Assembly (NCBI GenBank): GCA_027487485.1
Contig: JAIYDN010000100.1
Span: forward strand, 1 to 64,000
Origin: Planctomycetaceae bacterium
GTDB taxonomy: Bacteria > Planctomycetota > Planctomycetia > Pirellulales > Pirellulaceae
DNA length: 64,000 nucleotides
Reading direction: 5' to 3'
The notes beneath the pieces were generated by a model. It made no database searches. It had not been told where the DNA came from and saw only the letters and a program-made list of their open reading frames with translations. A program made the position numbers and the translations under genes. This document shows, piece after piece, positions 1 through 64,000 of the stretch; the stretch's first letter is position 1, and each line of letters starts with the position of its first letter.

Positions 1-270
1 GTCGTTGGGCTTGCTGTCGTTGGGCTTGCTGTCGTTGGGCTTGCTGTCGTTGGGCTTGCTGTCGTTGGGCTTGCTGTCGCTGGGCTTGCTGTCGCTGGGC
101 TTGCTGTCGCTGGGCTTGCTGTCGCTGGGCTTGCTGTCGCTGGGCTTGTTGTCGCTAGGTTTGCTGTCGCTGGGCTTGTTGTCGCTAGGTTTGTCGTCGC
201 TGGGTTTGTCGTCGCTGGGTTTGTCGTCGCTGGGTTTGTCGTCGCTGGACTTGTCGTCGTTGGACTTGTC
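1..270. repeat. 15-bp coding minisatellite, 18 units
   Basis: Eighteen consecutive 15-bp units fill 1-270 in perfect register. Units at the left edge are nearly identical (gtcgttgggcttgct) and those near 180-270 are more diverged. On the minus strand each unit is five codons, Ser-Lys-Pro-Asn/Ser-Asp (variants Asp-Lys-Pro-Ser-Asp, Asp-Lys-Ser-Ser-Asp), in frame with the secreted protein at 1-846. The array continues beyond the window. The gradient from degenerate to identical units suggests recent expansion at the distal end. Confidence 0.95.
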
Positions 271-846
271 TTGTGAGCCAAGTTGGGAATCGACCTTTTC
301 CAATTGGTTCTTGATGTCCTTCTGTTCTTGTTCCGCTTGCTTCAGATCCTGTCCTGCTTCCGTTCTTGCAGTTTGTCCGCGTTGGATCTGCTCAAGACGT
401 CGGATCTCTTTCTGAATGTCTTCGATACGGGCTCTTTCGTCCCGCAGACGGCTCGAGCGGTTTTCGCTTTGAAGCAACTCTAACAATTTCTTGAGATTCT
501 CTCGGCTTGCTTCTTGCTCTTGAATGGCACGTGTAAACTTGCCTTCAGAAAGCAAGTCACCAGCAGCGCTTAATCGCTGCAATGTTGACATTTGTTTGCT
601 CATTTGAGCCGCTTGAAGAAGCAGTCCGGCGCGCGTTGGATTTTCGGCAGCCTCGAGTTCGCTCATGCGGATAAAAAGTTCTTCGAGCTTGCTGAATCGA
701 ATCGCGAGCTGTTTCTGTTGATCTTCAAGCTCGCGCACTGCTTCCGAAGTCGCTCGTTTTTCCTGGCCAAGGACATACGTTGAAACGCAGAAACTTGCTT
801 GAAGTAACGCAACCGCAACCACTGCAAAGATCTTTAGGAGCTTCAT
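1..846 (-). CDS. Secreted coiled-coil protein with C-terminal pentapeptide repeats (partial, 3' end off window)
   Basis: Reading the minus strand from the ATG at 846 gives an open frame to position 1 with no stop, so the C-terminus lies outside the window. The first ~28 residues (MKLLKIFAVVAVALLQASF...) look like a signal peptide. Residues ~30-190 are rich in Glu, Gln, Arg and Lys with heptad-like spacing and are probably coiled coil. The last 90 visible residues are a Ser-Lys-Pro-Asn/Ser-Asp tandem repeat. The start codon overlaps the stop of the upstream gene (ATGA at 843-846), so the two are probably translationally coupled and act together in the cell envelope. No family is recognised; a periplasmic structural or adaptor role is inference only. 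Confidence 0.8.
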   Translation of the reverse strand, partial: MKLLKIFAVVAVALLQASFCVSTYVLGQEKRATSEAVRELEDQQKQLAIRFSKLEELFIRMSELEAAENPTRAGLLLQAAQMSKQMSTLQRLSAAGDLLSEGKFTRAIQEQEASRENLKKLLELLQSENRSSRLRDERARIEDIQKEIRRLEQIQRGQTARTEAGQDLKQAEQEQKDIKNQLEKVDSQLGSQDKSNDDKSSDDKPSDDKPSDDKPSDDKPSDNKPSDSKPSDNKPSDSKPSDSKPSDSKPSDSKPSDSKPNDSKPNDSKPNDSKPNDSKPND

Positions 847-3278
847 TTTAGCAATTCCAAATCTTGCTTTTTCTTCTCTTGTTTTGTTTTGTCGTAGAGC
901 TTGGTCTGGTCATCGAAAATCCCTCGGACCATATCGATCATTTCATTAAAGTCTTGGATGTCGATCATGTCGTTCAATATCGTATTCAGTAAAACGATGA
1001 TCTCGTTAGTTTTCTCGATCGAATCATCCATCTGGAGTGGGGCATCGGCAGCAGGTTGTTCACGACGAGTCAAAGTCTTCTCTAGCAGTAGGACTTCTTT
1101 CGAAAGCAAGGGCCATTTCTGGTCAAGTACGATCAGCATGGGAGTTCTTACTTTATCTTCCAGTCTAGTTCGTCGATCTGCGCTATCGATTCGATTGTTG
1201 ATGAGTTCGCGATTGATTTGGTGGAGTTCCTTTTCGACCCCTCGGAGCTCCCCTTCGGACTTCATCAATTGGGCTGCCACTTGTTGAGCTCTCAGCATTT
1301 GCAATCTTGCCGTTCTTGCTTCGTCCATTGGCTCGGCTGAGGTACTTTGCTCGTCGTCAGGTGTCTCCGATGGATTCTCCTTGTCGGGATCGCTTGCGGG
1401 GGCTGCTTGGTCCTTGGGTTCTTGGGGAACCGAAGCGTCCGTTTTCTTGATGTTCAGCATCAGATCTCGCATTTGCGACAACTCGCCGATGATTTGCTCG
1501 AGCCTTCCTCGCATCGCAAGCTCTCGGCGATCCAACATTACCAACAGTTGGTCCGGAGTTACGATTCCCAGTTGAATAGGATTGGAACGTCCAAGGTGCG
1601 GTTCGTTTACTAGGTCGGCAAAGTCCTCGGCAACCAACGAGAGGCCAAGACTCGAACCTACTTTCGCTGCCAACTTGCCTTGATCTCGTTGTTCCTTTAG
1701 ATCCAGTTGGCTCTGAACTTGACCGTCCTTTAGCAACTCTTGGGGGGATCTAGCGACGGGACTTTCGTCGATTACGGTTTCAAGCCAAGTTTGTTTCACT
1801 TCGTAATCGTCCTTGATTTTTCCGATAATGGGAAGAATTGCATTTTCGGTGATCGACGTTCCAATACCGTCCAAGACCAAATCGACTTGCGGGGTTGAAT
1901 CCGGGATCGCGGAGATTACAAACTGCTGGATGCGTGTGGAACAGATCCCGTCCTGATCCCATAAACGCACCTCCAACATCAGATTCGAATCAAGTCGGCC
2001 CGCATCGATCAGCGTGGGGCTCGAGTTGGTGCCTGTCGCTACCGATTGAACCACTGTGGTTGATGGTTCGCTTGCTTCGCTGGATCTGAAGAAAACATAC
2101 TCACAACGGGAGACTGCTTTGTTGGCTTCAATCGCGATTTGCAGCTTGGTTCCCTGAGGTAACCTGCTGCCGGTTCGGTAGGGGATCGATTCCTTACCCC
2201 AAGTCGTCTTGGTGGATCGTTGGAGGTAATCGGGATACTCTACGTTGAGCAGCAGTTTGGTAACTTGAGGTGCATCCACGCTCTTGATTTGCATGTTGGA
2301 AATCCTAGCATCGCCCCCTGCAACACTGAACCACAAGACATCGAGCACCGATTCCAAGGGGGGGCCGTCCAGCACGAAAGGTTGCTGAGTACTACCAGCA
2401 GCCAAACGACGCATGTTCGCTCGGCCGCGATTTCCGGCTGCATCTTGATAGTAAACGGTGCAAACGTCCGGCACGATCTTTCCGGAAAGTGAAGCCCAGG
2501 CCCTCAGTTGGCACGCTTGGCCTTTGGGCACTCGAACGACTCCATCTGAGAACGGGACCGTGTAACGTTCTCGTTGGTTACGTCCCGTAAAGGTCGGCAC
2601 ATCCAATTCGACCCCATCGATACCCAATTCGGTGTATCTAGGCCAAGGCACATCCGACAATCCAAAAAGCCGATTGGCCCAATGAGAGGTCCAGGTGGGT
2701 TGCGTAAGAGCAACGACGCAACTGGCGGCTAAGACGACGCCAAGGAGCCCCAGCTTCCATTGAAGAGGTTGGAAACGCACAACGCGGTTAACGTCGACGG
2801 AATCCATCAAGCCCAACGCTTGAGTTTGGGCCAGTGCGAGCAAGCTCGCCCGCTGAGGATGCTCGGCATCGGCATCTTTCAAAATGGCACTTGGCTTGGC
2901 CGCTTGCACGGTGGTGATCAGGGAACTCTCAAAGGCAGAGTATTGCTTCTCAATCAGCAATGCCAGGGTCGAGTCGGTCCAACGAACGAGCCACAGTTGC
3001 CATAGGTAGCGATACAGGATGATCGCCAACGTTGCAGCCATGATCCCCAGCATGACGATGCGAACGAAGGTTGGCGATTCGGCCGCTCCGAACTTGGTGG
3101 GAAGATAATCGCACAGTCCAAAAAACCAAAATGCCACCACAAGCCAAATGGCCGTCGTCATCAACGCTTGGCTTACCACGAAACGGCCAATCAGTCCGCG
3201 AAGCTGTGCGAGCTTTTCGGAAATCGGCTTTGGGATTGGATATCGAGATTCTTTGGGGTTGGAGCTGGCGATTTGCAT
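843..3278 (-). CDS. Large membrane protein with N-terminal TM segments and C-terminal coiled coil
   Basis: 811 residues. Hydrophobic segments at about 36-55, 71-93 and 177-195 anchor the protein. A long soluble, probably periplasmic, region with several beta-rich stretches follows to about 580. The C-terminal ~200 residues are Gln/Glu/Arg-rich and predicted coiled coil, with an acidic Pro/Ser/Glu-rich insert around 625-660. The layout is reminiscent of DUF4175-type proteins, but that assignment is tentative. The gene ends in ATGA, overlapping the start of the secreted coiled-coil gene at 846, which indicates an operon and probably joint function. The ATG at 3278 precedes a polar ~30-residue leader. 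Confidence 0.85.
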   Translation of the reverse strand: MQIASSNPKESRYPIPKPISEKLAQLRGLIGRFVVSQALMTTAIWLVVAFWFFGLCDYLPTKFGAAESPTFVRIVMLGIMAATLAIILYRYLWQLWLVRWTDSTLALLIEKQYSAFESSLITTVQAAKPSAILKDADAEHPQRASLLALAQTQALGLMDSVDVNRVVRFQPLQWKLGLLGVVLAASCVVALTQPTWTSHWANRLFGLSDVPWPRYTELGIDGVELDVPTFTGRNQRERYTVPFSDGVVRVPKGQACQLRAWASLSGKIVPDVCTVYYQDAAGNRGRANMRRLAAGSTQQPFVLDGPPLESVLDVLWFSVAGGDARISNMQIKSVDAPQVTKLLLNVEYPDYLQRSTKTTWGKESIPYRTGSRLPQGTKLQIAIEANKAVSRCEYVFFRSSEASEPSTTVVQSVATGTNSSPTLIDAGRLDSNLMLEVRLWDQDGICSTRIQQFVISAIPDSTPQVDLVLDGIGTSITENAILPIIGKIKDDYEVKQTWLETVIDESPVARSPQELLKDGQVQSQLDLKEQRDQGKLAAKVGSSLGLSLVAEDFADLVNEPHLGRSNPIQLGIVTPDQLLVMLDRRELAMRGRLEQIIGELSQMRDLMLNIKKTDASVPQEPKDQAAPASDPDKENPSETPDDEQSTSAEPMDEARTARLQMLRAQQVAAQLMKSEGELRGVEKELHQINRELINNRIDSADRRTRLEDKVRTPMLIVLDQKWPLLSKEVLLLEKTLTRREQPAADAPLQMDDSIEKTNEIIVLLNTILNDMIDIQDFNEMIDMVRGIFDDQTKLYDKTKQEKKKQDLELLK

Positions 3279-3380
3279 GCTCTAAGTTGTAGCAGATTCA
3301 GGCTCAAAGGGGTTAGTCGAAATCGAACTCGAAGGAGCAATCTGAATTGCAAATTCCAGGGTCGTTCCTGATCGGCTTAT

Positions 3381-3945
3381 TTTTTAACCACGGAATACAC
3401 GGAACACACGGAAAGGGAGCCGGGCTGCCTTGTGTTCTGATTTCCGTGTGTTCTGTGTGTTCCGTGGTTAGATGATCGGTTCTTTTCTGGATGGTTTTTT
3501 TAACCACTGAATACACGGAATACACGGAAGGGGAGCCGGGCTGTCTTGTGTTTTGATTTCCGTGTGTTCTGTGTCGTCCGTGGTTCTAGGATCGGTTCTT
3601 TTCTGGATGGTTTTTTTAACCACCGAATACACGGAATACACGGAAGGGGAGCCGGGCTGTCTTGTGTTCTGATTTCCGTGTGTTCTGTGTCGTCCGTGGT
3701 TCTAGGCTCGGTTCTTTTCTGGATGGTTTTTTTAACCACAGAATACACGGAATACACGGAAGGGGAGCCGGGCTGTCTTGTGTTTTGATTTCCGTGTGTT
3801 CTGTGTCGTCCGTGGTTCTAGGATCGGTTCTTTTCTGGATGGTTTTTTTAACGACTGAATACACGGAACACACGGAAAGGGAGTCGTGCTGACTTTTGTT
3901 TTGACTTCCGTGTGTTCTGTGTATTCCGTGGTTCGATGATCGATT
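3381..3945. repeat. Five tandem 116-bp units, each an imperfect palindrome
   Basis: Equivalent bases (the aac of 'ttaacca') fall at 3386, 3502, 3618, 3734 and 3850, an exact 116-bp period. In unit 1 the left arm 3386-3414 and right arm 3441-3469 pair at 27 of 29 positions across a 26-bp spacer. A ~32-bp T-rich linker joins successive units. The arms are built from the 'accacggaatacacggaa' sequence common in environmental bacterial genomes. The array lies between two divergent genes (starts 3278 minus and 4085 plus). The rest of the 3279-4084 gap (3279-3380 and 3946-4084) shows no convincing gene and should hold both promoters. Confidence 0.95.
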
Positions 3946-4084
3946 ATCTTAAGGACGTATGATTTTGGTCTTTTCAATCGTTGCACATGCTGAACGCGCG
4001 AAAAAGGAGTCTGGCTTCAGGCTCGCGTTTTCAGTGTCTCGTCCGCCAAACGTACCGCTTCCCCCTCCCACCTACCATCGCGAT

Positions 4085-4894
4085 ATGAACATCTCCACCA
4101 TGCTGAAGTTTTCTCCTTTCGTCTCTAAGCCGTTGGGCTTGGGGGTAGCATTCTTTTGGCTCACTTTGACTGTGTCTCAAGTCAATGCACAAGAAAAAGT
4201 TTCCATTGAGAAGAGTTCGAAAAAGCCGCTTTCGGTTTTGCTCGTGACCGGTGGTTGCTGCCACGATTACGACTTCCAGAGCAAGGCGCTTCAGTTGGCT
4301 GCGAAAGAACGAGGCGTTTTGGTGGAATGGACCATCGTGAACCAAGGTGGAAAAGGGACCAAGGCAATGATTGATTTATACAAAAAGCCCAATTGGCAAG
4401 AGGGTTTCGACGTGGTCATTCATAACGAATGCTTCGCGGATACCGACGATCCGGACTACATCCGTAGCATTACCAAGCCGCACTATGAGGGGACCAATGC
4501 AGTGGTAATCCATTGTGCAATGCACACCTACCGATCCGCTCCCATTGATGATTGGCGAGAATTTTTAGGTGTTACCAGCCGGCATCATGAACATCAAAGT
4601 CGTTACCCGATCACCGTCGTTCAAAAAGATCATCCCATCATGAAGGAATTCCCTACCGACAGCAAATCTGCGATGGACGAACTTTACATCATCGAAAAAG
4701 TATGGCCATCCACCACCGTGTTGGCGACGTCCAAAAGTGAAAAGACCGGTGAAGAGCAGCCTGTGTATTGGACCAATCAATATGGCAAAGGGCGCGTTTT
4801 CGGAACCACCTATGGCCACTCCAATGACACTTTTTCGGACAAGACGTTCTTGAACGCTGTCGTCAACGGAATCGTTTGGGCAGCCGGCAAGTAA
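4085..4894 (+). CDS. ThuA domain-containing secreted protein
   Basis: 269 residues from the ATG at 4085, chosen over the upstream TTG-type extension to 3959 because a signal peptide (MNISTMLKFSPF... to VNAQ) begins there. The mature part starts with the ThuA-type strand (VLLVTGGCCHDY) and contains DVVIHNE and AVVIHCAMHTYR, then a His-rich loop (SRHHEHQSRY) and a terminal GHSNDTF segment, as in ThuA/trehalose-utilisation-like proteins of the class I glutamine amidotransferase-like fold. Planctomycetes carry many of these, usually without a known substrate; a role in sugar metabolism is family inference. It is monocistronic and converges with the small gene at 4949-5191. Confidence 0.85.
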   Translation: MNISTMLKFSPFVSKPLGLGVAFFWLTLTVSQVNAQEKVSIEKSSKKPLSVLLVTGGCCHDYDFQSKALQLAAKERGVLVEWTIVNQGGKGTKAMIDLYKKPNWQEGFDVVIHNECFADTDDPDYIRSITKPHYEGTNAVVIHCAMHTYRSAPIDDWREFLGVTSRHHEHQSRYPITVVQKDHPIMKEFPTDSKSAMDELYIIEKVWPSTTVLATSKSEKTGEEQPVYWTNQYGKGRVFGTTYGHSNDTFSDKTFLNAVVNGIVWAAGK

Positions 4895-4948
4895 CTTCGG
4901 TCGCCGATTCAGGTCGTCCAGGTTTGAAATCCGCCTGAAACAGCCGGG

Positions 4949-5191
4949 TTACCTAGAGGCAAAGTACTGAGCCACACCGGCCAGGCCAAACAAAGACAGG
5001 CCTGCAAAAGCCAATGCAAGCCAATAGAGAAAACGGCCTGGGTTGGAGAGGCCCGCATCCTCCGCTAGTTGAACCACGGTTTGTTCCGCTTGCTGAATGG
5101 ACAAACCAAGCTCGTCGCGATAAAGCTCAACGGCCTCGGCCCAATGACCTTGCTGAATAAGATGGATGGCAAGCGGTTCTAGATTTGGCAT
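4949..5191 (-). CDS. Small membrane protein with L7/L12-C-terminal-like helix motif
   Basis: 80 residues. Residues ~18-45 (AVELYRDELGLSIQQAEQTV) resemble the signature of the ribosomal protein L7/L12 C-terminal domain (AIK-x-YRE-x-TGLGLKEAK) that recurs in small non-ribosomal proteins. A single TM helix (~57-77, FLYWLALAFAGLSLFGLAGV) ends the protein. The cytosolic L7/L12-like part would sit at the membrane; its function is unknown. It is divergent from the LptD-like gene, sharing the 5192-5452 gap, and convergent with the ThuA gene. Confidence 0.75.
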   Translation of the reverse strand: MPNLEPLAIHLIQQGHWAEAVELYRDELGLSIQQAEQTVVQLAEDAGLSNPGRFLYWLALAFAGLSLFGLAGVAQYFASR

Positions 5192-5452
5192 TTCGGTTCG
5201 TCTCCAAAATGCCTGGTAAGCTAGGCAGAATGGGATACGTGGCGTTGTTGGCGTGTCTGGGATACGAAAAATGGATCGGTCTGAGCAATCCGAGTCCGGT
5301 AAAAGGCCATCGGCAGACCTGAAATAGATACTTAAGTCGAACCTTCATCTTGAGGCGATTTTTTTGAGCTTCTATACTCGCGCCCTAGGTCACGATGACC
5401 AAGCAGTAAAGATTGCCGTCAATTCGCACACGCACTGGAGATCAAATCGGTA

Positions 5453-8400
5453 GTGGAATGGATTCCCGATGCCGAAATCGCGCAAACCCCGTCGTCGTCA
5501 CGCTTTTCCGCTGACAAGGACGGATTGCCTTCCAAGGTGGCTGCTCCCGTGTGGAGCGGTCGGGATCGAGTTGCGCCTTGGAATCTGGTGATTCGACTCG
5601 CTTTCAGCATACTGATGCTGGGCGTTTTTGGGCTCCAAAGTGTCGCAGCAGAAATCGGTTTGCCCCTATCTGACCCTAAGTTCTCGATTGATGCATACGC
5701 CCATTCCGCAAGCAGGCAAAACATCGGCGGTTTTGAGGTAGTCACCCTGCGTGGTGATTGCAGGATCTATCAAGGAGCGTTTTCTGCGACTTGCGACGTC
5801 GCCCACATTTGGATTGATCGCACGGAGCAGCATCTCAATCAAGAAAACAAGAATCCAACGGACCAGCAGGAAACCGCCCCAAAGAAGTTCATTATCCAGA
5901 CGGTCGGCAATTCGGAGATTCGCTGGTCGGACGATCAAAGAGTGCAAGATTCGGAATGGACTGGACGCTTGTTCAGCCATTTCGATGTTGGATTCCATGC
6001 CGAGCTTTGGAACGAGCCACAGGGGCCACGACCGGATTTGAACTGGAACAAAGAGAATCCAGTTTCGTCTGCGATTGCCTGGGCGCCGATGAACGCTCCT
6101 GCAGGAGCGACCTCCGATTCGACCATTCAACAAGCGGCTGCTTTTCAAGGCGACGCGCCACTTCCGATACCTACCTTTCAATCTCCACCTCGAGGCGGGA
6201 TCGAGCTTCCGGCTGTTACACCAGGGCAAGGCGCCATGATCGGAAACTCTCAATTGGGAGGGACCGTTCTTGATGCTGGTTCCTTACCCCTTTTTGAATC
6301 GCTACAATCCCCGCCTCCCAATCAAGGATCTCCCGCTCCGGAAAGCGTTCAGGCTTTTCAAGTGCCCAGCGGTGTCGACCTTGGGCCCGCTCCCGTCGCA
6401 GCCCCCGTTGCGCTAGGGGAACAGATCACATCGCTGGCAGGTCCTAGGATCGGCGCAAAGATGTTCAAGTTTGAAGGCCGCGGTGGCTCGCAGCCCTTGA
6501 TCAGCTTGAGCAATCGCCCCGACCGCAATGACTCCGTGATCACCGTCTCGCAAGGGGTTCGGTTAATGATTGGCGGTGTGTCCTATCAATCAAACTCTGG
6601 CATGATCGATGCGGGGACCGTGCTGATTGAAGCAGATCGAGCCGTCATCTGGACGTCGAATTTCTCGAAGCTGCAATCCGAACAAATCGATGATATGCCA
6701 GTCGAGGTGTACATCGAGGGCAACGTCATTTTCCAGCAAGGGCAACGCAAGATCTATGCAGATCGAATGTACTACAACGTGCAGGCGGAGTATGGCATGA
6801 TCCTGGGCGCGGAAATGCTGACGCCAGCTCCTCAGTTCGAAGGTATCGTACGACTAAAAGCGGATATCATCCAACAACGCTCTCGAGAGAACTTCTTGGC
6901 CTACCAAGCAGCACTGACCAGTAGCCGACTTGGCGTGCCACGATATTGGTTGCAAAGCGATCGGCTTGAGCTCAAGGATCAACGCAATGAAACCAATAGC
7001 ACTCTTTTCGGATTGCCCGTCGCAGGAACTGTCGGCAATCAAACAGGAATGCAAGCGAAGGCGAGAAACAACTTTGTGTACATCGAAGGCCTGCCCGTCT
7101 TTTACTGGCCTGTTCTCAATACCAACGTTGACACATCCAGCTTCTATGTAAGTGGCTTGCAATTCAAAAATGATACCATCCTTGGAACTCAAGTAATGGT
7201 GGATTGGGATGCCTACCAAATCTTCGGCCTGGATGGACTCGATGGAACACGATGGACTTTTTCGACTGACTACCTGAGCAATCGTGGCATCGCTGGCGGA
7301 ACGAGTTTTCAATATAACGTTCCGAATCTATGGATTGGGCCTGCGAATGGGTTCGTCGACTTGTGGGGACTTCAAGATAAAGGTCTCGATTTTCTTGGTT
7401 CAGACCGAGTAAATCTCCAGCCGGAACGCAACCCTCGAGGGCGTTTGCTGTTTCAACATCGCCAATTCTTATCCCCGGATACGGAGCTTTGGGCGGAAGT
7501 CGGATTGGTTAGCGATCGGAATTTTCTTGAGCAGTACTTCGAGCAAGAATGGGACACCCACAAGGATCACGCCACAGCTCTTCGGTTGCGTCAATACTAC
7601 GACCAACAAATGTTCGATCTCTGGGGACAAGCCAGGATCAACCCGTTCTTCACGGAAACTCAATGGCTTCCAAGACTCGATCACTATTGGCTAGGACAAA
7701 CGGTCGGGGATCTTTTCACCTACTACTCGCATAGTGACATTGGGTACGCAAAACAACAAGTGGCCAGCACCCCAACCAATGCTGCGGAAGCGGCTAAATT
7801 TCAATTGCAACCCTGGGAAGTCGGGGCATCTGGATTGCACGCGGTGACCAGACAGGAGCTGAATCTGCCACTGGATACCGGCTACTACAAATTTGTTCCG
7901 TTCATCTCCGGCGAAGCAGGCAAATGGGGCGAGGATGTGAATGGACAAGACATCACACGACTCACTGGCCAGGCCGGTCTTCGTTCTTCGCTACCCATGG
8001 CCAAGTACATGCCGGATGTCCAAAGCAGCGTACTGAATCTCAACGGGCTCGCTCACAAGATAACCTTCGAAAGCGAATTCATTTACGCCGACACGACTCA
8101 AGACTTGAACTTGTTTCCTTTGTACAATCCGATCGACGATAACGCCCAGGAACACTTCCGGCGCAGGCTTGTGTTCAACACGTTCGGTGGCGTTCTTCCC
8201 GCCCAATTCGATGCGACAAATTTCGCAGCGCGACAAGCCATGCAAAGATACGTGTCTGCTGGTGCCAGCGAAATCGTTGCGAATCAGGCTCAATCACGAT
8301 TTGGCATTCATCAGCGTTTTCAAACCAAACGAGGTATTCCAGGGCGAGAACGAATCGCAGATGTCGTAGAGTTCGATGTCGACACGATCTTCTTTGCCAA

Positions 8401-8890
8401 GCCGGATCGAGATAACTTTGGTCAGACCGTCGGCGGTATCAACTATGACTTTCGATACCATATCGGGGATCGAGTCACGTTGCTGAGCGATGGTTACTAT
8501 GACCTCTTCGAATCGGGATTACGAGCAACCACAATTGGCGGGCTGTTATCACGCCCCGGACGAGGCGAAGTCTACATGGGTCTTACCAGTTTGGAAGGGC
8601 CCATTAGTTCGCTGGTGCTAAACGCTTCCATCAACTACAGGCTGAATGAAAAATGGCTAGCAACTGGGGGCACGTCCTTCGATTTCGGACCAACAGGAAA
8701 CATTGGTCAATCACTTTCCATAACCAGGATTGGCGAATCGTTTCTGTTGAGCATGGGCGCGAATGTCGACGTGGGCCGAGAAAATGTCTCCTTCAACTTC
8801 AATATTGAGCCACGATTCTTCCAAACCAGAGGGCTCGGGGCGGTGGGCGGTCAGTTGATACCGATTGCAGGTCAATATGGACTGGAGTAA
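5453..8890 (+). CDS. LptD-like outer-membrane LPS-assembly protein
   Basis: 1145 residues. An N-terminal hydrophobic segment (~46-66, LVIRLAFSILMLGVFGLQSV then AAE) acts as signal/anchor; the start may lie further in than the ATG at 5453. Residues ~80-330 contain an OstA-like beta region plus a Pro/Gln-rich linker. Residues ~340-480 repeat an OstA-like fold (VYIEGNVIFQQGQRKIYADRMYYN). From ~500 on, blocks typical of LptD follow: RYWLQSDRLEL, NNFVYIEGLPVFYWPVLN, then many alternating strands consistent with a large outer-membrane barrel ending near the C-terminus. LptD inserts lipopolysaccharide into the outer leaflet. At 1145 residues it exceeds the usual ~780 of proteobacterial LptD. No lptE or surA is adjacent. 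Confidence 0.8.
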   Translation: MEWIPDAEIAQTPSSSRFSADKDGLPSKVAAPVWSGRDRVAPWNLVIRLAFSILMLGVFGLQSVAAEIGLPLSDPKFSIDAYAHSASRQNIGGFEVVTLRGDCRIYQGAFSATCDVAHIWIDRTEQHLNQENKNPTDQQETAPKKFIIQTVGNSEIRWSDDQRVQDSEWTGRLFSHFDVGFHAELWNEPQGPRPDLNWNKENPVSSAIAWAPMNAPAGATSDSTIQQAAAFQGDAPLPIPTFQSPPRGGIELPAVTPGQGAMIGNSQLGGTVLDAGSLPLFESLQSPPPNQGSPAPESVQAFQVPSGVDLGPAPVAAPVALGEQITSLAGPRIGAKMFKFEGRGGSQPLISLSNRPDRNDSVITVSQGVRLMIGGVSYQSNSGMIDAGTVLIEADRAVIWTSNFSKLQSEQIDDMPVEVYIEGNVIFQQGQRKIYADRMYYNVQAEYGMILGAEMLTPAPQFEGIVRLKADIIQQRSRENFLAYQAALTSSRLGVPRYWLQSDRLELKDQRNETNSTLFGLPVAGTVGNQTGMQAKARNNFVYIEGLPVFYWPVLNTNVDTSSFYVSGLQFKNDTILGTQVMVDWDAYQIFGLDGLDGTRWTFSTDYLSNRGIAGGTSFQYNVPNLWIGPANGFVDLWGLQDKGLDFLGSDRVNLQPERNPRGRLLFQHRQFLSPDTELWAEVGLVSDRNFLEQYFEQEWDTHKDHATALRLRQYYDQQMFDLWGQARINPFFTETQWLPRLDHYWLGQTVGDLFTYYSHSDIGYAKQQVASTPTNAAEAAKFQLQPWEVGASGLHAVTRQELNLPLDTGYYKFVPFISGEAGKWGEDVNGQDITRLTGQAGLRSSLPMAKYMPDVQSSVLNLNGLAHKITFESEFIYADTTQDLNLFPLYNPIDDNAQEHFRRRLVFNTFGGVLPAQFDATNFAARQAMQRYVSAGASEIVANQAQSRFGIHQRFQTKRGIPGRERIADVVEFDVDTIFFAKPDRDNFGQTVGGINYDFRYHIGDRVTLLSDGYYDLFESGLRATTIGGLLSRPGRGEVYMGLTSLEGPISSLVLNASINYRLNEKWLATGGTSFDFGPTGNIGQSLSITRIGESFLLSMGANVDVGRENVSFNFNIEPRFFQTRGLGAVGGQLIPIAGQYGLE

Positions 8891-8928
8891 ATGAGATCGA
8901 GACGGAAGAAAAGTTGCCTGGTAAAACC

Positions 8929-9300
8929 ATGAACACAATCATTATTACAACGGTGCTGCTGGCGATATCGAATGTGTTTATGCTGCTCGCCTGGTACGGC
9001 CACTTGAAGGAACTAGGGGACAAGCCTTGGTACATTGCTGCATTGATCAGTTGGGGGATCGCATTGTTCGAGTATTTGATTCAAGTTCCAGCGAATCGCA
9101 TTGGCCACACTCAGTTGTCTCTTGCTCAGCTCAAGATCATGCAAGAGGTGATCACGCTATGCGTTTTTGTTCCGTTCGTTCTTCTGTACATGCGTGAACG
9201 CCTTCGTTTGGATTTCTTATGGGCGGGCCTGTGCATGTGCGGTGCCGTCTATTTTGTTTTCCGAGGCGGCATGGGGACCGGTACGCCGACCGGGCAATAG
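8929..9300 (+). CDS. DUF486 family small DMT-like membrane protein
   Basis: 123 residues from the ATG at 8929 (a TTG at 8914 would add five residues). Four hydrophobic helices are visible: the N-terminal TIIITTVLLAISNVFMLLAW, then IAALISWGIALFEYLIQVP, VITLCVFVPFVLLYM and FLWAGLCMCGAVYFVFRG. The 'SNVFMLLAWYGHLK' and 'WGIALFEYLIQVPANRIG' blocks match the DUF486 family, a four-helix relative of small multidrug-resistance transporters; substrate unknown. A purine-rich stretch at 8902-8910 (acggaagaa) may serve as ribosome binding site. It begins 39 bp after the LptD-like gene and is probably co-transcribed with it. Confidence 0.85.
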   Translation: MNTIIITTVLLAISNVFMLLAWYGHLKELGDKPWYIAALISWGIALFEYLIQVPANRIGHTQLSLAQLKIMQEVITLCVFVPFVLLYMRERLRLDFLWAGLCMCGAVYFVFRGGMGTGTPTGQ

Positions 9301-9332
9301 GGCCTCGTTGATGAATTCTCGCCCTGCCGATG

Positions 9333-10409
9333 TTACTCGACAGCCCGTGCATATTGTACCGGTAAGATGTCTCGCAGTACTTTCGCACCCAGTTCTCGGG
9401 CTGCGTGATAGGGCCAATAAGGATCTCGCAATAGTTCGCGGCCGAGCATCACCATGTCGAGCTCGCCCGCTTGCAGCGTTTCTTCCGCTTGTTTGGGATG
9501 AGTGATAAACCAACTCGTAGTCGTAGTGATATCGGCTTCGCGGCGAATGCGTGCCGCCGATTCGATCATCATTCCCGGAGCCCACGGTATGTTCTCCCCG
9601 GGCGTTACCATGCCATGGCTAACGTCGATCATATCAAGACCTGCGGCTTTCAGCAGCTTGATAAGCTCGACCGATTCGTCCAGGGTCACGCCACCTTCCG
9701 CCCAATCTTGTACCGACAGTCTCGCAATCAGCGGAAGTCGTTCTGGCCACACCTCGCGCACTGCCGCAAATGTCTCAAGCAGAAAGCGAATTCGATTTTC
9801 GAAGCTTCCGCCATAGGTATCCGTCCGCTTGTTGGATATCGGCGAATAGAACTCGTGTGCGAGGTATCCATGAGCGAAGTGAATTTCCAAGCATTCGAAT
9901 TCAGCGGCTAATGCTCGCTTGGCCGCAAGTACGAAATCGGATTGGACGCGTGCGATATCGTCGAGCGTCATTTCCTTCGGAATTTTCTCGAGCTTCCCTC
10001 CAAAGGCCAGGGCAGACGGAGCAATCGTGTCCCAACCTCCTTGATCCTTGTCGATATGATCATTCCCGTCCCAAGGTTTGTTGGTACTGGCTTTGCGACC
10101 TGCGTGTGCAATCTGGATTCCTGCACAGGAACCGTACTGTTTCAAAAAGCGAGCGATCCTGGCGAACGGTTCCACATGGTCCTCGTAATATATCCCGCTA
10201 TCGGCGGGACTGATGCGACCATCGGGCGATACGGCGGTCGCTTCCATCACAACTAAGCCAGCACCACCGACGGCGCGTGAGCCCAGATGGACAAGATGCC
10301 ATTCGTTTGGATATCCGTCCTTAGAAGAATACTGGCACATGGGCGAAACAGCGATCCGGTTTCGGAAGGTGATGTCTTTGATTCTGAGCGGTTCAAATAG
10401 CTTGATCAT
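9333..10409 (-). CDS. NADH:flavin oxidoreductase, old yellow enzyme of YqjM type
   Basis: 358 residues from the ATG at 10409 (MIKLFEPLRIKDITFRNRI), the normal family start; the longer reading to 10487 adds an unlikely leader. It is an FMN-dependent TIM barrel that reduces activated C=C bonds with NAD(P)H. Cys25 in SPMCQYSSKDG is the YqjM-subclass residue that tunes FMN. The block IHFAHGYLAHEFYSPISNKR with TDTYGGSFENR is the conserved family signature, and the C-terminal MLGRELLRDPYWP segment is typical. It is encoded 102 bp downstream of an MDR quinone oxidoreductase on the same strand; both could detoxify electrophilic enones. Physiological substrate unknown. Confidence 0.92.
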   Translation of the reverse strand: MIKLFEPLRIKDITFRNRIAVSPMCQYSSKDGYPNEWHLVHLGSRAVGGAGLVVMEATAVSPDGRISPADSGIYYEDHVEPFARIARFLKQYGSCAGIQIAHAGRKASTNKPWDGNDHIDKDQGGWDTIAPSALAFGGKLEKIPKEMTLDDIARVQSDFVLAAKRALAAEFECLEIHFAHGYLAHEFYSPISNKRTDTYGGSFENRIRFLLETFAAVREVWPERLPLIARLSVQDWAEGGVTLDESVELIKLLKAAGLDMIDVSHGMVTPGENIPWAPGMMIESAARIRREADITTTTSWFITHPKQAEETLQAGELDMVMLGRELLRDPYWPYHAARELGAKVLRDILPVQYARAVE

Positions 10410-10511
10410 GAGATCGCAGTGAATTACTTGTGGAGAAAGGATTGAAGTTGAAATCAAATTGCTGTTACCAAGGTTGCTTGGCAGCAATGAAGGTTATAGC
10501 TTCGATGAAGG

Positions 10512-11540
10512 TTAAGGAGTCTTCGAAGAAAACGAGTCTTTTTCATGCGCATGATTCAGAACTACTTTTCCGTGATCGACTCCGGCTTCGATTCGGCGGT
10601 GTGCTTCCGCTGCTTGTTCAAAGGGAAAGCTGCTGTCGATTGTCACTTGAAGTTTACCGATCTCGTGAAGTCGAATAAGTTCACGCAGGTCGTCGGCAGA
10701 GGGAGTCGCCAGCATGATTTGTCCTGACTTCGAAAGCGGCCAAGTCAAGATTGTCATCAGCAAGCCCTTGATGCTTGGTTCGGTGGATACAAAGTGGCCA
10801 CCTTCTTTTAAAACCTTGCATGCTTCGAGATAATGAGCTTTACCGGCCACATCAAAGATCAGATCCCAGCGCTCATCGGATTTAAGGAAATCTTCTTTTT
10901 CGTAATCATAAAAGTGGTCAGCACCGAGCGACAGGCAGAACTCGCGATTTCGCCCGCTCGCGACCGCGTCGACATGGCAACCATAGGATTTCGCGATTTG
11001 CACCGCGAACATTCCGACTCCCCCGCTCGCTCCGTTGACCAATACGGATTGACCGCTTTTGATTTTCCCATGGTCGCGAAGTGACTGAAGAGCCGTGGTG
11101 CCGGCAAGTGGAATCGCTGCCGCTTCCTGCATGGACATGGAGTCGGGAATCTTGGCTGCTGCGGAGACAGCACAAACAGAGTAGTCGGCCAATGCTCCGC
11201 CTCGAGTATGGTCGAGGAACGCCATTACGCGGTCACCCACCATGAAGGAACTTTCGCTATCGGCATCGACCACCATTCCCGCTACGTCGTAACCGGGTAC
11301 TCTGGGGAATCCAAAAGGGATCAATCCCTTCATGTCCCCGCGGCGCAGTCGATAATCGACAGGATTCACGCTGGAGGCGAACACCTGGATCATGAGTTGG
11401 CCCGGCAGTCGATGAGGGACGGCGCGATCGCCAACATGCAGAACGTCTGCGTCTCCATACTGATCGTACTGAACGGCCCGCATAGTGAGTCCACAAGGCT
11501 GGGCGTAGGTGCGATCGGTTTCTAGGGTGTTAGGATTCAT
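10512..11540 (-). CDS. Zinc-independent MDR, quinone oxidoreductase-like
   Basis: 342 residues from the ATG at 11540. A later ATG at 11483 (MRAVQYDQYG) is an alternative and looks like the classical first strand of the family. The fold is GroES-like (residues ~20-135, with VPGYDVAGMVVDAD and GDRVMAF) followed by a Rossmann domain with GASGGVGMFAVQIAK. Zinc-binding cysteines are absent, as in NADPH:quinone reductases and enone reductases. It sits upstream of the OYE gene on the same strand, suggesting a shared response to quinones or enones. No regulator is adjacent. Confidence 0.88.
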   Translation of the reverse strand: MNPNTLETDRTYAQPCGLTMRAVQYDQYGDADVLHVGDRAVPHRLPGQLMIQVFASSVNPVDYRLRRGDMKGLIPFGFPRVPGYDVAGMVVDADSESSFMVGDRVMAFLDHTRGGALADYSVCAVSAAAKIPDSMSMQEAAAIPLAGTTALQSLRDHGKIKSGQSVLVNGASGGVGMFAVQIAKSYGCHVDAVASGRNREFCLSLGADHFYDYEKEDFLKSDERWDLIFDVAGKAHYLEACKVLKEGGHFVSTEPSIKGLLMTILTWPLSKSGQIMLATPSADDLRELIRLHEIGKLQVTIDSSFPFEQAAEAHRRIEAGVDHGKVVLNHAHEKDSFSSKTP

Positions 11541-11871
11541 GTTCAGACGCTTTTCGGGGGAATAGTGTGTTTCGACCATTTGATCTGCTTTGCTTGGATG
11601 CAAAAGGATCGTTATGCAGGCAACGCTCAACGAACACTGGTCATTGTGATGTCCGAAAACGAAAAAAGCCGACGCGGTTCCAACCATAAGGTCGTTACTG
11701 CATCGGCTTGCATTACAACGCGTCTCCTGCTGGTATCAGGTTACGCTTCGTTTTGGTCTACCGTCAAGGTTTGAGTGTCGCGAACGCTGACGCTCGATAC
11801 AACAGTAGCATCGTCGGCGTTTTAGGCAAGGCATCGTTGCTATCGTTAAGCGATTCATGAAGCGACGATGT
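11541..11871. other. Intergenic region, 331 bp
   Basis: No convincing coding sequence. It contains the terminator-like hairpin at 11662-11709. A looser inverted repeat lies near 11830-11870 (catcgttgct / agcgacgatg, with an inner atcg/cgat), of uncertain meaning. The upstream signals of the MDR gene should lie at its left end. Confidence 0.6.
11662..11709 (-). terminator. Probable intrinsic terminator for the gene at 11872-13227
   Basis: AAGCCGACGC at 11666-11675 pairs with GCATCGGCTT at 11700-11709 (10 bp with one G-T) across a 24-nt loop. On the minus strand the stem is followed by six T (11667-11662). The long loop makes it less canonical. Confidence 0.6.
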
Positions 11872-13227
11872 TTAGTAACGTCCTCGACTGATTGTTGGTG
11901 CGGCGGCATTGTTAACGGCGGGTACCGCTGCATTGGGGCTTCGAGCTTGGGGAGGCTGACTCAGTTGCGTCGATGCCGCTCCCTTGTGTTCCAGTAACAA
12001 AATCGCGTCAGTTCGTGAGCCGGTGGTGACCGGCAGGATACGATTCAGTCCGAATAGGGTCGGCGGACTACCGCTGATCAGGGTGTTGTTGACTTGAGGC
12101 GCAGGTGCGGCAACAACCCCGCAAGACAAAAGCAGGATCTGATCGGCTGGCCACCGAAATCTCTCATGTAAACGCCAAGAGACTACCTGAGGCACTTCGA
12201 TTTGCACAGACTGAGGAGCCCCAAAAGGGTTTGGCAAATCGATGGCAACGTTGTTAAGACGTTCCACTTGATCGATGTCACACTTCAACATCAGGTCAAC
12301 CGTTCGACCATCTAAGCTCATGAGCGGGCTGAGCTGAAGCTTGTACCCCTCCTTAATTTCGTCCGAAAACGGAACGTAGGGAGGCCAAGCCGCTGTTGTG
12401 TTTTGCTGATACTCTTTCAAAAAGTTTCGCGATCGCAATTGCTCGAGCGGCTGAAGCTGCCCATTGACCATCGGAATATCAACCGATTGCATTTCCCGAA
12501 CATCGACTCGGTCGCGAAGCTGAGACATGAAAATGGCTCCGTTCTCTTTCGACATCAACCAAGCTTGCACACCTGGTGTTTGAGCCGCCGCGGATCGCAT
12601 CAAGCTTGCCGATTTGTTCCGCCAATTTGGGTTTCCGATCGTAATCAAGCGAAGGCCATAAACCTGTGGTTCCGTCAGTCCGTTGACAAATCGTTCATAG
12701 ACTTGCGCCACCGTCTTTTGCATGGCTGCGTTGTGATAGACTCGCAGCGTGTTGCGATCCGCATTTAAGATCCCCATGGGTTCGTTGAACCAAACGTCGC
12801 TGCCTGTCTCGCGAATGATCCAGTCGATAATCGCCTGCTGAGGTCGTTCAACCGTCTTTTGATTCTGAGTGTACGGGCGAATATCATATTCGACCCAATG
12901 TTGGCCGTTGGCTGTTGGTAGGTCGAACTTGCCAACAGACTTTGGCATGTTCACGGAAGTTGAATTGGCGGCTCCTGAATTTTCAATCGAAGGTATCGAG
13001 GGGTTTGCTAGGTTGGTTGCATTTGGACCAGGACCAGGCATGGATGATGCGGTCGGCTGGGGACTGGACGAGGTGCTTGGAAGAGGTCCTGCACTGACTG
13101 GCACTGGCCCAGTCGTGGGGGCTAGACCGTTCGCTGGCACTTGCCCAAACAGATTCTGAGAACCGAAAAACATCGCAAAAAAAACGGACGTACGGAAGCC
13201 CGTGTTTTGGAGAATGTGTAGGCACAT
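11872..13227 (-). CDS. Secreted protein, possibly with secretin-like domains
   Basis: 451 residues. An N-terminal signal-like segment (~10-28, ending FGQ) is followed by a Pro/Ser/Ala/Asn-rich low-complexity stretch (~30-75). The core begins YDIRPYT and includes QAIIDWIIRETGSDVWF, which resembles N0-type secretin or TonB short N-terminal domains. A later region (VDLMLKCDIDQVERLN, VPQVVSWRLHERFRWPADQILLLSCG) has the flavour of the secretin beta domain, but no full secretin gate is evident. The C-terminus is again low complexity. It is probably periplasmic or outer-membrane associated; no firm family. A terminator-like hairpin lies ~160 bp downstream. Confidence 0.75.
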   Translation of the reverse strand: MCLHILQNTGFRTSVFFAMFFGSQNLFGQVPANGLAPTTGPVPVSAGPLPSTSSSPQPTASSMPGPGPNATNLANPSIPSIENSGAANSTSVNMPKSVGKFDLPTANGQHWVEYDIRPYTQNQKTVERPQQAIIDWIIRETGSDVWFNEPMGILNADRNTLRVYHNAAMQKTVAQVYERFVNGLTEPQVYGLRLITIGNPNWRNKSASLMRSAAAQTPGVQAWLMSKENGAIFMSQLRDRVDVREMQSVDIPMVNGQLQPLEQLRSRNFLKEYQQNTTAAWPPYVPFSDEIKEGYKLQLSPLMSLDGRTVDLMLKCDIDQVERLNNVAIDLPNPFGAPQSVQIEVPQVVSWRLHERFRWPADQILLLSCGVVAAPAPQVNNTLISGSPPTLFGLNRILPVTTGSRTDAILLLEHKGAASTQLSQPPQARSPNAAVPAVNNAAAPTISRGRY

Positions 13228-13338
13228 GGCTCGTTGCTCTTCTGATCTCGATGCAAACGGGACTGGGAAACTCGATTAATCAGTCAGAGATAGAAGATAT
13301 AGCGATTGGAGCCAATCCCAATCGCCACAGAAAGAACG

Positions 13339-14826
13339 TTACGCTAGCAATTCCCGAATGACTTGCTGATGTTCTACACCCGTGAGACGTTGCTCAAGTC
13401 CTTGGAATGGAAAGATGAACTTTTCGTGGTCGATGCCCATACAATGAAGGATTGTGGCATTCAAATCGTTCACGTGAACAGGTTTCTCAAGAATGTTGTA
13501 GCTGAAGTCGTCGGTTACGCCATATTCTACACCGCCACGGATTCCGCCTCCTGCCATCCACATGGTAAAGCATTTGGGATGATGGTCGCGTCCGTAGTTG
13601 TCCTTGGTGAGTCCGCCTTGGCAATAGACGGTTCGTCCAAATTCGCCTCCCCAAACGACAAGGGTCGAATCGAGCAGGCCCTTTTGCTTAAGATCTTGAA
13701 TCAGAGCGCTGCAAGCTTGGTCGACGTCTCGACATTGGGCAGGCAGATCGTTGGCGATGTTCCCATGCTGGTCCCATCCGCGATGCAGAATTTGAACGAC
13801 TCGAACGCCTCGTTCCACCATCCTTCGGGCTAAGATCGCGCTTGCTGCAAACGTACCGGGGACACTCGCTTCTGGGCCGTACATTTCCAGGACGTTGCTT
13901 GGCTCTTCGGTCAAGCTCACGAGTTCCGGAACGCTGGTTTGCATCCGAAATGCCATTTCATACTGGGCAATTCGTGTTTGGATTTCTGGGTCGTGAAGTT
14001 GGGCGAAGCGTTCCTGATTCATTTTGTCGAGAGCGTCCAACATGGCTCGTCGATCGGCTGAGGAAACTCCGTCGGGGTTCGGAAGATACAGCACGGGATC
14101 GCCCCCAGTTCGAAGGGCAACGCCTGCATATCGTGTCGGTAGGTAGCCACTGGACCACATGCGCGTGAACAATGCTTGGGCGGGGGCCTTGGCCGACCAA
14201 GTGGGGGTCATTACGACGAAGGCCGGCAGATTATCGCTTTCGCTACCCAAGCCGTATGCCAACCAGGAACCCAAGCTTGCTTTGCCAGGTACTTCATTTC
14301 CTGTCATGACGAAGGTGCAAGCAGGGTCATGGTTGATGGCGTTTGTGTGAACCGACTTGATGACAGCAAGTTCGTCAACAACTTTTGCTGTTTGCGGTAA
14401 AAGTTCGCTCACCCAACGGCCACACGCTCCATGCTGGTTGAATTGAAACTTGCTTGGAGCGACCGGCAGCCGGGCTTGTCCGCTAGTCATGGTCGTGATT
14501 CGCTGCCCCTGGCGGATGGAGTCAGGTAGATCCTTGTCGAACTGGTCCTTGAGGCTTGCTTTGTAGTCCCATGTATCGATCTGCGACGGGCCGCCGTTCA
14601 TATGCAGATAAATGATGGACTTCGCCTTGGGAGCGAAATGCGGAAGTCCAGGCAGCGGGGGATGAACCCTTGCCATGGACGCATCAGTATTCGCCAACAC
14701 AGATCCGGTTGAACCAAGGCCGCCGGCTAACGACGCTAATGCGACGCCACCCATTCGGATTCCGGAGTTACCGAAAAACTGGCGACGCGTCTGTAACAAT
14801 TGGTGTTCGAAAAGCGGGTCGCGCAC
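13339..14826 (-). CDS. DUF1501 protein, Tat-exported sulfatase-like
   Basis: 495 residues. The N-terminus has a twin-arginine motif ([10 protein letters not shown]) before a small-residue hydrophobic stretch, indicating Tat export. The body shows DUF1501 hallmarks: [57 protein letters not shown] and [16 protein letters not shown], followed by [17 protein letters not shown]. The family shares the alkaline-phosphatase/sulfatase fold and is hugely expanded in planctomycetes; substrate unknown. Usually a DUF1549/DUF1553 cytochrome-like gene accompanies it, but here it follows a DUF3299 gene by 57 bp on the same strand. Confidence 0.93.
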
Positions 14827-14883
14827 GGCAGTCTCGGTCGGAGAGGAGGAAAGAATTAGCTTGTCAGCTGCAGGTACCGAATG

Positions 14884-15573
14884 CTACTGAAAATGTTCGG
14901 CTTCCAGTTGGTAATAAACACCCTTTAGACCTTCGATCGGCTTCAGGTAAGGGGTCACATCCAAGACGCCTGCCATTGAAAACTGTCGAAATGATTTGGA
15001 GGCAAATTTGTCCGCCACCAACCGCACTTCGATCATGTGAGTCAGCGGTGGTTGCGTTCCGAAACAGCAGGTACCAAGATCGGGAACGAGAACAAAAGTC
15101 TTGGCAGAATTGCTCGAAATCGAGGTGGGATGAATGTAACCTTTCAGAAACACTTTTTTGCCATTGAGAGCAATTGCTTGTTCGGTAGGAACATCCGGGG
15201 CGCCTGTTGGGCTGGTCAGCCAGGAAAACTGGATACGTTCATAACCTTCTGGGACTTCCGTGTAATAGATGTAGGTATGCCGGATTGGAGCGGCCACGCA
15301 CATCAAGCCGCCTAAAAATAGCCCTAGGCTGGCGGGGACTTTTCCCATCAATTCGGTGGGGTATTTTCGGAAAGAGCGAAATGCCAGCAGCGAGAAAATC
15401 AGGCCGCACGCAGGCAGAAACAGTAGCATCGGGCTCATCCACGCCATCAGCCCGAACAGCCCAAACACAAGTCCCAAAACCGCCGCCCGGCTCATCGAGC
15501 GATAATCCAGTTCAGTCTCGTCTTGGACAATCGATTCCGAGCTGATCGGGGATTCAAGAGTGGCTTGTGTCAT
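14884..15573 (-). CDS. DUF3299-like membrane protein
   Basis: 229 residues. Two or three hydrophobic helices (~29-70 in two close segments, ~83-98) are followed by a soluble domain. The block ALNGKKVFLKGYIHP with FVLVPDLGTCCFGTQPPLTHMIEV is the DUF3299 signature, including the CC pair and downstream Gly. The N-terminal helical part resembles DUF4190-type membrane modules. The domain is thought to be periplasmic; function unknown. It lies 35 bp downstream of the CxxC/HEAT-like gene and 57 bp upstream of the DUF1501 gene, so the three probably form one transcription unit. Confidence 0.8.
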   Translation of the reverse strand: MTQATLESPISSESIVQDETELDYRSMSRAAVLGLVFGLFGLMAWMSPMLLFLPACGLIFSLLAFRSFRKYPTELMGKVPASLGLFLGGLMCVAAPIRHTYIYYTEVPEGYERIQFSWLTSPTGAPDVPTEQAIALNGKKVFLKGYIHPTSISSNSAKTFVLVPDLGTCCFGTQPPLTHMIEVRLVADKFASKSFRQFSMAGVLDVTPYLKPIEGLKGVYYQLEAEHFQ

Positions 15574-15608
15574 TTCGATTTGTGGGGACGGTTAGAAGCT
15601 TGAGGGGG

Positions 15609-17147
15609 CTATTTGCGATATACTGCCAGCGCGTATCGTAGGGAAAAACTACCGCTGGTTGCCATGGTCCACATGACAAGCACCATAGTAATCGACGACA
15701 ACGACAATACGACCATTGGGAGCCAAGGGTTCACAATTCCAGCTGACTCCAAAGCGGCACCATCGATCCATCCGTTATCGCAAACAACCGTCGTCCCGGC
15801 AGAGAATCGGTTGTCGTCCTGCTGGTTTACGGCGGCAACAGGGGTGTCACCCAAATAAGCAATTCTTGTTTCGCGTCGCAAGCGTTCCATTACGATCGCT
15901 CGCTCTGTCTTTGGTTTGGCGGGAATGAACGATGTTTCCCCTTTTTTGGTGGGGGCCGGGGTTGGGATCGGGAAGAAGGTTTTGGCGCGTTTCACAGCCG
16001 CCGGGTCGATTTCTTCCAGCTTTTTGAGCTTCTCTTGAGCTTCAGGCAACGGGCAAGCTCGGACGTAATTAACAACGGGCATTCGAACCCAATTGTTTTC
16101 GTCGGTCGCGTTTTCAAACAGATCGCACAGTTTGTCCAGTTGCGACCAATCTCCCCATCGAGCCAAATCGGGAATGACCAAATCTGCCAGATCAGGTCGC
16201 TCGAGCAGGCTGTGCATCGCTTTGGTGATCGATTCTTTTGGTATAGCAACACCTTCGGTTCCGAGCACTCGAAGGGCGGTTACTGCGGAATAGATCTCCG
16301 CATACTGAGTTTTGTTGTTGCGAAAGAAACGCTCTTCGATGAGTGGTAAACCGCTTTCGCCCCGCAGGGCCAGAAACGCGGCGATCAAGGCATCTAAGCC
16401 AGCGCGGTCATCCGGATTGCTGCTAGTGATCATCGTTTCGAATAGTTCAGCATCCTCTTCTTTGCCGCAGATGCCGAGCATCGTGAAGTAAAGTCGTTTT
16501 CGGTCAGGCGATCGGGAAGTGTCTTGAACCCAGCTCAGAAGCTGCTCGCGGTTCATGCGATCCTTGAGCTTGACCACATCCGAATAAGGAGCCAATGCAA
16601 ATTCATCGTAACAGTCGCGAGCGAGCAAGGAGTCAGGGTGTTCGAAATACTTCTGGTAGAAATCAAGGCGATCGACAGGGTCCTCCGGCAGTGACTTGAT
16701 TTTGACAATGTACTCTTCCGCTTCCTCCGACAGGGGCAACGGAGAGGACCATACCAATTCCTTAGGGTCGACGCCCATCAGAAGAAATCGTTTGTTCGAT
16801 TTGCCCGGCCCAAAGTAGGTGGCCTGGATGGCTTGTTCCGGCTTGAGCAAGGTATCGCCCGAGAGGATTTTGTTGATTTGGAACGAGGCCAATCCGTCGA
16901 TGTCGGCTCGCTCGTCGGAAATCAGCTTGCCGATTGCAACCACGTCCATGGTCTGGATTTCTTGCCGCAATGTTTGCGATGCCGCCGTGCAAAACGGGCA
17001 AAAAGCGTGGTCGGCACGTCCAACAGCCGTGAAGCTGGTTAGCAGGGCCACGGCAGCAATTGCCGTTGATGGAAGACGCATCGCAGCGTTTCGCACTGCA
17101 TTCCGAACAATCGTTAATCCAGGCACAAATCGTTTTATCATTATCAA
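15609..17147 (-). CDS. Secreted/membrane protein with CxxC motif and HEAT-like helices
   Basis: 512 residues. A signal peptide (~20-45, ending GRA) precedes DHAFCPFCTAASQTL, a CxxC that could be redox-active or metal-binding. Residues ~60-140 look like a beta domain (VVAIGKLISDERADIDGLASFQINKIL). Residues ~150-400 are repeated alpha-helical pairs in the manner of HEAT repeats. A C-terminal TM helix (~475-495, WLPMVVLSLSSITMVLVMW) anchors it, with a short basic tail. No named family is recognised. It is first of three same-strand genes and divergent from lipA, sharing the 17148-17356 region. Confidence 0.8.
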   Translation of the reverse strand: MIMIKRFVPGLTIVRNAVRNAAMRLPSTAIAAVALLTSFTAVGRADHAFCPFCTAASQTLRQEIQTMDVVAIGKLISDERADIDGLASFQINKILSGDTLLKPEQAIQATYFGPGKSNKRFLLMGVDPKELVWSSPLPLSEEAEEYIVKIKSLPEDPVDRLDFYQKYFEHPDSLLARDCYDEFALAPYSDVVKLKDRMNREQLLSWVQDTSRSPDRKRLYFTMLGICGKEEDAELFETMITSSNPDDRAGLDALIAAFLALRGESGLPLIEERFFRNNKTQYAEIYSAVTALRVLGTEGVAIPKESITKAMHSLLERPDLADLVIPDLARWGDWSQLDKLCDLFENATDENNWVRMPVVNYVRACPLPEAQEKLKKLEEIDPAAVKRAKTFFPIPTPAPTKKGETSFIPAKPKTERAIVMERLRRETRIAYLGDTPVAAVNQQDDNRFSAGTTVVCDNGWIDGAALESAGIVNPWLPMVVLSLSSITMVLVMWTMATSGSFSLRYALAVYRK

Positions 17148-17356
17148 ACCAACCTCGAGAGAATTCCTAAAGTCTTCTCAGACATCACTCAGCCCCTTAA
17201 TGTACGTCATTTCCCTGCCACCGGACCAGACTGCCCTAGAGATTTTTCCAGATCATTTGAGCCGACCTCCGTTATCACCGACTGTTAAAATACTGGGAAT
17301 TGGCTACAGTTCGTGGTATTCGAGTTTGTTGATTATTCTTCTAGTTGCTGGCAAAA

Positions 17357-18313
17357 ATGCAGTTACCCATCCTGAATGTCCTGTCACCTGACCTGGCCTC
17401 GGCCGCTTCGAGCGATGACTCGGTTGAAAAAATGTCCTGTGGAAGTGCTGCTCCCACTTTCGAGCCTAGCCGGCGTCTACCACCTTGGCTCAAGCGAGAA
17501 GTCCCCAAGGGGAACGCGAACCACTTCACTTCCGAATTGCTTTCCGAGCTAAAGCTGGAAACGGTGTGTGAAAATGCAAAATGCCCCAATCGCATGGAGT
17601 GTTATTCGCAAAAAACCGCGACATTCATGATTCTTGGCAACGTGTGCACTCGGCCCTGCGGATTCTGCGCGGTGTCCCGAGGAAAGCCGGAAGCATTGGA
17701 GATGGATGAACCGGATCGAGTTGCAGAGGCGGCTCTTCGGCTTGGCCTGAAGCATGTCGTTATTACCTCGGTCACGCGAGATGACTTACCGGACGGTGGC
17801 GGCGAACATTTCTATCAGTGTGTGATCGCAGTCCGTCAGAAAACTGGGGCGGCAGTCGAAGTCCTCACGCCAGACTTTATTCGGCACAAGCATGGATTAG
17901 ATCGCGTGATTGATTCGGCTCCCGAAGTCTTCAATCACAACATGGAAACCGTTCCAAGACTGTACCGCAAAGTGCGAGGTCCCAAAAGCGAGTACCGATG
18001 GACTCTGGAACTGCTCAAGCATGTCAAGGATCGCAATCCAGCCATCAAAACGAAATCGGGTCTGATGCTGGGGCTAGGTGAAACGCGTGATGAGTTGCTC
18101 GAGTGCTTGGCCGACCTGCGAACTTACGATTGCGATTTCTTGACCCTTGGCCAATATCTGCAACCCGGCCCCAAATATTTGCCGGTCGTTCGCTATGTTC
18201 CACCGGATGAATTCGAAGAGTTGCGGCTTTTCGCAAAATCGATGGGCTTCAAGAAAGTTGCATCGGGACCTTTCGTCCGAAGCTCCTACCACGCGCGTGA
18301 AATGGCCGACTGA
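17357..18313 (+). CDS. lipA: Lipoyl synthase
   Basis: 318 residues from the ATG at 17357 (a TTG at 17345 would add four). A radical-SAM enzyme that inserts two sulfurs into octanoyl-lipoyl domains of 2-oxoacid dehydrogenases and GcvH. Both iron-sulfur sites are present: the auxiliary cluster ligands Cys71, Cys76 and Cys82 (VCENAKCPNRMEC) and the radical-SAM CxxxCxxC Cys97, Cys101 and Cys104 (CTRPCGFC). The C-terminal RSSYHA gives the serine ligand of the auxiliary cluster. Length is normal. lipB is not adjacent. It is divergent from the CxxC/HEAT-like gene. Confidence 0.97.
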   Translation: MQLPILNVLSPDLASAASSDDSVEKMSCGSAAPTFEPSRRLPPWLKREVPKGNANHFTSELLSELKLETVCENAKCPNRMECYSQKTATFMILGNVCTRPCGFCAVSRGKPEALEMDEPDRVAEAALRLGLKHVVITSVTRDDLPDGGGEHFYQCVIAVRQKTGAAVEVLTPDFIRHKHGLDRVIDSAPEVFNHNMETVPRLYRKVRGPKSEYRWTLELLKHVKDRNPAIKTKSGLMLGLGETRDELLECLADLRTYDCDFLTLGQYLQPGPKYLPVVRYVPPDEFEELRLFAKSMGFKKVASGPFVRSSYHAREMAD

Positions 18314-18383
18314 CCGGTCGCGTCTGCTGGCGATGATGAGTTTCCTGCCTCCAGTTTCCTGCTGAACGAACGAAGATAACTCG

Positions 18384-19271
18384 ATGCTATCCCTGTCGAT
18401 GCTTGGAAACTTGGTGAGTGTTGATACCTCGGATGGCATCAAGCTCCATGGATTCTTGGCTAGGGCCCAAAGTGCGAATACCCAAACTTCAGGACGGGTT
18501 TGGATCATCGTGCATGGCGTCAACGGGAACTACTACAGCTCATCGTTGCTCGCCGAGATCGCGGAGGCTTTGCATCGTCTGGGACAAAGCATCCTATTGA
18601 TCAACACGCGAGGGCATGACATGGTCAGCTTCAATACGGGGGCTAATCCCTGTCGAGTTGGCTCCCAGATCGAAACCCTTCAGTCCAGTTCGCTCGACTT
18701 TCAAGCCTGGTACGATTTTTGTTTGGAGCAAGGGTTACCGCATGTTTCTGTCGTTGGGCATAGCTTAGGAGCATTGAAGGCCTGTCTTTGGGCCACATCT
18801 CGACCTGGCACAATCGATCGGCTCGCATTGGTGTCTCCGCCCAGGCTTAACACGAACTTGCTACTTGCAGACCCTGTGCGAGGCCAAGTGTTTCGCGAGC
18901 ATCTTCAAGATGCAGTCGAGCTATGTGCCTCCGGATCGCCCGACCGAGTCATGAAAGTGCGGTTTCCATTGCCGATGTGGATCTGTGCCTCGACTTATGT
19001 CGACAAGTATGGCAGTGGAGATGCCTATGACTACTTGCAGCTGTTGCAAAGGATTGACGTACCTTGTTTGTGGACATTCGGCGAGCAGGAGACTCGGCGG
19101 GGGACTTCCAACTTTAAAGACGCCGATGTTGTACTGCAACAATCGATCTCGGATTACGGAAAGATCGCGAATCAATCGGTCGTTGTCATTGAAAATGCGG
19201 ATCATTCTTATCGTGAATCACGCCCAAGGCTGGTTCAAACCTTGCTCAGCTGGATAGACAGCAACAGTTAA
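18384..19271 (+). CDS. Alpha/beta hydrolase
   Basis: 295 residues. WIIVHGVNGNYYSS forms the oxyanion region, VSVVGHSLGALKA carries the nucleophile elbow (GHSLG), and ENADHSY near the C-terminus supplies the His; an acid is likely in the WTFGEQE region. The domain is a serine hydrolase of unknown substrate, cytosolic as no signal peptide is seen. It starts 70 bp after lipA on the same strand. An internal ATG at 18399 is an alternative start. Confidence 0.88.
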   Translation: MLSLSMLGNLVSVDTSDGIKLHGFLARAQSANTQTSGRVWIIVHGVNGNYYSSSLLAEIAEALHRLGQSILLINTRGHDMVSFNTGANPCRVGSQIETLQSSSLDFQAWYDFCLEQGLPHVSVVGHSLGALKACLWATSRPGTIDRLALVSPPRLNTNLLLADPVRGQVFREHLQDAVELCASGSPDRVMKVRFPLPMWICASTYVDKYGSGDAYDYLQLLQRIDVPCLWTFGEQETRRGTSNFKDADVVLQQSISDYGKIANQSVVVIENADHSYRESRPRLVQTLLSWIDSNS

Positions 19272-19471
19272 GGTTTTGGTTGCAGGTTGCCTCTTTGTTT
19301 TAGCTTGCCCAGCTTCACCTTGGTTTGTTTTGCCGTTGCCCCAGCATGAAATGGCAACACGCGTCACTTGCTTCTTGATCGAAGCGATCTTGGCAAAAAT
19401 TCCAAGATTTGCTAAAGCCATATCTACGGATTTGCTTTCCATCGTTTCACAAGAACTAGTACGGGCATTGC

Positions 19472-19477
19472 AGGAGG
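19472..19477 (+). promoter_or_regulatory. Shine-Dalgarno deciding the flgC start
   Basis: AGGAGG lies eight bases before the ATG at 19486. It selects this start over the open frame running back to 19276 and agrees with the conserved FlgC N-terminus. Confidence 0.85.
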
Positions 19478-19485
19478 CAACACAC

Positions 19486-19905
19486 ATGATTTCTCCCTTG
19501 GATATCAGTACCAGTGCATTGGTCGCACAACGCGTTCGTTTGAATACGATCTCGGGAAACATAGCGAACATGTCCACGCTCAAGAATGAGGATGGCGAAA
19601 ACAAGCCCTACCAACCTCGTTTTGTCGTTTTTCAAACGGACGAGGCCAAAGCCGAAGGGGGAGCTGCTGGGGTGAAGGTCTCCTCGGTCGAAATCGATGA
19701 GTCGGAACCTCTTTATCGCTTTCAGCCTGACCATCCGCTGGCTGCGACCGAAGGGAAATGGAAGGGATACGTGGCCTATCCCAAGATCGACATGAACGAA
19801 CAATTTGTAGATGCCTTGGAAGCCTCACGCGCCTATGAAGCCAACGTTGGGGTCATGGAAGTGACCAAGGGAATGTCCCGTCAGACGCTAAGCATTTTGG
19901 CCTAA
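19486..19905 (+). CDS. flgC: Flagellar basal-body rod protein FlgC
   Basis: 139 residues. MISPLDISTSALVAQRVRLN followed by TISGNIANMST is the typical rod N-terminus with the ANxxT motif, and the C-terminal helix (FVDALEASRAYEANVGVMEV then TKGMSRQTLSIL) is the matching half of the rod coiled coil. FlgC forms part of the proximal rod crossing the periplasm. Normally flgB lies immediately upstream, but here the neighbour is a hydrolase and 19272-19485 encodes nothing FlgB-like. fliE follows after 65 bp. Confidence 0.95.
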   Translation: MISPLDISTSALVAQRVRLNTISGNIANMSTLKNEDGENKPYQPRFVVFQTDEAKAEGGAAGVKVSSVEIDESEPLYRFQPDHPLAATEGKWKGYVAYPKIDMNEQFVDALEASRAYEANVGVMEVTKGMSRQTLSILA

Positions 19906-19970
19906 TCGCGGGATGAATGTCCACTTCCTGTTCGCAGCCTTTTCGCACCCTCTGACGAAAAACCATTGCA

Positions 19971-20294
19971 ATGCAAATCCAAACCGATTCACCACTCAAT
20001 CAGCACATCGAAAAGCTGACCAAATTGTTGAATCGAGTTGGCGAACGATCCGACCCGAGCGTGAAATCGGAGAGCAGTCCTTTTTCGGACATGCTGGTCG
20101 GTGGATTGCAACGCGTGAACGACATGCAAAACTCGGCCGAGTCGCAAATGGAACAGCTGATCACAGGCGGAGACGTCAATCAAGCCGAAGTATTCACGAG
20201 CGTTCAAAAGGCGGACATGTCATTTCGAATGCTTGTCCAGATCCGAAACAAATTGATGCAGGCGTACGAGGAAATCAATTCCATCCGCGTCTAA
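19971..20294 (+). CDS. fliE: Flagellar hook-basal body complex protein FliE
   Basis: 107 residues. The C-terminal half (DVNQAEVFTSVQKADMSFRM then LVQIRNKLMQAYEEINSIRV) is the FliE signature; the N-terminal half (FSDMLVGGLQRVNDMQNSAE) is also typical. FliE joins the MS ring to the rod. Located between flgC and fliF as in many flagellar operons. Confidence 0.95.
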   Translation: MQIQTDSPLNQHIEKLTKLLNRVGERSDPSVKSESSPFSDMLVGGLQRVNDMQNSAESQMEQLITGGDVNQAEVFTSVQKADMSFRMLVQIRNKLMQAYEEINSIRV

Positions 20295-20308
20295 TCACCT
20301 ACCCGATT

Positions 20309-20323
20309 AAGGGGCAGCCCCTT
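20309..20323 (+). promoter_or_regulatory. Short hairpin between fliE and fliF
   Basis: AAGGGG (20309-20314) pairs with CCCCTT (20318-20323) across three bases. No T-run follows, so it is unlikely to terminate; it could stabilise or process the mRNA. Confidence 0.35.
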
Positions 20324-20354
20324 TCGGATTAGTCCAGGAACTAACGAGTAAGCT

Positions 20355-22070
20355 ATGAATTCGATCAATCAAATGTTGCAGCAAATACAATCGCTGCTTG
20401 CTGGCATGACCCCTCAGTCCCGACTGATGGCCATCTTGTTAACAGCGGGCGTGGTCGTAAGCTCGCTCTTTCTGGTGCAAGGGGCAACCACCGGTAATGG
20501 TACGATGGTCTATCTCTTCGATGGTCGATCCTTGAGCGAAGCGGATTTGGATAAGATCGAGTTCGCATTAAGCAAAGCCGCGCTGCGAAAATACGAACGC
20601 AATGGAAACCGAATCCAAGTTCCAGTTGCCTCGAAGGATCTTTATTATAAGGCCATTGACGAAGGAAAAGCCGTCCCCGAAGGTATGGGTGGAGCGATCG
20701 ATGCAGCCATCAACAATCCTGGTTTCTTGGAGTCAACCAAAACGACGGAAGCAAAACACGTCGCGGGCAGACTGAAAGACCTTGGAAACAATATCAAGCA
20801 GATCAGCAATCTTATTTATGACGCTCATGTTACCTACGACGAAAAGCGAGAAGGCTTTTCTTCCAAAAAAAGCCAAACGGCAACGGTAGCCATCAAGACT
20901 GTTGGTGGAAAGCGATTGGCGATGTCACAGCAGCACGCCATCATTCAATATGTCGCCAAAGCATTCGCTGGACTTAAAGAAAGCGATGTTGCGTTGTTGG
21001 ATTTGACCGAATCCCACACCACCATGATTTCGAATGATCCAAGTTCTATCGCTCAGGCGCGGTATTACCAAGTGAAACGAGAGCAAGAGGAACTGTTCCG
21101 CGATCGAGCTGAACGGTTGCTAATGGACTATGGTGATGTTCGGGTGGATGTGAATGTGGAAATCGATCCGACGTTGAATGAAGAGACCGACACACTTTCC
21201 TACGGTGACAAACCAACCACCATCCAATCCACCACTTCCAAAAAGGATGCAACCAATCAGAAGCAAACGGCAGGGGGAAGACCCGGCACCGAGCCCAATG
21301 CACTAGCTAATAAGGGCGCTTCGCTAAACAACCCAGGCACTCCGGATCAAAGCAGTATCACGAAAGAGCTTGTTGAGAACGACAAGCGAGTTACCGGAAA
21401 CACATTAACACGAACCGAAAAGGCAGGGCTGCAAACTCTGCGAGCCGCTTTCACCGTTTCCGTGCCGTTTTCCTACTACCAAAAAGCAGCGACCGTTAAA
21501 TGGCTAGCTCTTAACCCAGGGAAACTTGCAAGTGATGCCCCTCCATTTACAGAGGCAGAGCTGGCTCGAATCAAAAAGGAAACCGAAACCAATATTCAAT
21601 TAACGTTGACGCCGATTCTACCCAAAGGTGCAGCCGGGGAAGATAAGCTTCCCAAGGTAAACGTTACCGATTACTTGGACATGCCTGTACCGAGCCCGCC
21701 ACTTCCGTCCACCTCCGCGCTGGCCTTGGCATGGCTTTCTGAATCATGGCAAACGTTAGCACTATTCGGAATGGTTGGTGTCGCGCTGATGTCACTGCGA
21801 TCGTTTGCAAGAACCGCACCCTCTTCGAATGACTCCGCTTTCGAACGAGGCTTCGACTTGCCGCTCGACGATGCCGGCGATATCGACTTAAGCTCGCTAA
21901 CCGATGAAGAGAGCGATTTGTTTGTCGACCCGCCCAACAGCGAAGATCCCCCTAAGCCGCGATTGAGAACGACCGGTGGCGACGTCAAAACAGATCTCAC
22001 CTCGATGGTCCGCGAAAATCCCGATGCGGCCGCAACGCTGCTTCGAAACTGGATTTCCGGCTCCAACTAA
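20355..22070 (+). CDS. fliF: Flagellar MS-ring protein FliF
   Basis: 571 residues. An N-terminal TM (~24-43) is followed by the YscJ/FliF ring-building motif region (~48-230, with TVAIKTVGGKRLAMSQQHAI and YVAKAFAGLKESDV). A low-complexity Lys/Thr/Pro-rich middle (~290-350) and a second TM (~455-478) follow. The acidic cytoplasmic tail ends in VRENPDAAATLLRNWISG, matching the FliG-binding C-terminus. FliF forms the MS ring and export-apparatus housing in the inner membrane. fliG, which normally follows, is absent here. Confidence 0.95.
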   Translation: MNSINQMLQQIQSLLAGMTPQSRLMAILLTAGVVVSSLFLVQGATTGNGTMVYLFDGRSLSEADLDKIEFALSKAALRKYERNGNRIQVPVASKDLYYKAIDEGKAVPEGMGGAIDAAINNPGFLESTKTTEAKHVAGRLKDLGNNIKQISNLIYDAHVTYDEKREGFSSKKSQTATVAIKTVGGKRLAMSQQHAIIQYVAKAFAGLKESDVALLDLTESHTTMISNDPSSIAQARYYQVKREQEELFRDRAERLLMDYGDVRVDVNVEIDPTLNEETDTLSYGDKPTTIQSTTSKKDATNQKQTAGGRPGTEPNALANKGASLNNPGTPDQSSITKELVENDKRVTGNTLTRTEKAGLQTLRAAFTVSVPFSYYQKAATVKWLALNPGKLASDAPPFTEAELARIKKETETNIQLTLTPILPKGAAGEDKLPKVNVTDYLDMPVPSPPLPSTSALALAWLSESWQTLALFGMVGVALMSLRSFARTAPSSNDSAFERGFDLPLDDAGDIDLSSLTDEESDLFVDPPNSEDPPKPRLRTTGGDVKTDLTSMVRENPDAAATLLRNWISGSN

Positions 22071-22224
22071 CGCTATCATTGACTGATCCTTTGTGAAATT
22101 GGTGATAAAGCGGATCTTGTAGCGATTATCTGAGCTTTGCCAGCCGATAAATTCTGCCAGGGGCTTTTCATGTCGGAATCATAGCAATCGTAAGCTCCTT
22201 ATCAGCGTTTCAAGGAGCTGTTGC

Positions 22225-24033
22225 ATGGCCAACGATTCGATCACTAATCGCCTTTCCAATGAGACCATTTCGACTCTTCGCAAGAATCGCTTCGAAACGA
22301 AAGATCTGTCCCAAGTTTCCTTCTTTGACCAGCTTCTCGACGCGAGCAATTTTCGCTCGGAGTTTGAGATAGAAGCTCCAAGCAACCTTGCTCCAAGTCG
22401 CTCCTCGAGTGACAAGTCAGACACTATCCGCGATAAGCAGGGAGAGGTGGAAGAAACGGAGGATTCAGCTCCAAGTGATGAGCCATCCGACGAACCCATT
22501 TCGTATGCATTGGTTTTGCCAACACCTGTTTCAGCTCCGATTGATAATGCGACGGATCGATCAGCGGAATCCAATTTAATCAGTTCCGACGAAACAGCAC
22601 CTGCTGAAGAACTCGGTGAAGTTCTCCAGCCAGTTGCACGGTCCAACTCCGATGTTGCAGAGCCACTTACAAAGGTGGCCAACAATGGAATTTCAAATGA
22701 ACAAGTCAATTCTCAAAGTACTCAGGCTGAATCGATACAAGATCCAATTGTTTCGACGGTGCCTCAACAACAGTCAACGTCCGTAGAGACTGCCTCGGAG
22801 ACCGAACCGCTTGAAGATCCTGACAAACTGGAAACCGCAAATCAGTTTCCATTAGAGGGAGTAGCGAACGCTGGCCAAGAATCGTCGCGAGAGCGGAAAG
22901 ACACGGCTGGCAAACCCACCGTGGACAACTCACTTTCGGAAGATACCAATCCAGCGGGGCCGGTAGAGATTCAGGCATCTGGATCTGAACCGGTTCAAGA
23001 ACGAGTGCGTGCAGCGCCGGAAACGGAGCAAAAGGATCAGGACTTGGTTTCGCAAGACCAGCCTAATCGAAGTCGACGGGCAGAAAGACTGGCTGACCGT
23101 GCCGAACGTCGCAGCAGAGACTCGGAACGCGATGGCGACAAGAATAATGGCTCAGGCAAATCCGAGAGCTCACAAGCTTCGTTCGCCAACAACCTCGTTA
23201 ACCCGGAAGATCGAGTTTCATTGACCCAGGATTCCACTTCTGGTCCGAGACCGGTTGATTCTGGACTCAATACTTTGGCAGCTGGATCGTTTGCTTCCAA
23301 CGCAAATAGCACGAATTCGTATTCGATCACTCCGTCTGCCTCGGCAGCGGCAATAACGGGTTCACTTGTTTCCGATGGATCCCGACCCGTCTCGGGGGCT
23401 GCGTCCGCAGGTTCGTCGTCGGCAAGCTCGGCTATCGCTGGTGTCTCCTCGAAATCGGATTCGCAATCGTCAACCAACACAACGATCACCGGTTCCGGGA
23501 GTAGCAATCCATCGCAAGCGAGTGGATCTCGAGGTGAAACGGTCCGAGGAGCTACCGGCAGTACTATTTCTCCGTACCAAGAAACCAAACTGGTTCAAAG
23601 AGTTTTACGCGGGCTTGAGCAACTTGGGGATGGGGGAGGGCAAGTTCGATTGCGTTTGCATCCACCCGAGCTTGGAACCCTGCAATTGACTTTGCGCATG
23701 GAGGGTGGCCAAATGCAAGCACGCATGGAAGTTGAAAACTCATTGGCAAAAGATGCTTTGCTGAACAACGTCCAAACGTTGAAAGACCGACTTTCTGAGC
23801 AAGGGATGCAGATTGAATCGTTTGAAGTATCGGTAGGTACGGATTCAGCAAACTCCAATGGTGCCAATGCAGATCGACAAGGTGGATTTAGTTCCGATTC
23901 CCGTTGGAACAATGCCCAAAGTCGATTTGCACAAATGAATAACAATCGACTATCATCTGACGATTCACGGATTGAGAAATCTCCACAGCAACCTTGGACC
24001 CGTAATCACGGATCACTTGATTTAACCGTATGA
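22225..24033 (+). CDS. fliK: Flagellar hook-length control protein FliK
   Basis: 602 residues. Residues 1-430 are acidic, Ser/Thr/Glu-rich and disordered-looking, as in FliK rulers. The C-terminal domain (~450-560) contains QVRLRLHPPELGTLQLTLRM and LKDRLSEQGMQIESFEV, the Flg_hook/FliK C-terminal signature (LxPxxLGxvxv). FliK measures the hook and switches export specificity. A good AAGGAG lies at 22212-22217 before the ATG. Its stop overlaps the ATG of the aminotransferase gene (ATGA at 24030-24033), so a non-flagellar gene is translationally coupled to it. Confidence 0.9.
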   Translation: MANDSITNRLSNETISTLRKNRFETKDLSQVSFFDQLLDASNFRSEFEIEAPSNLAPSRSSSDKSDTIRDKQGEVEETEDSAPSDEPSDEPISYALVLPTPVSAPIDNATDRSAESNLISSDETAPAEELGEVLQPVARSNSDVAEPLTKVANNGISNEQVNSQSTQAESIQDPIVSTVPQQQSTSVETASETEPLEDPDKLETANQFPLEGVANAGQESSRERKDTAGKPTVDNSLSEDTNPAGPVEIQASGSEPVQERVRAAPETEQKDQDLVSQDQPNRSRRAERLADRAERRSRDSERDGDKNNGSGKSESSQASFANNLVNPEDRVSLTQDSTSGPRPVDSGLNTLAAGSFASNANSTNSYSITPSASAAAITGSLVSDGSRPVSGAASAGSSSASSAIAGVSSKSDSQSSTNTTITGSGSSNPSQASGSRGETVRGATGSTISPYQETKLVQRVLRGLEQLGDGGGQVRLRLHPPELGTLQLTLRMEGGQMQARMEVENSLAKDALLNNVQTLKDRLSEQGMQIESFEVSVGTDSANSNGANADRQGGFSSDSRWNNAQSRFAQMNNNRLSSDDSRIEKSPQQPWTRNHGSLDLTV

Positions 24034-25199
24034 CCCATCCAACCGCCCTAGAAGTTCGTGAAGCTTTGCTCATGCTCGCGAACTCGGGCGCTTGGCGTAC
24101 CTACGATGGCCCTCATTTGGAAGCGCTTCGGCAGTGCCTTCGATTGCAGTTCCAACGCCAGCATGTCAGGCTGTGCAGTTCGGGAACATTTGGGGTGGAG
24201 CTGGCGATCCGATCGTTGAAGCTTCCGGCTCAGTCCGAAGTGCTTCTTGCCGGTTACGACTATCCCGGAAATTTTCGATCCATTGAAGACGCGGGAGCGA
24301 GCGTTGCCTTGGCCGATTTGGACGAAAAGGGCTGGACACTTACTCCGGAGAGTCTGGATCGCGTTTTGGGACCTAATACGCGTGCTGTCGTGGTCTCGCA
24401 CTTGCACGGCCAGCTTGCAGATATGGAAGCCATTTGCAAATGGGCAAAAGAACGCAATGTGTTTGTTATTGAAGACGCCTGCCAAGAACCTGGGGCAACC
24501 TTCGGTCCGACCGATCATCGAAAACCTGTTGGAAGTTTCGGCGACGTATCGGTGTTGAGTTTCGGTGGTAGCAAACCGCTTTCCGCCGGACGGGGTGGAG
24601 CTGTCCTGACCAACGACGCTCAGTTGGCTCAACGCATGACGGTTTTCTGCGAACGGGGCAATGACGCTTACGCTCTGTCGGAACTTCAAGCGGCAGTTCT
24701 GGTACCACAATTGAATCATCTCCTCGAAGATTCATCGGCTCGACGAGCGTCCGCGATAAAACTTCTAAAGCAATTGGAATCGATCCCTTGGTTGAAGCAT
24801 CCTCACAGTTATCTTGCTTCGGACCACATCCATGAAAGCGCTGCGAGCTACTACAAACTGGGGTTGCAAATCGATTCCTCGTGCTTGCAGGGGGCTGAGC
24901 GAATCCCGTTTGCAAGTCCTTTTCCAGAAACCGATCAGGAACGCTGCTTGATATTCCGTGACTTTTTATTGAAGCAGTTTTCTGAGCTGGGATTGAAGGT
25001 TGGTGCTGGGTTTCGCGGGTTTCTTGGTCGTTCGAAGAATCGTTGCCGCCAGCCCCAAAATATGCCATTCAGTTTGCATGCTGCTCAATCAACCATCGTG
25101 ATAGACCATTCCCATCTGTTGTGTCCAGAAAAAGGCAGCAGTTCCATACAGAGCATCCTGGACGCATTTGAAACAATAAACAAAATGATGAACCTATGA
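24030..25199 (+). CDS. DegT/DnrJ/EryC1/StrS family PLP-dependent aminotransferase
   Basis: 389 residues. VRLCSSGTFGVELAIRSLKL is the cofactor phosphate region, VVVSHLHGQLADME and VIEDACQEPGATF carry the Asp/Gln contacts, and SFGGSKPLSAGRGGAVLT supplies the PLP lysine, Lys182. ALSELQAAVLVPQL is the conserved downstream block. The family aminates keto-sugars for cell-surface glycans or modified sugars. It overlaps fliK upstream and surE downstream by four bases each, so all three are co-translated. A link to flagellin or surface glycosylation is possible but unproven. Confidence 0.92.
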   Translation: MTHPTALEVREALLMLANSGAWRTYDGPHLEALRQCLRLQFQRQHVRLCSSGTFGVELAIRSLKLPAQSEVLLAGYDYPGNFRSIEDAGASVALADLDEKGWTLTPESLDRVLGPNTRAVVVSHLHGQLADMEAICKWAKERNVFVIEDACQEPGATFGPTDHRKPVGSFGDVSVLSFGGSKPLSAGRGGAVLTNDAQLAQRMTVFCERGNDAYALSELQAAVLVPQLNHLLEDSSARRASAIKLLKQLESIPWLKHPHSYLASDHIHESAASYYKLGLQIDSSCLQGAERIPFASPFPETDQERCLIFRDFLLKQFSELGLKVGAGFRGFLGRSKNRCRQPQNMPFSLHAAQSTIVIDHSHLLCPEKGSSSIQSILDAFETINKMMNL

Positions 25200-25930
25200 A
25201 GGTACTGCTTACTAACGACGATGGATTTGACGCAGAGGGAATGCAGCGATTCTATGACGAGCTTTCGAAACGCCATGACTGCTTTATCGTAGCTCCGGAC
25301 CAAGGACGCAGTTGCTGTGGACACGCGGTGACCACCGGATCGGAGTTGGAGGTCATCCAGCAGCGCGATCGCGCTTGGACAGTCTCAGGAACACCTGCCG
25401 ACTGCGTCCGCATCGGCTTGCTTTGGCTTCAGCTGCAACCAGACTTGATCGTTTCGGGGGTCAATCAAGGAGGAAACTTGGGGCTTGATATCGTTTACAG
25501 CGGGACGGTAGCGGCCGCTCGAGAAGCTTGCTCGCTCGGATTTCCAGCGGTGGCTATTTCGCAATACATGCGCCGTGATGTCCCGCGCGACTGGAGCGCC
25601 ACGGGCCGTCGGGCTGTGTTTGTCCTGGAGAAGCTATTGGAACGCTCTGACTTTGCACCAGGTTTTTGGAATGTGAACTTGCCGGTTTTGATGCCCGAGC
25701 AGCATGAACTGGCGTTTCCAATTACCGAGTGCCAGCCCGAGAAACAACCACTTGCTTTCGACTTCGAGTTGCATGCCGGAGATACAATCGCGGGGAATGG
25801 AACCAGTCACGTCGTTTACAAAAGCAATTACCAGATGCGGCCACGCCAGAAAGGATCGGACGTCGACCTTTGCTTTGAAGGGCATGCAACTTGTTCGCGA
25901 CTTAGGATCGGCGCCTTTCTTGAAATGTGA
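25196..25930 (+). CDS. surE: 5'/3'-nucleotidase SurE
   Basis: 244 residues. MKVLLTNDDGFDAEGM carries the metal-binding Asp8-Asp9, and LIVSGVNQGGNLGLDIVYSG with TVAAAREA is the SurE active-site block; WTVSGTPADCVRIGL is also typical. It hydrolyses nucleoside monophosphates in a divalent-metal-dependent way; a survival role is known in other bacteria. The region equivalent to RSAxSHAIT reads RSCCGHAVT. The ATG overlaps the aminotransferase stop (ATGA). The gene is convergent with the ceramidase-like gene 35 bp away. Confidence 0.93.
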   Translation: MKVLLTNDDGFDAEGMQRFYDELSKRHDCFIVAPDQGRSCCGHAVTTGSELEVIQQRDRAWTVSGTPADCVRIGLLWLQLQPDLIVSGVNQGGNLGLDIVYSGTVAAAREACSLGFPAVAISQYMRRDVPRDWSATGRRAVFVLEKLLERSDFAPGFWNVNLPVLMPEQHELAFPITECQPEKQPLAFDFELHAGDTIAGNGTSHVVYKSNYQMRPRQKGSDVDLCFEGHATCSRLRIGAFLEM

Positions 25931-25965
25931 GAACTGTTTGCCAAGTAAATGGAAACAAGAAGTCG

Positions 25966-27435
25966 TTATTCCTTCAGTTCACTTGCGCATTCCCGCAGCA
26001 GACTAATCGCGGACTCTACCAGCATTTCTCCCGAGCCTGGCATCACATTAGAATTGGTCACTTCGTAGCTTCCGCCAGCGTACGCGGCACGATGCGGAAC
26101 ATAGATGGTCTCGACCGAATTGCTCAATTCGATCACAAAGGTTGAACGAAATGGAGACGCTTGTTTGATCGCCAGTCCAAGCTCGACAAAAACTTCGCCT
26201 GGCAGGCAGACGATGGCAACGTCGCGTCCAAGGGTCATGACCGTGATATCGACCGGAATCGAATCGCCAACGCCAGCAAGGGAGCGACTTAACCCCCACG
26301 TGACATGATCCCTTGTATTTGCAAATGGTTTGCTTCGCAGCATTTGGTCGAGAATCATTTTCTTGTAGGCGGTCACATGGTCAAGAAAATCGACCTTCTC
26401 TTTCGCTCTGGCTAGTTTCAAAATCGAAATCGAACGCTCGACTTCCTCTTGCGTTGCTCCTTGCAATGGCAATTGCACCGTTCGCGATTTCACCGAAAGT
26501 TGGTTCGATGCCAGTGGCTGTAATGAGCCCAGTTGCTTCTGGATGGTCTCTCCCAAAGCTGTTCCAATTTTGGATGTTTTGTTGATCTCCTTGGAGTTTG
26601 GATTCGAATGATTGATATCGCCGCAACAGCCGGTACCAAAAATCGAAATGAAGTTCTCGCCCACTTCTTTTTGAAGCGTCTTTTCAATGACGTGTGGATA
26701 GTCGGCACTCCAGTTCATGCCGCCAACGGTATCGAGATGCAAAGCAAAATTGCTCAGCAAGCCTATCGGTTTATGATTCGAGTCGCTGATAGACATCAGT
26801 TGAATCTCGGGATCGATGGGGCCTGCGGCGCGAACTACATCAGGGTTGGTGAAGTTCATCCAAGTTTTCACGCTTCCGTCTCGCATGACAAATCTGCGGT
26901 TGAACGAAACAGGAAGCTCCTGACGAGCTGTCCCCCATTGAAGTTGAGCGTCGCTGGCCGTTGAATGAGCTTGGACGATTGCAGTGACGATTCCATCGAT
27001 TAACTTGTCAATGTACTCGGCTCGTATCGGTTCCTGTTTCTCGTTTCCAAGTCGAAGAAACAATTCTTTCATGTAATCCGGAGCGGTATGAGAATGAGTC
27101 GCAGCCAGGGCGATGCATTCAGCTGGTATGCCAGTTTTCTCCGAGGCACGTTTTCGAACTTCGCGAGTCAAGTCGGTAGCGATTCCGATCAGGTCGCACA
27201 CAACCAAAGCCCCGGCAGTATCCCCGCTTCGAAACACAATCGCTTTGGCTTGGAGCGGGTCTAAAGTTCCTTCGGCTAATCGCTCGTGATAGTAACCCGC
27301 CATGGGGAAGCCTCTTGGAGGCGTGATGTCGACTTCAGAAATGCCGGTCAGCAGTTTGGATGTTTGGGCAAGACACACGTCCGCGGTGAAGCAAACGGCT
27401 AAACACAACGTCAAGGCTATTCTGTAAATGCACAT
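25966..27435 (-). CDS. Neutral/alkaline ceramidase-like secreted protein
   Basis: 489 residues from the ATG at 27435, where a signal peptide begins (MCIYRIALTLCLAVCFTADV, then CLAQ); the longer frame to 27600 has no matching character and crosses the terminator stem. The start of the mature domain (TGISEVDITPPRGFPMAGYY) and IALAATHSHTAPDYMKELF, with the metal-binding HSHT, match the neutral ceramidase N-terminal family. GTGCCGDINHSNP is the equivalent of the nucleophile region. The family hydrolyses N-acyl amide bonds, but most planctomycete members are uncharacterised. The C-terminal Ig-like domain seen in true ceramidases is short or absent. Confidence 0.85.
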   Translation of the reverse strand: MCIYRIALTLCLAVCFTADVCLAQTSKLLTGISEVDITPPRGFPMAGYYHERLAEGTLDPLQAKAIVFRSGDTAGALVVCDLIGIATDLTREVRKRASEKTGIPAECIALAATHSHTAPDYMKELFLRLGNEKQEPIRAEYIDKLIDGIVTAIVQAHSTASDAQLQWGTARQELPVSFNRRFVMRDGSVKTWMNFTNPDVVRAAGPIDPEIQLMSISDSNHKPIGLLSNFALHLDTVGGMNWSADYPHVIEKTLQKEVGENFISIFGTGCCGDINHSNPNSKEINKTSKIGTALGETIQKQLGSLQPLASNQLSVKSRTVQLPLQGATQEEVERSISILKLARAKEKVDFLDHVTAYKKMILDQMLRSKPFANTRDHVTWGLSRSLAGVGDSIPVDITVMTLGRDVAIVCLPGEVFVELGLAIKQASPFRSTFVIELSNSVETIYVPHRAAYAGGSYEVTNSNVMPGSGEMLVESAISLLRECASELKE

Positions 27436-27555
27436 CGATGGAATCCACAAGGTTTTAAGGTAGGTCCAATGAAAGATTGGCGTTGCAAAGTTTGCACGAT
27501 TGCGTGAGTGGCCGCAGGAGCGGCCGAAGTAAGTATAAGGGAAAACGGACCATGT

Positions 27556-27591
27556 AAAAACGAAAACAGCTCGCGAAAATGCGAGCTGTTT
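27556..27591 (-). terminator. Intrinsic terminator of the HlyD/M50/DUF3467 operon
   Basis: AAACAGCTCGC (27564-27574) and GCGAGCTGTTT (27581-27591) form a perfect 11-bp stem with a six-base loop. On the minus strand the stem is followed by a T-rich tail (TTTTCGTTTTT pattern, 27566-27556). It lies 30 bp beyond the stop of the DUF3467 gene. Confidence 0.9.
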
Positions 27592-27620
27592 CAATCTCAT
27601 TGGAGAGCGCTACGGATCAA

Positions 27621-27965
27621 TTAACCGTTAGGGCCTTGGACTCGGAGACGCTTTTGAATGTCTGTTTCGAGAACGCCGAAAACTGCTTCGTGACGTTGAA
27701 CGGACATTTGCAGAGCGGCCAGCAATCGCTTGGCTGTGAAGAAGTTCATAATCACGCGTTGCTTAACGTGGATCGGATCCTTTGGAATTCCGACTGGTTG
27801 TGGATTGAGACCGAAGTCAACAATCAATTCTTCTGGCGAGCCTGTAACGCGGCAAAAGTTCGCGTAGCAAGCGATTGCTTCATCGTCTCGTACTTGAACT
27901 TGAACGCTCTGCTGCTGTTGTTGCGGCTGAGACTCTGTAGTATCTGGTGCTACATCTGTCGACAT
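27621..27965 (-). CDS. DUF3467 protein
   Basis: 114 residues from the ATG at 27965 (MSTDVAPDTTES); the ATG/TTG-type start at 27995 adds ten unlikely residues. A poly-Gln patch (~15-20) is followed by CYANFCRVTGSPEELIVDFG and RVIMNFFTAKRLLAALQMSV then QRHEAVFG, the DUF3467 signature. These are small cytosolic proteins of unknown function. It is last in the minus-strand operon after the M50 gene and ends before a strong terminator. Confidence 0.9.
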   Translation of the reverse strand: MSTDVAPDTTESQPQQQQQSVQVQVRDDEAIACYANFCRVTGSPEELIVDFGLNPQPVGIPKDPIHVKQRVIMNFFTAKRLLAALQMSVQRHEAVFGVLETDIQKRLRVQGPNG

Positions 27966-28081
27966 AATTTTCTCTCCTGAGAAACAAACAAACAAGGATA
28001 GGATTTGCTCAGAGCCTCTCTCCGAACAACACTGAATGTACCACGCAACTTCGGTTCGTGCAGACTTGGAATCAAATAGTC

Positions 28082-30322
28082 TTAAAATTCGAAGTTGAAG
28101 GTTTTCGTAACGTAACGATATAACCGGGAACCAAGGGATCTCCAGGCCAAGTGAACTTTTGCTTGTCCACGATAGCCAGGTCGCAAGGGTACGTCAGTTG
28201 CATCGAAAACGATTTTGGCTTGGTAAGATGTGCTGATAGGGCGAGTTCTACCGTACTCATCTGTTTTGGTGTCGAGTTTTCCACCCGCAGAAATGGCTAG
28301 ATTGGAAGGGCTTTCTTTCATTTCGGTTTCTGCAAAGCTGAAGACCTTTCCTGTTACGGATTCCAGTTGTGCTGCGTCGAACATGATCTCCACTTCATCG
28401 CCAACTTTGACCAAATCGCGGTCGTGCTGGTCGACCACCATCACCCCTTCCATTTTGTCATTGGGACCGACCATACAAACGAGCTCACCTTCGGTGAAGT
28501 AGGCTTCGGAGTTCACTGGGGTGAACGGGTTGCCCCACCAGCTGGAAAGCTGTTCTTGTGCTTTTGCGGCCTTGCTCTCTTCCTTGTCCGGCGGTTGGTA
28601 GAGAATCCCATTGATTGGACTTCGAATTACCAAGTTGGCTTCTTTGTCTTTCACCGTCTGAAGCAGTTCTTGTTTCTTCTTGAGTTCGCTTTGCTGGGCT
28701 CGGACATTCTGTTTTAATCGCGGAGTGGTTACCGAATCGAATTCCAGTTGTTCCAGAATGGTTTGAGTGGTGCGTACTTCGCCCTCGGCGGAATTGCGTT
28801 GAAAATGGAGCTCGGGGTTCTCCAGAAGGCCAATACTATCGCCTGCCTTGATCGAATCGCCAGGCTTGGCGTCCCAGCCCACCAACTTGCCGGCTACCAA
28901 AGTCCGGACCTCGTACGCATCTTCTGGTCGGACTTCAGCAGCACAGTAGACGTAGAATGGAAGTGGGAAGAAGCAAATGAAAGCCAAGATTCCCGACGTG
29001 ATTGCCAAGCTTGTCAAGATGTTGGCTCGTTTCATCTTTGCCGCCTTTCCTGGAGTTTTGAAAAATTTGTAAATCGACATGACACCCGGTACAACCATCC
29101 CCGCGACACCCGCAATCGCAAAGGCCCGCCCCAGCGATTGCAATCCATAAGGCTTGAGAACTTGGTTCAAGAACATAATGATTCCGAAAGCGACTACCCA
29201 GCGATACACAAACGAGGCAATCGTGTAGATACCGAACAGCAATTGATTCCGCTGAGGCAAAAACGGGTTCTCTTGAAGTTCAAGCCCCAAGCAATTCTTT
29301 TGAAACCATCGCTTCAGAATCTCGCTCGACTTCTGACGCAGATTGGGGATTTCCAGAGCGTCCATCGTGATGTAATACCCGTCAAATCTCAGCAATGGAT
29401 TGCCATTGAAAACAACCGTGCTGACCGAGCAGATGAACATGACGCTCAAGCATAGGAAGCGGAACATTCCGTCCTCGCTAAACCACCATAAAAATGTCGC
29501 GATCGAGGCCAATATCAATTCGACGTACATGCCCGCTGCGCCGATGAACACGCGCTGCCACTTGTTCGGCAACATCCACGAGTCCGAAACATTGCAATAC
29601 AAACAGGGGGTAAAGACGAGCATCATGAAGCCCATCTCATGGCATTCACCACCGAACTTCTTACAGCTCAAGCCGTGCCCAAACTCGTGAAGGATTTTCA
29701 CGCAGGCCATGGTGATTCCTAAGAACAGCCAATTGTCCGCAGCGAAGAACTGTTCAAACGTGGGGAGCTTACCCTTGAACTCTTGGTAATTCACCAGGAC
29801 AAGTGTGATCGCCATCAAGCCGACAACGGCCACTAGCAGCAAGCACCAAGTGGTGAATAGCCACCCGAACCATGGCAGAAGCCGATTCAGAATCTTTTCG
29901 GGGTCGATACCTCGAAAGCGAATTGCGAAGATATTTGTAAACTTACCGACAAGTTCTCGTTTCTTCTTTTGGTCTCCACGACGACGCAGCTGCCTGCCTT
30001 GTCCACCTGCATGAGAGATGACCAACCCGCTTCGGTGCAGCATGCCTACGAATTGTTGCAGGTCTTGCAATGAGATTCGCTGTGGAGCAAACTCGGCCTG
30101 AAATGCTTCGCGAATTTGCTGAAGCGAATTCTGGCCGTCCAGCATGTTGAGGATTGCGAATTCCTCTTCATGGAATCGGAAGTAGTTTAAGCCAACCGGC
30201 TCTTTCACAACCCAGTAGGCGCGTCCATCATACTTATGACGTCGAGATTCCAAGTCAGGACGACGGCGCAGCCGCAATGGACGCATCGCGCTGTTGACTA
30301 GTGAATCCGCCATCGTCGTCAT
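28082..30322 (-). CDS. S2P-like M50 metalloprotease with PqqD-like and HlyD-like domains
   Basis: 746 residues. Residues ~35-105 look like a PqqD-type winged helix (EEEFAILNMLDGQNSLQQI). The membrane protease core has HEFGH at 212-216 and the distal NPLLRFDGYY, whose Asp314 completes the zinc site, among about eight to ten TM helices (150-445). Residues ~460-746 are a periplasmic adaptor with a biotinyl-lipoyl-like half and a coiled coil (LEQLEFDSVTTPRLKQNVRA). The family is often annotated as peptide zinc metalloprotease with HlyD domain and sits with HlyD genes in planctomycetes. It probably belongs to an export or peptide-maturation machine. It lies 53 bp after the HlyD gene. Confidence 0.88.
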   Translation of the reverse strand: MTTMADSLVNSAMRPLRLRRRPDLESRRHKYDGRAYWVVKEPVGLNYFRFHEEEFAILNMLDGQNSLQQIREAFQAEFAPQRISLQDLQQFVGMLHRSGLVISHAGGQGRQLRRRGDQKKKRELVGKFTNIFAIRFRGIDPEKILNRLLPWFGWLFTTWCLLLVAVVGLMAITLVLVNYQEFKGKLPTFEQFFAADNWLFLGITMACVKILHEFGHGLSCKKFGGECHEMGFMMLVFTPCLYCNVSDSWMLPNKWQRVFIGAAGMYVELILASIATFLWWFSEDGMFRFLCLSVMFICSVSTVVFNGNPLLRFDGYYITMDALEIPNLRQKSSEILKRWFQKNCLGLELQENPFLPQRNQLLFGIYTIASFVYRWVVAFGIIMFLNQVLKPYGLQSLGRAFAIAGVAGMVVPGVMSIYKFFKTPGKAAKMKRANILTSLAITSGILAFICFFPLPFYVYCAAEVRPEDAYEVRTLVAGKLVGWDAKPGDSIKAGDSIGLLENPELHFQRNSAEGEVRTTQTILEQLEFDSVTTPRLKQNVRAQQSELKKKQELLQTVKDKEANLVIRSPINGILYQPPDKEESKAAKAQEQLSSWWGNPFTPVNSEAYFTEGELVCMVGPNDKMEGVMVVDQHDRDLVKVGDEVEIMFDAAQLESVTGKVFSFAETEMKESPSNLAISAGGKLDTKTDEYGRTRPISTSYQAKIVFDATDVPLRPGYRGQAKVHLAWRSLGSRLYRYVTKTFNFEF

Positions 30323-30375
30323 GAATAACTAACCTTTTGATTATCTCGCGGGAAACAAGTTGGTTTGGTCGAGGC

Positions 30376-31665
30376 TTACTTTGCCCCAACCATGACTTCA
30401 ATCGTCGCTTCCATTCCTTCGCGGAAAAAGTACTGTCCGTCCGGCGTCAATTGGTTCTCAATGTCCACGTGAATGGGGTAAACCTTCGGGGATTCCGATC
30501 GTGGCGAGACATAGGTTACGACTCCATCGACCACGGGAGCATCCGGTATTCCAGGAACCAGAATACGCACTCGAGCGGGTGCATTGAGTAGCAGGTGAGG
30601 TGCAACATTCACTTCCGCGTTGCCAACCACACGAATGTTCTTCATCGAAGTCAGTCGGCAGATCACTTCGCCGGGACGCACAAAGCTGTATTGCTTCTTT
30701 GCGACTTCACTCACAAAACCATCCCAGTGAGCTGGGATCTTGCGCAGCTCTACTTGCACTAACGTTGCTTTCAGCTTCGCTTCTTGCAAAGCAACAGCGG
30801 CCGCTTGTTGCTCTTTTTCATTTTGCGAAACGGTAATCTGCAATTGAGCCTTGGTAAGTTCCAAACGCTTCTTTCGGTTGTCCAAGTCGCTTTCGGCACC
30901 TTGGCTGTTCAAATCGTCGGAGATTTCGAGCTCCACCTGAGCCACATCCACGGCTGCTTTCGCATACCGAATGCTGCTGTCATCTTTCAGCTTGATTTTT
31001 GCTGCTAGGAGTTCTTGTGTGGACACGTCCGATTCCGCTTGAGCGATTCGCGGATCGAGACAGATCATGATATCCCCTTGCTTCACTACCGAGCCATCAT
31101 CGACGAATAGCTCCGTAATGATCCCCTCGGATTGGGCCGCAATGAAGATGTCTTGGGGGAATCGAAGCTGGGCGTTGGTGACCATCAGCGAACCACCTCG
31201 CGACTGAGCCGCTTGATTGTTGGCCACAGGCACAACAATTCCCGAGCGAGGCGCTTGCGGGATCTCTGGACTCTGGTCTTGCGCAAATCGAACAGGCAAC
31301 GCATTGGTTGGCTTGACGTTCCTGTTCTCAACTGGCTTTGTCGCTTGAGCGAACCGGACCATGCCTTCGTCTAAGGAAGCGGCTGGCTCACTAGACAACT
31401 CCAGCAAACTGCCCTGGTCCGCAGTCAAGTTAGTTGCCGCCCCATCGATGTCCTTCAGCGTTGCCGAACCAAGCGATTCAGCATCAATCCTACCGAACGA
31501 GGCTGGGGAAGATGCCGAGGAGGATGGCTGGCCATTGATTCCCAACTGGGGAAATGTTTGATCAAGCCATGACCTTACGCCTGGCACCAATCCAATCGCC
31601 AATGCACTACCGCCAACGGCAACAGCCAAAGGCAAACCCACGTACCATTTACGATCTATCATCAA
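30376..31665 (-). CDS. HlyD-family periplasmic adaptor (membrane fusion protein)
   Basis: 429 residues. An N-terminal TM (~8-28) is followed by a low-complexity linker to ~150. The lipoyl/barrel half (AAQSEGIITELFVDDGSVVK then QGDIMICLD) begins ~172, a coiled coil spans ~210-290 (VELEISDDLNSQGAESDLDN), and the closing beta-barrel follows (VAKKQYSFVRPGEVICRLTS). Such adaptors bridge inner-membrane transporters and the outer membrane. Here no ABC or RND pump is adjacent; partners are a second HlyD protein with GAF domains and an M50 protease. The gap to the upstream gene is 32 bp. Confidence 0.88.
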   Translation of the reverse strand: MMIDRKWYVGLPLAVAVGGSALAIGLVPGVRSWLDQTFPQLGINGQPSSSASSPASFGRIDAESLGSATLKDIDGAATNLTADQGSLLELSSEPAASLDEGMVRFAQATKPVENRNVKPTNALPVRFAQDQSPEIPQAPRSGIVVPVANNQAAQSRGGSLMVTNAQLRFPQDIFIAAQSEGIITELFVDDGSVVKQGDIMICLDPRIAQAESDVSTQELLAAKIKLKDDSSIRYAKAAVDVAQVELEISDDLNSQGAESDLDNRKKRLELTKAQLQITVSQNEKEQQAAAVALQEAKLKATLVQVELRKIPAHWDGFVSEVAKKQYSFVRPGEVICRLTSMKNIRVVGNAEVNVAPHLLLNAPARVRILVPGIPDAPVVDGVVTYVSPRSESPKVYPIHVDIENQLTPDGQYFFREGMEATIEVMVGAK

Positions 31666-31697
31666 AATTGCACCTATTCGATTTTTTCAAAATACGA

Positions 31698-33758
31698 TTA
31701 AAACAGGACGTGCGCTCGAACCCACTCGATCGGGTCTTGGAAGACCACAAACGCAGCGCTTCGTTTCCCGCACTTCACGTCCAGCTTGACTCGAGCGCCC
31801 GGAAATCGCTTGATGTTGGACATCGCATCCGGATCGGGAATGCATCGTAATTTTACGACCGCTCCATCTTCTGCATCCAATTCCGCACGTTGGCCGATGC
31901 CCTCAGGATACAGCTTTCCTTTGTAGTAGACCGATGCTTCGGACATCAAAATGAATTCGACATCCAAGTAACCTTTGCCTGACTTCTTCGCTTCTTCCAT
32001 GGCGAGATCCAAGTATCGCATCCGCTTCTCAGGCATCAACACTTCCACTTCCCAGTCGGACGTGAGATCAGCAATCGTCATCAGAACTTGGCCTGTCACC
32101 ACAGGTCTCGCATTCAAGACTCGTTCGACGTCCCAAGTTGTAACGATACCCGTGATTGGACTTGTTCGTTGAAGTTTTTCCTTTTTCTCCAAAAGGATAT
32201 TAAGGTCATTCGTTCGATTAGCAATCGTGGTTTTCGTTTCTGCTTCTTCCGATTTGTAACGTTCTTTGTCCGAGGGTTGGAGCCCCTTCTGGTTCAAATT
32301 GTAGCTGGCGTTTTCGTTCTTTTTACGTGCCGTCAGCAACTCACCTTCGATGTTGGTAATCTGGCCGTCTAGCTCCCGATTCTTGAGTTCGACCAAAATG
32401 TCCCCCTCGTTGACCTTTTGGCTATGCTTTACATTCACCGCTTGGACTTCTCCATCAACGTGCGCGAAGACATTCTTTTCGATGCTCGGCTTGAGTTTTC
32501 CGTTCCCTTCTAAATCGAAATCGATGGGCACGATGACCATTGCCAGCAATCCTGCACCTATCAGACCCAGGATACCCAGGGTTTTGGGCAATGCGGAGCC
32601 GCGGAACATCCAGGTCATCCGATCCAGGAACTTCCAAACAGGCATCAAGAAGATTTGGCTGTGCGACTGCGAATTGGAAAGAGCGCGACAGGCGTGTTCG
32701 TAGACCAAATCGACTCGGCCCTCAAGCACGGACCTTGAAAGCTGAGTTTCAATCTGTTCGACAATCAATGCACCAATGATCTCTCGACGGGTGCGGGTTT
32801 CGCTGGTCTCGTTTCGGGATGCTAGCATATCCCCTTCGGTCTTCCGTTCCGGCTGCCGGATCGGAAGAACAGTGACCGTTCGACCATGGGACAAGTCCAC
32901 GTAATCTTCGATGGCTTCTTCGAGCTGGGGTGGTAAATCCACCATCGATCCATCGTACCAAAGGGGTTCACCACTTCTTACCACTCGCGTTGCAAGGTTA
33001 TTCAACGATTGGACAATGTTGGAACGATTCTCGATGGAATCTTGTCCGGAAATCGCGACCACGCGTGCGTTGCCTCCTTTGAGCATTGCCACGCTAACTC
33101 GATCGCATTCGATCAACCGTCGACCTTCGTTGGCGATGGTGTATGCGGTATCTTTCAGATCGAGATTCTCATGCACCAACCGAGCGAACTGATCGGACTG
33201 TTGCCATAGCTCTTGGCGCGTAGAGACTTGCTGCAACGTATGCCCTTGCAGCCATTCCCCCATCAACTTGGTCATGTGCTCCAAGAATCGCAGATAGCCA
33301 CGCTGAGCGTCGGCGGGTGCGTCAGGACGTTGCAATACTTCCAGCAAACCGACGGATTGTTTGTTCGCAACGAGCGGTGCTGTGACCAGAAGAAACCGGG
33401 TTGGATTGCTTTCGCCCCCTGCTTCCCCAGATCCAGATAACGGCGGAACCAACTCCGCGCGGCCTTGCGAAAAAAGTCGCGTTAACAGCCTGCCGTGCTG
33501 CTGAGCTTGCTCGTTGTTCGCTTGGAGCAGCGCAGGGTCCAACTGAATTTGATGGGCAAGCCGCATGCTTCCTTCATCGTCCACCAGCCAAATAGCACCT
33601 CCCGCAGCAGCTAAGGCGGAGATGATTCGCTGAAGCACGGCTGGATAGTATTCCGCGGCCGGTGTTTCTGATTTCGAAAGGTCCGAGATCTCGTTGACTA
33701 AACCTCGAATGTGCCTTTTTGTACTTTCGACATTCTCGTCCGTTGGTCCGGATGCCAT
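31698..33758 (-). CDS. GAF-domain sensor fused to HlyD adaptor
   Basis: 686 residues. Residues ~40-180 and ~190-350 form two GAF-like domains (IISALAAAGGAIWLVDDEGS; LIECDRVSVAMLKGGNARVV). A TM helix at ~393-412 leads to a lipoyl-type segment (VFAHVDGEVQAVNVKHSQKV), coiled coil (~455-530) and barrel (TSPITGIVTTWDVERVLNAR). The topology places ligand-sensing GAFs in the cytoplasm and the adaptor outside. It is first gene of the operon GAF-HlyD, HlyD, M50, DUF3467. The fusion suggests export gated by a cytosolic small molecule, which is inference. Confidence 0.88.
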   Translation of the reverse strand: MASGPTDENVESTKRHIRGLVNEISDLSKSETPAAEYYPAVLQRIISALAAAGGAIWLVDDEGSMRLAHQIQLDPALLQANNEQAQQHGRLLTRLFSQGRAELVPPLSGSGEAGGESNPTRFLLVTAPLVANKQSVGLLEVLQRPDAPADAQRGYLRFLEHMTKLMGEWLQGHTLQQVSTRQELWQQSDQFARLVHENLDLKDTAYTIANEGRRLIECDRVSVAMLKGGNARVVAISGQDSIENRSNIVQSLNNLATRVVRSGEPLWYDGSMVDLPPQLEEAIEDYVDLSHGRTVTVLPIRQPERKTEGDMLASRNETSETRTRREIIGALIVEQIETQLSRSVLEGRVDLVYEHACRALSNSQSHSQIFLMPVWKFLDRMTWMFRGSALPKTLGILGLIGAGLLAMVIVPIDFDLEGNGKLKPSIEKNVFAHVDGEVQAVNVKHSQKVNEGDILVELKNRELDGQITNIEGELLTARKKNENASYNLNQKGLQPSDKERYKSEEAETKTTIANRTNDLNILLEKKEKLQRTSPITGIVTTWDVERVLNARPVVTGQVLMTIADLTSDWEVEVLMPEKRMRYLDLAMEEAKKSGKGYLDVEFILMSEASVYYKGKLYPEGIGQRAELDAEDGAVVKLRCIPDPDAMSNIKRFPGARVKLDVKCGKRSAAFVVFQDPIEWVRAHVLF

Positions 33759-34048
33759 AGCTTCAGATCAATACGTAAAGTGGATCAAATGGAAGTAACA
33801 TGATGAACATATGCCCACCATCCATCGAAAGTTTGAATGCATTCCATAACTCGGAATACCCCAAACTCAAGAATAACAGATCAGAATACGTTTCATTCCT
33901 CTGTTGTAAAAGATCCAATCCGCAGAACCCGATCGAGAAGATTCATTCCCATCTTCCTTGCTTCCGGTTGTTTGGACTGGCGAAACTGTAAGGACCACGC
34001 AAGTGGAGCGGATTCCATTGCGCCCAGCTATTATAACTTCATCAAATC

Positions 34049-35518
34049 TTAAAGGCTGTTTGGGACAGTTGGTTGCAAAGCGGTTTCAATTTCGTCACGA
34101 ATCGATCTGGCTAGTGATTCGATTGCTGAGTTTGGAAGCCCGTGCGGGCTGCTGCGGAGCCAAAGAACTAACTCGGTCCCGAAGGTCGAAGCCAGGATGG
34201 CAAGCTCCGTCCCACGGCGTGTCGGAGGAGCTGCAGCGAAGTCAAGAATTCGACAATCGCCCAATGCAAAGCCGTTTCGCCCTACCGCGCGACGCGTGGG
34301 AAATCGCCGGATCGGGGCCCCGATGTAACTAAAAACGAACGTGCCGGGGCGGCTCTTCTTCAGGATCCGATCATGGACCCAAACTGGATAGCTACGGATT
34401 CGGCCAAGGGTGTCCAAGAACAATCCAGCTAGACTCCAATCTTGAACCGCTTGCAATTCCGTCTTGATCGTCTTCGCGTTGGACCAAATGTCAGTGCAAT
34501 CCTGGCTCGCTCTTCGAAGTATCGAGTAACCGATTCCGTTATGGCAAGGCGTTCGCCCCTTGCTAGATGGACGCATGTTGATCGGAAGAATGGCCGTGAG
34601 CCAACACTTTCTGGAACCCAGTGCTATTCGTTTCTGTTTTTCGAAAGCACTCATGCAAGCCGCAATCAAAAACTCATTCTGAGAGCATTCCCGCGTTAGG
34701 GCTGCTTGCCTGATGTTTCGAGTGGTCTCTTCATCGAACTTGATGGGGAAAAGATGAAGTCCTTCAAGAACAGGATCTGCAGACTGGGGTCGGCTGGCCA
34801 TCGACGCAGATGTCGTTTTTTCTGTCGCCAACCTCGCTAAGTGAAGAGCCGGCCGTGTCATGTACTTGACTAACTCGATCAACATGAACTTGGTTGCGGT
34901 CCATCGACTTACCGGATGTGGGATGGAACGATCCAAGGCATGTCGAGTCGACAGATTTCCAATTTCTGTCGGCTTCGCGAAGCGGGGAGGCGAGCTGACA
35001 AAAGCATCTTCCTTCAGTTCGTTGCGTGTGGCACGCTCGTAGGCATCGAACATATCGGACGAAAACTCTAAAGCACCTATCCCATCCGAAACAGCATGAT
35101 GAAAGGTGCAAATCAGTTGCCAGGAATCACCCTTGGGGACCATTCCAATTTTGATCCCACATTCTCGACTCAAGTCGATGTATTGCCAGTCTTTGAAGCA
35201 TTCGGCGCTCCATGCTCCAGCGATCGGCTCTAACAAGTGAACCTTTGGAATCGATGAAGTCATTTGCCAAAACAGTTTTCGTGTTCTGGGATCCTCGGAC
35301 ATGATACATTGCGTTAAAGGATGCAATTGGATCGCTTCGCGCAGTGCCTGTTCCCAGATACTCACCTTGCATGGCCCTTGAATCGTCCAAACAAAAGTAA
35401 AAGTCATGGGATACTGGGGCGAGTCGTCTTTCGCCATGTACCACTCAAAGTGAGTTGGATCCGCAAAAGGTAGATGAGGCATAGCTAGGTTCTGTTGATT
35501 GTCTTGGGGATGACTCAT
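34049..35518 (-). CDS. HHxxxDG condensation/acyltransferase-like protein
   Basis: 489 residues. The motif HHAVSDG (about residues 139-145) matches the HHxxxDG active site shared by NRPS condensation domains, wax-ester synthase/DGAT and PapA acyltransferases. Surrounding layout fits: EWYMAKDDSPQYPMTFTFVW at the start (like the WES/DGAT N-terminus) and ILPINMRPS in the middle, then a C-terminal half with SYIGAPIRRFP. The family transfers an acyl group from CoA or a carrier protein to an alcohol or amine. It starts four bases after the HCDH-KR gene, so it may release or esterify the lipid made by this cluster. The acceptor is unknown. Confidence 0.8.
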   Translation of the reverse strand: MSHPQDNQQNLAMPHLPFADPTHFEWYMAKDDSPQYPMTFTFVWTIQGPCKVSIWEQALREAIQLHPLTQCIMSEDPRTRKLFWQMTSSIPKVHLLEPIAGAWSAECFKDWQYIDLSRECGIKIGMVPKGDSWQLICTFHHAVSDGIGALEFSSDMFDAYERATRNELKEDAFVSSPPRFAKPTEIGNLSTRHALDRSIPHPVSRWTATKFMLIELVKYMTRPALHLARLATEKTTSASMASRPQSADPVLEGLHLFPIKFDEETTRNIRQAALTRECSQNEFLIAACMSAFEKQKRIALGSRKCWLTAILPINMRPSSKGRTPCHNGIGYSILRRASQDCTDIWSNAKTIKTELQAVQDWSLAGLFLDTLGRIRSYPVWVHDRILKKSRPGTFVFSYIGAPIRRFPTRRAVGRNGFALGDCRILDFAAAPPTRRGTELAILASTFGTELVLWLRSSPHGLPNSAIESLARSIRDEIETALQPTVPNSL

Positions 35519-35522
35519 CGTT

Positions 35523-37976
35523 TTATCGAATGGCTAAAGGGATCTCATCAGGGGGTAACAGCAGGACACACCCGGAAACTTTGGCGCTTAAGAGTTCGAT
35601 GAAATGCGACGTGCCTTCTTCGATACTAATCAATTGATGGCCGTTGCGTCCGAGCGACCAAGCGCTGGCCGGACGAGCTGCCATGCCAACTTCACGCCAA
35701 CCCGGCCAAGCGATGGTAAGCACTTGAATGTCAGGCCATCGAGCCGAAAGCGATTCCGCAAAACAGGCTTGAAAACCATTCGCCGCTGCATAGTCCACCT
35801 GTCCGGCGCCCCCAAAGAATCCTACGACAGATCCACATTGGATAAACCATCTTGACTGACGACTGATTAAAGACGAAAGGCTTTTGCTCGCATCGATCTT
35901 GCATGTGAGCGTCCTGCGAATCGACTCTTCCGTTTTTCGAAGTAGTTTCGTGGTCTGCTCGAATCCCGCACCGTGCAGGATACCATCGATCGGAATGCCA
36001 CGTCGCTTTAACTCATCCGAAAAACTCTGCAGCTCCTTTTCCGAGGTGACATCGATCGGATGGTATTCAAAGTCGATGTTATGCTGTCGCAACCAATGGA
36101 GATTGCGAGACAATTCAAGTTCAGAATCACATCGGTTTGCTGCGGATGCGGGTGATAGACCCGAATTGAAGGCGTCTCGACAACGTTCTCGCTTGCGCTC
36201 TGCCAATTGTTGTTCCGACCAGTCGTAAAGCGACTCTTCCGGGATGTGGGTTCGACCTAGCAATACAAGCCGAACGCCGAACTTGCCTAAGCTGCGAGCA
36301 AGCTGAGCCGTAATGCCTCGTCCTCCACCGGAGACAATCCATGTTGAACCTCGCAGTTCCTGCGCCAGCCGAGCCTTCGACGGTTCCTGTTCCTGGCCGT
36401 CTGGAACATTGAGTTTCCAACCATGGTCGCAGGTTGACAACGGCATCAATTTGGGAATGCACCAAGCGTTGCGATCGCGATGGAGATGGAGCATGCTGTA
36501 GGCTTCTGCAAGGCCAGCATGTCGCTGGTCATTCGTTTGCATTGGTAACGGCGATTGCATTCCAGTAAGACGCGATCGTATCAAACTTGCAACATGAATC
36601 GCCGCGTTTGTTTCGTCAAAGTCAATCGACAAAACTTGGATTTGAACAGGGGATTCGACTGAGAGGTCGGGGCCAAATTGCTCCATCCAAACGGAACGCA
36701 ACATACTCGGTGTACCCCAGGCGGAACCGTGAAGCTGGCCATAGACATCCAAAGGTAGAATCACGATCAGTTGAATTGTCTTGCCCTGGGAGGAATGAGT
36801 GTGAAGCAAACGACGCAGAGCAGCGATTCTGTCTGCAAGCTCCTGAGTGGACAACACGGACGACACTTCCGCTGGTTCAATGACCCAGACAATCGGTTTG
36901 CCAACCTCGATCTGCTCGAGCGATACCGTGGACGCGTTGCTGTGTAGTTCTTTGGACAGTTCTCGTGAGAATAAAGATGAACCGAGAACTTGGAATTCCG
37001 AAACCTGCAACAAGCTGCTTTGCAACGGATCAGAATCGGAGGATAACTGCGTTGCGCTAGGCGGATTCTTCCATTCTTTCCATCCCAATCGGAAGGGTTC
37101 AAAAGTAGATTCGCTGGCTTGATTACTGGGCGACGAACTTCGCGATGAAAGTTGGATGGGTACAAGCGGAGCAGGCGGATCCGTTGAGTTCTCCAAAGTT
37201 CCTGACCACTGTTCGAGAAACGCTCGCGCTCGCCGAGTTCCTTCATCTTGATAAATCGAAAGCGCTCGGTCCAGAATGGTACTGAGCGTCGAGATACCAA
37301 TTTGTTGCATCATGCCGAACGGGCCAGTGGGCATTCCAGTAACCGCTCGCCAAGCGAGATCCACGGTTTCCGGAGAGGCCACTCCGCGATGTGCAAGTTC
37401 TAATGATTTGACCAACAAGGGATGAAGCAAGCTGTTAAAAACATAGCCCGGGAATTCGCGTAAAAGCCGGATCGGTGTCAGGCCTATCGACTCCACAAAC
37501 TGCTCTAACGCATCCATGGTCGCCGGACTTGTTCGCATGGTTGGCATGATATCCACCGCCGTAGCAAACCAGGGGGGAACATGAAAATGAAGACTGGCAA
37601 TCCGTTCCGGATGAGGCACTCCCTGGAAGACAGCGGATGGCAGAAAGTAGGAAGAGTTGGTCGTAAGAATCGCTTCCTTGGAACAGACCCTACTGATCTC
37701 GGTCACTAGGACCCGTTTCGCGGGCAAGTCTTCCACAATGGACTCAATGATCAAGTCCGCCGCCGCAATCGTTTCCATGCTCGTTGACCATTGGACGCGG
37801 GATCGATCCGTAGGAAAACCACGCCCGGTGTTCAAGGCTGGAAATTCTTGGCTCTCATAGAGGGCGCGTGAAATCGCAAGCCTTGACTCATCTTGCTCGA
37901 AGGCGATGGGATGGTAACCAGCCTCGCAAAGACAATGGAGGATTTGCCGACCGCATCGGCCCGCCCCCAAGACCAC
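35523..37976 (-). CDS. 3-hydroxyacyl-CoA dehydrogenase / ketoreductase fusion
   Basis: 817 residues from a GTG at 37976. Residues 1-290 are an HCDH: GAGRCG nucleotide site, ADLIIESIVEDLPAKRVLVT, and SLHFHVPPWFATAVDIMP with the catalytic-type His, then the C-terminal helical half (FPGYVFNSLLHPLLVKSLEL). Residues ~290-540 are a linker/structural KR-like part. Residues ~540-810 are a PKS-type KR: SGGGRGITAQLARSLG near 546-561, GSVVGFFGGAGQVDYAAANG with Ser, Tyr and Asn. The KR resembles that of the megasynthase. No KS or ACP is present, so it acts in trans. Coding-like sequence extends upstream of the GTG without a normal start (see findings). Confidence 0.85.
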   Translation of the reverse strand: MVLGAGRCGRQILHCLCEAGYHPIAFEQDESRLAISRALYESQEFPALNTGRGFPTDRSRVQWSTSMETIAAADLIIESIVEDLPAKRVLVTEISRVCSKEAILTTNSSYFLPSAVFQGVPHPERIASLHFHVPPWFATAVDIMPTMRTSPATMDALEQFVESIGLTPIRLLREFPGYVFNSLLHPLLVKSLELAHRGVASPETVDLAWRAVTGMPTGPFGMMQQIGISTLSTILDRALSIYQDEGTRRARAFLEQWSGTLENSTDPPAPLVPIQLSSRSSSPSNQASESTFEPFRLGWKEWKNPPSATQLSSDSDPLQSSLLQVSEFQVLGSSLFSRELSKELHSNASTVSLEQIEVGKPIVWVIEPAEVSSVLSTQELADRIAALRRLLHTHSSQGKTIQLIVILPLDVYGQLHGSAWGTPSMLRSVWMEQFGPDLSVESPVQIQVLSIDFDETNAAIHVASLIRSRLTGMQSPLPMQTNDQRHAGLAEAYSMLHLHRDRNAWCIPKLMPLSTCDHGWKLNVPDGQEQEPSKARLAQELRGSTWIVSGGGRGITAQLARSLGKFGVRLVLLGRTHIPEESLYDWSEQQLAERKRERCRDAFNSGLSPASAANRCDSELELSRNLHWLRQHNIDFEYHPIDVTSEKELQSFSDELKRRGIPIDGILHGAGFEQTTKLLRKTEESIRRTLTCKIDASKSLSSLISRQSRWFIQCGSVVGFFGGAGQVDYAAANGFQACFAESLSARWPDIQVLTIAWPGWREVGMAARPASAWSLGRNGHQLISIEEGTSHFIELLSAKVSGCVLLLPPDEIPLAIR

Positions 37977-38177
37977 GACTTTTCGAATTTTTTCAGACTG
38001 AGCGAAAATCGGATCGATCCCTTTACGAAAGTTCTGGTGCTCTAAATCAAAGGAGTTAGATTTTTCCGGAAAACCCTAGGCAGCATGTTATTTCCTTAGT
38101 TATCATTTGCCAGAGTCAGAAGATGGAGTTTCCAGACTACCTTTCACTTGTTTTCCTACTCCAGATTAAGACACTTG

Positions 38178-39767
38178 ATGAGCTACTTGCTGATGACGGG
38201 GGCCACAGGGCTTCTCGGAGAATACCTGCTTCGTGATCTAACTCTTGCTGGAGTCAACGTTTGTGTTGTCGCCCGAGGCCAACGCGATGCTTCTGCGGAG
38301 GACCGAATCGAGCGCATTATGGCGTACTGGGAACGCCAGCTAGGACGATTGCTACCTCGTCCTATTGTTTTGGAAGGGGATATCACCGCACCTTATTTTG
38401 GTCTTGATGATCAAGAAATAAATTGGATCTCTCAGAATTGTACTTCACTTCTGAATAACGCGGCGAGTCTGACGTTTGAATCCGGTCGTGAGGATGGCGA
38501 ACCATGGCGTTCCAATTTGACCGGTGTGCAGTACGCGATTGATTTGTGCAAGAAAACGGGAATCAACGAAGTGCACCATGTTTCGACAGCCTATGTTGCA
38601 GGGCTGCGAACCGGACTGATTCTGGAATCGGAGCTGGATCTAGGACAGGCCTTTGCCAACGAGTACGAAGCCAGTAAGTGTGCGGCCGAAATTGCAATGC
38701 GCGAAGCTGGATTTGGATCGTTAACCGTATTCCGGCCTGCGATCATCGTTGGCGATTCCACCAATGGCTACACCAGCACTTATCATGGTTTTTACGCTCC
38801 GTTGAAGGCCATGCATGCTTTGTTGAGCCTTCAGAAACTAACGGGCGATGAGTCGTCTGGTTCCAGCAGCAAAGTCCCGGTCCAGGCCATGTTGCGAGCG
38901 TTAGGGCTTGAGGGAAGTGAGACCAAAAATTTCGTCCCAGTAGAATGGGTTTCTGCTTGCATGGCGAAGGTCATTTCAACTTTGAAGCTTCACGGCCAGA
39001 CCTATCACCTGACGCCTCGGGATCGCGTCACTTCCATGCAGACCGCGAAAGCGATTCAAGCTGCTCTTGAAAAACATGTCTACAGTGCTAACAAAGCCGC
39101 TGATTCCAAGGGCCTTTCGGCTTCCGAGCCCATTCGAAAAGAAGACGGCCATGGCAACAATTTCCAAAGCAACGATTCGGATTGGGGAGCGTTGGGCGAA
39201 GCTTTTGCGTCCCAAATTTCTGTTTACAAAGAATACTGGCGCGACGATCCCGAATATTCGGACGTGAACACGCGAACCGCCATGCCTGAATTGCCTTGCC
39301 CTGACCTGACCTTCCAGGTCCTGCAAAAGATGTGTGACTTCGCGATCGAATCGGGATTTGGTTGGCCAAAACCCAAATGGAACCGACAAAAAACCACTTT
39401 GGCCACGTGGCTTCAAGGGAAAGGAATTGGCCTTCACGCCTCAGAAGAAACATTTGTGCCGATGTTCAATTTGATTGCCATCGGACCGGGAGGAGGCGAT
39501 GTTGCGGTTGGGCTGAAAGCTGACAAGTGGGAGTTCCAGTACGGAAAAGAACCTAACCTTGAAAGCTGGCTAATGCCATTTAACCTGCTGTTAGAAGAAA
39601 ATTCGCTTGAAGTTCTGGTCAGGTCTGGGCTTGCGATCGCAATTCCGGCCGATGGAGCTTCGGCGTCCGGTGAGGCCGAATTCTCCTTGAGTAACCTCAC
39701 AATGCTAGCTTCGAAACTTGACCATCAATTGGTCGCCAAGCATACTCTACAACCGGATAACACCTAA
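38178..39767 (+). CDS. Thioester-reductase-like SDR with C-terminal extension
   Basis: 529 residues from the ATG at 38178 (MSYLLMTGATGLLGEYLLRD). Residues 1-~340 match NAD_binding_4/male-sterility-type reductases: GATGLLG, LNNAASLTFES, VHHVSTAYVAG, and YEASKCAAE with the Tyr-x3-Lys pair, then VFRPAIIVGDS. Such domains reduce carrier-bound or CoA acyl thioesters to aldehydes or alcohols (as in HglB/HglD and fatty acyl-CoA reductases). Residues ~380-529 form a second region with no recognised family. An upstream ATG at 38148 is less likely. It heads the plus arm of the cluster and may release the product as an alcohol or aldehyde. Confidence 0.85.
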   Translation: MSYLLMTGATGLLGEYLLRDLTLAGVNVCVVARGQRDASAEDRIERIMAYWERQLGRLLPRPIVLEGDITAPYFGLDDQEINWISQNCTSLLNNAASLTFESGREDGEPWRSNLTGVQYAIDLCKKTGINEVHHVSTAYVAGLRTGLILESELDLGQAFANEYEASKCAAEIAMREAGFGSLTVFRPAIIVGDSTNGYTSTYHGFYAPLKAMHALLSLQKLTGDESSGSSSKVPVQAMLRALGLEGSETKNFVPVEWVSACMAKVISTLKLHGQTYHLTPRDRVTSMQTAKAIQAALEKHVYSANKAADSKGLSASEPIRKEDGHGNNFQSNDSDWGALGEAFASQISVYKEYWRDDPEYSDVNTRTAMPELPCPDLTFQVLQKMCDFAIESGFGWPKPKWNRQKTTLATWLQGKGIGLHASEETFVPMFNLIAIGPGGGDVAVGLKADKWEFQYGKEPNLESWLMPFNLLLEENSLEVLVRSGLAIAIPADGASASGEAEFSLSNLTMLASKLDHQLVAKHTLQPDNT

Positions 39768-39850
39768 CTGCCTTTCTTCCCACGAGACACCAACCGCATT
39801 TTCACCATGAGTTTCCTTGGTTTCACCAAATCAGGAGGCTTGTAAAGCTT

Positions 39851-39885
39851 TATTCACCCAAGCGGCGACTGCCGAATAGTGAATA
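39851..39885 (+). promoter_or_regulatory. Nested hairpin upstream of the KS-CLF gene
   Basis: TATTCAC (39851-39857) pairs with GTGAATA (39879-39885), enclosing CGGC (39863-39866) and GCCG (39871-39874) with a GACT loop. No T-tail follows. It sits in the only long gap (39768-39986) of the plus arm and may be an operator, attenuator or processing site. Confidence 0.4.
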
Positions 39886-39986
39886 TTGCAGGTAAAAATT
39901 AGTTGTATTGTTTTGGCGAAAGATAGGATTTTTCCAACTGTTGACCAGGCAAGGATGCTGCCAAACTTAGAACGCTACTCCTGAGC

Positions 39987-42776
39987 ATGCATCCAGTTTC
40001 CTCTTTTGAACCTATTGCGATCATCGGGCGCGGCTGCCATTTGCCTGGTGCTAAGTCCATCAGCGAATACTGGGAACGCATTCGAAATGATTCCCCAACC
40101 ATCCGCGAAATTCCCGCAGAGCGATTCGATCGGGAAATGTTTTATGATGCGACGCAAGGGGTGGATTTCAAGACGTACTGCTCTAAGGCTTGCTTAGTCG
40201 AGCCGGTATCACTTGAAAAACGATTGGACCTTCCCGCGAAATGGAAGCATCATCCAGAAACGGTTTTCCCAGATTTGATCTCGGTAACTCGCGATGCTTG
40301 CAACGACGGTGGTCGAGAATTAGAAGGCTGGGCCGGTGCTCGCGGTGGCGTCTTTGTGGGGCACACTCGGGGCGGCTCGCTTTCGGGCGACTTCGCCTAT
40401 GCGAGCTACATCGCTCAAGCGGCAGAGCTTTTAGATGATTCAGTGGCATCGCTTTTGTCCGCCTCGGGCACAAAGAGCGCCTTCGACAGGAAGCGTTGGA
40501 AGGACTCGTTGATTCAATCGGTCCGCCGCGATATGCCCAAGAAGGATTCTTCCGGGGGCCCGTCTCTGGGGGCACCGGTCGCCGCGCTGGCTGTGGCGGA
40601 AAGTCTTTGCTGGGATGGCCCTTTTATGGCTTTCAACGGCGCGTGTGCCTCGTCGCTTCAAGCGCTTCATGCTGCGGTTCTTTCTCTCCAAGCAAGGCGC
40701 ATTGATATCGCCGTTGCTGCAGGAGCCTCCTGTTGCCACAGCGATTCGTTGATCTTGTTTGCTCAAGCGAGATCGTTGAGCGCTAAAGATACAAGACCTT
40801 TTGATGAGGATGCCGACGGACTGATTATTGGCGAGGGGTGCGTTGTCCTGATGTTGAAGCGTCTCTCGGATGCTTTGAAGGACGGCGATACCGTTCATGG
40901 TGTTATACGGGGCGTAGGAGTCGCTTCGGACGGTAAAGGCAAAAGCCTATGGGCACCAAGAAAAGAAGGGCAAATGAAAGCGATCGCCCGCGCATACGCG
41001 TCGCGTGATGCGATGCGTGCGATTCAGTATGTCGAAGCTCACGCAACCAGCACCAAACTTGGCGACGCAACGGAAATGGAAGCACTGGCGGATTCGTTTT
41101 CCGAGGTGATCGAGAAAGGACGCAAAGTCCCGGTCGGAAGCGTCAAGGCGATTGTTGGCCATACTCTTGAATCCGCAGGCTTAGCCGGCTTGCTCAAGTC
41201 GATCCTGTGCATGGAGAACGGTTTGTATCCAGCGCATCAACGACTGAATAATTTGAGCCAGCGCATTCCCTGGAACGATATTCCGTTCTTCGTACCTCGC
41301 GAAGTTTCTACATGGACGCCCAACGAACAAGGTGAACGCTGGGCCGCAATCAATGGTTTTGGAATTGGTGGCTTGAATGCGCACGTCGTCGTGCAGTCGG
41401 GGGAACTGGCTGAACGAAAACGATCGATTTCCATGCCATCCCAGGAAAATCGTCCATCCAATGGAAGTGCTGCAAAGTCTTCCCGTCCTTTTGAAATCGC
41501 AGTCATCGCAACTGGTTGTATCCTACCAAACGCACTCGACTGGGATTCGTTTCGTCGCATCATCCGTGAAGACCGAATAGGCACTCGGATGCTATTGGAT
41601 TCAAGATGGATATCACCACCTTCCAATCCCAATACAGCCATTAGCACGCTTGGAGCAACCATCGGCGGATTCACGGATGATTTTGTTTACGACTGGCGGC
41701 GCCACAAGGTTCCACCGAAGCAACTCGCAAGCGCAAGCCCGTTGCAGTTTATGATTCTAGAAGCGGTCGATCAGGCGATTCGCCCTTCAGGATTACTTGA
41801 GTCTGCACAGAATCGGGCGAACACCGGAGTTGTCGTTGGCACGATCTTCGGAGGGGATTTTTCGAACCAATTGCAAATGGGACTTCGTGTTCCCGATATC
41901 CAACGCCGACTGCGCAGTCTCTGGCAATCGGAAGGCATGGATGCGGATGCGATCGAACAAGCTCTGGATTTGTTTGGAAAAAAGATCATCCAAGCCATGC
42001 CAGCTTTTTTTGATGAGACCGGAAGCTTCACCAGCAGTTCGCTCGCCTCCAGAATCACTAAGACATTTGATCTGATGGGTGGCGCAGTCGCTGTCGACGC
42101 AGCTCATGGGGCGTCCGGGGCTGCTTTGATGTACTGCGTCGATCAATTGCAACAAACCGAAAATGAATTCATGGTGTGCATCGGCGCTCAACAGGATATG
42201 GGCCCGATGAAGTTTGAAGGTTGGTCTGCGAATGGTTGGCTCGGTTCTAAGCATGGCCAATCGGCACTCCATCCAGATTCCGATGGAACGTTCCCCGGCG
42301 AAGGTGCCGCAGTCATGCTCTTGCAAAAAGTTCGGCATGGGCAAACGCCTCTATCCAAGCCGCTCGCTTATGTTCGCGGAATTGGCACCAGCATGGATAC
42401 GAACGGGGATGTTAGCTTCTCACGGTCCGCCAGACGTGCAAACCTGGAAGCAGAACATCGAGCCCAACCCGCAAATGTACGATTCTCCCCGATGGGTGTG
42501 CCTGCGATCGATGACCCTTGCAAAAAAGGAGTTCGTGAGACGTTCGGTTCAATCGATGGTGAATCGGATGAGCCGATCTTTAAGACGGCGAATGACTCAT
42601 TTGGTCACCTAACCGGTGGGTCTGGTATGGTCGAGTGTCTAGCGAGCATTGCTCACGCCGCCCTGGAGGATTCCAAAGCGGCCAGTCCAATGACTCGGAA
42701 CATGGTGCAAATCGGAAGCCCATGGGAATGCATTTACAGCGTTATTATCGATGTGTTGAAGGAAAAAAATGATTAG
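39987..42776 (+). CDS. Ketosynthase - chain-length-factor didomain protein
   Basis: 929 residues. KS: residues ~8-475 with catalytic Cys220 (GACASS), His352 (VEAHATSTKLG) and His392 (GHTLESAG). CLF-like second KS: ~500-920, beginning FEIAVIATGCILPNA; the Cys position reads VDAAHGAS (His707 near the Cys site), so it cannot condense and should act as partner. The pair resembles PfaC-type KS-CLF but lacks the DH domains of PfaC. The N-terminal part contains an insertion (residues ~100-190, GHTRGGSLSGDFAY) typical of PUFA KS. It overlaps the ACP gene by eight bases. Confidence 0.92.
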   Translation: MHPVSSFEPIAIIGRGCHLPGAKSISEYWERIRNDSPTIREIPAERFDREMFYDATQGVDFKTYCSKACLVEPVSLEKRLDLPAKWKHHPETVFPDLISVTRDACNDGGRELEGWAGARGGVFVGHTRGGSLSGDFAYASYIAQAAELLDDSVASLLSASGTKSAFDRKRWKDSLIQSVRRDMPKKDSSGGPSLGAPVAALAVAESLCWDGPFMAFNGACASSLQALHAAVLSLQARRIDIAVAAGASCCHSDSLILFAQARSLSAKDTRPFDEDADGLIIGEGCVVLMLKRLSDALKDGDTVHGVIRGVGVASDGKGKSLWAPRKEGQMKAIARAYASRDAMRAIQYVEAHATSTKLGDATEMEALADSFSEVIEKGRKVPVGSVKAIVGHTLESAGLAGLLKSILCMENGLYPAHQRLNNLSQRIPWNDIPFFVPREVSTWTPNEQGERWAAINGFGIGGLNAHVVVQSGELAERKRSISMPSQENRPSNGSAAKSSRPFEIAVIATGCILPNALDWDSFRRIIREDRIGTRMLLDSRWISPPSNPNTAISTLGATIGGFTDDFVYDWRRHKVPPKQLASASPLQFMILEAVDQAIRPSGLLESAQNRANTGVVVGTIFGGDFSNQLQMGLRVPDIQRRLRSLWQSEGMDADAIEQALDLFGKKIIQAMPAFFDETGSFTSSSLASRITKTFDLMGGAVAVDAAHGASGAALMYCVDQLQQTENEFMVCIGAQQDMGPMKFEGWSANGWLGSKHGQSALHPDSDGTFPGEGAAVMLLQKVRHGQTPLSKPLAYVRGIGTSMDTNGDVSFSRSARRANLEAEHRAQPANVRFSPMGVPAIDDPCKKGVRETFGSIDGESDEPIFKTANDSFGHLTGGSGMVECLASIAHAALEDSKAASPMTRNMVQIGSPWECIYSVIIDVLKEKND

Positions 42777-44148
42777 TCAATCCCGTGGAAATCTGGAAGA
42801 CCATGTAGTAGGTGCCGAGGTTATCGAGGAAGGTATCCTCCATTTCGATGCTACTGCGCGACGACGAGATCGAATGCGGTCGAAAGCGAATTCAGAACCA
42901 GCCCCAGTTGCCTCCCCCACACAGCCTTCGCCAGTTGCTTCGAAAGTTAGCCCCGCGCCAACCATTGCTCCAGGGCCTTCGCACGATTCATGGAAGAGCC
43001 GCGTTCAACAGGCACCACCTGCCGTAGCATTCGCTAAGCCTGTGGAAGTTAACCCGCCGGTCGAATTAGCCAACCCCGTATCGAACAACAACGTATCGAC
43101 CAACGCAGTATCGACCAATGCAGTATCGACCATTTCCGAGGAAGAGTACCGATCTTTCTTGGTCGGGTTTGTCGTGGAGCAAACGGGATACCCAGAAGAT
43201 ATTGTCGAACTGGATTCGGATCTCGAAGCGGATCTCGGAATCGATAGCATCAAGGTCGCTCAGATGATGGGTGAATTGCAGGAACGGTTCGAACTGGACT
43301 TAACCAAGATCCAAATCAAGTCATTGGATGAACTGAGAACTCTTCGGCAAATCATTCAAGTCCTTCCGAAGTCCACCGATTTCGTTACTCCGAAATCGGC
43401 CACACCGACCATCGCCCAGGCTCTGCCACCTGCGGTCGTTGCACAACCGGTTGCATCAGCAAGTCCTGTCGCCAAGGTCTCCAAACCAGAAACCGGTTCT
43501 GGGCTCGGCAATGAAGCGTTGCGAACCGAGATGACCAAGTTTTTGATCGAGTTCGTGGTGGAGCAAACGGGCTACCCAGAAGATATTGTCGAGCTTGATG
43601 CCGATCTCGAAGCTGATCTTGGGATCGACAGTATTAAGGTCGCCCAAATGATGGGCGAACTGAATGAACACTTTGGCCTAAACGTTAGCTCGCTACGAAG
43701 CAAAACCTCGGACGACTTTAAGACGCTACGCATGATCGTCGAAACGGTCTTGGCTGCTGGCGTTACGGGAGTGGCTGCTGATGTGAAAGGACTGGGCACT
43801 GGCGCTGCGGCCGTTATGCCACCATCGTTGCCCTCGGTCGATCGCTCGATCGTGCAACCGACCAATACGGTTGTTGCACCCGCTCGCAATGGAAGCTCGG
43901 GAAATCGATCACCACAGGCGTTGCAAAAGTTCTTGGTGGACTTCGTCGTAGAGCAAACCGGATACCCCGAAGATATTGTCGAACTGGACTCGGATTTAGA
44001 AGCAGACCTTGGCATAGATAGTATCAAGATCGCTCAAATGCTTGGTGAGTTGAAGGAGCACTTCGATCTCGATGTGTCCGATTTCGGAGTCAAATCGATG
44101 GACGAGTTCAAGACTCTTCGAGCCATTATTAACAAGATCGCACAATAG
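42769..44148 (+). CDS. Stand-alone protein with three acyl-carrier-protein domains
   Basis: 459 residues. Each ACP carries the LGIDSIK phosphopantetheine motif: Ser160, Ser288 and Ser418. The three copies share near-identical blocks (VEQTGYPEDIVELD), so they arose by recent duplication. Pro/Ala/Val-rich linkers separate them, the first containing a VSTNA repeat. In PfaA-type synthases tandem ACPs are internal to the megasynthase; here they are a separate polypeptide between the KS-CLF and megasynthase genes, so growing chains must shuttle between proteins. The first ~120 residues have no recognised domain. Its ATG overlaps the KS-CLF stop region. No PPTase is in the window to activate it. Confidence 0.95.
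   Translation: MISQSRGNLEDHVVGAEVIEEGILHFDATARRRDRMRSKANSEPAPVASPTQPSPVASKVSPAPTIAPGPSHDSWKSRVQQAPPAVAFAKPVEVNPPVELANPVSNNNVSTNAVSTNAVSTISEEEYRSFLVGFVVEQTGYPEDIVELDSDLEADLGIDSIKVAQMMGELQERFELDLTKIQIKSLDELRTLRQIIQVLPKSTDFVTPKSATPTIAQALPPAVVAQPVASASPVAKVSKPETGSGLGNEALRTEMTKFLIEFVVEQTGYPEDIVELDADLEADLGIDSIKVAQMMGELNEHFGLNVSSLRSKTSDDFKTLRMIVETVLAAGVTGVAADVKGLGTGAAAVMPPSLPSVDRSIVQPTNTVVAPARNGSSGNRSPQALQKFLVDFVVEQTGYPEDIVELDSDLEADLGIDSIKIAQMLGELKEHFDLDVSDFGVKSMDEFKTLRAIINKIAQ
43078..43134 (+). repeat. 15-bp in-frame repeat in the ACP linker
   Basis: The unit gtatcgaccaaYgca (Val-Ser-Thr-Asn-Ala) recurs at 43093 and 43108, with a third partial copy from 43123 and a diverged one before. It is a flexible linker expanded by slippage. 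Confidence 0.8.
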
Positions 44149-44169
44149 CCTTAATGGCTTGGTTAAATT

Positions 44170-47100
44170 ATGCCGCTACCATTTCATCAACAACCCATTG
44201 CCATCGTCGGTATGGGCTGTCGTTTACCCGGCAGTTCCAGTCTTGATGCCTATTGGAAACTGATTGAAAGTGGTGGATCAGCATTAGGAGAACTACCCCC
44301 GAGTCGACTGAATCAACGGCTTTACTTCGATCCCAATACTTGCTCTCGACCGCGTACTTTGACTCGACTGGGTGGGATTGTTGATCCCTACTTGGGGCTG
44401 CGTTCGAACCATCATTTGACATCGAAGGATATTGCGGCGGCGGATCCTGCTCAATTAGAACTGGTCAGCGTCACAGAGGATGCGATCGCGCACGCTGGCT
44501 GGACCGATGATTCGTTCGCTGGCAAAAAGACGGGGGTCTACGTCGGTCACACTCGTGGGTCCGGTCGAACAGGCGAGCTTGTTTATCGTTCGCTGGTTTC
44601 CGAGACTGCGCAATGGTTAAACGAGGTGCCCTCTTTTGCTGCAATGGGGCCGGAAGAACGTCGCATGGTTATCGATGCGATTGTTCAGCAAACCAAGATG
44701 GATTATCCCGGAATAGACCGGAGGCATCCCGAACGCTTGGAAGCTTTTCAAGGTTCCTATCTGATCAGCCGAGCGTTCAATCTAAACGGTCCTGCTGTTT
44801 CCTTGAACGCCGCATGCGCATCATCACTGATTGCTCTTTCCTATGCAACGCAGGCCTTGCGTTTAGGGGCCATCGATGTCGCTGTCGTCGGGGGAGGATC
44901 CTTTGTCGAATTTGATAGTCTGGTCCTTTTCTCGCGTGCGGGCAGTGTATCGAAGACGGGTTCGCGTCCGTTCGACGCTGGGGCTGATGGATTGGTTGCG
45001 GCCGAAGGATACGTCATCCTATTGCTGAAGACTCTCGAAAAAGCCATCCAAGATGGCGATTCGATTGCGGCTGTCATTCGCGGTACTGGCTATTCTTCGG
45101 ACGGCAAGGGAAAGAGCCTTTGGGCACCAAGAAAAGAGGGCCAAGTTCTTGCCATCGAACGAGCCTTTGGTCAAACGCTCTCGAAGAAACGTGTGCAGTA
45201 CGTTGAAGCGCATGCGACGAGCACAGCCGTTGGCGATGCGATTGAAATGTCAGCTCTCTCGGAAGCGTTTTCGAGTGTCGTCGAGGGTGGAGCACCAAGA
45301 ATTCCGATTGGCAGCGTCAAGGCAAATATCGGACATACTTTGGAAACTGCCGGCCTCGCTGGTCTTGTGAAAGCCGTGCTTGCAATCCAGCACAAAACAA
45401 TCCCGCCTGTCGCCTATGTTGGTGAGCTTAATTCGAAGGTGGACTGGGCGAACTCCCCATTGGTAGTTCCACCTGCCAAAGCTGCTTGGGAATCTCCAAG
45501 CCAATCGCACCCAAGGCGAGTGGGTGTAAATGCGTTTGGTATCGGTGGCCTTAATGCTCATATAGTCATAGACGAGTATTGCACTACCTATCGTGATCAA
45601 TACTTTGAACCAGATTGCGAGCTGAACGCCCCCGCGAGATCAAACGCCGGAACCAGCTCCGCATCGGATCGTAATCGAACGTCTTCCGCCCACAGAAACG
45701 AGCCAGTTGCTGTCATCGGTTTAGGCGTTATTTCCCCAGCGGGCTTTGAGACAGATTCCTTCTGGAAATCAGTGGTCAATGGCCAGGTTTGGCTGTCGTC
45801 GCCTCCCGCGGAACGTCTCAAGTTGGACGATTCGCGTTGGGATTCGGTAAAGTCCGATGGAAGCGCCAAGCTCTTGGGCGGATTCCTGAAGGACTACCAG
45901 TACGACTGGCGAAAACACAAAGTTCCACCCAAGCAAGTGGAGGCAGCCGATCCGCTGCAGTTCATGCTGCTCGACGCCGTCGATCAAGCCATTCGCAATA
46001 CGGGCATGAAGGCCGACCAGATCCCGCGCGAACGCACCGGGGTCGTCATCGGTAGTATTTTCGGTGGTGAATTCGGTAACCAATTGCAGATGGGACTTCG
46101 CCTTCCCGAGTTTTCTGAAAAGCTCCAAAACCAACTTTTGAAGCAAGGTTGGCCAACTGAAAAAATTGAAGATACGATTGATGCGTATCAATCTTTGTTA
46201 TTGGCGCGCATGCCGGCCCTTATCGACGAAACAGGCAGCTTCACCAGTTCCACACTCGCATCAAGAATAACCAAGACCTTTGATGTGATGGGCGGCGGTA
46301 GTGCGATCGACTCCGGCGGGATTTCCGGTCTTGCCGCACTGGATCTATGCATCAATGTTTTGCGCACAGGTGATTCAGACCTTATGATTTGCGCCGCGGG
46401 GCAACGTAGCTGCGGTCAAATGGTTTTTGATCAAATGATGGATGCGCGTCGGCTCAATACTTCCGGAAGCTACTCGGTAGGAAACAAAAATTCTGAAGGT
46501 CTGGTTCCCGGCGAAGGTGTAGCCGTATTGGTACTAAAGCGACTCTCCGATGCCCAACGCGATGGCAACCGAATCTATTCTGTGATTCATTCCATCGAGA
46601 CTGCACGGCAGGAGAAATTGCAAGATGCCTATGTTCAAGTGGATCGAGCACTGGTTCGGCAACTCGCAGCAACATCGTGCACAACCCTCCAGTATGTAGA
46701 ATCCTGCGCCAACGGCACCAACGAAGATTCCCACGAACTGGAGTCGATCTCTCAGGTTTTTGGACCGTTGACTACCAAACCGATTCCTGTCTGCTCTTTG
46801 AAAGAACAAGTTGGTGAGACGTTTGGAGCGGCAAGCTTAATGGCGGTTGTTCGCGCATCACTGGCCCTGTCGCAAGGGACAATTCCTGCGGCTGCGAAAG
46901 CAACAAAGCGAGATCGCTACGACAATGTGGTTTGCCCTGCAGTTAGCAATCCAATCGGTGATGGCACGACGGACTTCCCAAGCAGTGTGGTAGTTCACGC
47001 CGCTTGTGAGAATAGTGTTTCTGGATTGTTGCTGACCAATGTTGCCGCGCTCCAGAACTCTGTTAAGCCACCAGAAACGAAGGTTGCCATTTCAACGAAC

Positions 47101-50100
47101 GCTAATGCTCTGAATCTGGAGGGACGAAGTGCAGCGGACCCAGGTTGGGTTCGATTCGGGGCAGATACCATTTCGGAACTTCTGAGCGACTTGCAGGCAT
47201 GCGTCCAGAAGGGGGGGGCAGCACAGAATCACGAGAACCGCCGTACTAGCGACTGGTCGACTTACCGATATCGATTGAACATAGTTGCATCGGACGAAAA
47301 GGCCTTGTCGACCAAATTGGGGATGGCAATTCATGCACTGGATCAAAATCGATCCTTAAGTAGCCTGCAAAACCAAGGTGTCTTCTTTGCACAGAAGGGT
47401 AGTTCGCCCAATGCTGAGATTGCATTCGTTTATTCTGGCCAAGGGTCGCAGTACCCTCGTATGCTTGAGTCGCTGGTCGCGTCGGATCCAGATTGCAAGC
47501 TGGTGAAGGGGCAATTGGATAGCATTGTTCAAACATTGGGACTGGATTCTTTCGACGCGATTGTGAAGGATGCGCCGGGGCTATTGGGGGTTGAACTTCG
47601 TAGAACCCAGCTTGGAATTCTTGGATGTGAAGTTCTGCTTACCACCAAGCTGCAAGCTCTGAACATTGTCCCAACTCGGATTGCTGGCCATAGCTTTGGC
47701 GAATATGGAGCCATGTTTGGGGCGGGCTGTTGGGATATTCGTACCGCTATGCAGGCTTCGGTCATGCGAAGTGATTCCGTAAGCCAAGCGGAAGTTATTC
47801 CTGGAAGATTGCTTTGTGCATTCTGCGATGAAAAAACGGCGAACTTTGCTTGCAACAGCACGGATGGGCAGTGTTTTGTTGCCAACTGCAATACAGCCAG
47901 CCAAACCGTGATCGGTGGAACAGAAGCTGGACTTGAACTGGCTAGAGCGTTTTTGGAGAAGAACCGTATTCGTGCAGTTCCCTTGAATGTGCCATTCGCA
48001 TTCCACACGCCCCTGATGAAGTCTGCCTCGACGGTAATGACCGGCTTTGTTGGAAATCTGTCTATCCAAGCTCCCACACGGCCACTGTTTAGCAGCGTAT
48101 CCGAAAGTTATGTTCAGGATGTTGGAAAGCTGAGACTCAATCTGGTAGAGCAGTTTGTGAAACCTGTTCGCTGGACTCACATGCTTGAGTCCCTTTCTAA
48201 CGACGGTGTCCATTTGTTTATCGAAGTTGGACCGGGGCAGGTTCTAACCGGGTTGAATCGAAATGTCTTTAAGGACCGAGAAGAGATCATTTGCGTGGCT
48301 ACAGACGATCCCAAGTCCGACTGCGCTCATCAATTGGTTTACGTTGGCGCCGCAGTCGAGATTTTTCAGCACCTGTCGTACGCTAGCCAAAATTCAATGC
48401 AATGGACTTTAGGCCAAGAACCTCAAAGCTCTCCCACAACTCAAGCATGCAAGACCGTCGATCCAATAAGCAAAGAAAGCCAAAGTCGAATGCAGATTGA
48501 TGATTCAACTAAGAAACAGAACTCGTTTGTGGACACGATTCAGCTAATCGCGACCCAACCGGTGAAGTCATCTGTTTCGAAGTATCGTTCGGATCTGCTC
48601 GCTCAAAGCGACATTCTTCTAGGGATCGAGTATCAGCCGCAATTGAATTCGTTGGCTGCTCAAGGTCAAGTTACCCCTGAATCGTTGTTGAGATGGAACA
48701 TTGAGCTCCAGGAGAATCGCAGCGGTGGCCAAAGTCATTACGTCTCTTTTCCAACGGCCAAGGATGACGGATTAGCTTTCCATGGGTTCCACGATCAAGT
48801 TGCAGCTAAACCCAACGCAGCTTGGGCCCAACTGCATTTCTTCCGGCACGCTCCCAAAGGATACTTGAAGCATGTTGTTGCCGGTTCCCAAGGCCAAATC
48901 GGAGGACTGCTTGGGATGAATGAAGCCGGAATTTCCATCTCCAGCATTGCAATCTCTTCGCGCAAAAAGACTTTCCAGCCAGGACTTCTACAGTCCATTG
49001 TGACGCTTCGCGTGTTGCGAGAATCGGACAATTTAGAATCTGCGGCCAAAGTGTTAGAGGGTCTTGCTCGAACTGGCCATTGGGGCGTATTGGTTCTCGA
49101 CACCAAATCGAAACGCGGCGCTTACATCGAGTACGACGACAATCGCTTTGATTTACTTCCGATCAGCGAATCATTTTTTGTTTCCGCAAAAGGAATGTCC
49201 GAAAAATCTCGAACTCGCAATGAAGTCAACGGCCATCCAACATGCGATCCTTCGCAATTGTTGCGTCAACTGAACGGTTCAAGCAGCAACATGGAAGCCG
49301 TTTGGAGCAAGGTGACGACTCGAACGATCGCCTCTTTTGCCGAATCACGAATGGCCGAAGAGCCAAATCAGATGGAGCTGGAATCGCATCGGGCGATTCT
49401 ACTTTCCCCACAAAACTACCATGCACTCGCTTCGATTCAGCTGGGTGGGCATCCTAAGACAGTGGATCAGCCTATCGAGTTGCACTTTAGCTCGTTCCTC
49501 AACCCGGCGATTGAAAGGAATCTCCCCAAGGTGCATCAAAACCGAAATGAAATGGTGCCCAGCGCACAGCCGGCAGTGAATCTTCCTGCAGCCAACGCTG
49601 ACATGAATGCGTTTGTTATCGAGCCGTCCGAGCTAGCTGCCAAAGGTAACAGCATCAACGACAATCCTCCGTTGGGTGACACCGATTTGATCTGTACCCG
49701 ACTTGGGCTTCGTTTGATCGAAATGCCGATCGCTTCGGAAGGCTCTGAAACGGATCTTATTCGCAACTCGAAAGTGATCCTGTTGGGGGGCGGCAAAACC
49801 AGTCAATTGCTGTCCCAGCGTTTAGCTGCACGCGGCGCTCAAGTTGCGATTCTGGAGATCTCTTCCGACGCACAATCTGTCTTGTCTCAATGGAATGATT
49901 GCGTCTCTCGAATGGGGCAGCCGGATCATCTGTTTTTCGTGCAGCCATCGACCAACAATGCGTCGGGAAATGCGTTGGTCGATGCAAGTCGTTGGCAAGA
50001 ATCAGTTCTAACGCCTTATCTTGTCGCCCAACAATGGTTTTCTGCATTCCCGGACTCCACCCGCGATCGTCCAATGCTATTCGTTTCCGTAACAAGCATG

Positions 50101-53100
50101 GGCGGAGATCTAGGGTTAGCGGGTCAATCCGATCAGCATTATGGTGGTGCATGGAGCGGCTTGTCGAAGGCCATGTTTCTAGAACGATGTGTCACCGTTG
50201 GGCCCGATCTTCGAACCCATTCGATCGATTTCGATCAAGATTGCTCCGACGAATCGAAAGTGGAAATGATTTTCCGCGAGATCGATTCGAAAGAAAGAGA
50301 AGCTGAGCTCGCTTATCGTAATGGCAAGCGGCACGTTTTGCGGATGGTGCATGCCCCGCTATCGCTTTCTTCCCAAGAGAAGACACCGTTTGGTAAAGAG
50401 GGATGCTGGATTGTTACGGGCGGAGCTCGCGGTGTGACTGCTGAAATCGCAAAGCGTATCGGTAAACTTCATGGTGGCACAATCCATCTGGTAGGTTCGA
50501 GTCCCCTACCTGAAGTTCCACAAGAATGGCTTTCTCTGGATCCAATGCAAACGCGTAAGCTTCGATCCAGCATTGTTCGGAAGGCAATTGAAGAAAAGAA
50601 AACTCCGGCGGATGTTTGGAACGCAACGGAGAAGGCTATCGAAATCGCAAAGAATCTGCTGAGCATGTCGGCTCAGGGGATCCGAATTCAGTACCACGCT
50701 TGTGACATATCTCGATTGGACAATGTTGCGCGGTTGGTCGATCAAATTCGCGGACAAGGTGAGCCTATCGTGGGCGTTGTCCATGGTGCTGGTTACGAAA
50801 AAGCCAGTCGTTTCAGTGGGAAAAAGCTACCGCTGGTCATGCGGACACTGGAATCCAAAGTGCTCGGCGCGATCCATTTAATGCAAGCTACCGCGACAGA
50901 TCCTCTTCGCTCCTTCGTCGCCTTCACCTCCATCAGCGGACGTTACGGTGCTATTGGGCAAACGGATTACGGTACAGCGAACGAGTGGCTAGCAAAAGTG
51001 GTCGCCCGCTATCAAACCAAACGCCCTGAAGTGCACGCCGTGGCCATGGATTGGCATTCGTGGGACGAAGTCGGAATGGCCGCTCGACCTGAAACGAAGC
51101 ACTCGAAGCTCTTGGCTACAATGCGATTCATGCCGGTAAACGAGGGTGTGGATCACTTCATGAAAGAACTGGTCCATCGAACTTTCGAAAACGAAGTGAT
51201 TATTACCGATTGGCGATATCACAAAATGTTCTTTGCTGATCCGGTAACGCCCCTGCCGACAGAAAGTTCGGTGGCTCCCCCGACTCAGGCGCAACAGAAT
51301 GTTCCGAAACAGACTTCACCTAACCACGAGGTTATAGCGAGCTCCGAAGTTTCCTTTAGCTTGGACCAGGTGTCAGCTGATCGAACCCAGGAATTATCGC
51401 TTGCAACCTTGGGTGATGTTATTCTTGTGGGCAACCATCCTGTCGGACGGGCCCTTTGCAACGAACTTGCCGAACACGGGGTTAGCTACCGCTGGATGCC
51501 TTGGCTTGCTGCGACGGAATCGGAAGAACAATCGCTGCTTCCGTTCGCCAAATCGGGGCATACCACCCTGTTCTTTTTGAGTGAACTTGATTCGGAAAAT
51601 CAAATGTCGCGAGGGTGGCAGCATCATCTCCGATCTGTGAAACGAAGCCAGTCATTCCATGCATGGTTGGCGTCATCGCGAGCGTCTGCATCGGATTCCT
51701 CGACTGTGCGAATTGTTGTCGCAGCAAATCTGTCTGGGTTTCAATCCAACGGTCATGGGTTCAAGAACCCCAACAGCTTGCTGCACCTGGCTATCCAAGA
51801 AGCTGCTTCTGACCGATCCATTGAATTGAAGGTGGTTGATCTTGCGACGGATATGTCCGCGTCCGCAAGAGCAAGCTGTTTGATCCGTGAGTCCATGATC
51901 GCTGATGGTTCGAAACTTGTTTCCCACAACCGCCAAGGCAGGTTTCGAATCCAAAAGAATTTTGGTGGTCCGTCTTTGGCTCGCCAATCGGAATTGAACA
52001 AACTCTCCGATAACGCCAAGTCGGTCGGTTTGTTGGTCCATGTTTCCTCGGCGGCACCACGTTCACAGTACGTGAAGCCAAGCTTTGTCGGGAAGGATCT
52101 TGAAACCAAGACCTTGGAGATTCGCTCCGAAGATCTGCGTGCCAACGATCCTTCTGGCTCTACAGGTCGGTTGAGTCAACTGCAGCGTCAGGTGAGCCTC
52201 ATCCGAAAAGAATGCGGTGATCGTATTCGCGAAGTTTATTTCGTAAACGACACTACCTTGGATGCTTCTCAGCAAGTTTTGTTGGTCGCAAGCCTCATGG
52301 AATTGACTCGACCCGATCAACTTACGCACTTCACGGTTTTAAGCGACTCGGAGTCCCATCAGGATGGAGCAGATCTTCCGTCATCTGTCGAGGCATGGAT
52401 GCAATGGTACAAGCAAGATCGACCAGAAGTGTCAGCTCGAATTTTGGCGATTACAAAGAAGAGTTCTTCGGATAAATCATCGTGGAGCTTTTCTCCAAAG
52501 CGGTTGGTAAACACAAGCCAAAGCGACGTCATTGAATATCAAATTGGGTTAGTACCCAAGGATGATCCTTTTTTATCGCAGCATTTGTTCCGTGGGCGTC
52601 CTTTGTTGCCCATCGTCGCTATTGCCGAGATGTTTTTGCAAGTGGCTGCCGAGTGCAAACTTGTGCCAAGCGGCACAAAGATTTCCGTCGAGCAGTTGCA
52701 GATCGTCAACGGACTGAAGTTCCTTGATGATGAACCTAAGAATGTCCGAGTTCAGATCAGGAAAATGGACGTTGGATTCGACGCGAAGTTGGTCTACTCG
52801 TTTGTCGACTCGAAGGGCAAGTTAATGGATGACAGTCGAGTCATCGCCAAAGCGGTTTTGAATGCATCCGTTGAGCCTGAATGCAAAACTAAGATCGTAT
52901 CGGATGTCGGAGCCGTTTGGCACGGGGTTGAGTACCCCGGCTCAGAAATGATTATTCATCACGGCCCTGCCTTTCGTTGTCTAAGCGAAGTTCAGTACGT
53001 TGAAGGCGGGATAGTGGCTCGATTGCACGTCAAAGCCAACGAAGAGCTCGGTGGAGCACGCGAAGGGTCTTGGATTTCTCCCATGGGGATTATCGACAGT

Positions 53101-53349
53101 TCACTTTTCGCGTGTGGAATCCTGGCTTGGATTCGCGACCCATCAATGGCGGCAATTCCGCTGGGGATAGAATCGATGTCGATCGTTGGTGCATGCAACG
53201 TTGGCGAACAGCTTTTCGCTTCCATCGAATTAAAGTCATTTGAAAAATCGAAAGCAATCTTCGATATAGATATTCGAGATCAAGCAGGTGGTTGCGTTGC
53301 CTTGCTTCGAGGATTCCAAGCCACACTTGTTTCACATAATTTAGGGTAG
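44170..53349 (+). CDS. Iterative PKS/PUFA-synthase-like megasynthase (KS-CLF-AT-AAT-like-KR-DH)
   Basis: 3059 residues. KS ~8-475: Cys216, His348, His389. CLF ~512-963: the Cys position reads Ser715-Gly716-Gly717, so inactive. AT ~1085-1375: GHSFGEY with Ser1175 and His1279 (FAFHTP). ~1470-1790: Ntn-hydrolase/AAT (peptidase C45)-like, with GGQSHYVSF near 1519-1527 and LGMNEAGISI from 1581; the nucleophile Cys is not evident. KR: structural part ~1850-2070, catalytic ~2080-2355 (TGGARGV, SISGRYGAIGQTDYGTANEW). ~2380-2780: unassigned, partly Rossmann-like. DH ~2800-3055: HLFRGRPLLP (His2805, HxxxGxxxxP) and Asp2976. There is no ACP, ER or TE; ACPs and enoyl reductase are the neighbouring genes. 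Domain order is by eye; the AAT assignment is the least certain. Confidence 0.9.
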   Translation: MPLPFHQQPIAIVGMGCRLPGSSSLDAYWKLIESGGSALGELPPSRLNQRLYFDPNTCSRPRTLTRLGGIVDPYLGLRSNHHLTSKDIAAADPAQLELVSVTEDAIAHAGWTDDSFAGKKTGVYVGHTRGSGRTGELVYRSLVSETAQWLNEVPSFAAMGPEERRMVIDAIVQQTKMDYPGIDRRHPERLEAFQGSYLISRAFNLNGPAVSLNAACASSLIALSYATQALRLGAIDVAVVGGGSFVEFDSLVLFSRAGSVSKTGSRPFDAGADGLVAAEGYVILLLKTLEKAIQDGDSIAAVIRGTGYSSDGKGKSLWAPRKEGQVLAIERAFGQTLSKKRVQYVEAHATSTAVGDAIEMSALSEAFSSVVEGGAPRIPIGSVKANIGHTLETAGLAGLVKAVLAIQHKTIPPVAYVGELNSKVDWANSPLVVPPAKAAWESPSQSHPRRVGVNAFGIGGLNAHIVIDEYCTTYRDQYFEPDCELNAPARSNAGTSSASDRNRTSSAHRNEPVAVIGLGVISPAGFETDSFWKSVVNGQVWLSSPPAERLKLDDSRWDSVKSDGSAKLLGGFLKDYQYDWRKHKVPPKQVEAADPLQFMLLDAVDQAIRNTGMKADQIPRERTGVVIGSIFGGEFGNQLQMGLRLPEFSEKLQNQLLKQGWPTEKIEDTIDAYQSLLLARMPALIDETGSFTSSTLASRITKTFDVMGGGSAIDSGGISGLAALDLCINVLRTGDSDLMICAAGQRSCGQMVFDQMMDARRLNTSGSYSVGNKNSEGLVPGEGVAVLVLKRLSDAQRDGNRIYSVIHSIETARQEKLQDAYVQVDRALVRQLAATSCTTLQYVESCANGTNEDSHELESISQVFGPLTTKPIPVCSLKEQVGETFGAASLMAVVRASLALSQGTIPAAAKATKRDRYDNVVCPAVSNPIGDGTTDFPSSVVVHAACENSVSGLLLTNVAALQNSVKPPETKVAISTNANALNLEGRSAADPGWVRFGADTISELLSDLQACVQKGGAAQNHENRRTSDWSTYRYRLNIVASDEKALSTKLGMAIHALDQNRSLSSLQNQGVFFAQKGSSPNAEIAFVYSGQGSQYPRMLESLVASDPDCKLVKGQLDSIVQTLGLDSFDAIVKDAPGLLGVELRRTQLGILGCEVLLTTKLQALNIVPTRIAGHSFGEYGAMFGAGCWDIRTAMQASVMRSDSVSQAEVIPGRLLCAFCDEKTANFACNSTDGQCFVANCNTASQTVIGGTEAGLELARAFLEKNRIRAVPLNVPFAFHTPLMKSASTVMTGFVGNLSIQAPTRPLFSSVSESYVQDVGKLRLNLVEQFVKPVRWTHMLESLSNDGVHLFIEVGPGQVLTGLNRNVFKDREEIICVATDDPKSDCAHQLVYVGAAVEIFQHLSYASQNSMQWTLGQEPQSSPTTQACKTVDPISKESQSRMQIDDSTKKQNSFVDTIQLIATQPVKSSVSKYRSDLLAQSDILLGIEYQPQLNSLAAQGQVTPESLLRWNIELQENRSGGQSHYVSFPTAKDDGLAFHGFHDQVAAKPNAAWAQLHFFRHAPKGYLKHVVAGSQGQIGGLLGMNEAGISISSIAISSRKKTFQPGLLQSIVTLRVLRESDNLESAAKVLEGLARTGHWGVLVLDTKSKRGAYIEYDDNRFDLLPISESFFVSAKGMSEKSRTRNEVNGHPTCDPSQLLRQLNGSSSNMEAVWSKVTTRTIASFAESRMAEEPNQMELESHRAILLSPQNYHALASIQLGGHPKTVDQPIELHFSSFLNPAIERNLPKVHQNRNEMVPSAQPAVNLPAANADMNAFVIEPSELAAKGNSINDNPPLGDTDLICTRLGLRLIEMPIASEGSETDLIRNSKVILLGGGKTSQLLSQRLAARGAQVAILEISSDAQSVLSQWNDCVSRMGQPDHLFFVQPSTNNASGNALVDASRWQESVLTPYLVAQQWFSAFPDSTRDRPMLFVSVTSMGGDLGLAGQSDQHYGGAWSGLSKAMFLERCVTVGPDLRTHSIDFDQDCSDESKVEMIFREIDSKEREAELAYRNGKRHVLRMVHAPLSLSSQEKTPFGKEGCWIVTGGARGVTAEIAKRIGKLHGGTIHLVGSSPLPEVPQEWLSLDPMQTRKLRSSIVRKAIEEKKTPADVWNATEKAIEIAKNLLSMSAQGIRIQYHACDISRLDNVARLVDQIRGQGEPIVGVVHGAGYEKASRFSGKKLPLVMRTLESKVLGAIHLMQATATDPLRSFVAFTSISGRYGAIGQTDYGTANEWLAKVVARYQTKRPEVHAVAMDWHSWDEVGMAARPETKHSKLLATMRFMPVNEGVDHFMKELVHRTFENEVIITDWRYHKMFFADPVTPLPTESSVAPPTQAQQNVPKQTSPNHEVIASSEVSFSLDQVSADRTQELSLATLGDVILVGNHPVGRALCNELAEHGVSYRWMPWLAATESEEQSLLPFAKSGHTTLFFLSELDSENQMSRGWQHHLRSVKRSQSFHAWLASSRASASDSSTVRIVVAANLSGFQSNGHGFKNPNSLLHLAIQEAASDRSIELKVVDLATDMSASARASCLIRESMIADGSKLVSHNRQGRFRIQKNFGGPSLARQSELNKLSDNAKSVGLLVHVSSAAPRSQYVKPSFVGKDLETKTLEIRSEDLRANDPSGSTGRLSQLQRQVSLIRKECGDRIREVYFVNDTTLDASQQVLLVASLMELTRPDQLTHFTVLSDSESHQDGADLPSSVEAWMQWYKQDRPEVSARILAITKKSSSDKSSWSFSPKRLVNTSQSDVIEYQIGLVPKDDPFLSQHLFRGRPLLPIVAIAEMFLQVAAECKLVPSGTKISVEQLQIVNGLKFLDDEPKNVRVQIRKMDVGFDAKLVYSFVDSKGKLMDDSRVIAKAVLNASVEPECKTKIVSDVGAVWHGVEYPGSEMIIHHGPAFRCLSEVQYVEGGIVARLHVKANEELGGAREGSWISPMGIIDSSLFACGILAWIRDPSMAAIPLGIESMSIVGACNVGEQLFASIELKSFEKSKAIFDIDIRDQAGGCVALLRGFQATLVSHNLG

Positions 53350-53351
53350 TC

Positions 53352-54116
53352 ATGATCAACATCACGAATCGAGTCGCGTTAGTTACAGGTGGTTCACGTG
53401 GAATCGGAAGAGCGACGGCGCTGAAGCTAGCGCAGTCTGGCGCGGATATCGTCTTGAATTACGTTACCAGCCGTGGAGCTGCACTCGAGACCGCGCGTGC
53501 CATCAGGGCCATGGGAAGACGCGTATGGATAATCAAAGCCGATGTTAGTCAGGAGGATGATGTCGACGAAATGGTTTCCTATGTTGATCGTGAAATCGGT
53601 CAACTGGACATCATTGTAAGCAACGCCGCAACGGGCGGTTTCCGTCAATTGCTGGATTCCAAGGCGAAGCACTTTGAGCATGCGATGGCGACCAATGTGA
53701 TGTCGCTGATTTACTTGGCTCGGGCGAGTAAGCATTTGCTGGCGAACCGACCTTACCGGGGCAAGATTGTGACGATATCAAGTCACGGGGCCGATATTGC
53801 ACTTCCAATGTACGGGTTAATTGGCGGTTCCAAAGCTGCCCTCGAAAGTATTGCTCGTCATTTGACATTGGAGCTTGGGGGGCTGGGAGTCAACGTGAAC
53901 GTTGTCAAAGCTGGTCTCGTGCGAACCGATTCGACAGAACGCCTGCCAGGTGCTGACCAGATGTTTGAGGGCCGAGTTCACAAGTCCATGATGGGAACGC
54001 GAACGCTGGAGGCGGAAGATGTCGCGAATGTGGTCCTATTCCTTTCAAGTCCGCTGAGCGACCTGATTCAAGGACAGACGATTACCGTCGATGGCGGTTC
54101 AGCCATTCACATCTAA
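53352..54116 (+). CDS. FabL-type enoyl-ACP reductase (SDR)
   Basis: 254 residues. Nucleotide site VTGGSRGIGR (11-20), then NNA-like SNAATGG, and the active site ISSHGADIALPMYGLIGGSK with Tyr154 and Lys161 spaced Tyr-x6-Lys, the spacing of FabL (Bacillus subtilis) rather than the Tyr-x3-Lys of FabG. The C-terminal QGQTITVDGG also matches FabL. It would reduce the enoyl-ACP double bond, supplying the missing ER of the megasynthase. It starts two bases after the megasynthase stop. A ketoreductase role cannot be excluded from sequence alone. Confidence 0.85.
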   Translation: MINITNRVALVTGGSRGIGRATALKLAQSGADIVLNYVTSRGAALETARAIRAMGRRVWIIKADVSQEDDVDEMVSYVDREIGQLDIIVSNAATGGFRQLLDSKAKHFEHAMATNVMSLIYLARASKHLLANRPYRGKIVTISSHGADIALPMYGLIGGSKAALESIARHLTLELGGLGVNVNVVKAGLVRTDSTERLPGADQMFEGRVHKSMMGTRTLEAEDVANVVLFLSSPLSDLIQGQTITVDGGSAIHI

Positions 54117-54179
54117 AATTGTTCGACATGGAAAGCAAGGGAGCTGCGTGCAAGCACAAAACGAAAGCGATAAAGTGTG

Positions 54180-54686
54180 ATGGGAGTGGCCGATTTCATT
54201 TGGAAAGTCGCTTTACCTCGCGAATTCGCAATCAATGCCGTCGTCAACGGAGCAATTGCCTATCTGCTCTTTTGGCACAGAGTGGACGTTCCCCTGAATG
54301 GATGGAGCGGTCTCGCATCTATGTTGGTTCCCATGAGTTTTTTTCTGCCTTGGCTGACAAGTTTTTTTGGTGTGGCTAGCTTTGCCTGGAACCCTTCGGT
54401 TCAGCAAGCGAGTATCAACCTGAGTCGCGACCTGAATAAGCCAATTCCCGAAAAACTGAAACCTTGGAAATGGGGTTCGTACGCCATCGGCTTGGCCTTC
54501 GTACATGCCTTGATTTCTTTAGGAACAACTCTCTTGTTTTTGAAGGCGGTGGATTCGGCCGGTTTTTCCCCACGGCTAACTGGCTGGGGGAGTGTCTTAA
54601 GCATTGCGATCGGATCTGGGCTTGCCGCATGTCTTTTCCATCGTCGGTCCATTTTGAAAGCCAACCAGGCATTTCTCAGGGCTTAA
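54180..54686 (+). CDS. Small membrane protein, unknown
   Basis: 168 residues from the ATG at 54180 (a GTG at 54177 precedes it). Four hydrophobic segments: ~14-31, ~43-68, ~100-120 and ~133-152. A polar loop (NLSRDLNKPIPEKLKPWKWG) separates the second and third. No family is recognised. It starts 63 bp after the FabL-type gene on the same strand and may belong to the lipid cluster, though nothing in it shows a lipid role. Convergent with the next gene. Confidence 0.65.
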   Translation: MGVADFIWKVALPREFAINAVVNGAIAYLLFWHRVDVPLNGWSGLASMLVPMSFFLPWLTSFFGVASFAWNPSVQQASINLSRDLNKPIPEKLKPWKWGSYAIGLAFVHALISLGTTLLFLKAVDSAGFSPRLTGWGSVLSIAIGSGLAACLFHRRSILKANQAFLRA

Positions 54687-54728
54687 GGGTGCGATGCGAT
54701 ATCTGGGGTATCTGGGATATTCCGAATC

Positions 54729-55190
54729 TCATTTGAAGCTAGTCGTCAAAGAGAAGGTAAGAAAATACCCAAGGGTTATTTGAAATAGGGATACACCCAT
54801 CGCAATCGGATGTCCCAATCGAGCCCACCGAACGACCAGGATTGCAATGACGGCCAGGACCAACAAAGTGCCAGCGGTCTTGCACCCAACAAACAATGAA
54901 ACGTCGGGACATTCGGCTCGAGCCAGTTGATCCAGCCCCATCAACCAACGTCCAATTGGATTGGCTTCATACTGTTCAAGGGACTCGGCGTATCTGATGG
55001 TCAGGTAGATATCGTAGACGGAAATTCCCCCAACGATCAACAAGTAGCTCATCAAAGAAATCCAAGATGCACGCCACCGATCAAACGCAAGTGCTGCGAG
55101 CTTCACGAAGGACTTAAGCGAATCTTGAATGGCCGATGCTGCGGCATCGGTCTCGGAAGTTGCGGAAACCCGAAAGGACAATAGCTCCAT
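54729..55190 (-). CDS. Small membrane protein, unknown
   Basis: 153 residues. A polar N-terminal third is followed by three hydrophobic helices (~46-66, ~100-119, ~130-150). The block IYLTIRYAESLEQYEANPIG followed by a helix with FVGCKTAGTLLVL resembles DUF5658-type proteins (D-x-LT...E-xNP), a weak match. Convergent with the gene at 54180-54686 and divergent from the antiporter across the long gap. Confidence 0.65.
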   Translation of the reverse strand: MELLSFRVSATSETDAAASAIQDSLKSFVKLAALAFDRWRASWISLMSYLLIVGGISVYDIYLTIRYAESLEQYEANPIGRWLMGLDQLARAECPDVSLFVGCKTAGTLLVLAVIAILVVRWARLGHPIAMGVSLFQITLGYFLTFSLTTSFK

Positions 55191-55843
55191 TTGAAATGCC
55201 TCGTAGAATCAGAATGCAATTTGATTCGGTTAAGTGAATTGGTTTGCTTTCGTTTCGCGAAGTTCTCTTCGGCGTAACGCTTCGTTATGGACTGACCTAA
55301 TGGCCTAGGCTAGTTGAACTGAGGCACACGCCTTTAAGAAGCGAGATGCTGTCAGTTCCCGCTAGACTTAGTATGCTCACCGTGTGCCAAAGTCACGGAT
55401 TGTCGAGCATTTGTCGGAATGCCGGTTCAGCACCCATTGTGCCACCGCAATGGACGGTAACGGAACATCGGTGCAACGTATCGATTTAGAGGTGCCTGTT
55501 TCCTCGGCAACAAGGAACAGTCCAGGCGTTTGCTTCTATTGCTGCGTGAATACTTACCGGAAACCAGCTTCACGCGAGCAAGCTTCTAAGGGTTGTTTCA
55601 GATCCCTTTCCCTGAACGGCTGATTTTTTGAGCACGCGTTAAAGCGTCGATCGCATCTTGGAGAGGAAACGAGTTCTTTCCCCTTTAGGGCAAATCAAAG
55701 ACCAACAAGAACTCCCTAGACAGGGATTCGAAACCAAGTCTGTGAGGTCTCGGTGGCAAGCCAAGTGTGGATCTGCTTGAAAGTTGATCAACCGAAACCC
55801 TGCATCTGGACAATGGTTGTTTGAACAAGTATATTTCGAAACC
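55191..55843. other. Intergenic region, 653 bp
   Basis: No convincing gene on either strand; open frames here are short and lack family character or ribosome sites. It should contain the promoters of the divergent membrane protein (55190) and antiporter (55844). A structured RNA cannot be excluded. Confidence 0.55.
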
Positions 55844-57133
55844 ATGAATGCAACCAATAATGTACAGCTCGCCGTTCAATTTTTTCTGCAGATCGGGATT
55901 ATTCTGACTGCATGTCGATTGGTTGGCATTGTCGCGAAGCGATTTGGGCAACCTCAGGTGGTTGCGGAAATGATCACGGGGGTGCTGCTTGGGCCTTCCT
56001 TGTTTGGGCTATTGGCACCGGAACTCCAAAAGGCTGTCTTTCCTTGGGACCGCTCCCAGACCACTCGAGACACCCAGTCGTACTTGTTTCCGGCATCTCA
56101 GCTGGGGCTTGCTCTGTACATGTTTATCGTGGGCTTGGAATTTCGAGTGGATGTTTTGCGATCGCATTTCAAAACCTCGTTGGCTGTTAGCTTGGCAGGC
56201 ATGGTGACTCCGTTCCTTCTAGGGGCAGGCTTAGCTTGGTACTTCTTCAACAATACGAGTTTGTTTCCTTCCCAAGTCAAGCTGAGCGAAGCGATGTTGT
56301 TCTTGGGTGCATCGATGTGTATTACAGCTTTTCCTATGCTAGCGCGTATTATCCATTTCAAAGGACTCACGGGCACTCTGATGGGGACCGTTGCCATTGG
56401 CGCGGGGGCAATCGATGATGCTATGGCTTGGTGCTTGCTGGCAATAGTTTTGGCAAGCTTTGACGGCAGTTCCAGTCATGCGATTTGGAGCATTGCAGGG
56501 GGATTCGGGTTTGTGCTGGTTGCAACGCTGGTGGTCCGTCCGATGTTGGAGCGATTGAAGTTCCTGTGGTGCGATTCGGAAGAAGGGCTCAGCGATTCGG
56601 GGCTGGTCGTTGGCTTAACGTTGATGGCTTTAGGAGCATGGTTCACCGACATGATTCATTTGCACGCCGTGTTCGGCGCTTTTGTCATGGGCGCATGCAT
56701 GCCCAGGGGCATCATGAGTCGAGATTTGATTGCAAGGATTCAGCCATTGGCGGTCGCATTACTGCTGCCGTTATTTTTCATCTACTCGGGGCTCAATACC
56801 AAAATTGGTTTACTCAATAGTGGATACTTATGGGCCATGAGCGGGCTGGTGTTGGTAGCTGCCGTTCTTGGCAAGTTTGGTGCTTGTTGGCTTGCTGCCC
56901 GTTTGAGCGGGATTCCGCAACGCGAAGCACTCGGGATAGGCACGTTGATGAACGCTCGTGGATTGATGGAGCTGATTATTATCAATATTGGCTTGCAACG
57001 CGGGATTATCAGTCAGGAACTATTCGCTATGTTGGTCATTATGGCTGTGGTTACAACCTTGATTGCATCCCCCATTTTTGAGCTATTGGTTGGTAGTCGA
57101 GATGCAAAGCTCACCACTTCACCGAACGAGTGA
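55844..57133 (+). CDS. Cation:proton antiporter (CPA2/KefB-like)
   Basis: 429 residues from the ATG at 55844 (MNATNNVQLAVQFFLQIGII); an upstream ATG at 55784 is polar and unlikely. About 11-13 TM helices. GQPQVVAEMITGVLLGPSLFG is the CPA2 N-terminal block, GASMCITAFPMLARI and GAGAIDDAMAWCLLA the central one with paired Asp residues of the ion site (AIDDAMAW), and GTLMNARGLMELIIINIG the terminal one. It exchanges Na+ or K+ for H+ across the inner membrane. No C-terminal TrkA-N/RCK domain is present. SpeD follows after 54 bp. Confidence 0.92.
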   Translation: MNATNNVQLAVQFFLQIGIILTACRLVGIVAKRFGQPQVVAEMITGVLLGPSLFGLLAPELQKAVFPWDRSQTTRDTQSYLFPASQLGLALYMFIVGLEFRVDVLRSHFKTSLAVSLAGMVTPFLLGAGLAWYFFNNTSLFPSQVKLSEAMLFLGASMCITAFPMLARIIHFKGLTGTLMGTVAIGAGAIDDAMAWCLLAIVLASFDGSSSHAIWSIAGGFGFVLVATLVVRPMLERLKFLWCDSEEGLSDSGLVVGLTLMALGAWFTDMIHLHAVFGAFVMGACMPRGIMSRDLIARIQPLAVALLLPLFFIYSGLNTKIGLLNSGYLWAMSGLVLVAAVLGKFGACWLAARLSGIPQREALGIGTLMNARGLMELIIINIGLQRGIISQELFAMLVIMAVVTTLIASPIFELLVGSRDAKLTTSPNE

Positions 57134-57187
57134 AAGCGAAACACCTCGAATTGCAACTCTGCGTCATTTCGATAGAAAGTTGATTTC

Positions 57188-57547
57188 TTGTCTCAATCCA
57201 TCATTTTAGGTTGGCACTGGCTTATTGATTTTTCGGAATGCCTAGCGATCCCAACGGACCCCATGGTCTTGGAGCAAATTCTTGTGGACGCCGCCAAACT
57301 TGCAGGGGCAACCGTCGTGCAAAGCTGCTTCCACCAGTTTTCACCCTACGGTTTATCAGGAGTTGTGGTGATTGCAGAGAGCCACCTGGCCGCCCACACA
57401 TGGCCCGAGCATCAAGCGGTATGCCTCGACATCTTTTCGTGTAGCCGAGGTATCGACGTGCAAGCCGCAATCGCTTTTGTTACCAGTCAATTGAAGGCCG
57501 GCAAAGTGGCCGTCCGCGAAGAACATCGCCAAGTAACAAAAGCATAG
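57188..57547 (+). CDS. speD: S-adenosylmethionine decarboxylase, prokaryotic class 1
   Basis: 119 residues from a TTG at 57188; no ATG precedes the conserved part. The self-cleavage motif is AESHLAAHTWPE with Ser65 (which becomes the pyruvoyl group) after Glu64, His70 and the Cys85 of DIFSCS. The enzyme makes decarboxylated AdoMet for spermidine. Length and motif spacing match the class 1B (SpeH-like) enzymes. No spermidine synthase gene (speE) is adjacent. It may be co-transcribed with the antiporter. Confidence 0.93.
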   Translation: MSQSIILGWHWLIDFSECLAIPTDPMVLEQILVDAAKLAGATVVQSCFHQFSPYGLSGVVVIAESHLAAHTWPEHQAVCLDIFSCSRGIDVQAAIAFVTSQLKAGKVAVREEHRQVTKA

Positions 57548-57607
57548 CGTTAGCTCTGACTTCGATGGTAGGACTCTGCATTTTCCCGGGTAAGAATTGC
57601 TTTAGGC

Positions 57608-58633
57608 TCACACACGAATAACGACTTTACCAAAATGCTTTCCGCTTGCGAGATACTCAAAAGCTTGCAAGGCTTGCTGCATTTCGAATACTCGGTCAAT
57701 GATTGGCTCGAATTGAGTCTCTTCCATAAATGCGTTCATAGCGATGAACTGATCTCGTGGCCCGACATAAATGCCATTGAGCCGGACATTTTTCGCAAGC
57801 AGCGGAAACAAGCTGGTGTTGGAGGCTCCGAAACCAGTGAGCACGCCGATCAAGGCGATATGCCCACCAGCCGTGATGCATTGCATAGATTGCTCCAGCG
57901 TTCCGGGCCCACCCACCTCCACGACATGATCGACACCGCGATCCTGGGTCCGCTTTAGGATCTCCTTTCCCCATTCTGGCGTCTCCAAATAGTGGATGGT
58001 TTCGAACGCACCTAGTTCTTTCGCTTTAGCCAGCTTTTCGTGATCCTTGGAGGTGATGAAGACCTTGGCTCCCATTTTCGAAGCGATCTGCAAAGCGAAA
58101 ATGGACACCCCGCCTGTACCTAGACACAATACGGTTTGGTCTTTGCGAAGTCCCCCTCGGCATCGTAGAGCGTACCAGGCCGTCAGAGCGGCACAGGGGA
58201 GCGTGGCTCCTTGCTCGAAGCTCATGTGCGAGGGGATGGCGACGACACCGGATTCTGGCAAACACACGAATTCTTGCAGCATGCCATCCAAAGTGCCGCC
58301 CAGGTCTTTTTTATGATGGATCGAATCGAAAGGCTCCGACTGCCAAGCTTGAAAAAAACAGCCAGCAACTCGATCGCCTGCTTTCCATTGGCGGACGGCC
58401 GATCCACATGCCACGATTTCCCCCGCGCCGTCGGAGGTAGGCACTCGTCCATCTAGCTTTCGGCCAGCAAGGTTTTTCCAACCGATCAAATCGCGATAAT
58501 TGAGCGAAACAGCTCGCACCCGGATCAGGACATGATCGTCCGGAATATCGGTAACTTCAAAGGACTTTTTTTCAATCTGGACGAGATCAAACGCGGTCGA
58601 ATTGGACCGAAATACCCAAGCGGGAAATGCCAT
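57608..58633 (-). CDS. Zinc-independent medium-chain dehydrogenase/reductase
   Basis: 341 residues. A GroES-like half (VLIRVRAVSLNYRDLIGWKN; VPTSDGAGEIVACG) is followed by a Rossmann half with CLGTGGVSIFALQIASKMGA. VDHVVEVGGPGTLEQSM and FGKVVIRV close it. Catalytic zinc ligands are not apparent, as in quinone oxidoreductase-like and enone reductase members. It is convergent with speD and separated from the tRNA by 82 bp. Substrate unknown. Confidence 0.9.
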   Translation of the reverse strand: MAFPAWVFRSNSTAFDLVQIEKKSFEVTDIPDDHVLIRVRAVSLNYRDLIGWKNLAGRKLDGRVPTSDGAGEIVACGSAVRQWKAGDRVAGCFFQAWQSEPFDSIHHKKDLGGTLDGMLQEFVCLPESGVVAIPSHMSFEQGATLPCAALTAWYALRCRGGLRKDQTVLCLGTGGVSIFALQIASKMGAKVFITSKDHEKLAKAKELGAFETIHYLETPEWGKEILKRTQDRGVDHVVEVGGPGTLEQSMQCITAGGHIALIGVLTGFGASNTSLFPLLAKNVRLNGIYVGPRDQFIAMNAFMEETQFEPIIDRVFEMQQALQAFEYLASGKHFGKVVIRV

Positions 58634-58669
58634 AATGTGAGAATCCGTAGAAAAATCAGGGGACGCGAC

Positions 58670-58697
58670 TTGCCGATCGTCGACGCTAGGATATGCT
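58670..58697 (+). promoter_or_regulatory. Candidate sigma-70 promoter for tRNA-Ser
   Basis: TTGCCG (58670-58675) and TATGCT (58692-58697) with a 16-bp spacer lie 18 bp before the tRNA. Each element is a plausible but imperfect consensus match. Confidence 0.45.
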
Positions 58698-58715
58698 TTC
58701 CGGTGACGTTTGTCT

Positions 58716-58797
58716 GGAGGGTAGGCGAATGGCTAGCGGCTTCATTGGAAATGAAGTGCCCCGTAAGGGGTTGCGGGTTCGATCCCCGTGCCCTCCG
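58716..58797 (+). tRNA. tRNA-Ser (GGA)
   Basis: The 82-base cloverleaf folds with acceptor GGAGGGT pairing to GCCCTCC (one G-T) and discriminator G at 58797. The anticodon stem CTTCA/TGAAG (58740-58744, 58752-58756) encloses the loop TTGGAAA, anticodon GGA at 58747-58749. A long variable arm (TGCCCCGTAAGGGGT region) marks it as type II, and the T loop is GGTTCGATCC. CCA is not encoded. Confidence 0.97.
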
Positions 58798-58799
58798 CT

Positions 58800-58817
58800 T
58801 TTGGCTTGCGAGCCAAA
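58800..58817 (+). terminator. Hairpin just after tRNA-Ser
   Basis: TTTGGCT (58800-58806) and AGCCAAA (58811-58817) form a perfect 7-bp stem with a TGCG loop three bases after the tRNA. No T-run follows, so it could be a processing or weak termination signal. Confidence 0.4.
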
Positions 58818-58859
58818 TATCTAAGGCTTGACAGTTGCGTAGGAAAGAATCGTAGGAAG

Positions 58860-59477
58860 ATGGATTTCTACCTAATAGGTTTCTTCCCGAAGCGACGAGT
58901 CACTCGGGCCAATTGGGAGTCATCGCGGGATGGCGAACCCCAACATCCTTTCCCAGAACCGCAACCGGTTCAGCAGATCTGCAGCGTCAGCAACTGCATG
59001 GTGAAAAGACTGTCGATCTTTGATTATCAAGAACTCTCCCAGAAATCGTTCAATCAATACGGAGGATTCAATCAGCTTTCGACGGCCATCGATCTCTGTG
59101 CAAAGATCCACGATGATGAATTTGATATCTACGCTTACGCGATACCGGAATTCCATTTTCAGGACGGTGTTGCACACGAGGAAGAAATCGGCTGTGTGGA
59201 TCCTGACGAGATCCCCGAAAACAGTTCTGATTTCTTAATGCTTGGATATGACGTTGTTGAGCTGAGAGGTTGCAGTTTTTTTTGTTCACCGCTGACCTGC
59301 AATGGACAAGCTTACCTGAACATCGACATCCTAAACCAGTATTGCCTTGTTGAGCAAAAAACCGACGCAATCAAACTAGCGACGGAATTTTCAATCGATA
59401 AGCCAGAGCCTGGCCCTTACACGATTGTGGAAATCTGGAAATACCTTGGGAAAGAAAATGGTGGGGAAGCCACTTGA
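58860..59477 (+). CDS. Uncharacterised protein downstream of tRNA-Ser
   Basis: 205 residues from the ATG at 58860; an earlier in-frame ATG-like start at 58788 lies inside the tRNA and is impossible. An AGGAAAG at 58841-58847 may be the ribosome binding site. No signal peptide or TM. Acidic, Cys-containing; the middle (SSDFLMLGYDVVELRGCSFF with CSPLTCNG) and the closing YTIVEIWKYLG recall immunity or SMI1-like proteins of polymorphic toxin systems, but this resemblance is weak. No toxin or related gene is adjacent, so it may be an orphan immunity-type or transferred gene. Confidence 0.7.
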   Translation: MDFYLIGFFPKRRVTRANWESSRDGEPQHPFPEPQPVQQICSVSNCMVKRLSIFDYQELSQKSFNQYGGFNQLSTAIDLCAKIHDDEFDIYAYAIPEFHFQDGVAHEEEIGCVDPDEIPENSSDFLMLGYDVVELRGCSFFCSPLTCNGQAYLNIDILNQYCLVEQKTDAIKLATEFSIDKPEPGPYTIVEIWKYLGKENGGEAT

Positions 59478-59610
59478 ACGCGATTAACATTCAGGTGCGC
59501 CTGTGGTGTTGATTCATGATTGCAAAATGCGGTGTCCCTTTCAGCTCTTCTCCCACGACAAATTTTATGTGAGCAAGTATCTGAGTGAGTCGCTGTGAAA
59601 GTAGGAACGG

Positions 59611-62600
59611 CTATTTGTTTCCGCGCGGGAGCTTGAGCGATTCCTTGACGACCGTGGCGAGATGAAGCTCGATGTCACGTCCTTCCAGCTTAAACTGGGA
59701 CTGAAGTTCTTGAAAAGACGCTTGTAGGCCATCGTAGAGAGAAGCTTGATCAGGATCGTTCTGCATCAGCCATGCATAATGGAATGTCGCTGCGTACCAG
59801 TTCTTCGCTGTTGTGGCATCTGTCGCCAGTTTTTGATGCAGAAACGAATCAAAGCTCGCCTTCGTTTTTCGCCTTGCTTTCTCGTCGGGAGTGTTCTTGT
59901 ATTCCCGATCGACCAATACAACGTTGTTGGATTCGATGGTCACAAACCATCGATCGTCGGGAGTCGTGTGGGTGATCACTTCTGGCGGCGCCCACATTGC
60001 ATCAGGAATCGTCTCGCGCGTCGCGACATTCCATACCAGTTTTTCATTTTCCGACTCCGAATAAATTCGTGAACCATCGAGGCTGAAGGTCACGCTTGTC
60101 ACGGTGTCGGTGTGTTCGCTGAGTATCGCGGTTTTGTGCTGGTGCGGTGCGTCCCAGATTCGTATGTTGCCTATTCCGGCGACGGCACCGGCCAGCCGTG
60201 TGCCATCATGGCTGAATGCGACAGATTCAACACCATCTTTTCCGGGGAAAAAGGTCATGATTTCCTGACCGCTCAAGGTTTCGATCAGATGAACGGAATG
60301 GTCGGTTCCACTTGCTGCGAACCGTTTGCCATCAGGACTGAAGGCGACCCCAAATACTGCGCCGCTGCTGGCATGAGCGGTCGTAATTTGCTTGCCTGAG
60401 GCAACATCCCATACCCGGATCTTTGTGTCATAACCGCCTGATACAAGTCGCTTGCCCGCTTGGTCAAACGCCACTGTCCTTACGAGCCCGGTGTGTCCCT
60501 TGAAGGTTCGAATTTCAATGCCGGTCTCACCGTTCCACAGCTTAACCGTGTTGTCATAGCCTGCGGACGCAAAGCACGAACCATCCGGGCTGAATGCAAC
60601 ACGGTAGACCGTACCCTGATGGCCCGTGAGCGTCGCGGTTTCTACCAGTGTTTGCGCGTCCCAGAGTTTGATCGTTCCGTCCCGACTTGACGACACAAGT
60701 CTATTACCGTCCGGACTGTACGCAACTCCGGTAACCGAACCGGTATGCCCTTTCAACACTGCGATTTCTTCACCCGTTTCGGTGCTCCACAAGCGAGCCG
60801 TGTTGTCATCTGATGCCGAAGCAAGCCGTGTCCCGTTTGGGCTAAAGCACAGCTCGTTGACATTAGCCGCATGCCCAGTCAGCTTGAACTTGGCATCGCC
60901 CGTCTGCGCGTCCCGTAGGATGACCGATTCTGATCCCGATGCGAGTTGCCTGCCGTCCGAACTAAAGGCGACGCAATGCACAAATCCGGAGTGCCCACCC
61001 AATGTAAGGTCGTTATCGCCGTGAGTACTCCAGATCCGGACGGTTCCGTCCCTGCTGCCGGAGACGAGTCGCGTACCGTCGGGACTAAAAGCGAGGCCCC
61101 ATACCACTTTGGCGTGTCCGTTGAGCGTATTGATCAAGTTGCCCGTTCGAGTGTCCCAGAGCTTGATTTCCGAAGAGTCACCCGCAGTCGCCAACTGAGT
61201 TCCGTCCGGACTGTAGGCGACGCAACGAACAACTCGATTGTGTCGACACACTTCGCCGAGATGTTCCCAGGTTTGTGTATCCCACAGCATGCAAACGCTA
61301 TACGTGACGGCCGCCAACCGAGCCCCATCGGGACTGAACGCCAGGCGTCGCATTTCCGGATAGGGATGGTTGACGACTTTGATTTGCTCCCCAGTTTGTG
61401 AGTCCCAGATTTGAATCGTTGCATCACCACTACTCGTCGAAGCAAGTTGTTTGCCGTCCGGACTGAAGGCGACACCCGACACGGACGCAGTGTGCCCGGT
61501 AACCGTGAATATCTCCTCGCCCGATTTCGAGTCCCATACTTTGACGGTTTTATCTGACGATGCCGACGCGATTCGATCTCCGGTGGGATTGAAGGCAAGC
61601 CCGTTGATAGCTCCTTGATGTCCACTGATCGTATGAATGATGTCACCTGACTTCGCATCCCACAGCCTGACCTTCGCATCACTCCCAGCCGACGCAATGG
61701 AAGAGCCGTCCGGGCTAACAGCGAGCCCGTCGATGCGTCCCTCATGCCCTTGAATTGTGCTAAGTTGCTCTCCGGTGGTTGCGTCCCATAATCGGATCGT
61801 CCCGTCTTTGCCTGCAGAAACCACCCGCTTTCCGTCCGGAGTAAAAGCAACCTCGAACACATCGCTCGTGTGTCCATAACAAGAGATGTCGCTGCCCTGG
61901 AAACGCCGATTGCAATAGTGCCACTCGAAGTTGTCACGGTATTCGTGTGGGATCTGATGCAGCAGCGTTCGAGCCTCCACCGCTCGATTCGCATCGTACC
62001 TGGCAACCGCAAGCTGAAACTTTGCTGCCGCTTCGGCATCGCGAGCACGTTGCGAATCGACCGTAGCTCTTCCTTCCGCGTCGACGGCGTTGGCACGTTC
62101 TTTTAGTGCTTCTTGCGACTTGCTTTCCGCGAGTTGGGTTTTCTGGTTCGCTTGAAGCAGTCCGTAAGTCGTTCCTATGATCCCGACTAGCAATGTGATA
62201 CCAATCGCGAGAAGTGCAGCGACCAGGCCGCGATGTCGTTTCGCAAACTTCCGAACCTGGTACCAGGTCGAAGGGGGCCTAGCGGTCACAGCTTCGCCAG
62301 TCAGATAGTTGGACAGGTCATGGCCCAAATCATTCGCGGTTTGATATCGGCGGGCCGGATCTTTCTCAAGGGCCTTCATCACGACCCAATCGAGTTCCCC
62401 CCGCAAAAGTTGCTGCAGCCTTGTGGGATGCAGTCTTCGCAAGTCGCTGACTGCGGAATTCACTGCGCCCGATGACGAACTCAATCGCTTGCTAGGGCGA
62501 GGTGGGTCTTCCTTTCGGATAATTTCAAGAACCCTCAACAGCGCGTTTCGCCCCAAAGTATCTTTATCCAATGGAGTCGAGCCCGTCAGCAGCTCATATA

Positions 62601-63600
62601 GCATGACGCCGAGCGAATAGACATCCGTCCGAGTGTCAATATCCTCAGCATCCGGCCCCTTCAGTTCAGCTTGCTCAGGCGACATATACTGTACGGTGCC
62701 GACGACCTTACCGAACTCCGTCTGCATGGTCATGTCAGATAGCATCAAATTCTGCTCAACGGCTTTCGCCAAGCCGAAATCGATCACTTTGGGGACCGCA
62801 TCGCCATCAATGACGGTGACGAGTACATTCGATGGCTTTAAATCGCGGTGAATGATTCCCTTCTGGTGAGCATGCTGTACTGCTTTGCAAACTATGGCGA
62901 ACAACTTCAGACGCTCGTCGACGTTCAATTTGTTGTCATCGCAATAGCCAGTGATCGGAACTCCCTCGACCAGCTCCATCACAAAGTACGGACGACCTTC
63001 ATCGGTGGTGCCAGCATCCAGCACACGCGCGATGTTGGGATGATCCATCATCGCGAGAGCTTGTTTCTCGGCATCGAAACGGGCGAGCACATCCTTGGAG
63101 TTCAAGTCCGCCTTGATGAGTTTGATGGCCACACGGCGTTTGACCGGCTCGTCCTGTTCGGCCAGCCAGACGACACCCATTCCCCCACGACCGATTTCTT
63201 CAATCAGGCGAAAGTTGGCCAGGAAGGGAGGCTTGTTCCCCGATACCGAAGTCCTATCGTTTCCCCGGAGCTTTGTTAATGCCGCGCGTGCAAACACGCC
63301 AGCGATGACGCTCACCTGTTGCGGGAATCGATAAGCGTAGTCGTCCGGATGCGGTTGATCCCCCTGCCGGGTCCGGTGTTCAAGTTCCATGGCAAGCAGT
63401 TCTGCCAGCAATCCATCCCGGGCCCCTTCAGAAGTCTCTTCAAGAAGTGCCTCCATGCGAGGCACACCGCCATTCAACAACTCCCGATCGAAACGATCAC
63501 ACAGCTCGTCAATCTCAGAAAGTTGCTGATCGGTGAATGACAGGTAGACGGGATTTTTGAGTGAAGAGTCGTTCATCGGGATGGAATCAAATTCTGCCAT
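59611..63600 (-). CDS. Membrane Ser/Thr protein kinase with 15 WD40 repeats
   Basis: 1329 residues. The kinase domain (~130-430) has IGRGGMGVVWLAEQ, Lys160 (VAIK), HRDLKPSN with Asp253 and DFG at Asp274, so it should be active. A TM helix (~465-485, GLVAALLAIGITLLVGIIGT) follows, then a coiled coil. From ~575 to ~1200 run fifteen WD40 repeats (GH...VAFSPDG...LWD), enough for two seven-bladed propellers plus one. A C-terminal tail of ~130 residues is unassigned. Topology places the kinase in the cytosol and the propellers in the periplasm. The upstream gene is an ECF sigma factor on the same strand, a common planctomycete pairing that suggests a signalling unit. Confidence 0.95.
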   Translation of the reverse strand: MAEFDSIPMNDSSLKNPVYLSFTDQQLSEIDELCDRFDRELLNGGVPRMEALLEETSEGARDGLLAELLAMELEHRTRQGDQPHPDDYAYRFPQQVSVIAGVFARAALTKLRGNDRTSVSGNKPPFLANFRLIEEIGRGGMGVVWLAEQDEPVKRRVAIKLIKADLNSKDVLARFDAEKQALAMMDHPNIARVLDAGTTDEGRPYFVMELVEGVPITGYCDDNKLNVDERLKLFAIVCKAVQHAHQKGIIHRDLKPSNVLVTVIDGDAVPKVIDFGLAKAVEQNLMLSDMTMQTEFGKVVGTVQYMSPEQAELKGPDAEDIDTRTDVYSLGVMLYELLTGSTPLDKDTLGRNALLRVLEIIRKEDPPRPSKRLSSSSGAVNSAVSDLRRLHPTRLQQLLRGELDWVVMKALEKDPARRYQTANDLGHDLSNYLTGEAVTARPPSTWYQVRKFAKRHRGLVAALLAIGITLLVGIIGTTYGLLQANQKTQLAESKSQEALKERANAVDAEGRATVDSQRARDAEAAAKFQLAVARYDANRAVEARTLLHQIPHEYRDNFEWHYCNRRFQGSDISCYGHTSDVFEVAFTPDGKRVVSAGKDGTIRLWDATTGEQLSTIQGHEGRIDGLAVSPDGSSIASAGSDAKVRLWDAKSGDIIHTISGHQGAINGLAFNPTGDRIASASSDKTVKVWDSKSGEEIFTVTGHTASVSGVAFSPDGKQLASTSSGDATIQIWDSQTGEQIKVVNHPYPEMRRLAFSPDGARLAAVTYSVCMLWDTQTWEHLGEVCRHNRVVRCVAYSPDGTQLATAGDSSEIKLWDTRTGNLINTLNGHAKVVWGLAFSPDGTRLVSGSRDGTVRIWSTHGDNDLTLGGHSGFVHCVAFSSDGRQLASGSESVILRDAQTGDAKFKLTGHAANVNELCFSPNGTRLASASDDNTARLWSTETGEEIAVLKGHTGSVTGVAYSPDGNRLVSSSRDGTIKLWDAQTLVETATLTGHQGTVYRVAFSPDGSCFASAGYDNTVKLWNGETGIEIRTFKGHTGLVRTVAFDQAGKRLVSGGYDTKIRVWDVASGKQITTAHASSGAVFGVAFSPDGKRFAASGTDHSVHLIETLSGQEIMTFFPGKDGVESVAFSHDGTRLAGAVAGIGNIRIWDAPHQHKTAILSEHTDTVTSVTFSLDGSRIYSESENEKLVWNVATRETIPDAMWAPPEVITHTTPDDRWFVTIESNNVVLVDREYKNTPDEKARRKTKASFDSFLHQKLATDATTAKNWYAATFHYAWLMQNDPDQASLYDGLQASFQELQSQFKLEGRDIELHLATVVKESLKLPRGNK

Positions 63601-63758
63601 GGTACTCCATTAATGATCAATCCGTGGTGATCTCCGACATAAATCGCATTGGGAAATCATTTCAGATCACAAATGGCTTGGCCCTTCTTGGCTTCCTGTT
63701 CGCCAGATTGCCTCACGAAGTGGTTCTATCCATGGTGGGACTGTCCACAGTGGGCCCG

Positions 63759-64000
63759 TCATTGCACCCCGTCATGCAGCCCAGCCTCAACCCAAATTCT
63801 GCGGATTCGTTCCAGTTTGCGTTCGATCGTTCGCCGAGTGCAGTTTAGTTGGTCGGCGACTTCTCCATTCGTGCTTCCCTGAAACTTGAGCAATACGATC
63901 TTCTTCATTGTTTCGTCGGGAAGTGCAGTGAGCAACTGAGTACAACTTTCCGAGACTTCCGCCAGGACATCAGGCGTTTTCTGGTTGCTTTCAACACAGT
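63759..64000 (-). CDS. ECF RNA polymerase sigma factor, C-terminal part (partial)
   Basis: The minus strand is open from the window edge to a stop at 63759-63761. The 80 visible residues include LTALPDETMKKIVLLKFQGS, TNGEVADQLNCTRRTIERKL and ERIRRIWVEAG, which form sigma region 4 with its helix-turn-helix, as in planctomycete ECF sigma factors. The N-terminal region 2 lies beyond the window. It lies 158 bp upstream of the WD40 kinase gene on the same strand, in the usual ECF-kinase order, so the kinase may control or be transcribed by it. Confidence 0.9.
   Translation of the reverse strand, partial: CVESNQKTPDVLAEVSESCTQLLTALPDETMKKIVLLKFQGSTNGEVADQLNCTRRTIERKLERIRRIWVEAGLHDGVQ

Follow-up and report, generated by a model that had tools for sequence, protein, structure and literature searches.

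A Pfa-like lipid synthase cluster of a planctomycete with a probably inactive Ntn-hydrolase domain embedded in its large synthase

The window analysed here, a stretch of 64,000 nucleotides, belongs to an assembly of 7.49 Mb in 114 contigs that is 99.98% complete. Judged by named records its closest relatives are planctomycete MAGs, including Pirellula sp. and Planctomycetaceae. The genes and features of interest are the following:

34049..35518, minus strand: condensation/PapA/WES-fold acyltransferase-like protein, 489 aa, with the motif HHAVSDG
35523..37976, minus strand: HCDH-KR (3-hydroxyacyl dehydrogenase fused to KR), 817 aa as called (3HCDH_N 4.3e-30, KR 9.4e-27)
38148..39767, plus strand: stand-alone thioester reductase (TR), 539 aa as called (NAD_binding_4 3.3e-38)
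39987..42776, plus strand: KS-CLF protein, 929 aa (ketoacyl-synt 4.7e-68, two stretches)
42769..44148, plus strand: tandem ACP protein with three ACP domains, 459 aa (PP-binding 8.5e-31, three stretches)
44170..53349, plus strand: large synthase, 3059 aa, KS, CLF, AT, putative relic C45 Ntn domain, KR, DH (domain searches and motifs)
48595..49449, plus strand: the putative relic C45/AAT Ntn-hydrolase domain, residues 1476-1760 of the large synthase (NF040521, Pfam AAT, A1 profile, alignments)
53352..54116, plus strand: FabL-type enoyl-ACP reductase, 254 aa (best NCBIfam model FabL; Tyr-x6-Lys)
54177..54686, plus strand: small protein, 169 aa, hydrophobic by eye, likely the eighth gene of the cluster

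Each of the seven ORFs which an earlier note had described as a divergent cluster exists at these coordinates. Their spacing, given there as mostly overlapping or within 21 bp, is in gene order 4, 171, 219, -8, 21 and 2 bp; the description thus fits four of the six gaps and not the remaining two, the divergent one of 171 bp and that of 219 bp. For the TR gene, ATG 38178 is a more likely start than 38148, since the relatives at three further loci (L029-L031) begin at the equivalent MSxILMSG. Conservation of the HCDH-KR frame extends upstream past the called GTG 37976 for some 25 codons, none of them ATG, GTG or TTG, and the true start probably lies further upstream. The 169-aa protein, whose gene begins 60 bp after the FabL gene, has no Pfam match; it is 36% identical to a 168-aa protein adjoining FabL in genome G384, and the latter in turn resembles (39%) a 171-aa protein whose gene follows the G203 synthase. 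Because of these counterparts the eighth gene probably belongs to the cluster. Upstream, the cluster is flanked by M50/HlyD genes, for which a role as exporter was not established.

Pfam and NCBIfam searches bore out the proposed domain labels of all seven proteins, with support far beyond chance for the cluster domains and with the acyltransferase label weak by sequence. In the two KS-CLF proteins the KS domains match Pfam at E = 3e-80 and 4.7e-68, and the KR domains of the two KR-bearing proteins at 4.3e-28 and 9.4e-27. Both KS domains keep the active-site Cys and two His. Neither CLF domain has the Cys, which is replaced by Gly in one and by His in the other, that of the 929-aa protein; in the latter protein a single alignment stretch to 6riw ORF10 spans residues 183-734. 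The large synthase carries an AT (2.1e-20) with the motif GHSFG and a PKS-type double-hotdog DH (1.3e-7 and 5.7e-7); judged by eye, a pseudo-KR-like stretch precedes its KR. The serine motif GIDS of the tandem ACPs stands at residues 157, 285 and 415. TR has the motifs GATGLLG and YEASK, matches TIGR01746 at 9.4e-27, under the cut-off of that model, and finds its nearest solved chain in MxaA (4u7w, 6.3e-17). The FabL-type protein matches the ENR-type SDR family at 3.1e-58 and carries Tyr-x6-Lys at residue 154; FabL model NF005975 is the best of 235 matching NCBIfam models with 252.9 bits, under its cut-off of 328. It is 68% and 69% identical to the reductases near the G045 and G384 synthases. 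Three PPTase-family genes lie elsewhere in the genome, the 260- and 261-aa frames being candidates by length. Domains and motifs together support the view that Pfa-like functions are here spread over separate proteins.

Between the AT and KR of the large synthase sits a domain that is absent from the earlier note, a putative Ntn-hydrolase domain of the C45 (isopenicillin-N-acyltransferase-like) family. The C45 model NF040521 finds it in the whole protein at E = 1.6e-8 (34.3 bits) and in the excised piece at 5.8e-10 (39 bits, under the cut-off of 85 bits), and Pfam AAT at 9.5e-4 (19.3 bits, under cut-off); all four relatives tested on NF040521 (L070, L085, L096, L109) score 98.6-143, over its cut-off. 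We also built a profile, A1, of 328 positions from 15 domains (12 embedded, 3 stand-alone), all picked for having the Cys. It covers the window domain at positions 46-238 only, hence both ends of this domain are missing or unrecognisable. An active C45 domain is recognised by an N-terminal Cys nucleophile together with an NxD motif, a combination that the window domain lacks: GGQSHY replaces GC, turning the nucleophile into Gln, HGFHDQ replaces HGANED, and the N-H pair is lost. These residues are presumably the catalytic ones, going by C45, NAAA and ceramidase enzymes. Gln occupies the nucleophile site in all eight rows of the window's lineage (window, P0113-P0119). From the substitutions, the partial A1 match and the persistence of Gln we infer that the domain is a catalytically dead relic. 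Searched alone against the PDB with phmmer it gave no match at E<=1, and a single-sequence structure model was unusable (pLDDT 30.8); its fold is assigned by homology alone.

Other synthases of this kind carry a full-length C45 domain in the equivalent position, after AT (or ACPs) and before KR. All 15 members of A1 match Pfam AAT and are invariant in Cys, N-x-D, N-H, H-S and R-x-D; in the PDB the profile matches acyl-CoA:isopenicillin N acyltransferase (2x1d) with E = 1e-12. Weak chance rows in the same PDB list, namely designed proteins, a pore-forming toxin and biotin carboxylase, were ignored. Of 396 genomes of the order, 120 matched the G384 domain at E<=1e-4, many of the matches being stand-alone proteins by frame length; with A1, 137 of 392 genomes of the phylum had a match at E<=1e-10, mostly stand-alone among the matches listed. 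Embedded copies extend to a family outside the order within the same class (G628, G702, G732, G694, G566).

From both searches and the earlier loci, 46 embedded copies were scored, one per genome and excluding the window; all 46 share their frame with an AT, KS, KR or DH match. The motif Cys...NxD is present in 26 of them by a strict pattern, and in 28 if G702 (GC...HAANED on reading) and G189 (Cys by eye) are included. One copy (G292) breaks off ahead of the site. Another 17 carry Ser, Met, Gln, Ala, Glu or Gly there, the aligned residue being uncertain in the most decayed of these; a Ser in place of Cys could still be a nucleophile. Left unscored were the long-frame matches G119, G127 and G143, from the genus of the non-Cys G043, and those of G411 and G406, with frames about 1,000 aa long. 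Among database proteins P0124 has the Cys motif, and P0118 and P0120-P0123 are without it. Stand-alone C45 members fit the strict pattern in seven of eight cases, and the remaining one, from G566, shows the Cys on inspection by eye; the embedded copy of the same genome has Gly at this position.

For 26 synthases a tree was computed from the KR together with the 230 residues preceding it; on this tree the label Cys or non-Cys needs two changes, and the starred branches force two. The non-Cys synthases form separate groups, the window's own and one of G109, G072, G037 and G018. Sister to the window's group are G045 and G384, both with Cys (support 94/91, branch not starred). Since these two genomes have TR as well as the Cys motif, a coupling of nucleophile loss to the gain of TR is ruled out. 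Synthases with the embedded Cys...NxD motif are predicted to cut themselves in two. We tentatively propose, at slightly less than even odds, that many planctomycete Pfa-like synthases hold a working C45 Ntn acyltransferase, which would split the megasynthase at Gly-Cys, leaving KS-CLF-AT in one half and Ntn-KR-DH in the other, and whose freed N-terminal Cys would transfer or hydrolyse the growing acyl chain as a built-in release of the amidase type. The lineage of the window would then have lost this chemistry and kept the shell of the domain.

The degenerate domain might be selected for as a scaffold or docking surface though catalytically dead, a possible reading to which we would give perhaps one chance in three. 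Its frame is open, it is 82-94% identical to its counterparts in four close orthologues, near the values of most neighbouring domains, and on the tree of 26 synthases the domain stayed while its label changed twice. Against this, the corresponding domain of P0120, P0121 and P0123 is only 16-20% identical to that of the window; in the same proteins the preceding linker reaches 18-26% and the KR-DH interval 20%, compared to 62-67% for KS and KR. An identity as low as that of linkers looks like relaxed constraint.

The split layout, which the earlier note had singled out as special, turned out not to be so. G045 and G384, which represent two other genera, share the window's gene order of TR, KS-CLF, ACP, large synthase and FabL and differ from it by one additional gene before FabL; the 255-aa product of this gene is, by its Pfam match, a PPTase in G045. 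Several families of the order have synthases with TR and FabL close by. Five genomes (G018, G043, G037, G160, G109) have one synthase of 3.4-4.0 kaa with in-line ACPs and TR nearby, FabL being labelled beside those of G043, G037 and G160 and not in the stretches examined of G018 and G109; in G071 and G133 both TR and FabL adjoin synthases of 2.8 kaa. Irrespective of an adjoining synthase, 181 of the 396 genomes of the order encode TR relatives at E<=1e-30. To judge from these loci, the split layout is one of several arrangements, and the HCDH-KR and acyltransferase genes divergent from TR are a rare addition. HCDH and KR occur together in 11 of 112 protein-database matches (P0001-P0011, the window's own included; the best 7993 candidates were scored), P0004 and P0007 being N-terminally short, and within 60 genomes of the family only the window's own protein spans both among the matches listed. 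GTDB contigs yielded three further HCDH-KR loci, one of them (L031) cut before the acyltransferase. The other two (L029, L030) have HCDH-KR and acyltransferase divergent from TR as in the window, followed by an ABC-transporter-like pair (by sequence start) and a protein without Pfam match; L030 also encodes a PPTase by Pfam after the acyltransferase. In the window, by contrast, there are the M50/HlyD genes, and PPTase-family genes lie elsewhere in the genome. The idea that the KR of HCDH-KR is a relocated second synthase KR found no support: in a tree of 36 KR rows, with long branches flagged, all ten HCDH-KR rows form one clade (100/100) apart from KR1 and KR2.

The acyltransferase-like protein combines the motif HHAVSDG (HHxxxDG) and a clear predicted two-lobed PapA/condensation/WES fold with faint sequence matches: Condensation at 4.1e-4 and WS/DGAT at 7.4e-4 in Pfam, both weak and under cut-off, and 18.5 bits on the wax ester synthase/DGAT model TIGR02946, far from its cut-off of 309.95. 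The solved structure closest in fold is titled AzeD 'dehydratase', with PapA5 also close, and identity to the solved PapA5, condensation and WES members listed is 9-16%. Among 19 relatives Condensation was found in nine and PapA_C in three, and a profile of this protein, A3, finds its best sequence matches in the PDB in NRPS condensation/epimerisation-type chains, with PapA5 lower. Given matches to condensation, PapA, WES and a 'dehydratase'-titled protein, and Condensation commoner than PapA_C, the protein is at most a candidate for ester formation. Of the proposal that two offloading enzymes were added, the presence of TR and of an acyltransferase-fold protein stands.

The same data bear on a different product. 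An N-acyl or amine-linked lipid would arise if the TR aldehyde were aminated and the condensation-fold protein formed an amide, as in the zeamine and fabclavine pathways. In the zeamine layout, too, TR adjoins a Pfa-like synthase, as far as described in the available part of PMC3547906; the A3 matches to condensation/epimerisation-type chains point the same way, as does the related G043 cluster with its class III aminotransferase, AMP-ligase and condensation-like protein. However, the seven cluster and nine flanking proteins of the window include no aminotransferase or AMP-ligase, PapA_C is present in 3/19 acyltransferase relatives, and PapA5 is also close in fold. We consider such a product unlikely.

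For the PUFA question we looked at the PfaA model TIGR02813, PfaD and the dehydratase. TIGR02813 gives 548.7, 249.7, 143.7 and 65.9 bits in four cluster proteins, all below its cut-off of 1010.1. PfaD (TIGR02814) has no match in the window's assembly; in 14 control genomes the same search found matches in three, over cut-off in one. Pfa synthases generally have a DH/isomerase of the FabA type. None was found in the cluster, the DH of the large protein matching PS-DH and PKS_DH_N only (E<=0.1) and the other six proteins nothing of this kind (E<=0.001). Since no PfaD was found in the genome and no FabA-type dehydratase in the cluster, and PfaA scores are far below cut-off, the cluster is, on its domain content, a Pfa-like iterative lipid synthase and not a canonical PUFA synthase. 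That it is a true polyunsaturated fatty-acid synthase with the missing steps supplied from genes elsewhere is very improbable, for though its tandem ACPs (three PP-binding stretches, a canonical Pfa feature) and KS-CLF pairs resemble PfaA/PfaC and four proteins match TIGR02813, these scores, the lack of a PfaD match in the genome, the PKS-type DH and the presence of a FabL-type ENR and TR speak against it. The earlier suggestion of a reduced or acylated lipid rather than a PUFA is strengthened by the lack of a PfaD match in the assembly and of a FabA-type DH among the Pfam matches of the cluster.

Our preferred reading, at a probability of about 0.6, is that of an iterative Pfa-like type I lipid synthase complex making a mostly saturated or hydroxylated long-chain acyl, which would be released in reduced form by TR and acylated by the condensation/PapA-fold protein, with the Ntn domain a non-catalytic remnant. 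The parts are one AT, two KS-CLF pairs, three tandem ACPs, two KR-bearing proteins, a PKS-type DH and a FabL-type ENR, with key motifs in place where checked. After activation of the ACPs by a PPTase encoded elsewhere in the genome, the AT would load malonyl units onto them and the KS-CLF pairs would set the chain length. KR, DH and FabL would reduce each cycle to give a mostly saturated chain, perhaps with some hydroxyls kept. As a rule HCDHs are specific for the S and KRs for the R configuration; our guess is that HCDH-KR sets or inverts one 3-hydroxy/3-keto centre, and we count the separate clade of its KR against this role. TR would then release the chain as aldehyde or alcohol, and the condensation/PapA-fold protein may join it to a hydroxyl or amine acceptor. 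The ancestral embedded Ntn domain was probably an autoproteolytic acyltransferase or hydrolase; as it is presumably a non-catalytic remnant here, the 3059-aa synthase should stay one uncut chain.

Planctomycetes have many uncharacterised lipid and polyketide clusters, and this locus links a recurring type (TR, FabL and a Pfa-like synthase, often with a condensation-like protein) to concrete chemistry that can be tested by lipidomics. The most interesting part is the embedded Ntn domain, dead in the window and, by its motifs, apparently alive in many relatives. An embedded C45 would add a catalytic domain of a new kind to type I lipid synthases; it predicts self-cleavage in the intact relatives, and the copy of the window offers a natural dead comparison to them. 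In the open-licence literature, at the level of titles and abstract starts of the papers listed, we found no account of this gene order or of an Ntn/AAT (C45) domain in a Pfa-like synthase.

Among known systems, acyl-CoA:isopenicillin N acyltransferase is a stand-alone, catalytic and self-cleaving enzyme. It presumably shares domain ancestry with the embedded segment, from which it differs in that the window copy is without the Cys and matches part of the profile only. With the PapA5/condensation/WES superfamily the window protein shares the HHxxxDG motif and the predicted fold, at the low identity of 9-16% to solved members. The lipid arm of zeamine synthesis (zmn10-14) has a Pfa-like synthase, a stand-alone TR and a separate ketoreductase, with the condensation protein zmn19 in the cluster; reductive release from the Pfa-like synthase was proposed there for Zmn14, and a FabA-type DH is named for Zmn11/PfaC (PMC3547906, available part). 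In contrast, the window cluster is without aminotransferase, NRPS and PfaD-like protein. The heterocyst glycolipid synthase (hgl, Type F) is Pfa-like with a fused KS-CLF-AT and, in the available text of PMC3098273, without a DH/isomerase of the pfaC kind, as is the window cluster; thioester reductase is among the abbreviations of an hgl figure legend (PMC11804610, available part), and an antiSMASH 'hglE-KS' cluster was counted in a Pirellulaceae strain (PMC13190842, available part). The window cluster differs in having a PKS-type DH, HCDH-KR and a FabL-type ENR. As far as the same text of PMC3098273 goes, Shulse and Allen (2011) distinguished 20 cluster types, named the planctomycetes Gemmata obscuriglobus (Type I) and Planctomyces limnophilus (Type J), and defined a 'secondary lipid' FAS/PKS cluster broadly by at least one KS, one ACP and one KR, all of which the present cluster contains. 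With the Pfa synthases proper (Types A/B, PMC3098273, available text) it shares KS, CLF, AT, tandem ACPs, KR and iterative lipid assembly, whereas it has a FabL-type ENR for PfaD and a PKS-type DH for the FabA-type DH/isomerase, and adds to these two KS-CLF pairs, TR, HCDH-KR, an acyltransferase-like protein and the putative relic of an Ntn domain.

The reading frame of HCDH-KR, the 3-hydroxyacyl dehydrogenase fused to a ketoreductase, remains conserved for about 25 codons upstream of the GTG at 37976. No standard start codon is found upstream of this GTG (37976-38160), and the related database proteins P0003 and P0005 begin with M or L in the corresponding stretch.

Three genes adjoin the acyltransferase gene and possibly constitute an export system; a kinase gene is located elsewhere in the window:

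28082-33758, (-) strand: M50 peptidase-HlyD, HlyD and GAF-HlyD, three genes
59611-63600, (-) strand: protein kinase of 1329 aa with many WD40 repeats

About 3 kb from the synthase of the planctomycete genome G702 (L162) there is likewise a protein related to the M50 one.

In the planctomycete genome G566, the Ntn domain embedded in the synthase has Gly in place of the Cys (L161, G566:C1:3265000-3284999). At a second site (L154/L159, G566:C1 about 3834000) this genome encodes a stand-alone Ntn relative of 501 aa in which the Cys is present, and what by eye resembles an ACP tail precedes it. This protein is possibly a trans-acting release enzyme. Stand-alone C45 proteins with the Cys (348-399 aa), akin to the embedded Ntn domains, occur also in genus g140 (G374, G385, G214, G409, G366 and G280). 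No large synthase adjoins their genes in the stretches examined from five of these six genomes (all except G409); the only ketosynthase-like piece (27%) in these five stretches lies near the G374 gene.

The related synthase cluster of G043 (L064/L065) encodes a class III aminotransferase, an AMP-ligase, a Rieske oxygenase, a metallo-beta-lactamase-fold protein, an MMPL transporter and a condensation-like protein. These genes point to a different product, perhaps a nitrogen-bearing one. The clusters of G018 and G160 resemble that of G043 in gene size and position.
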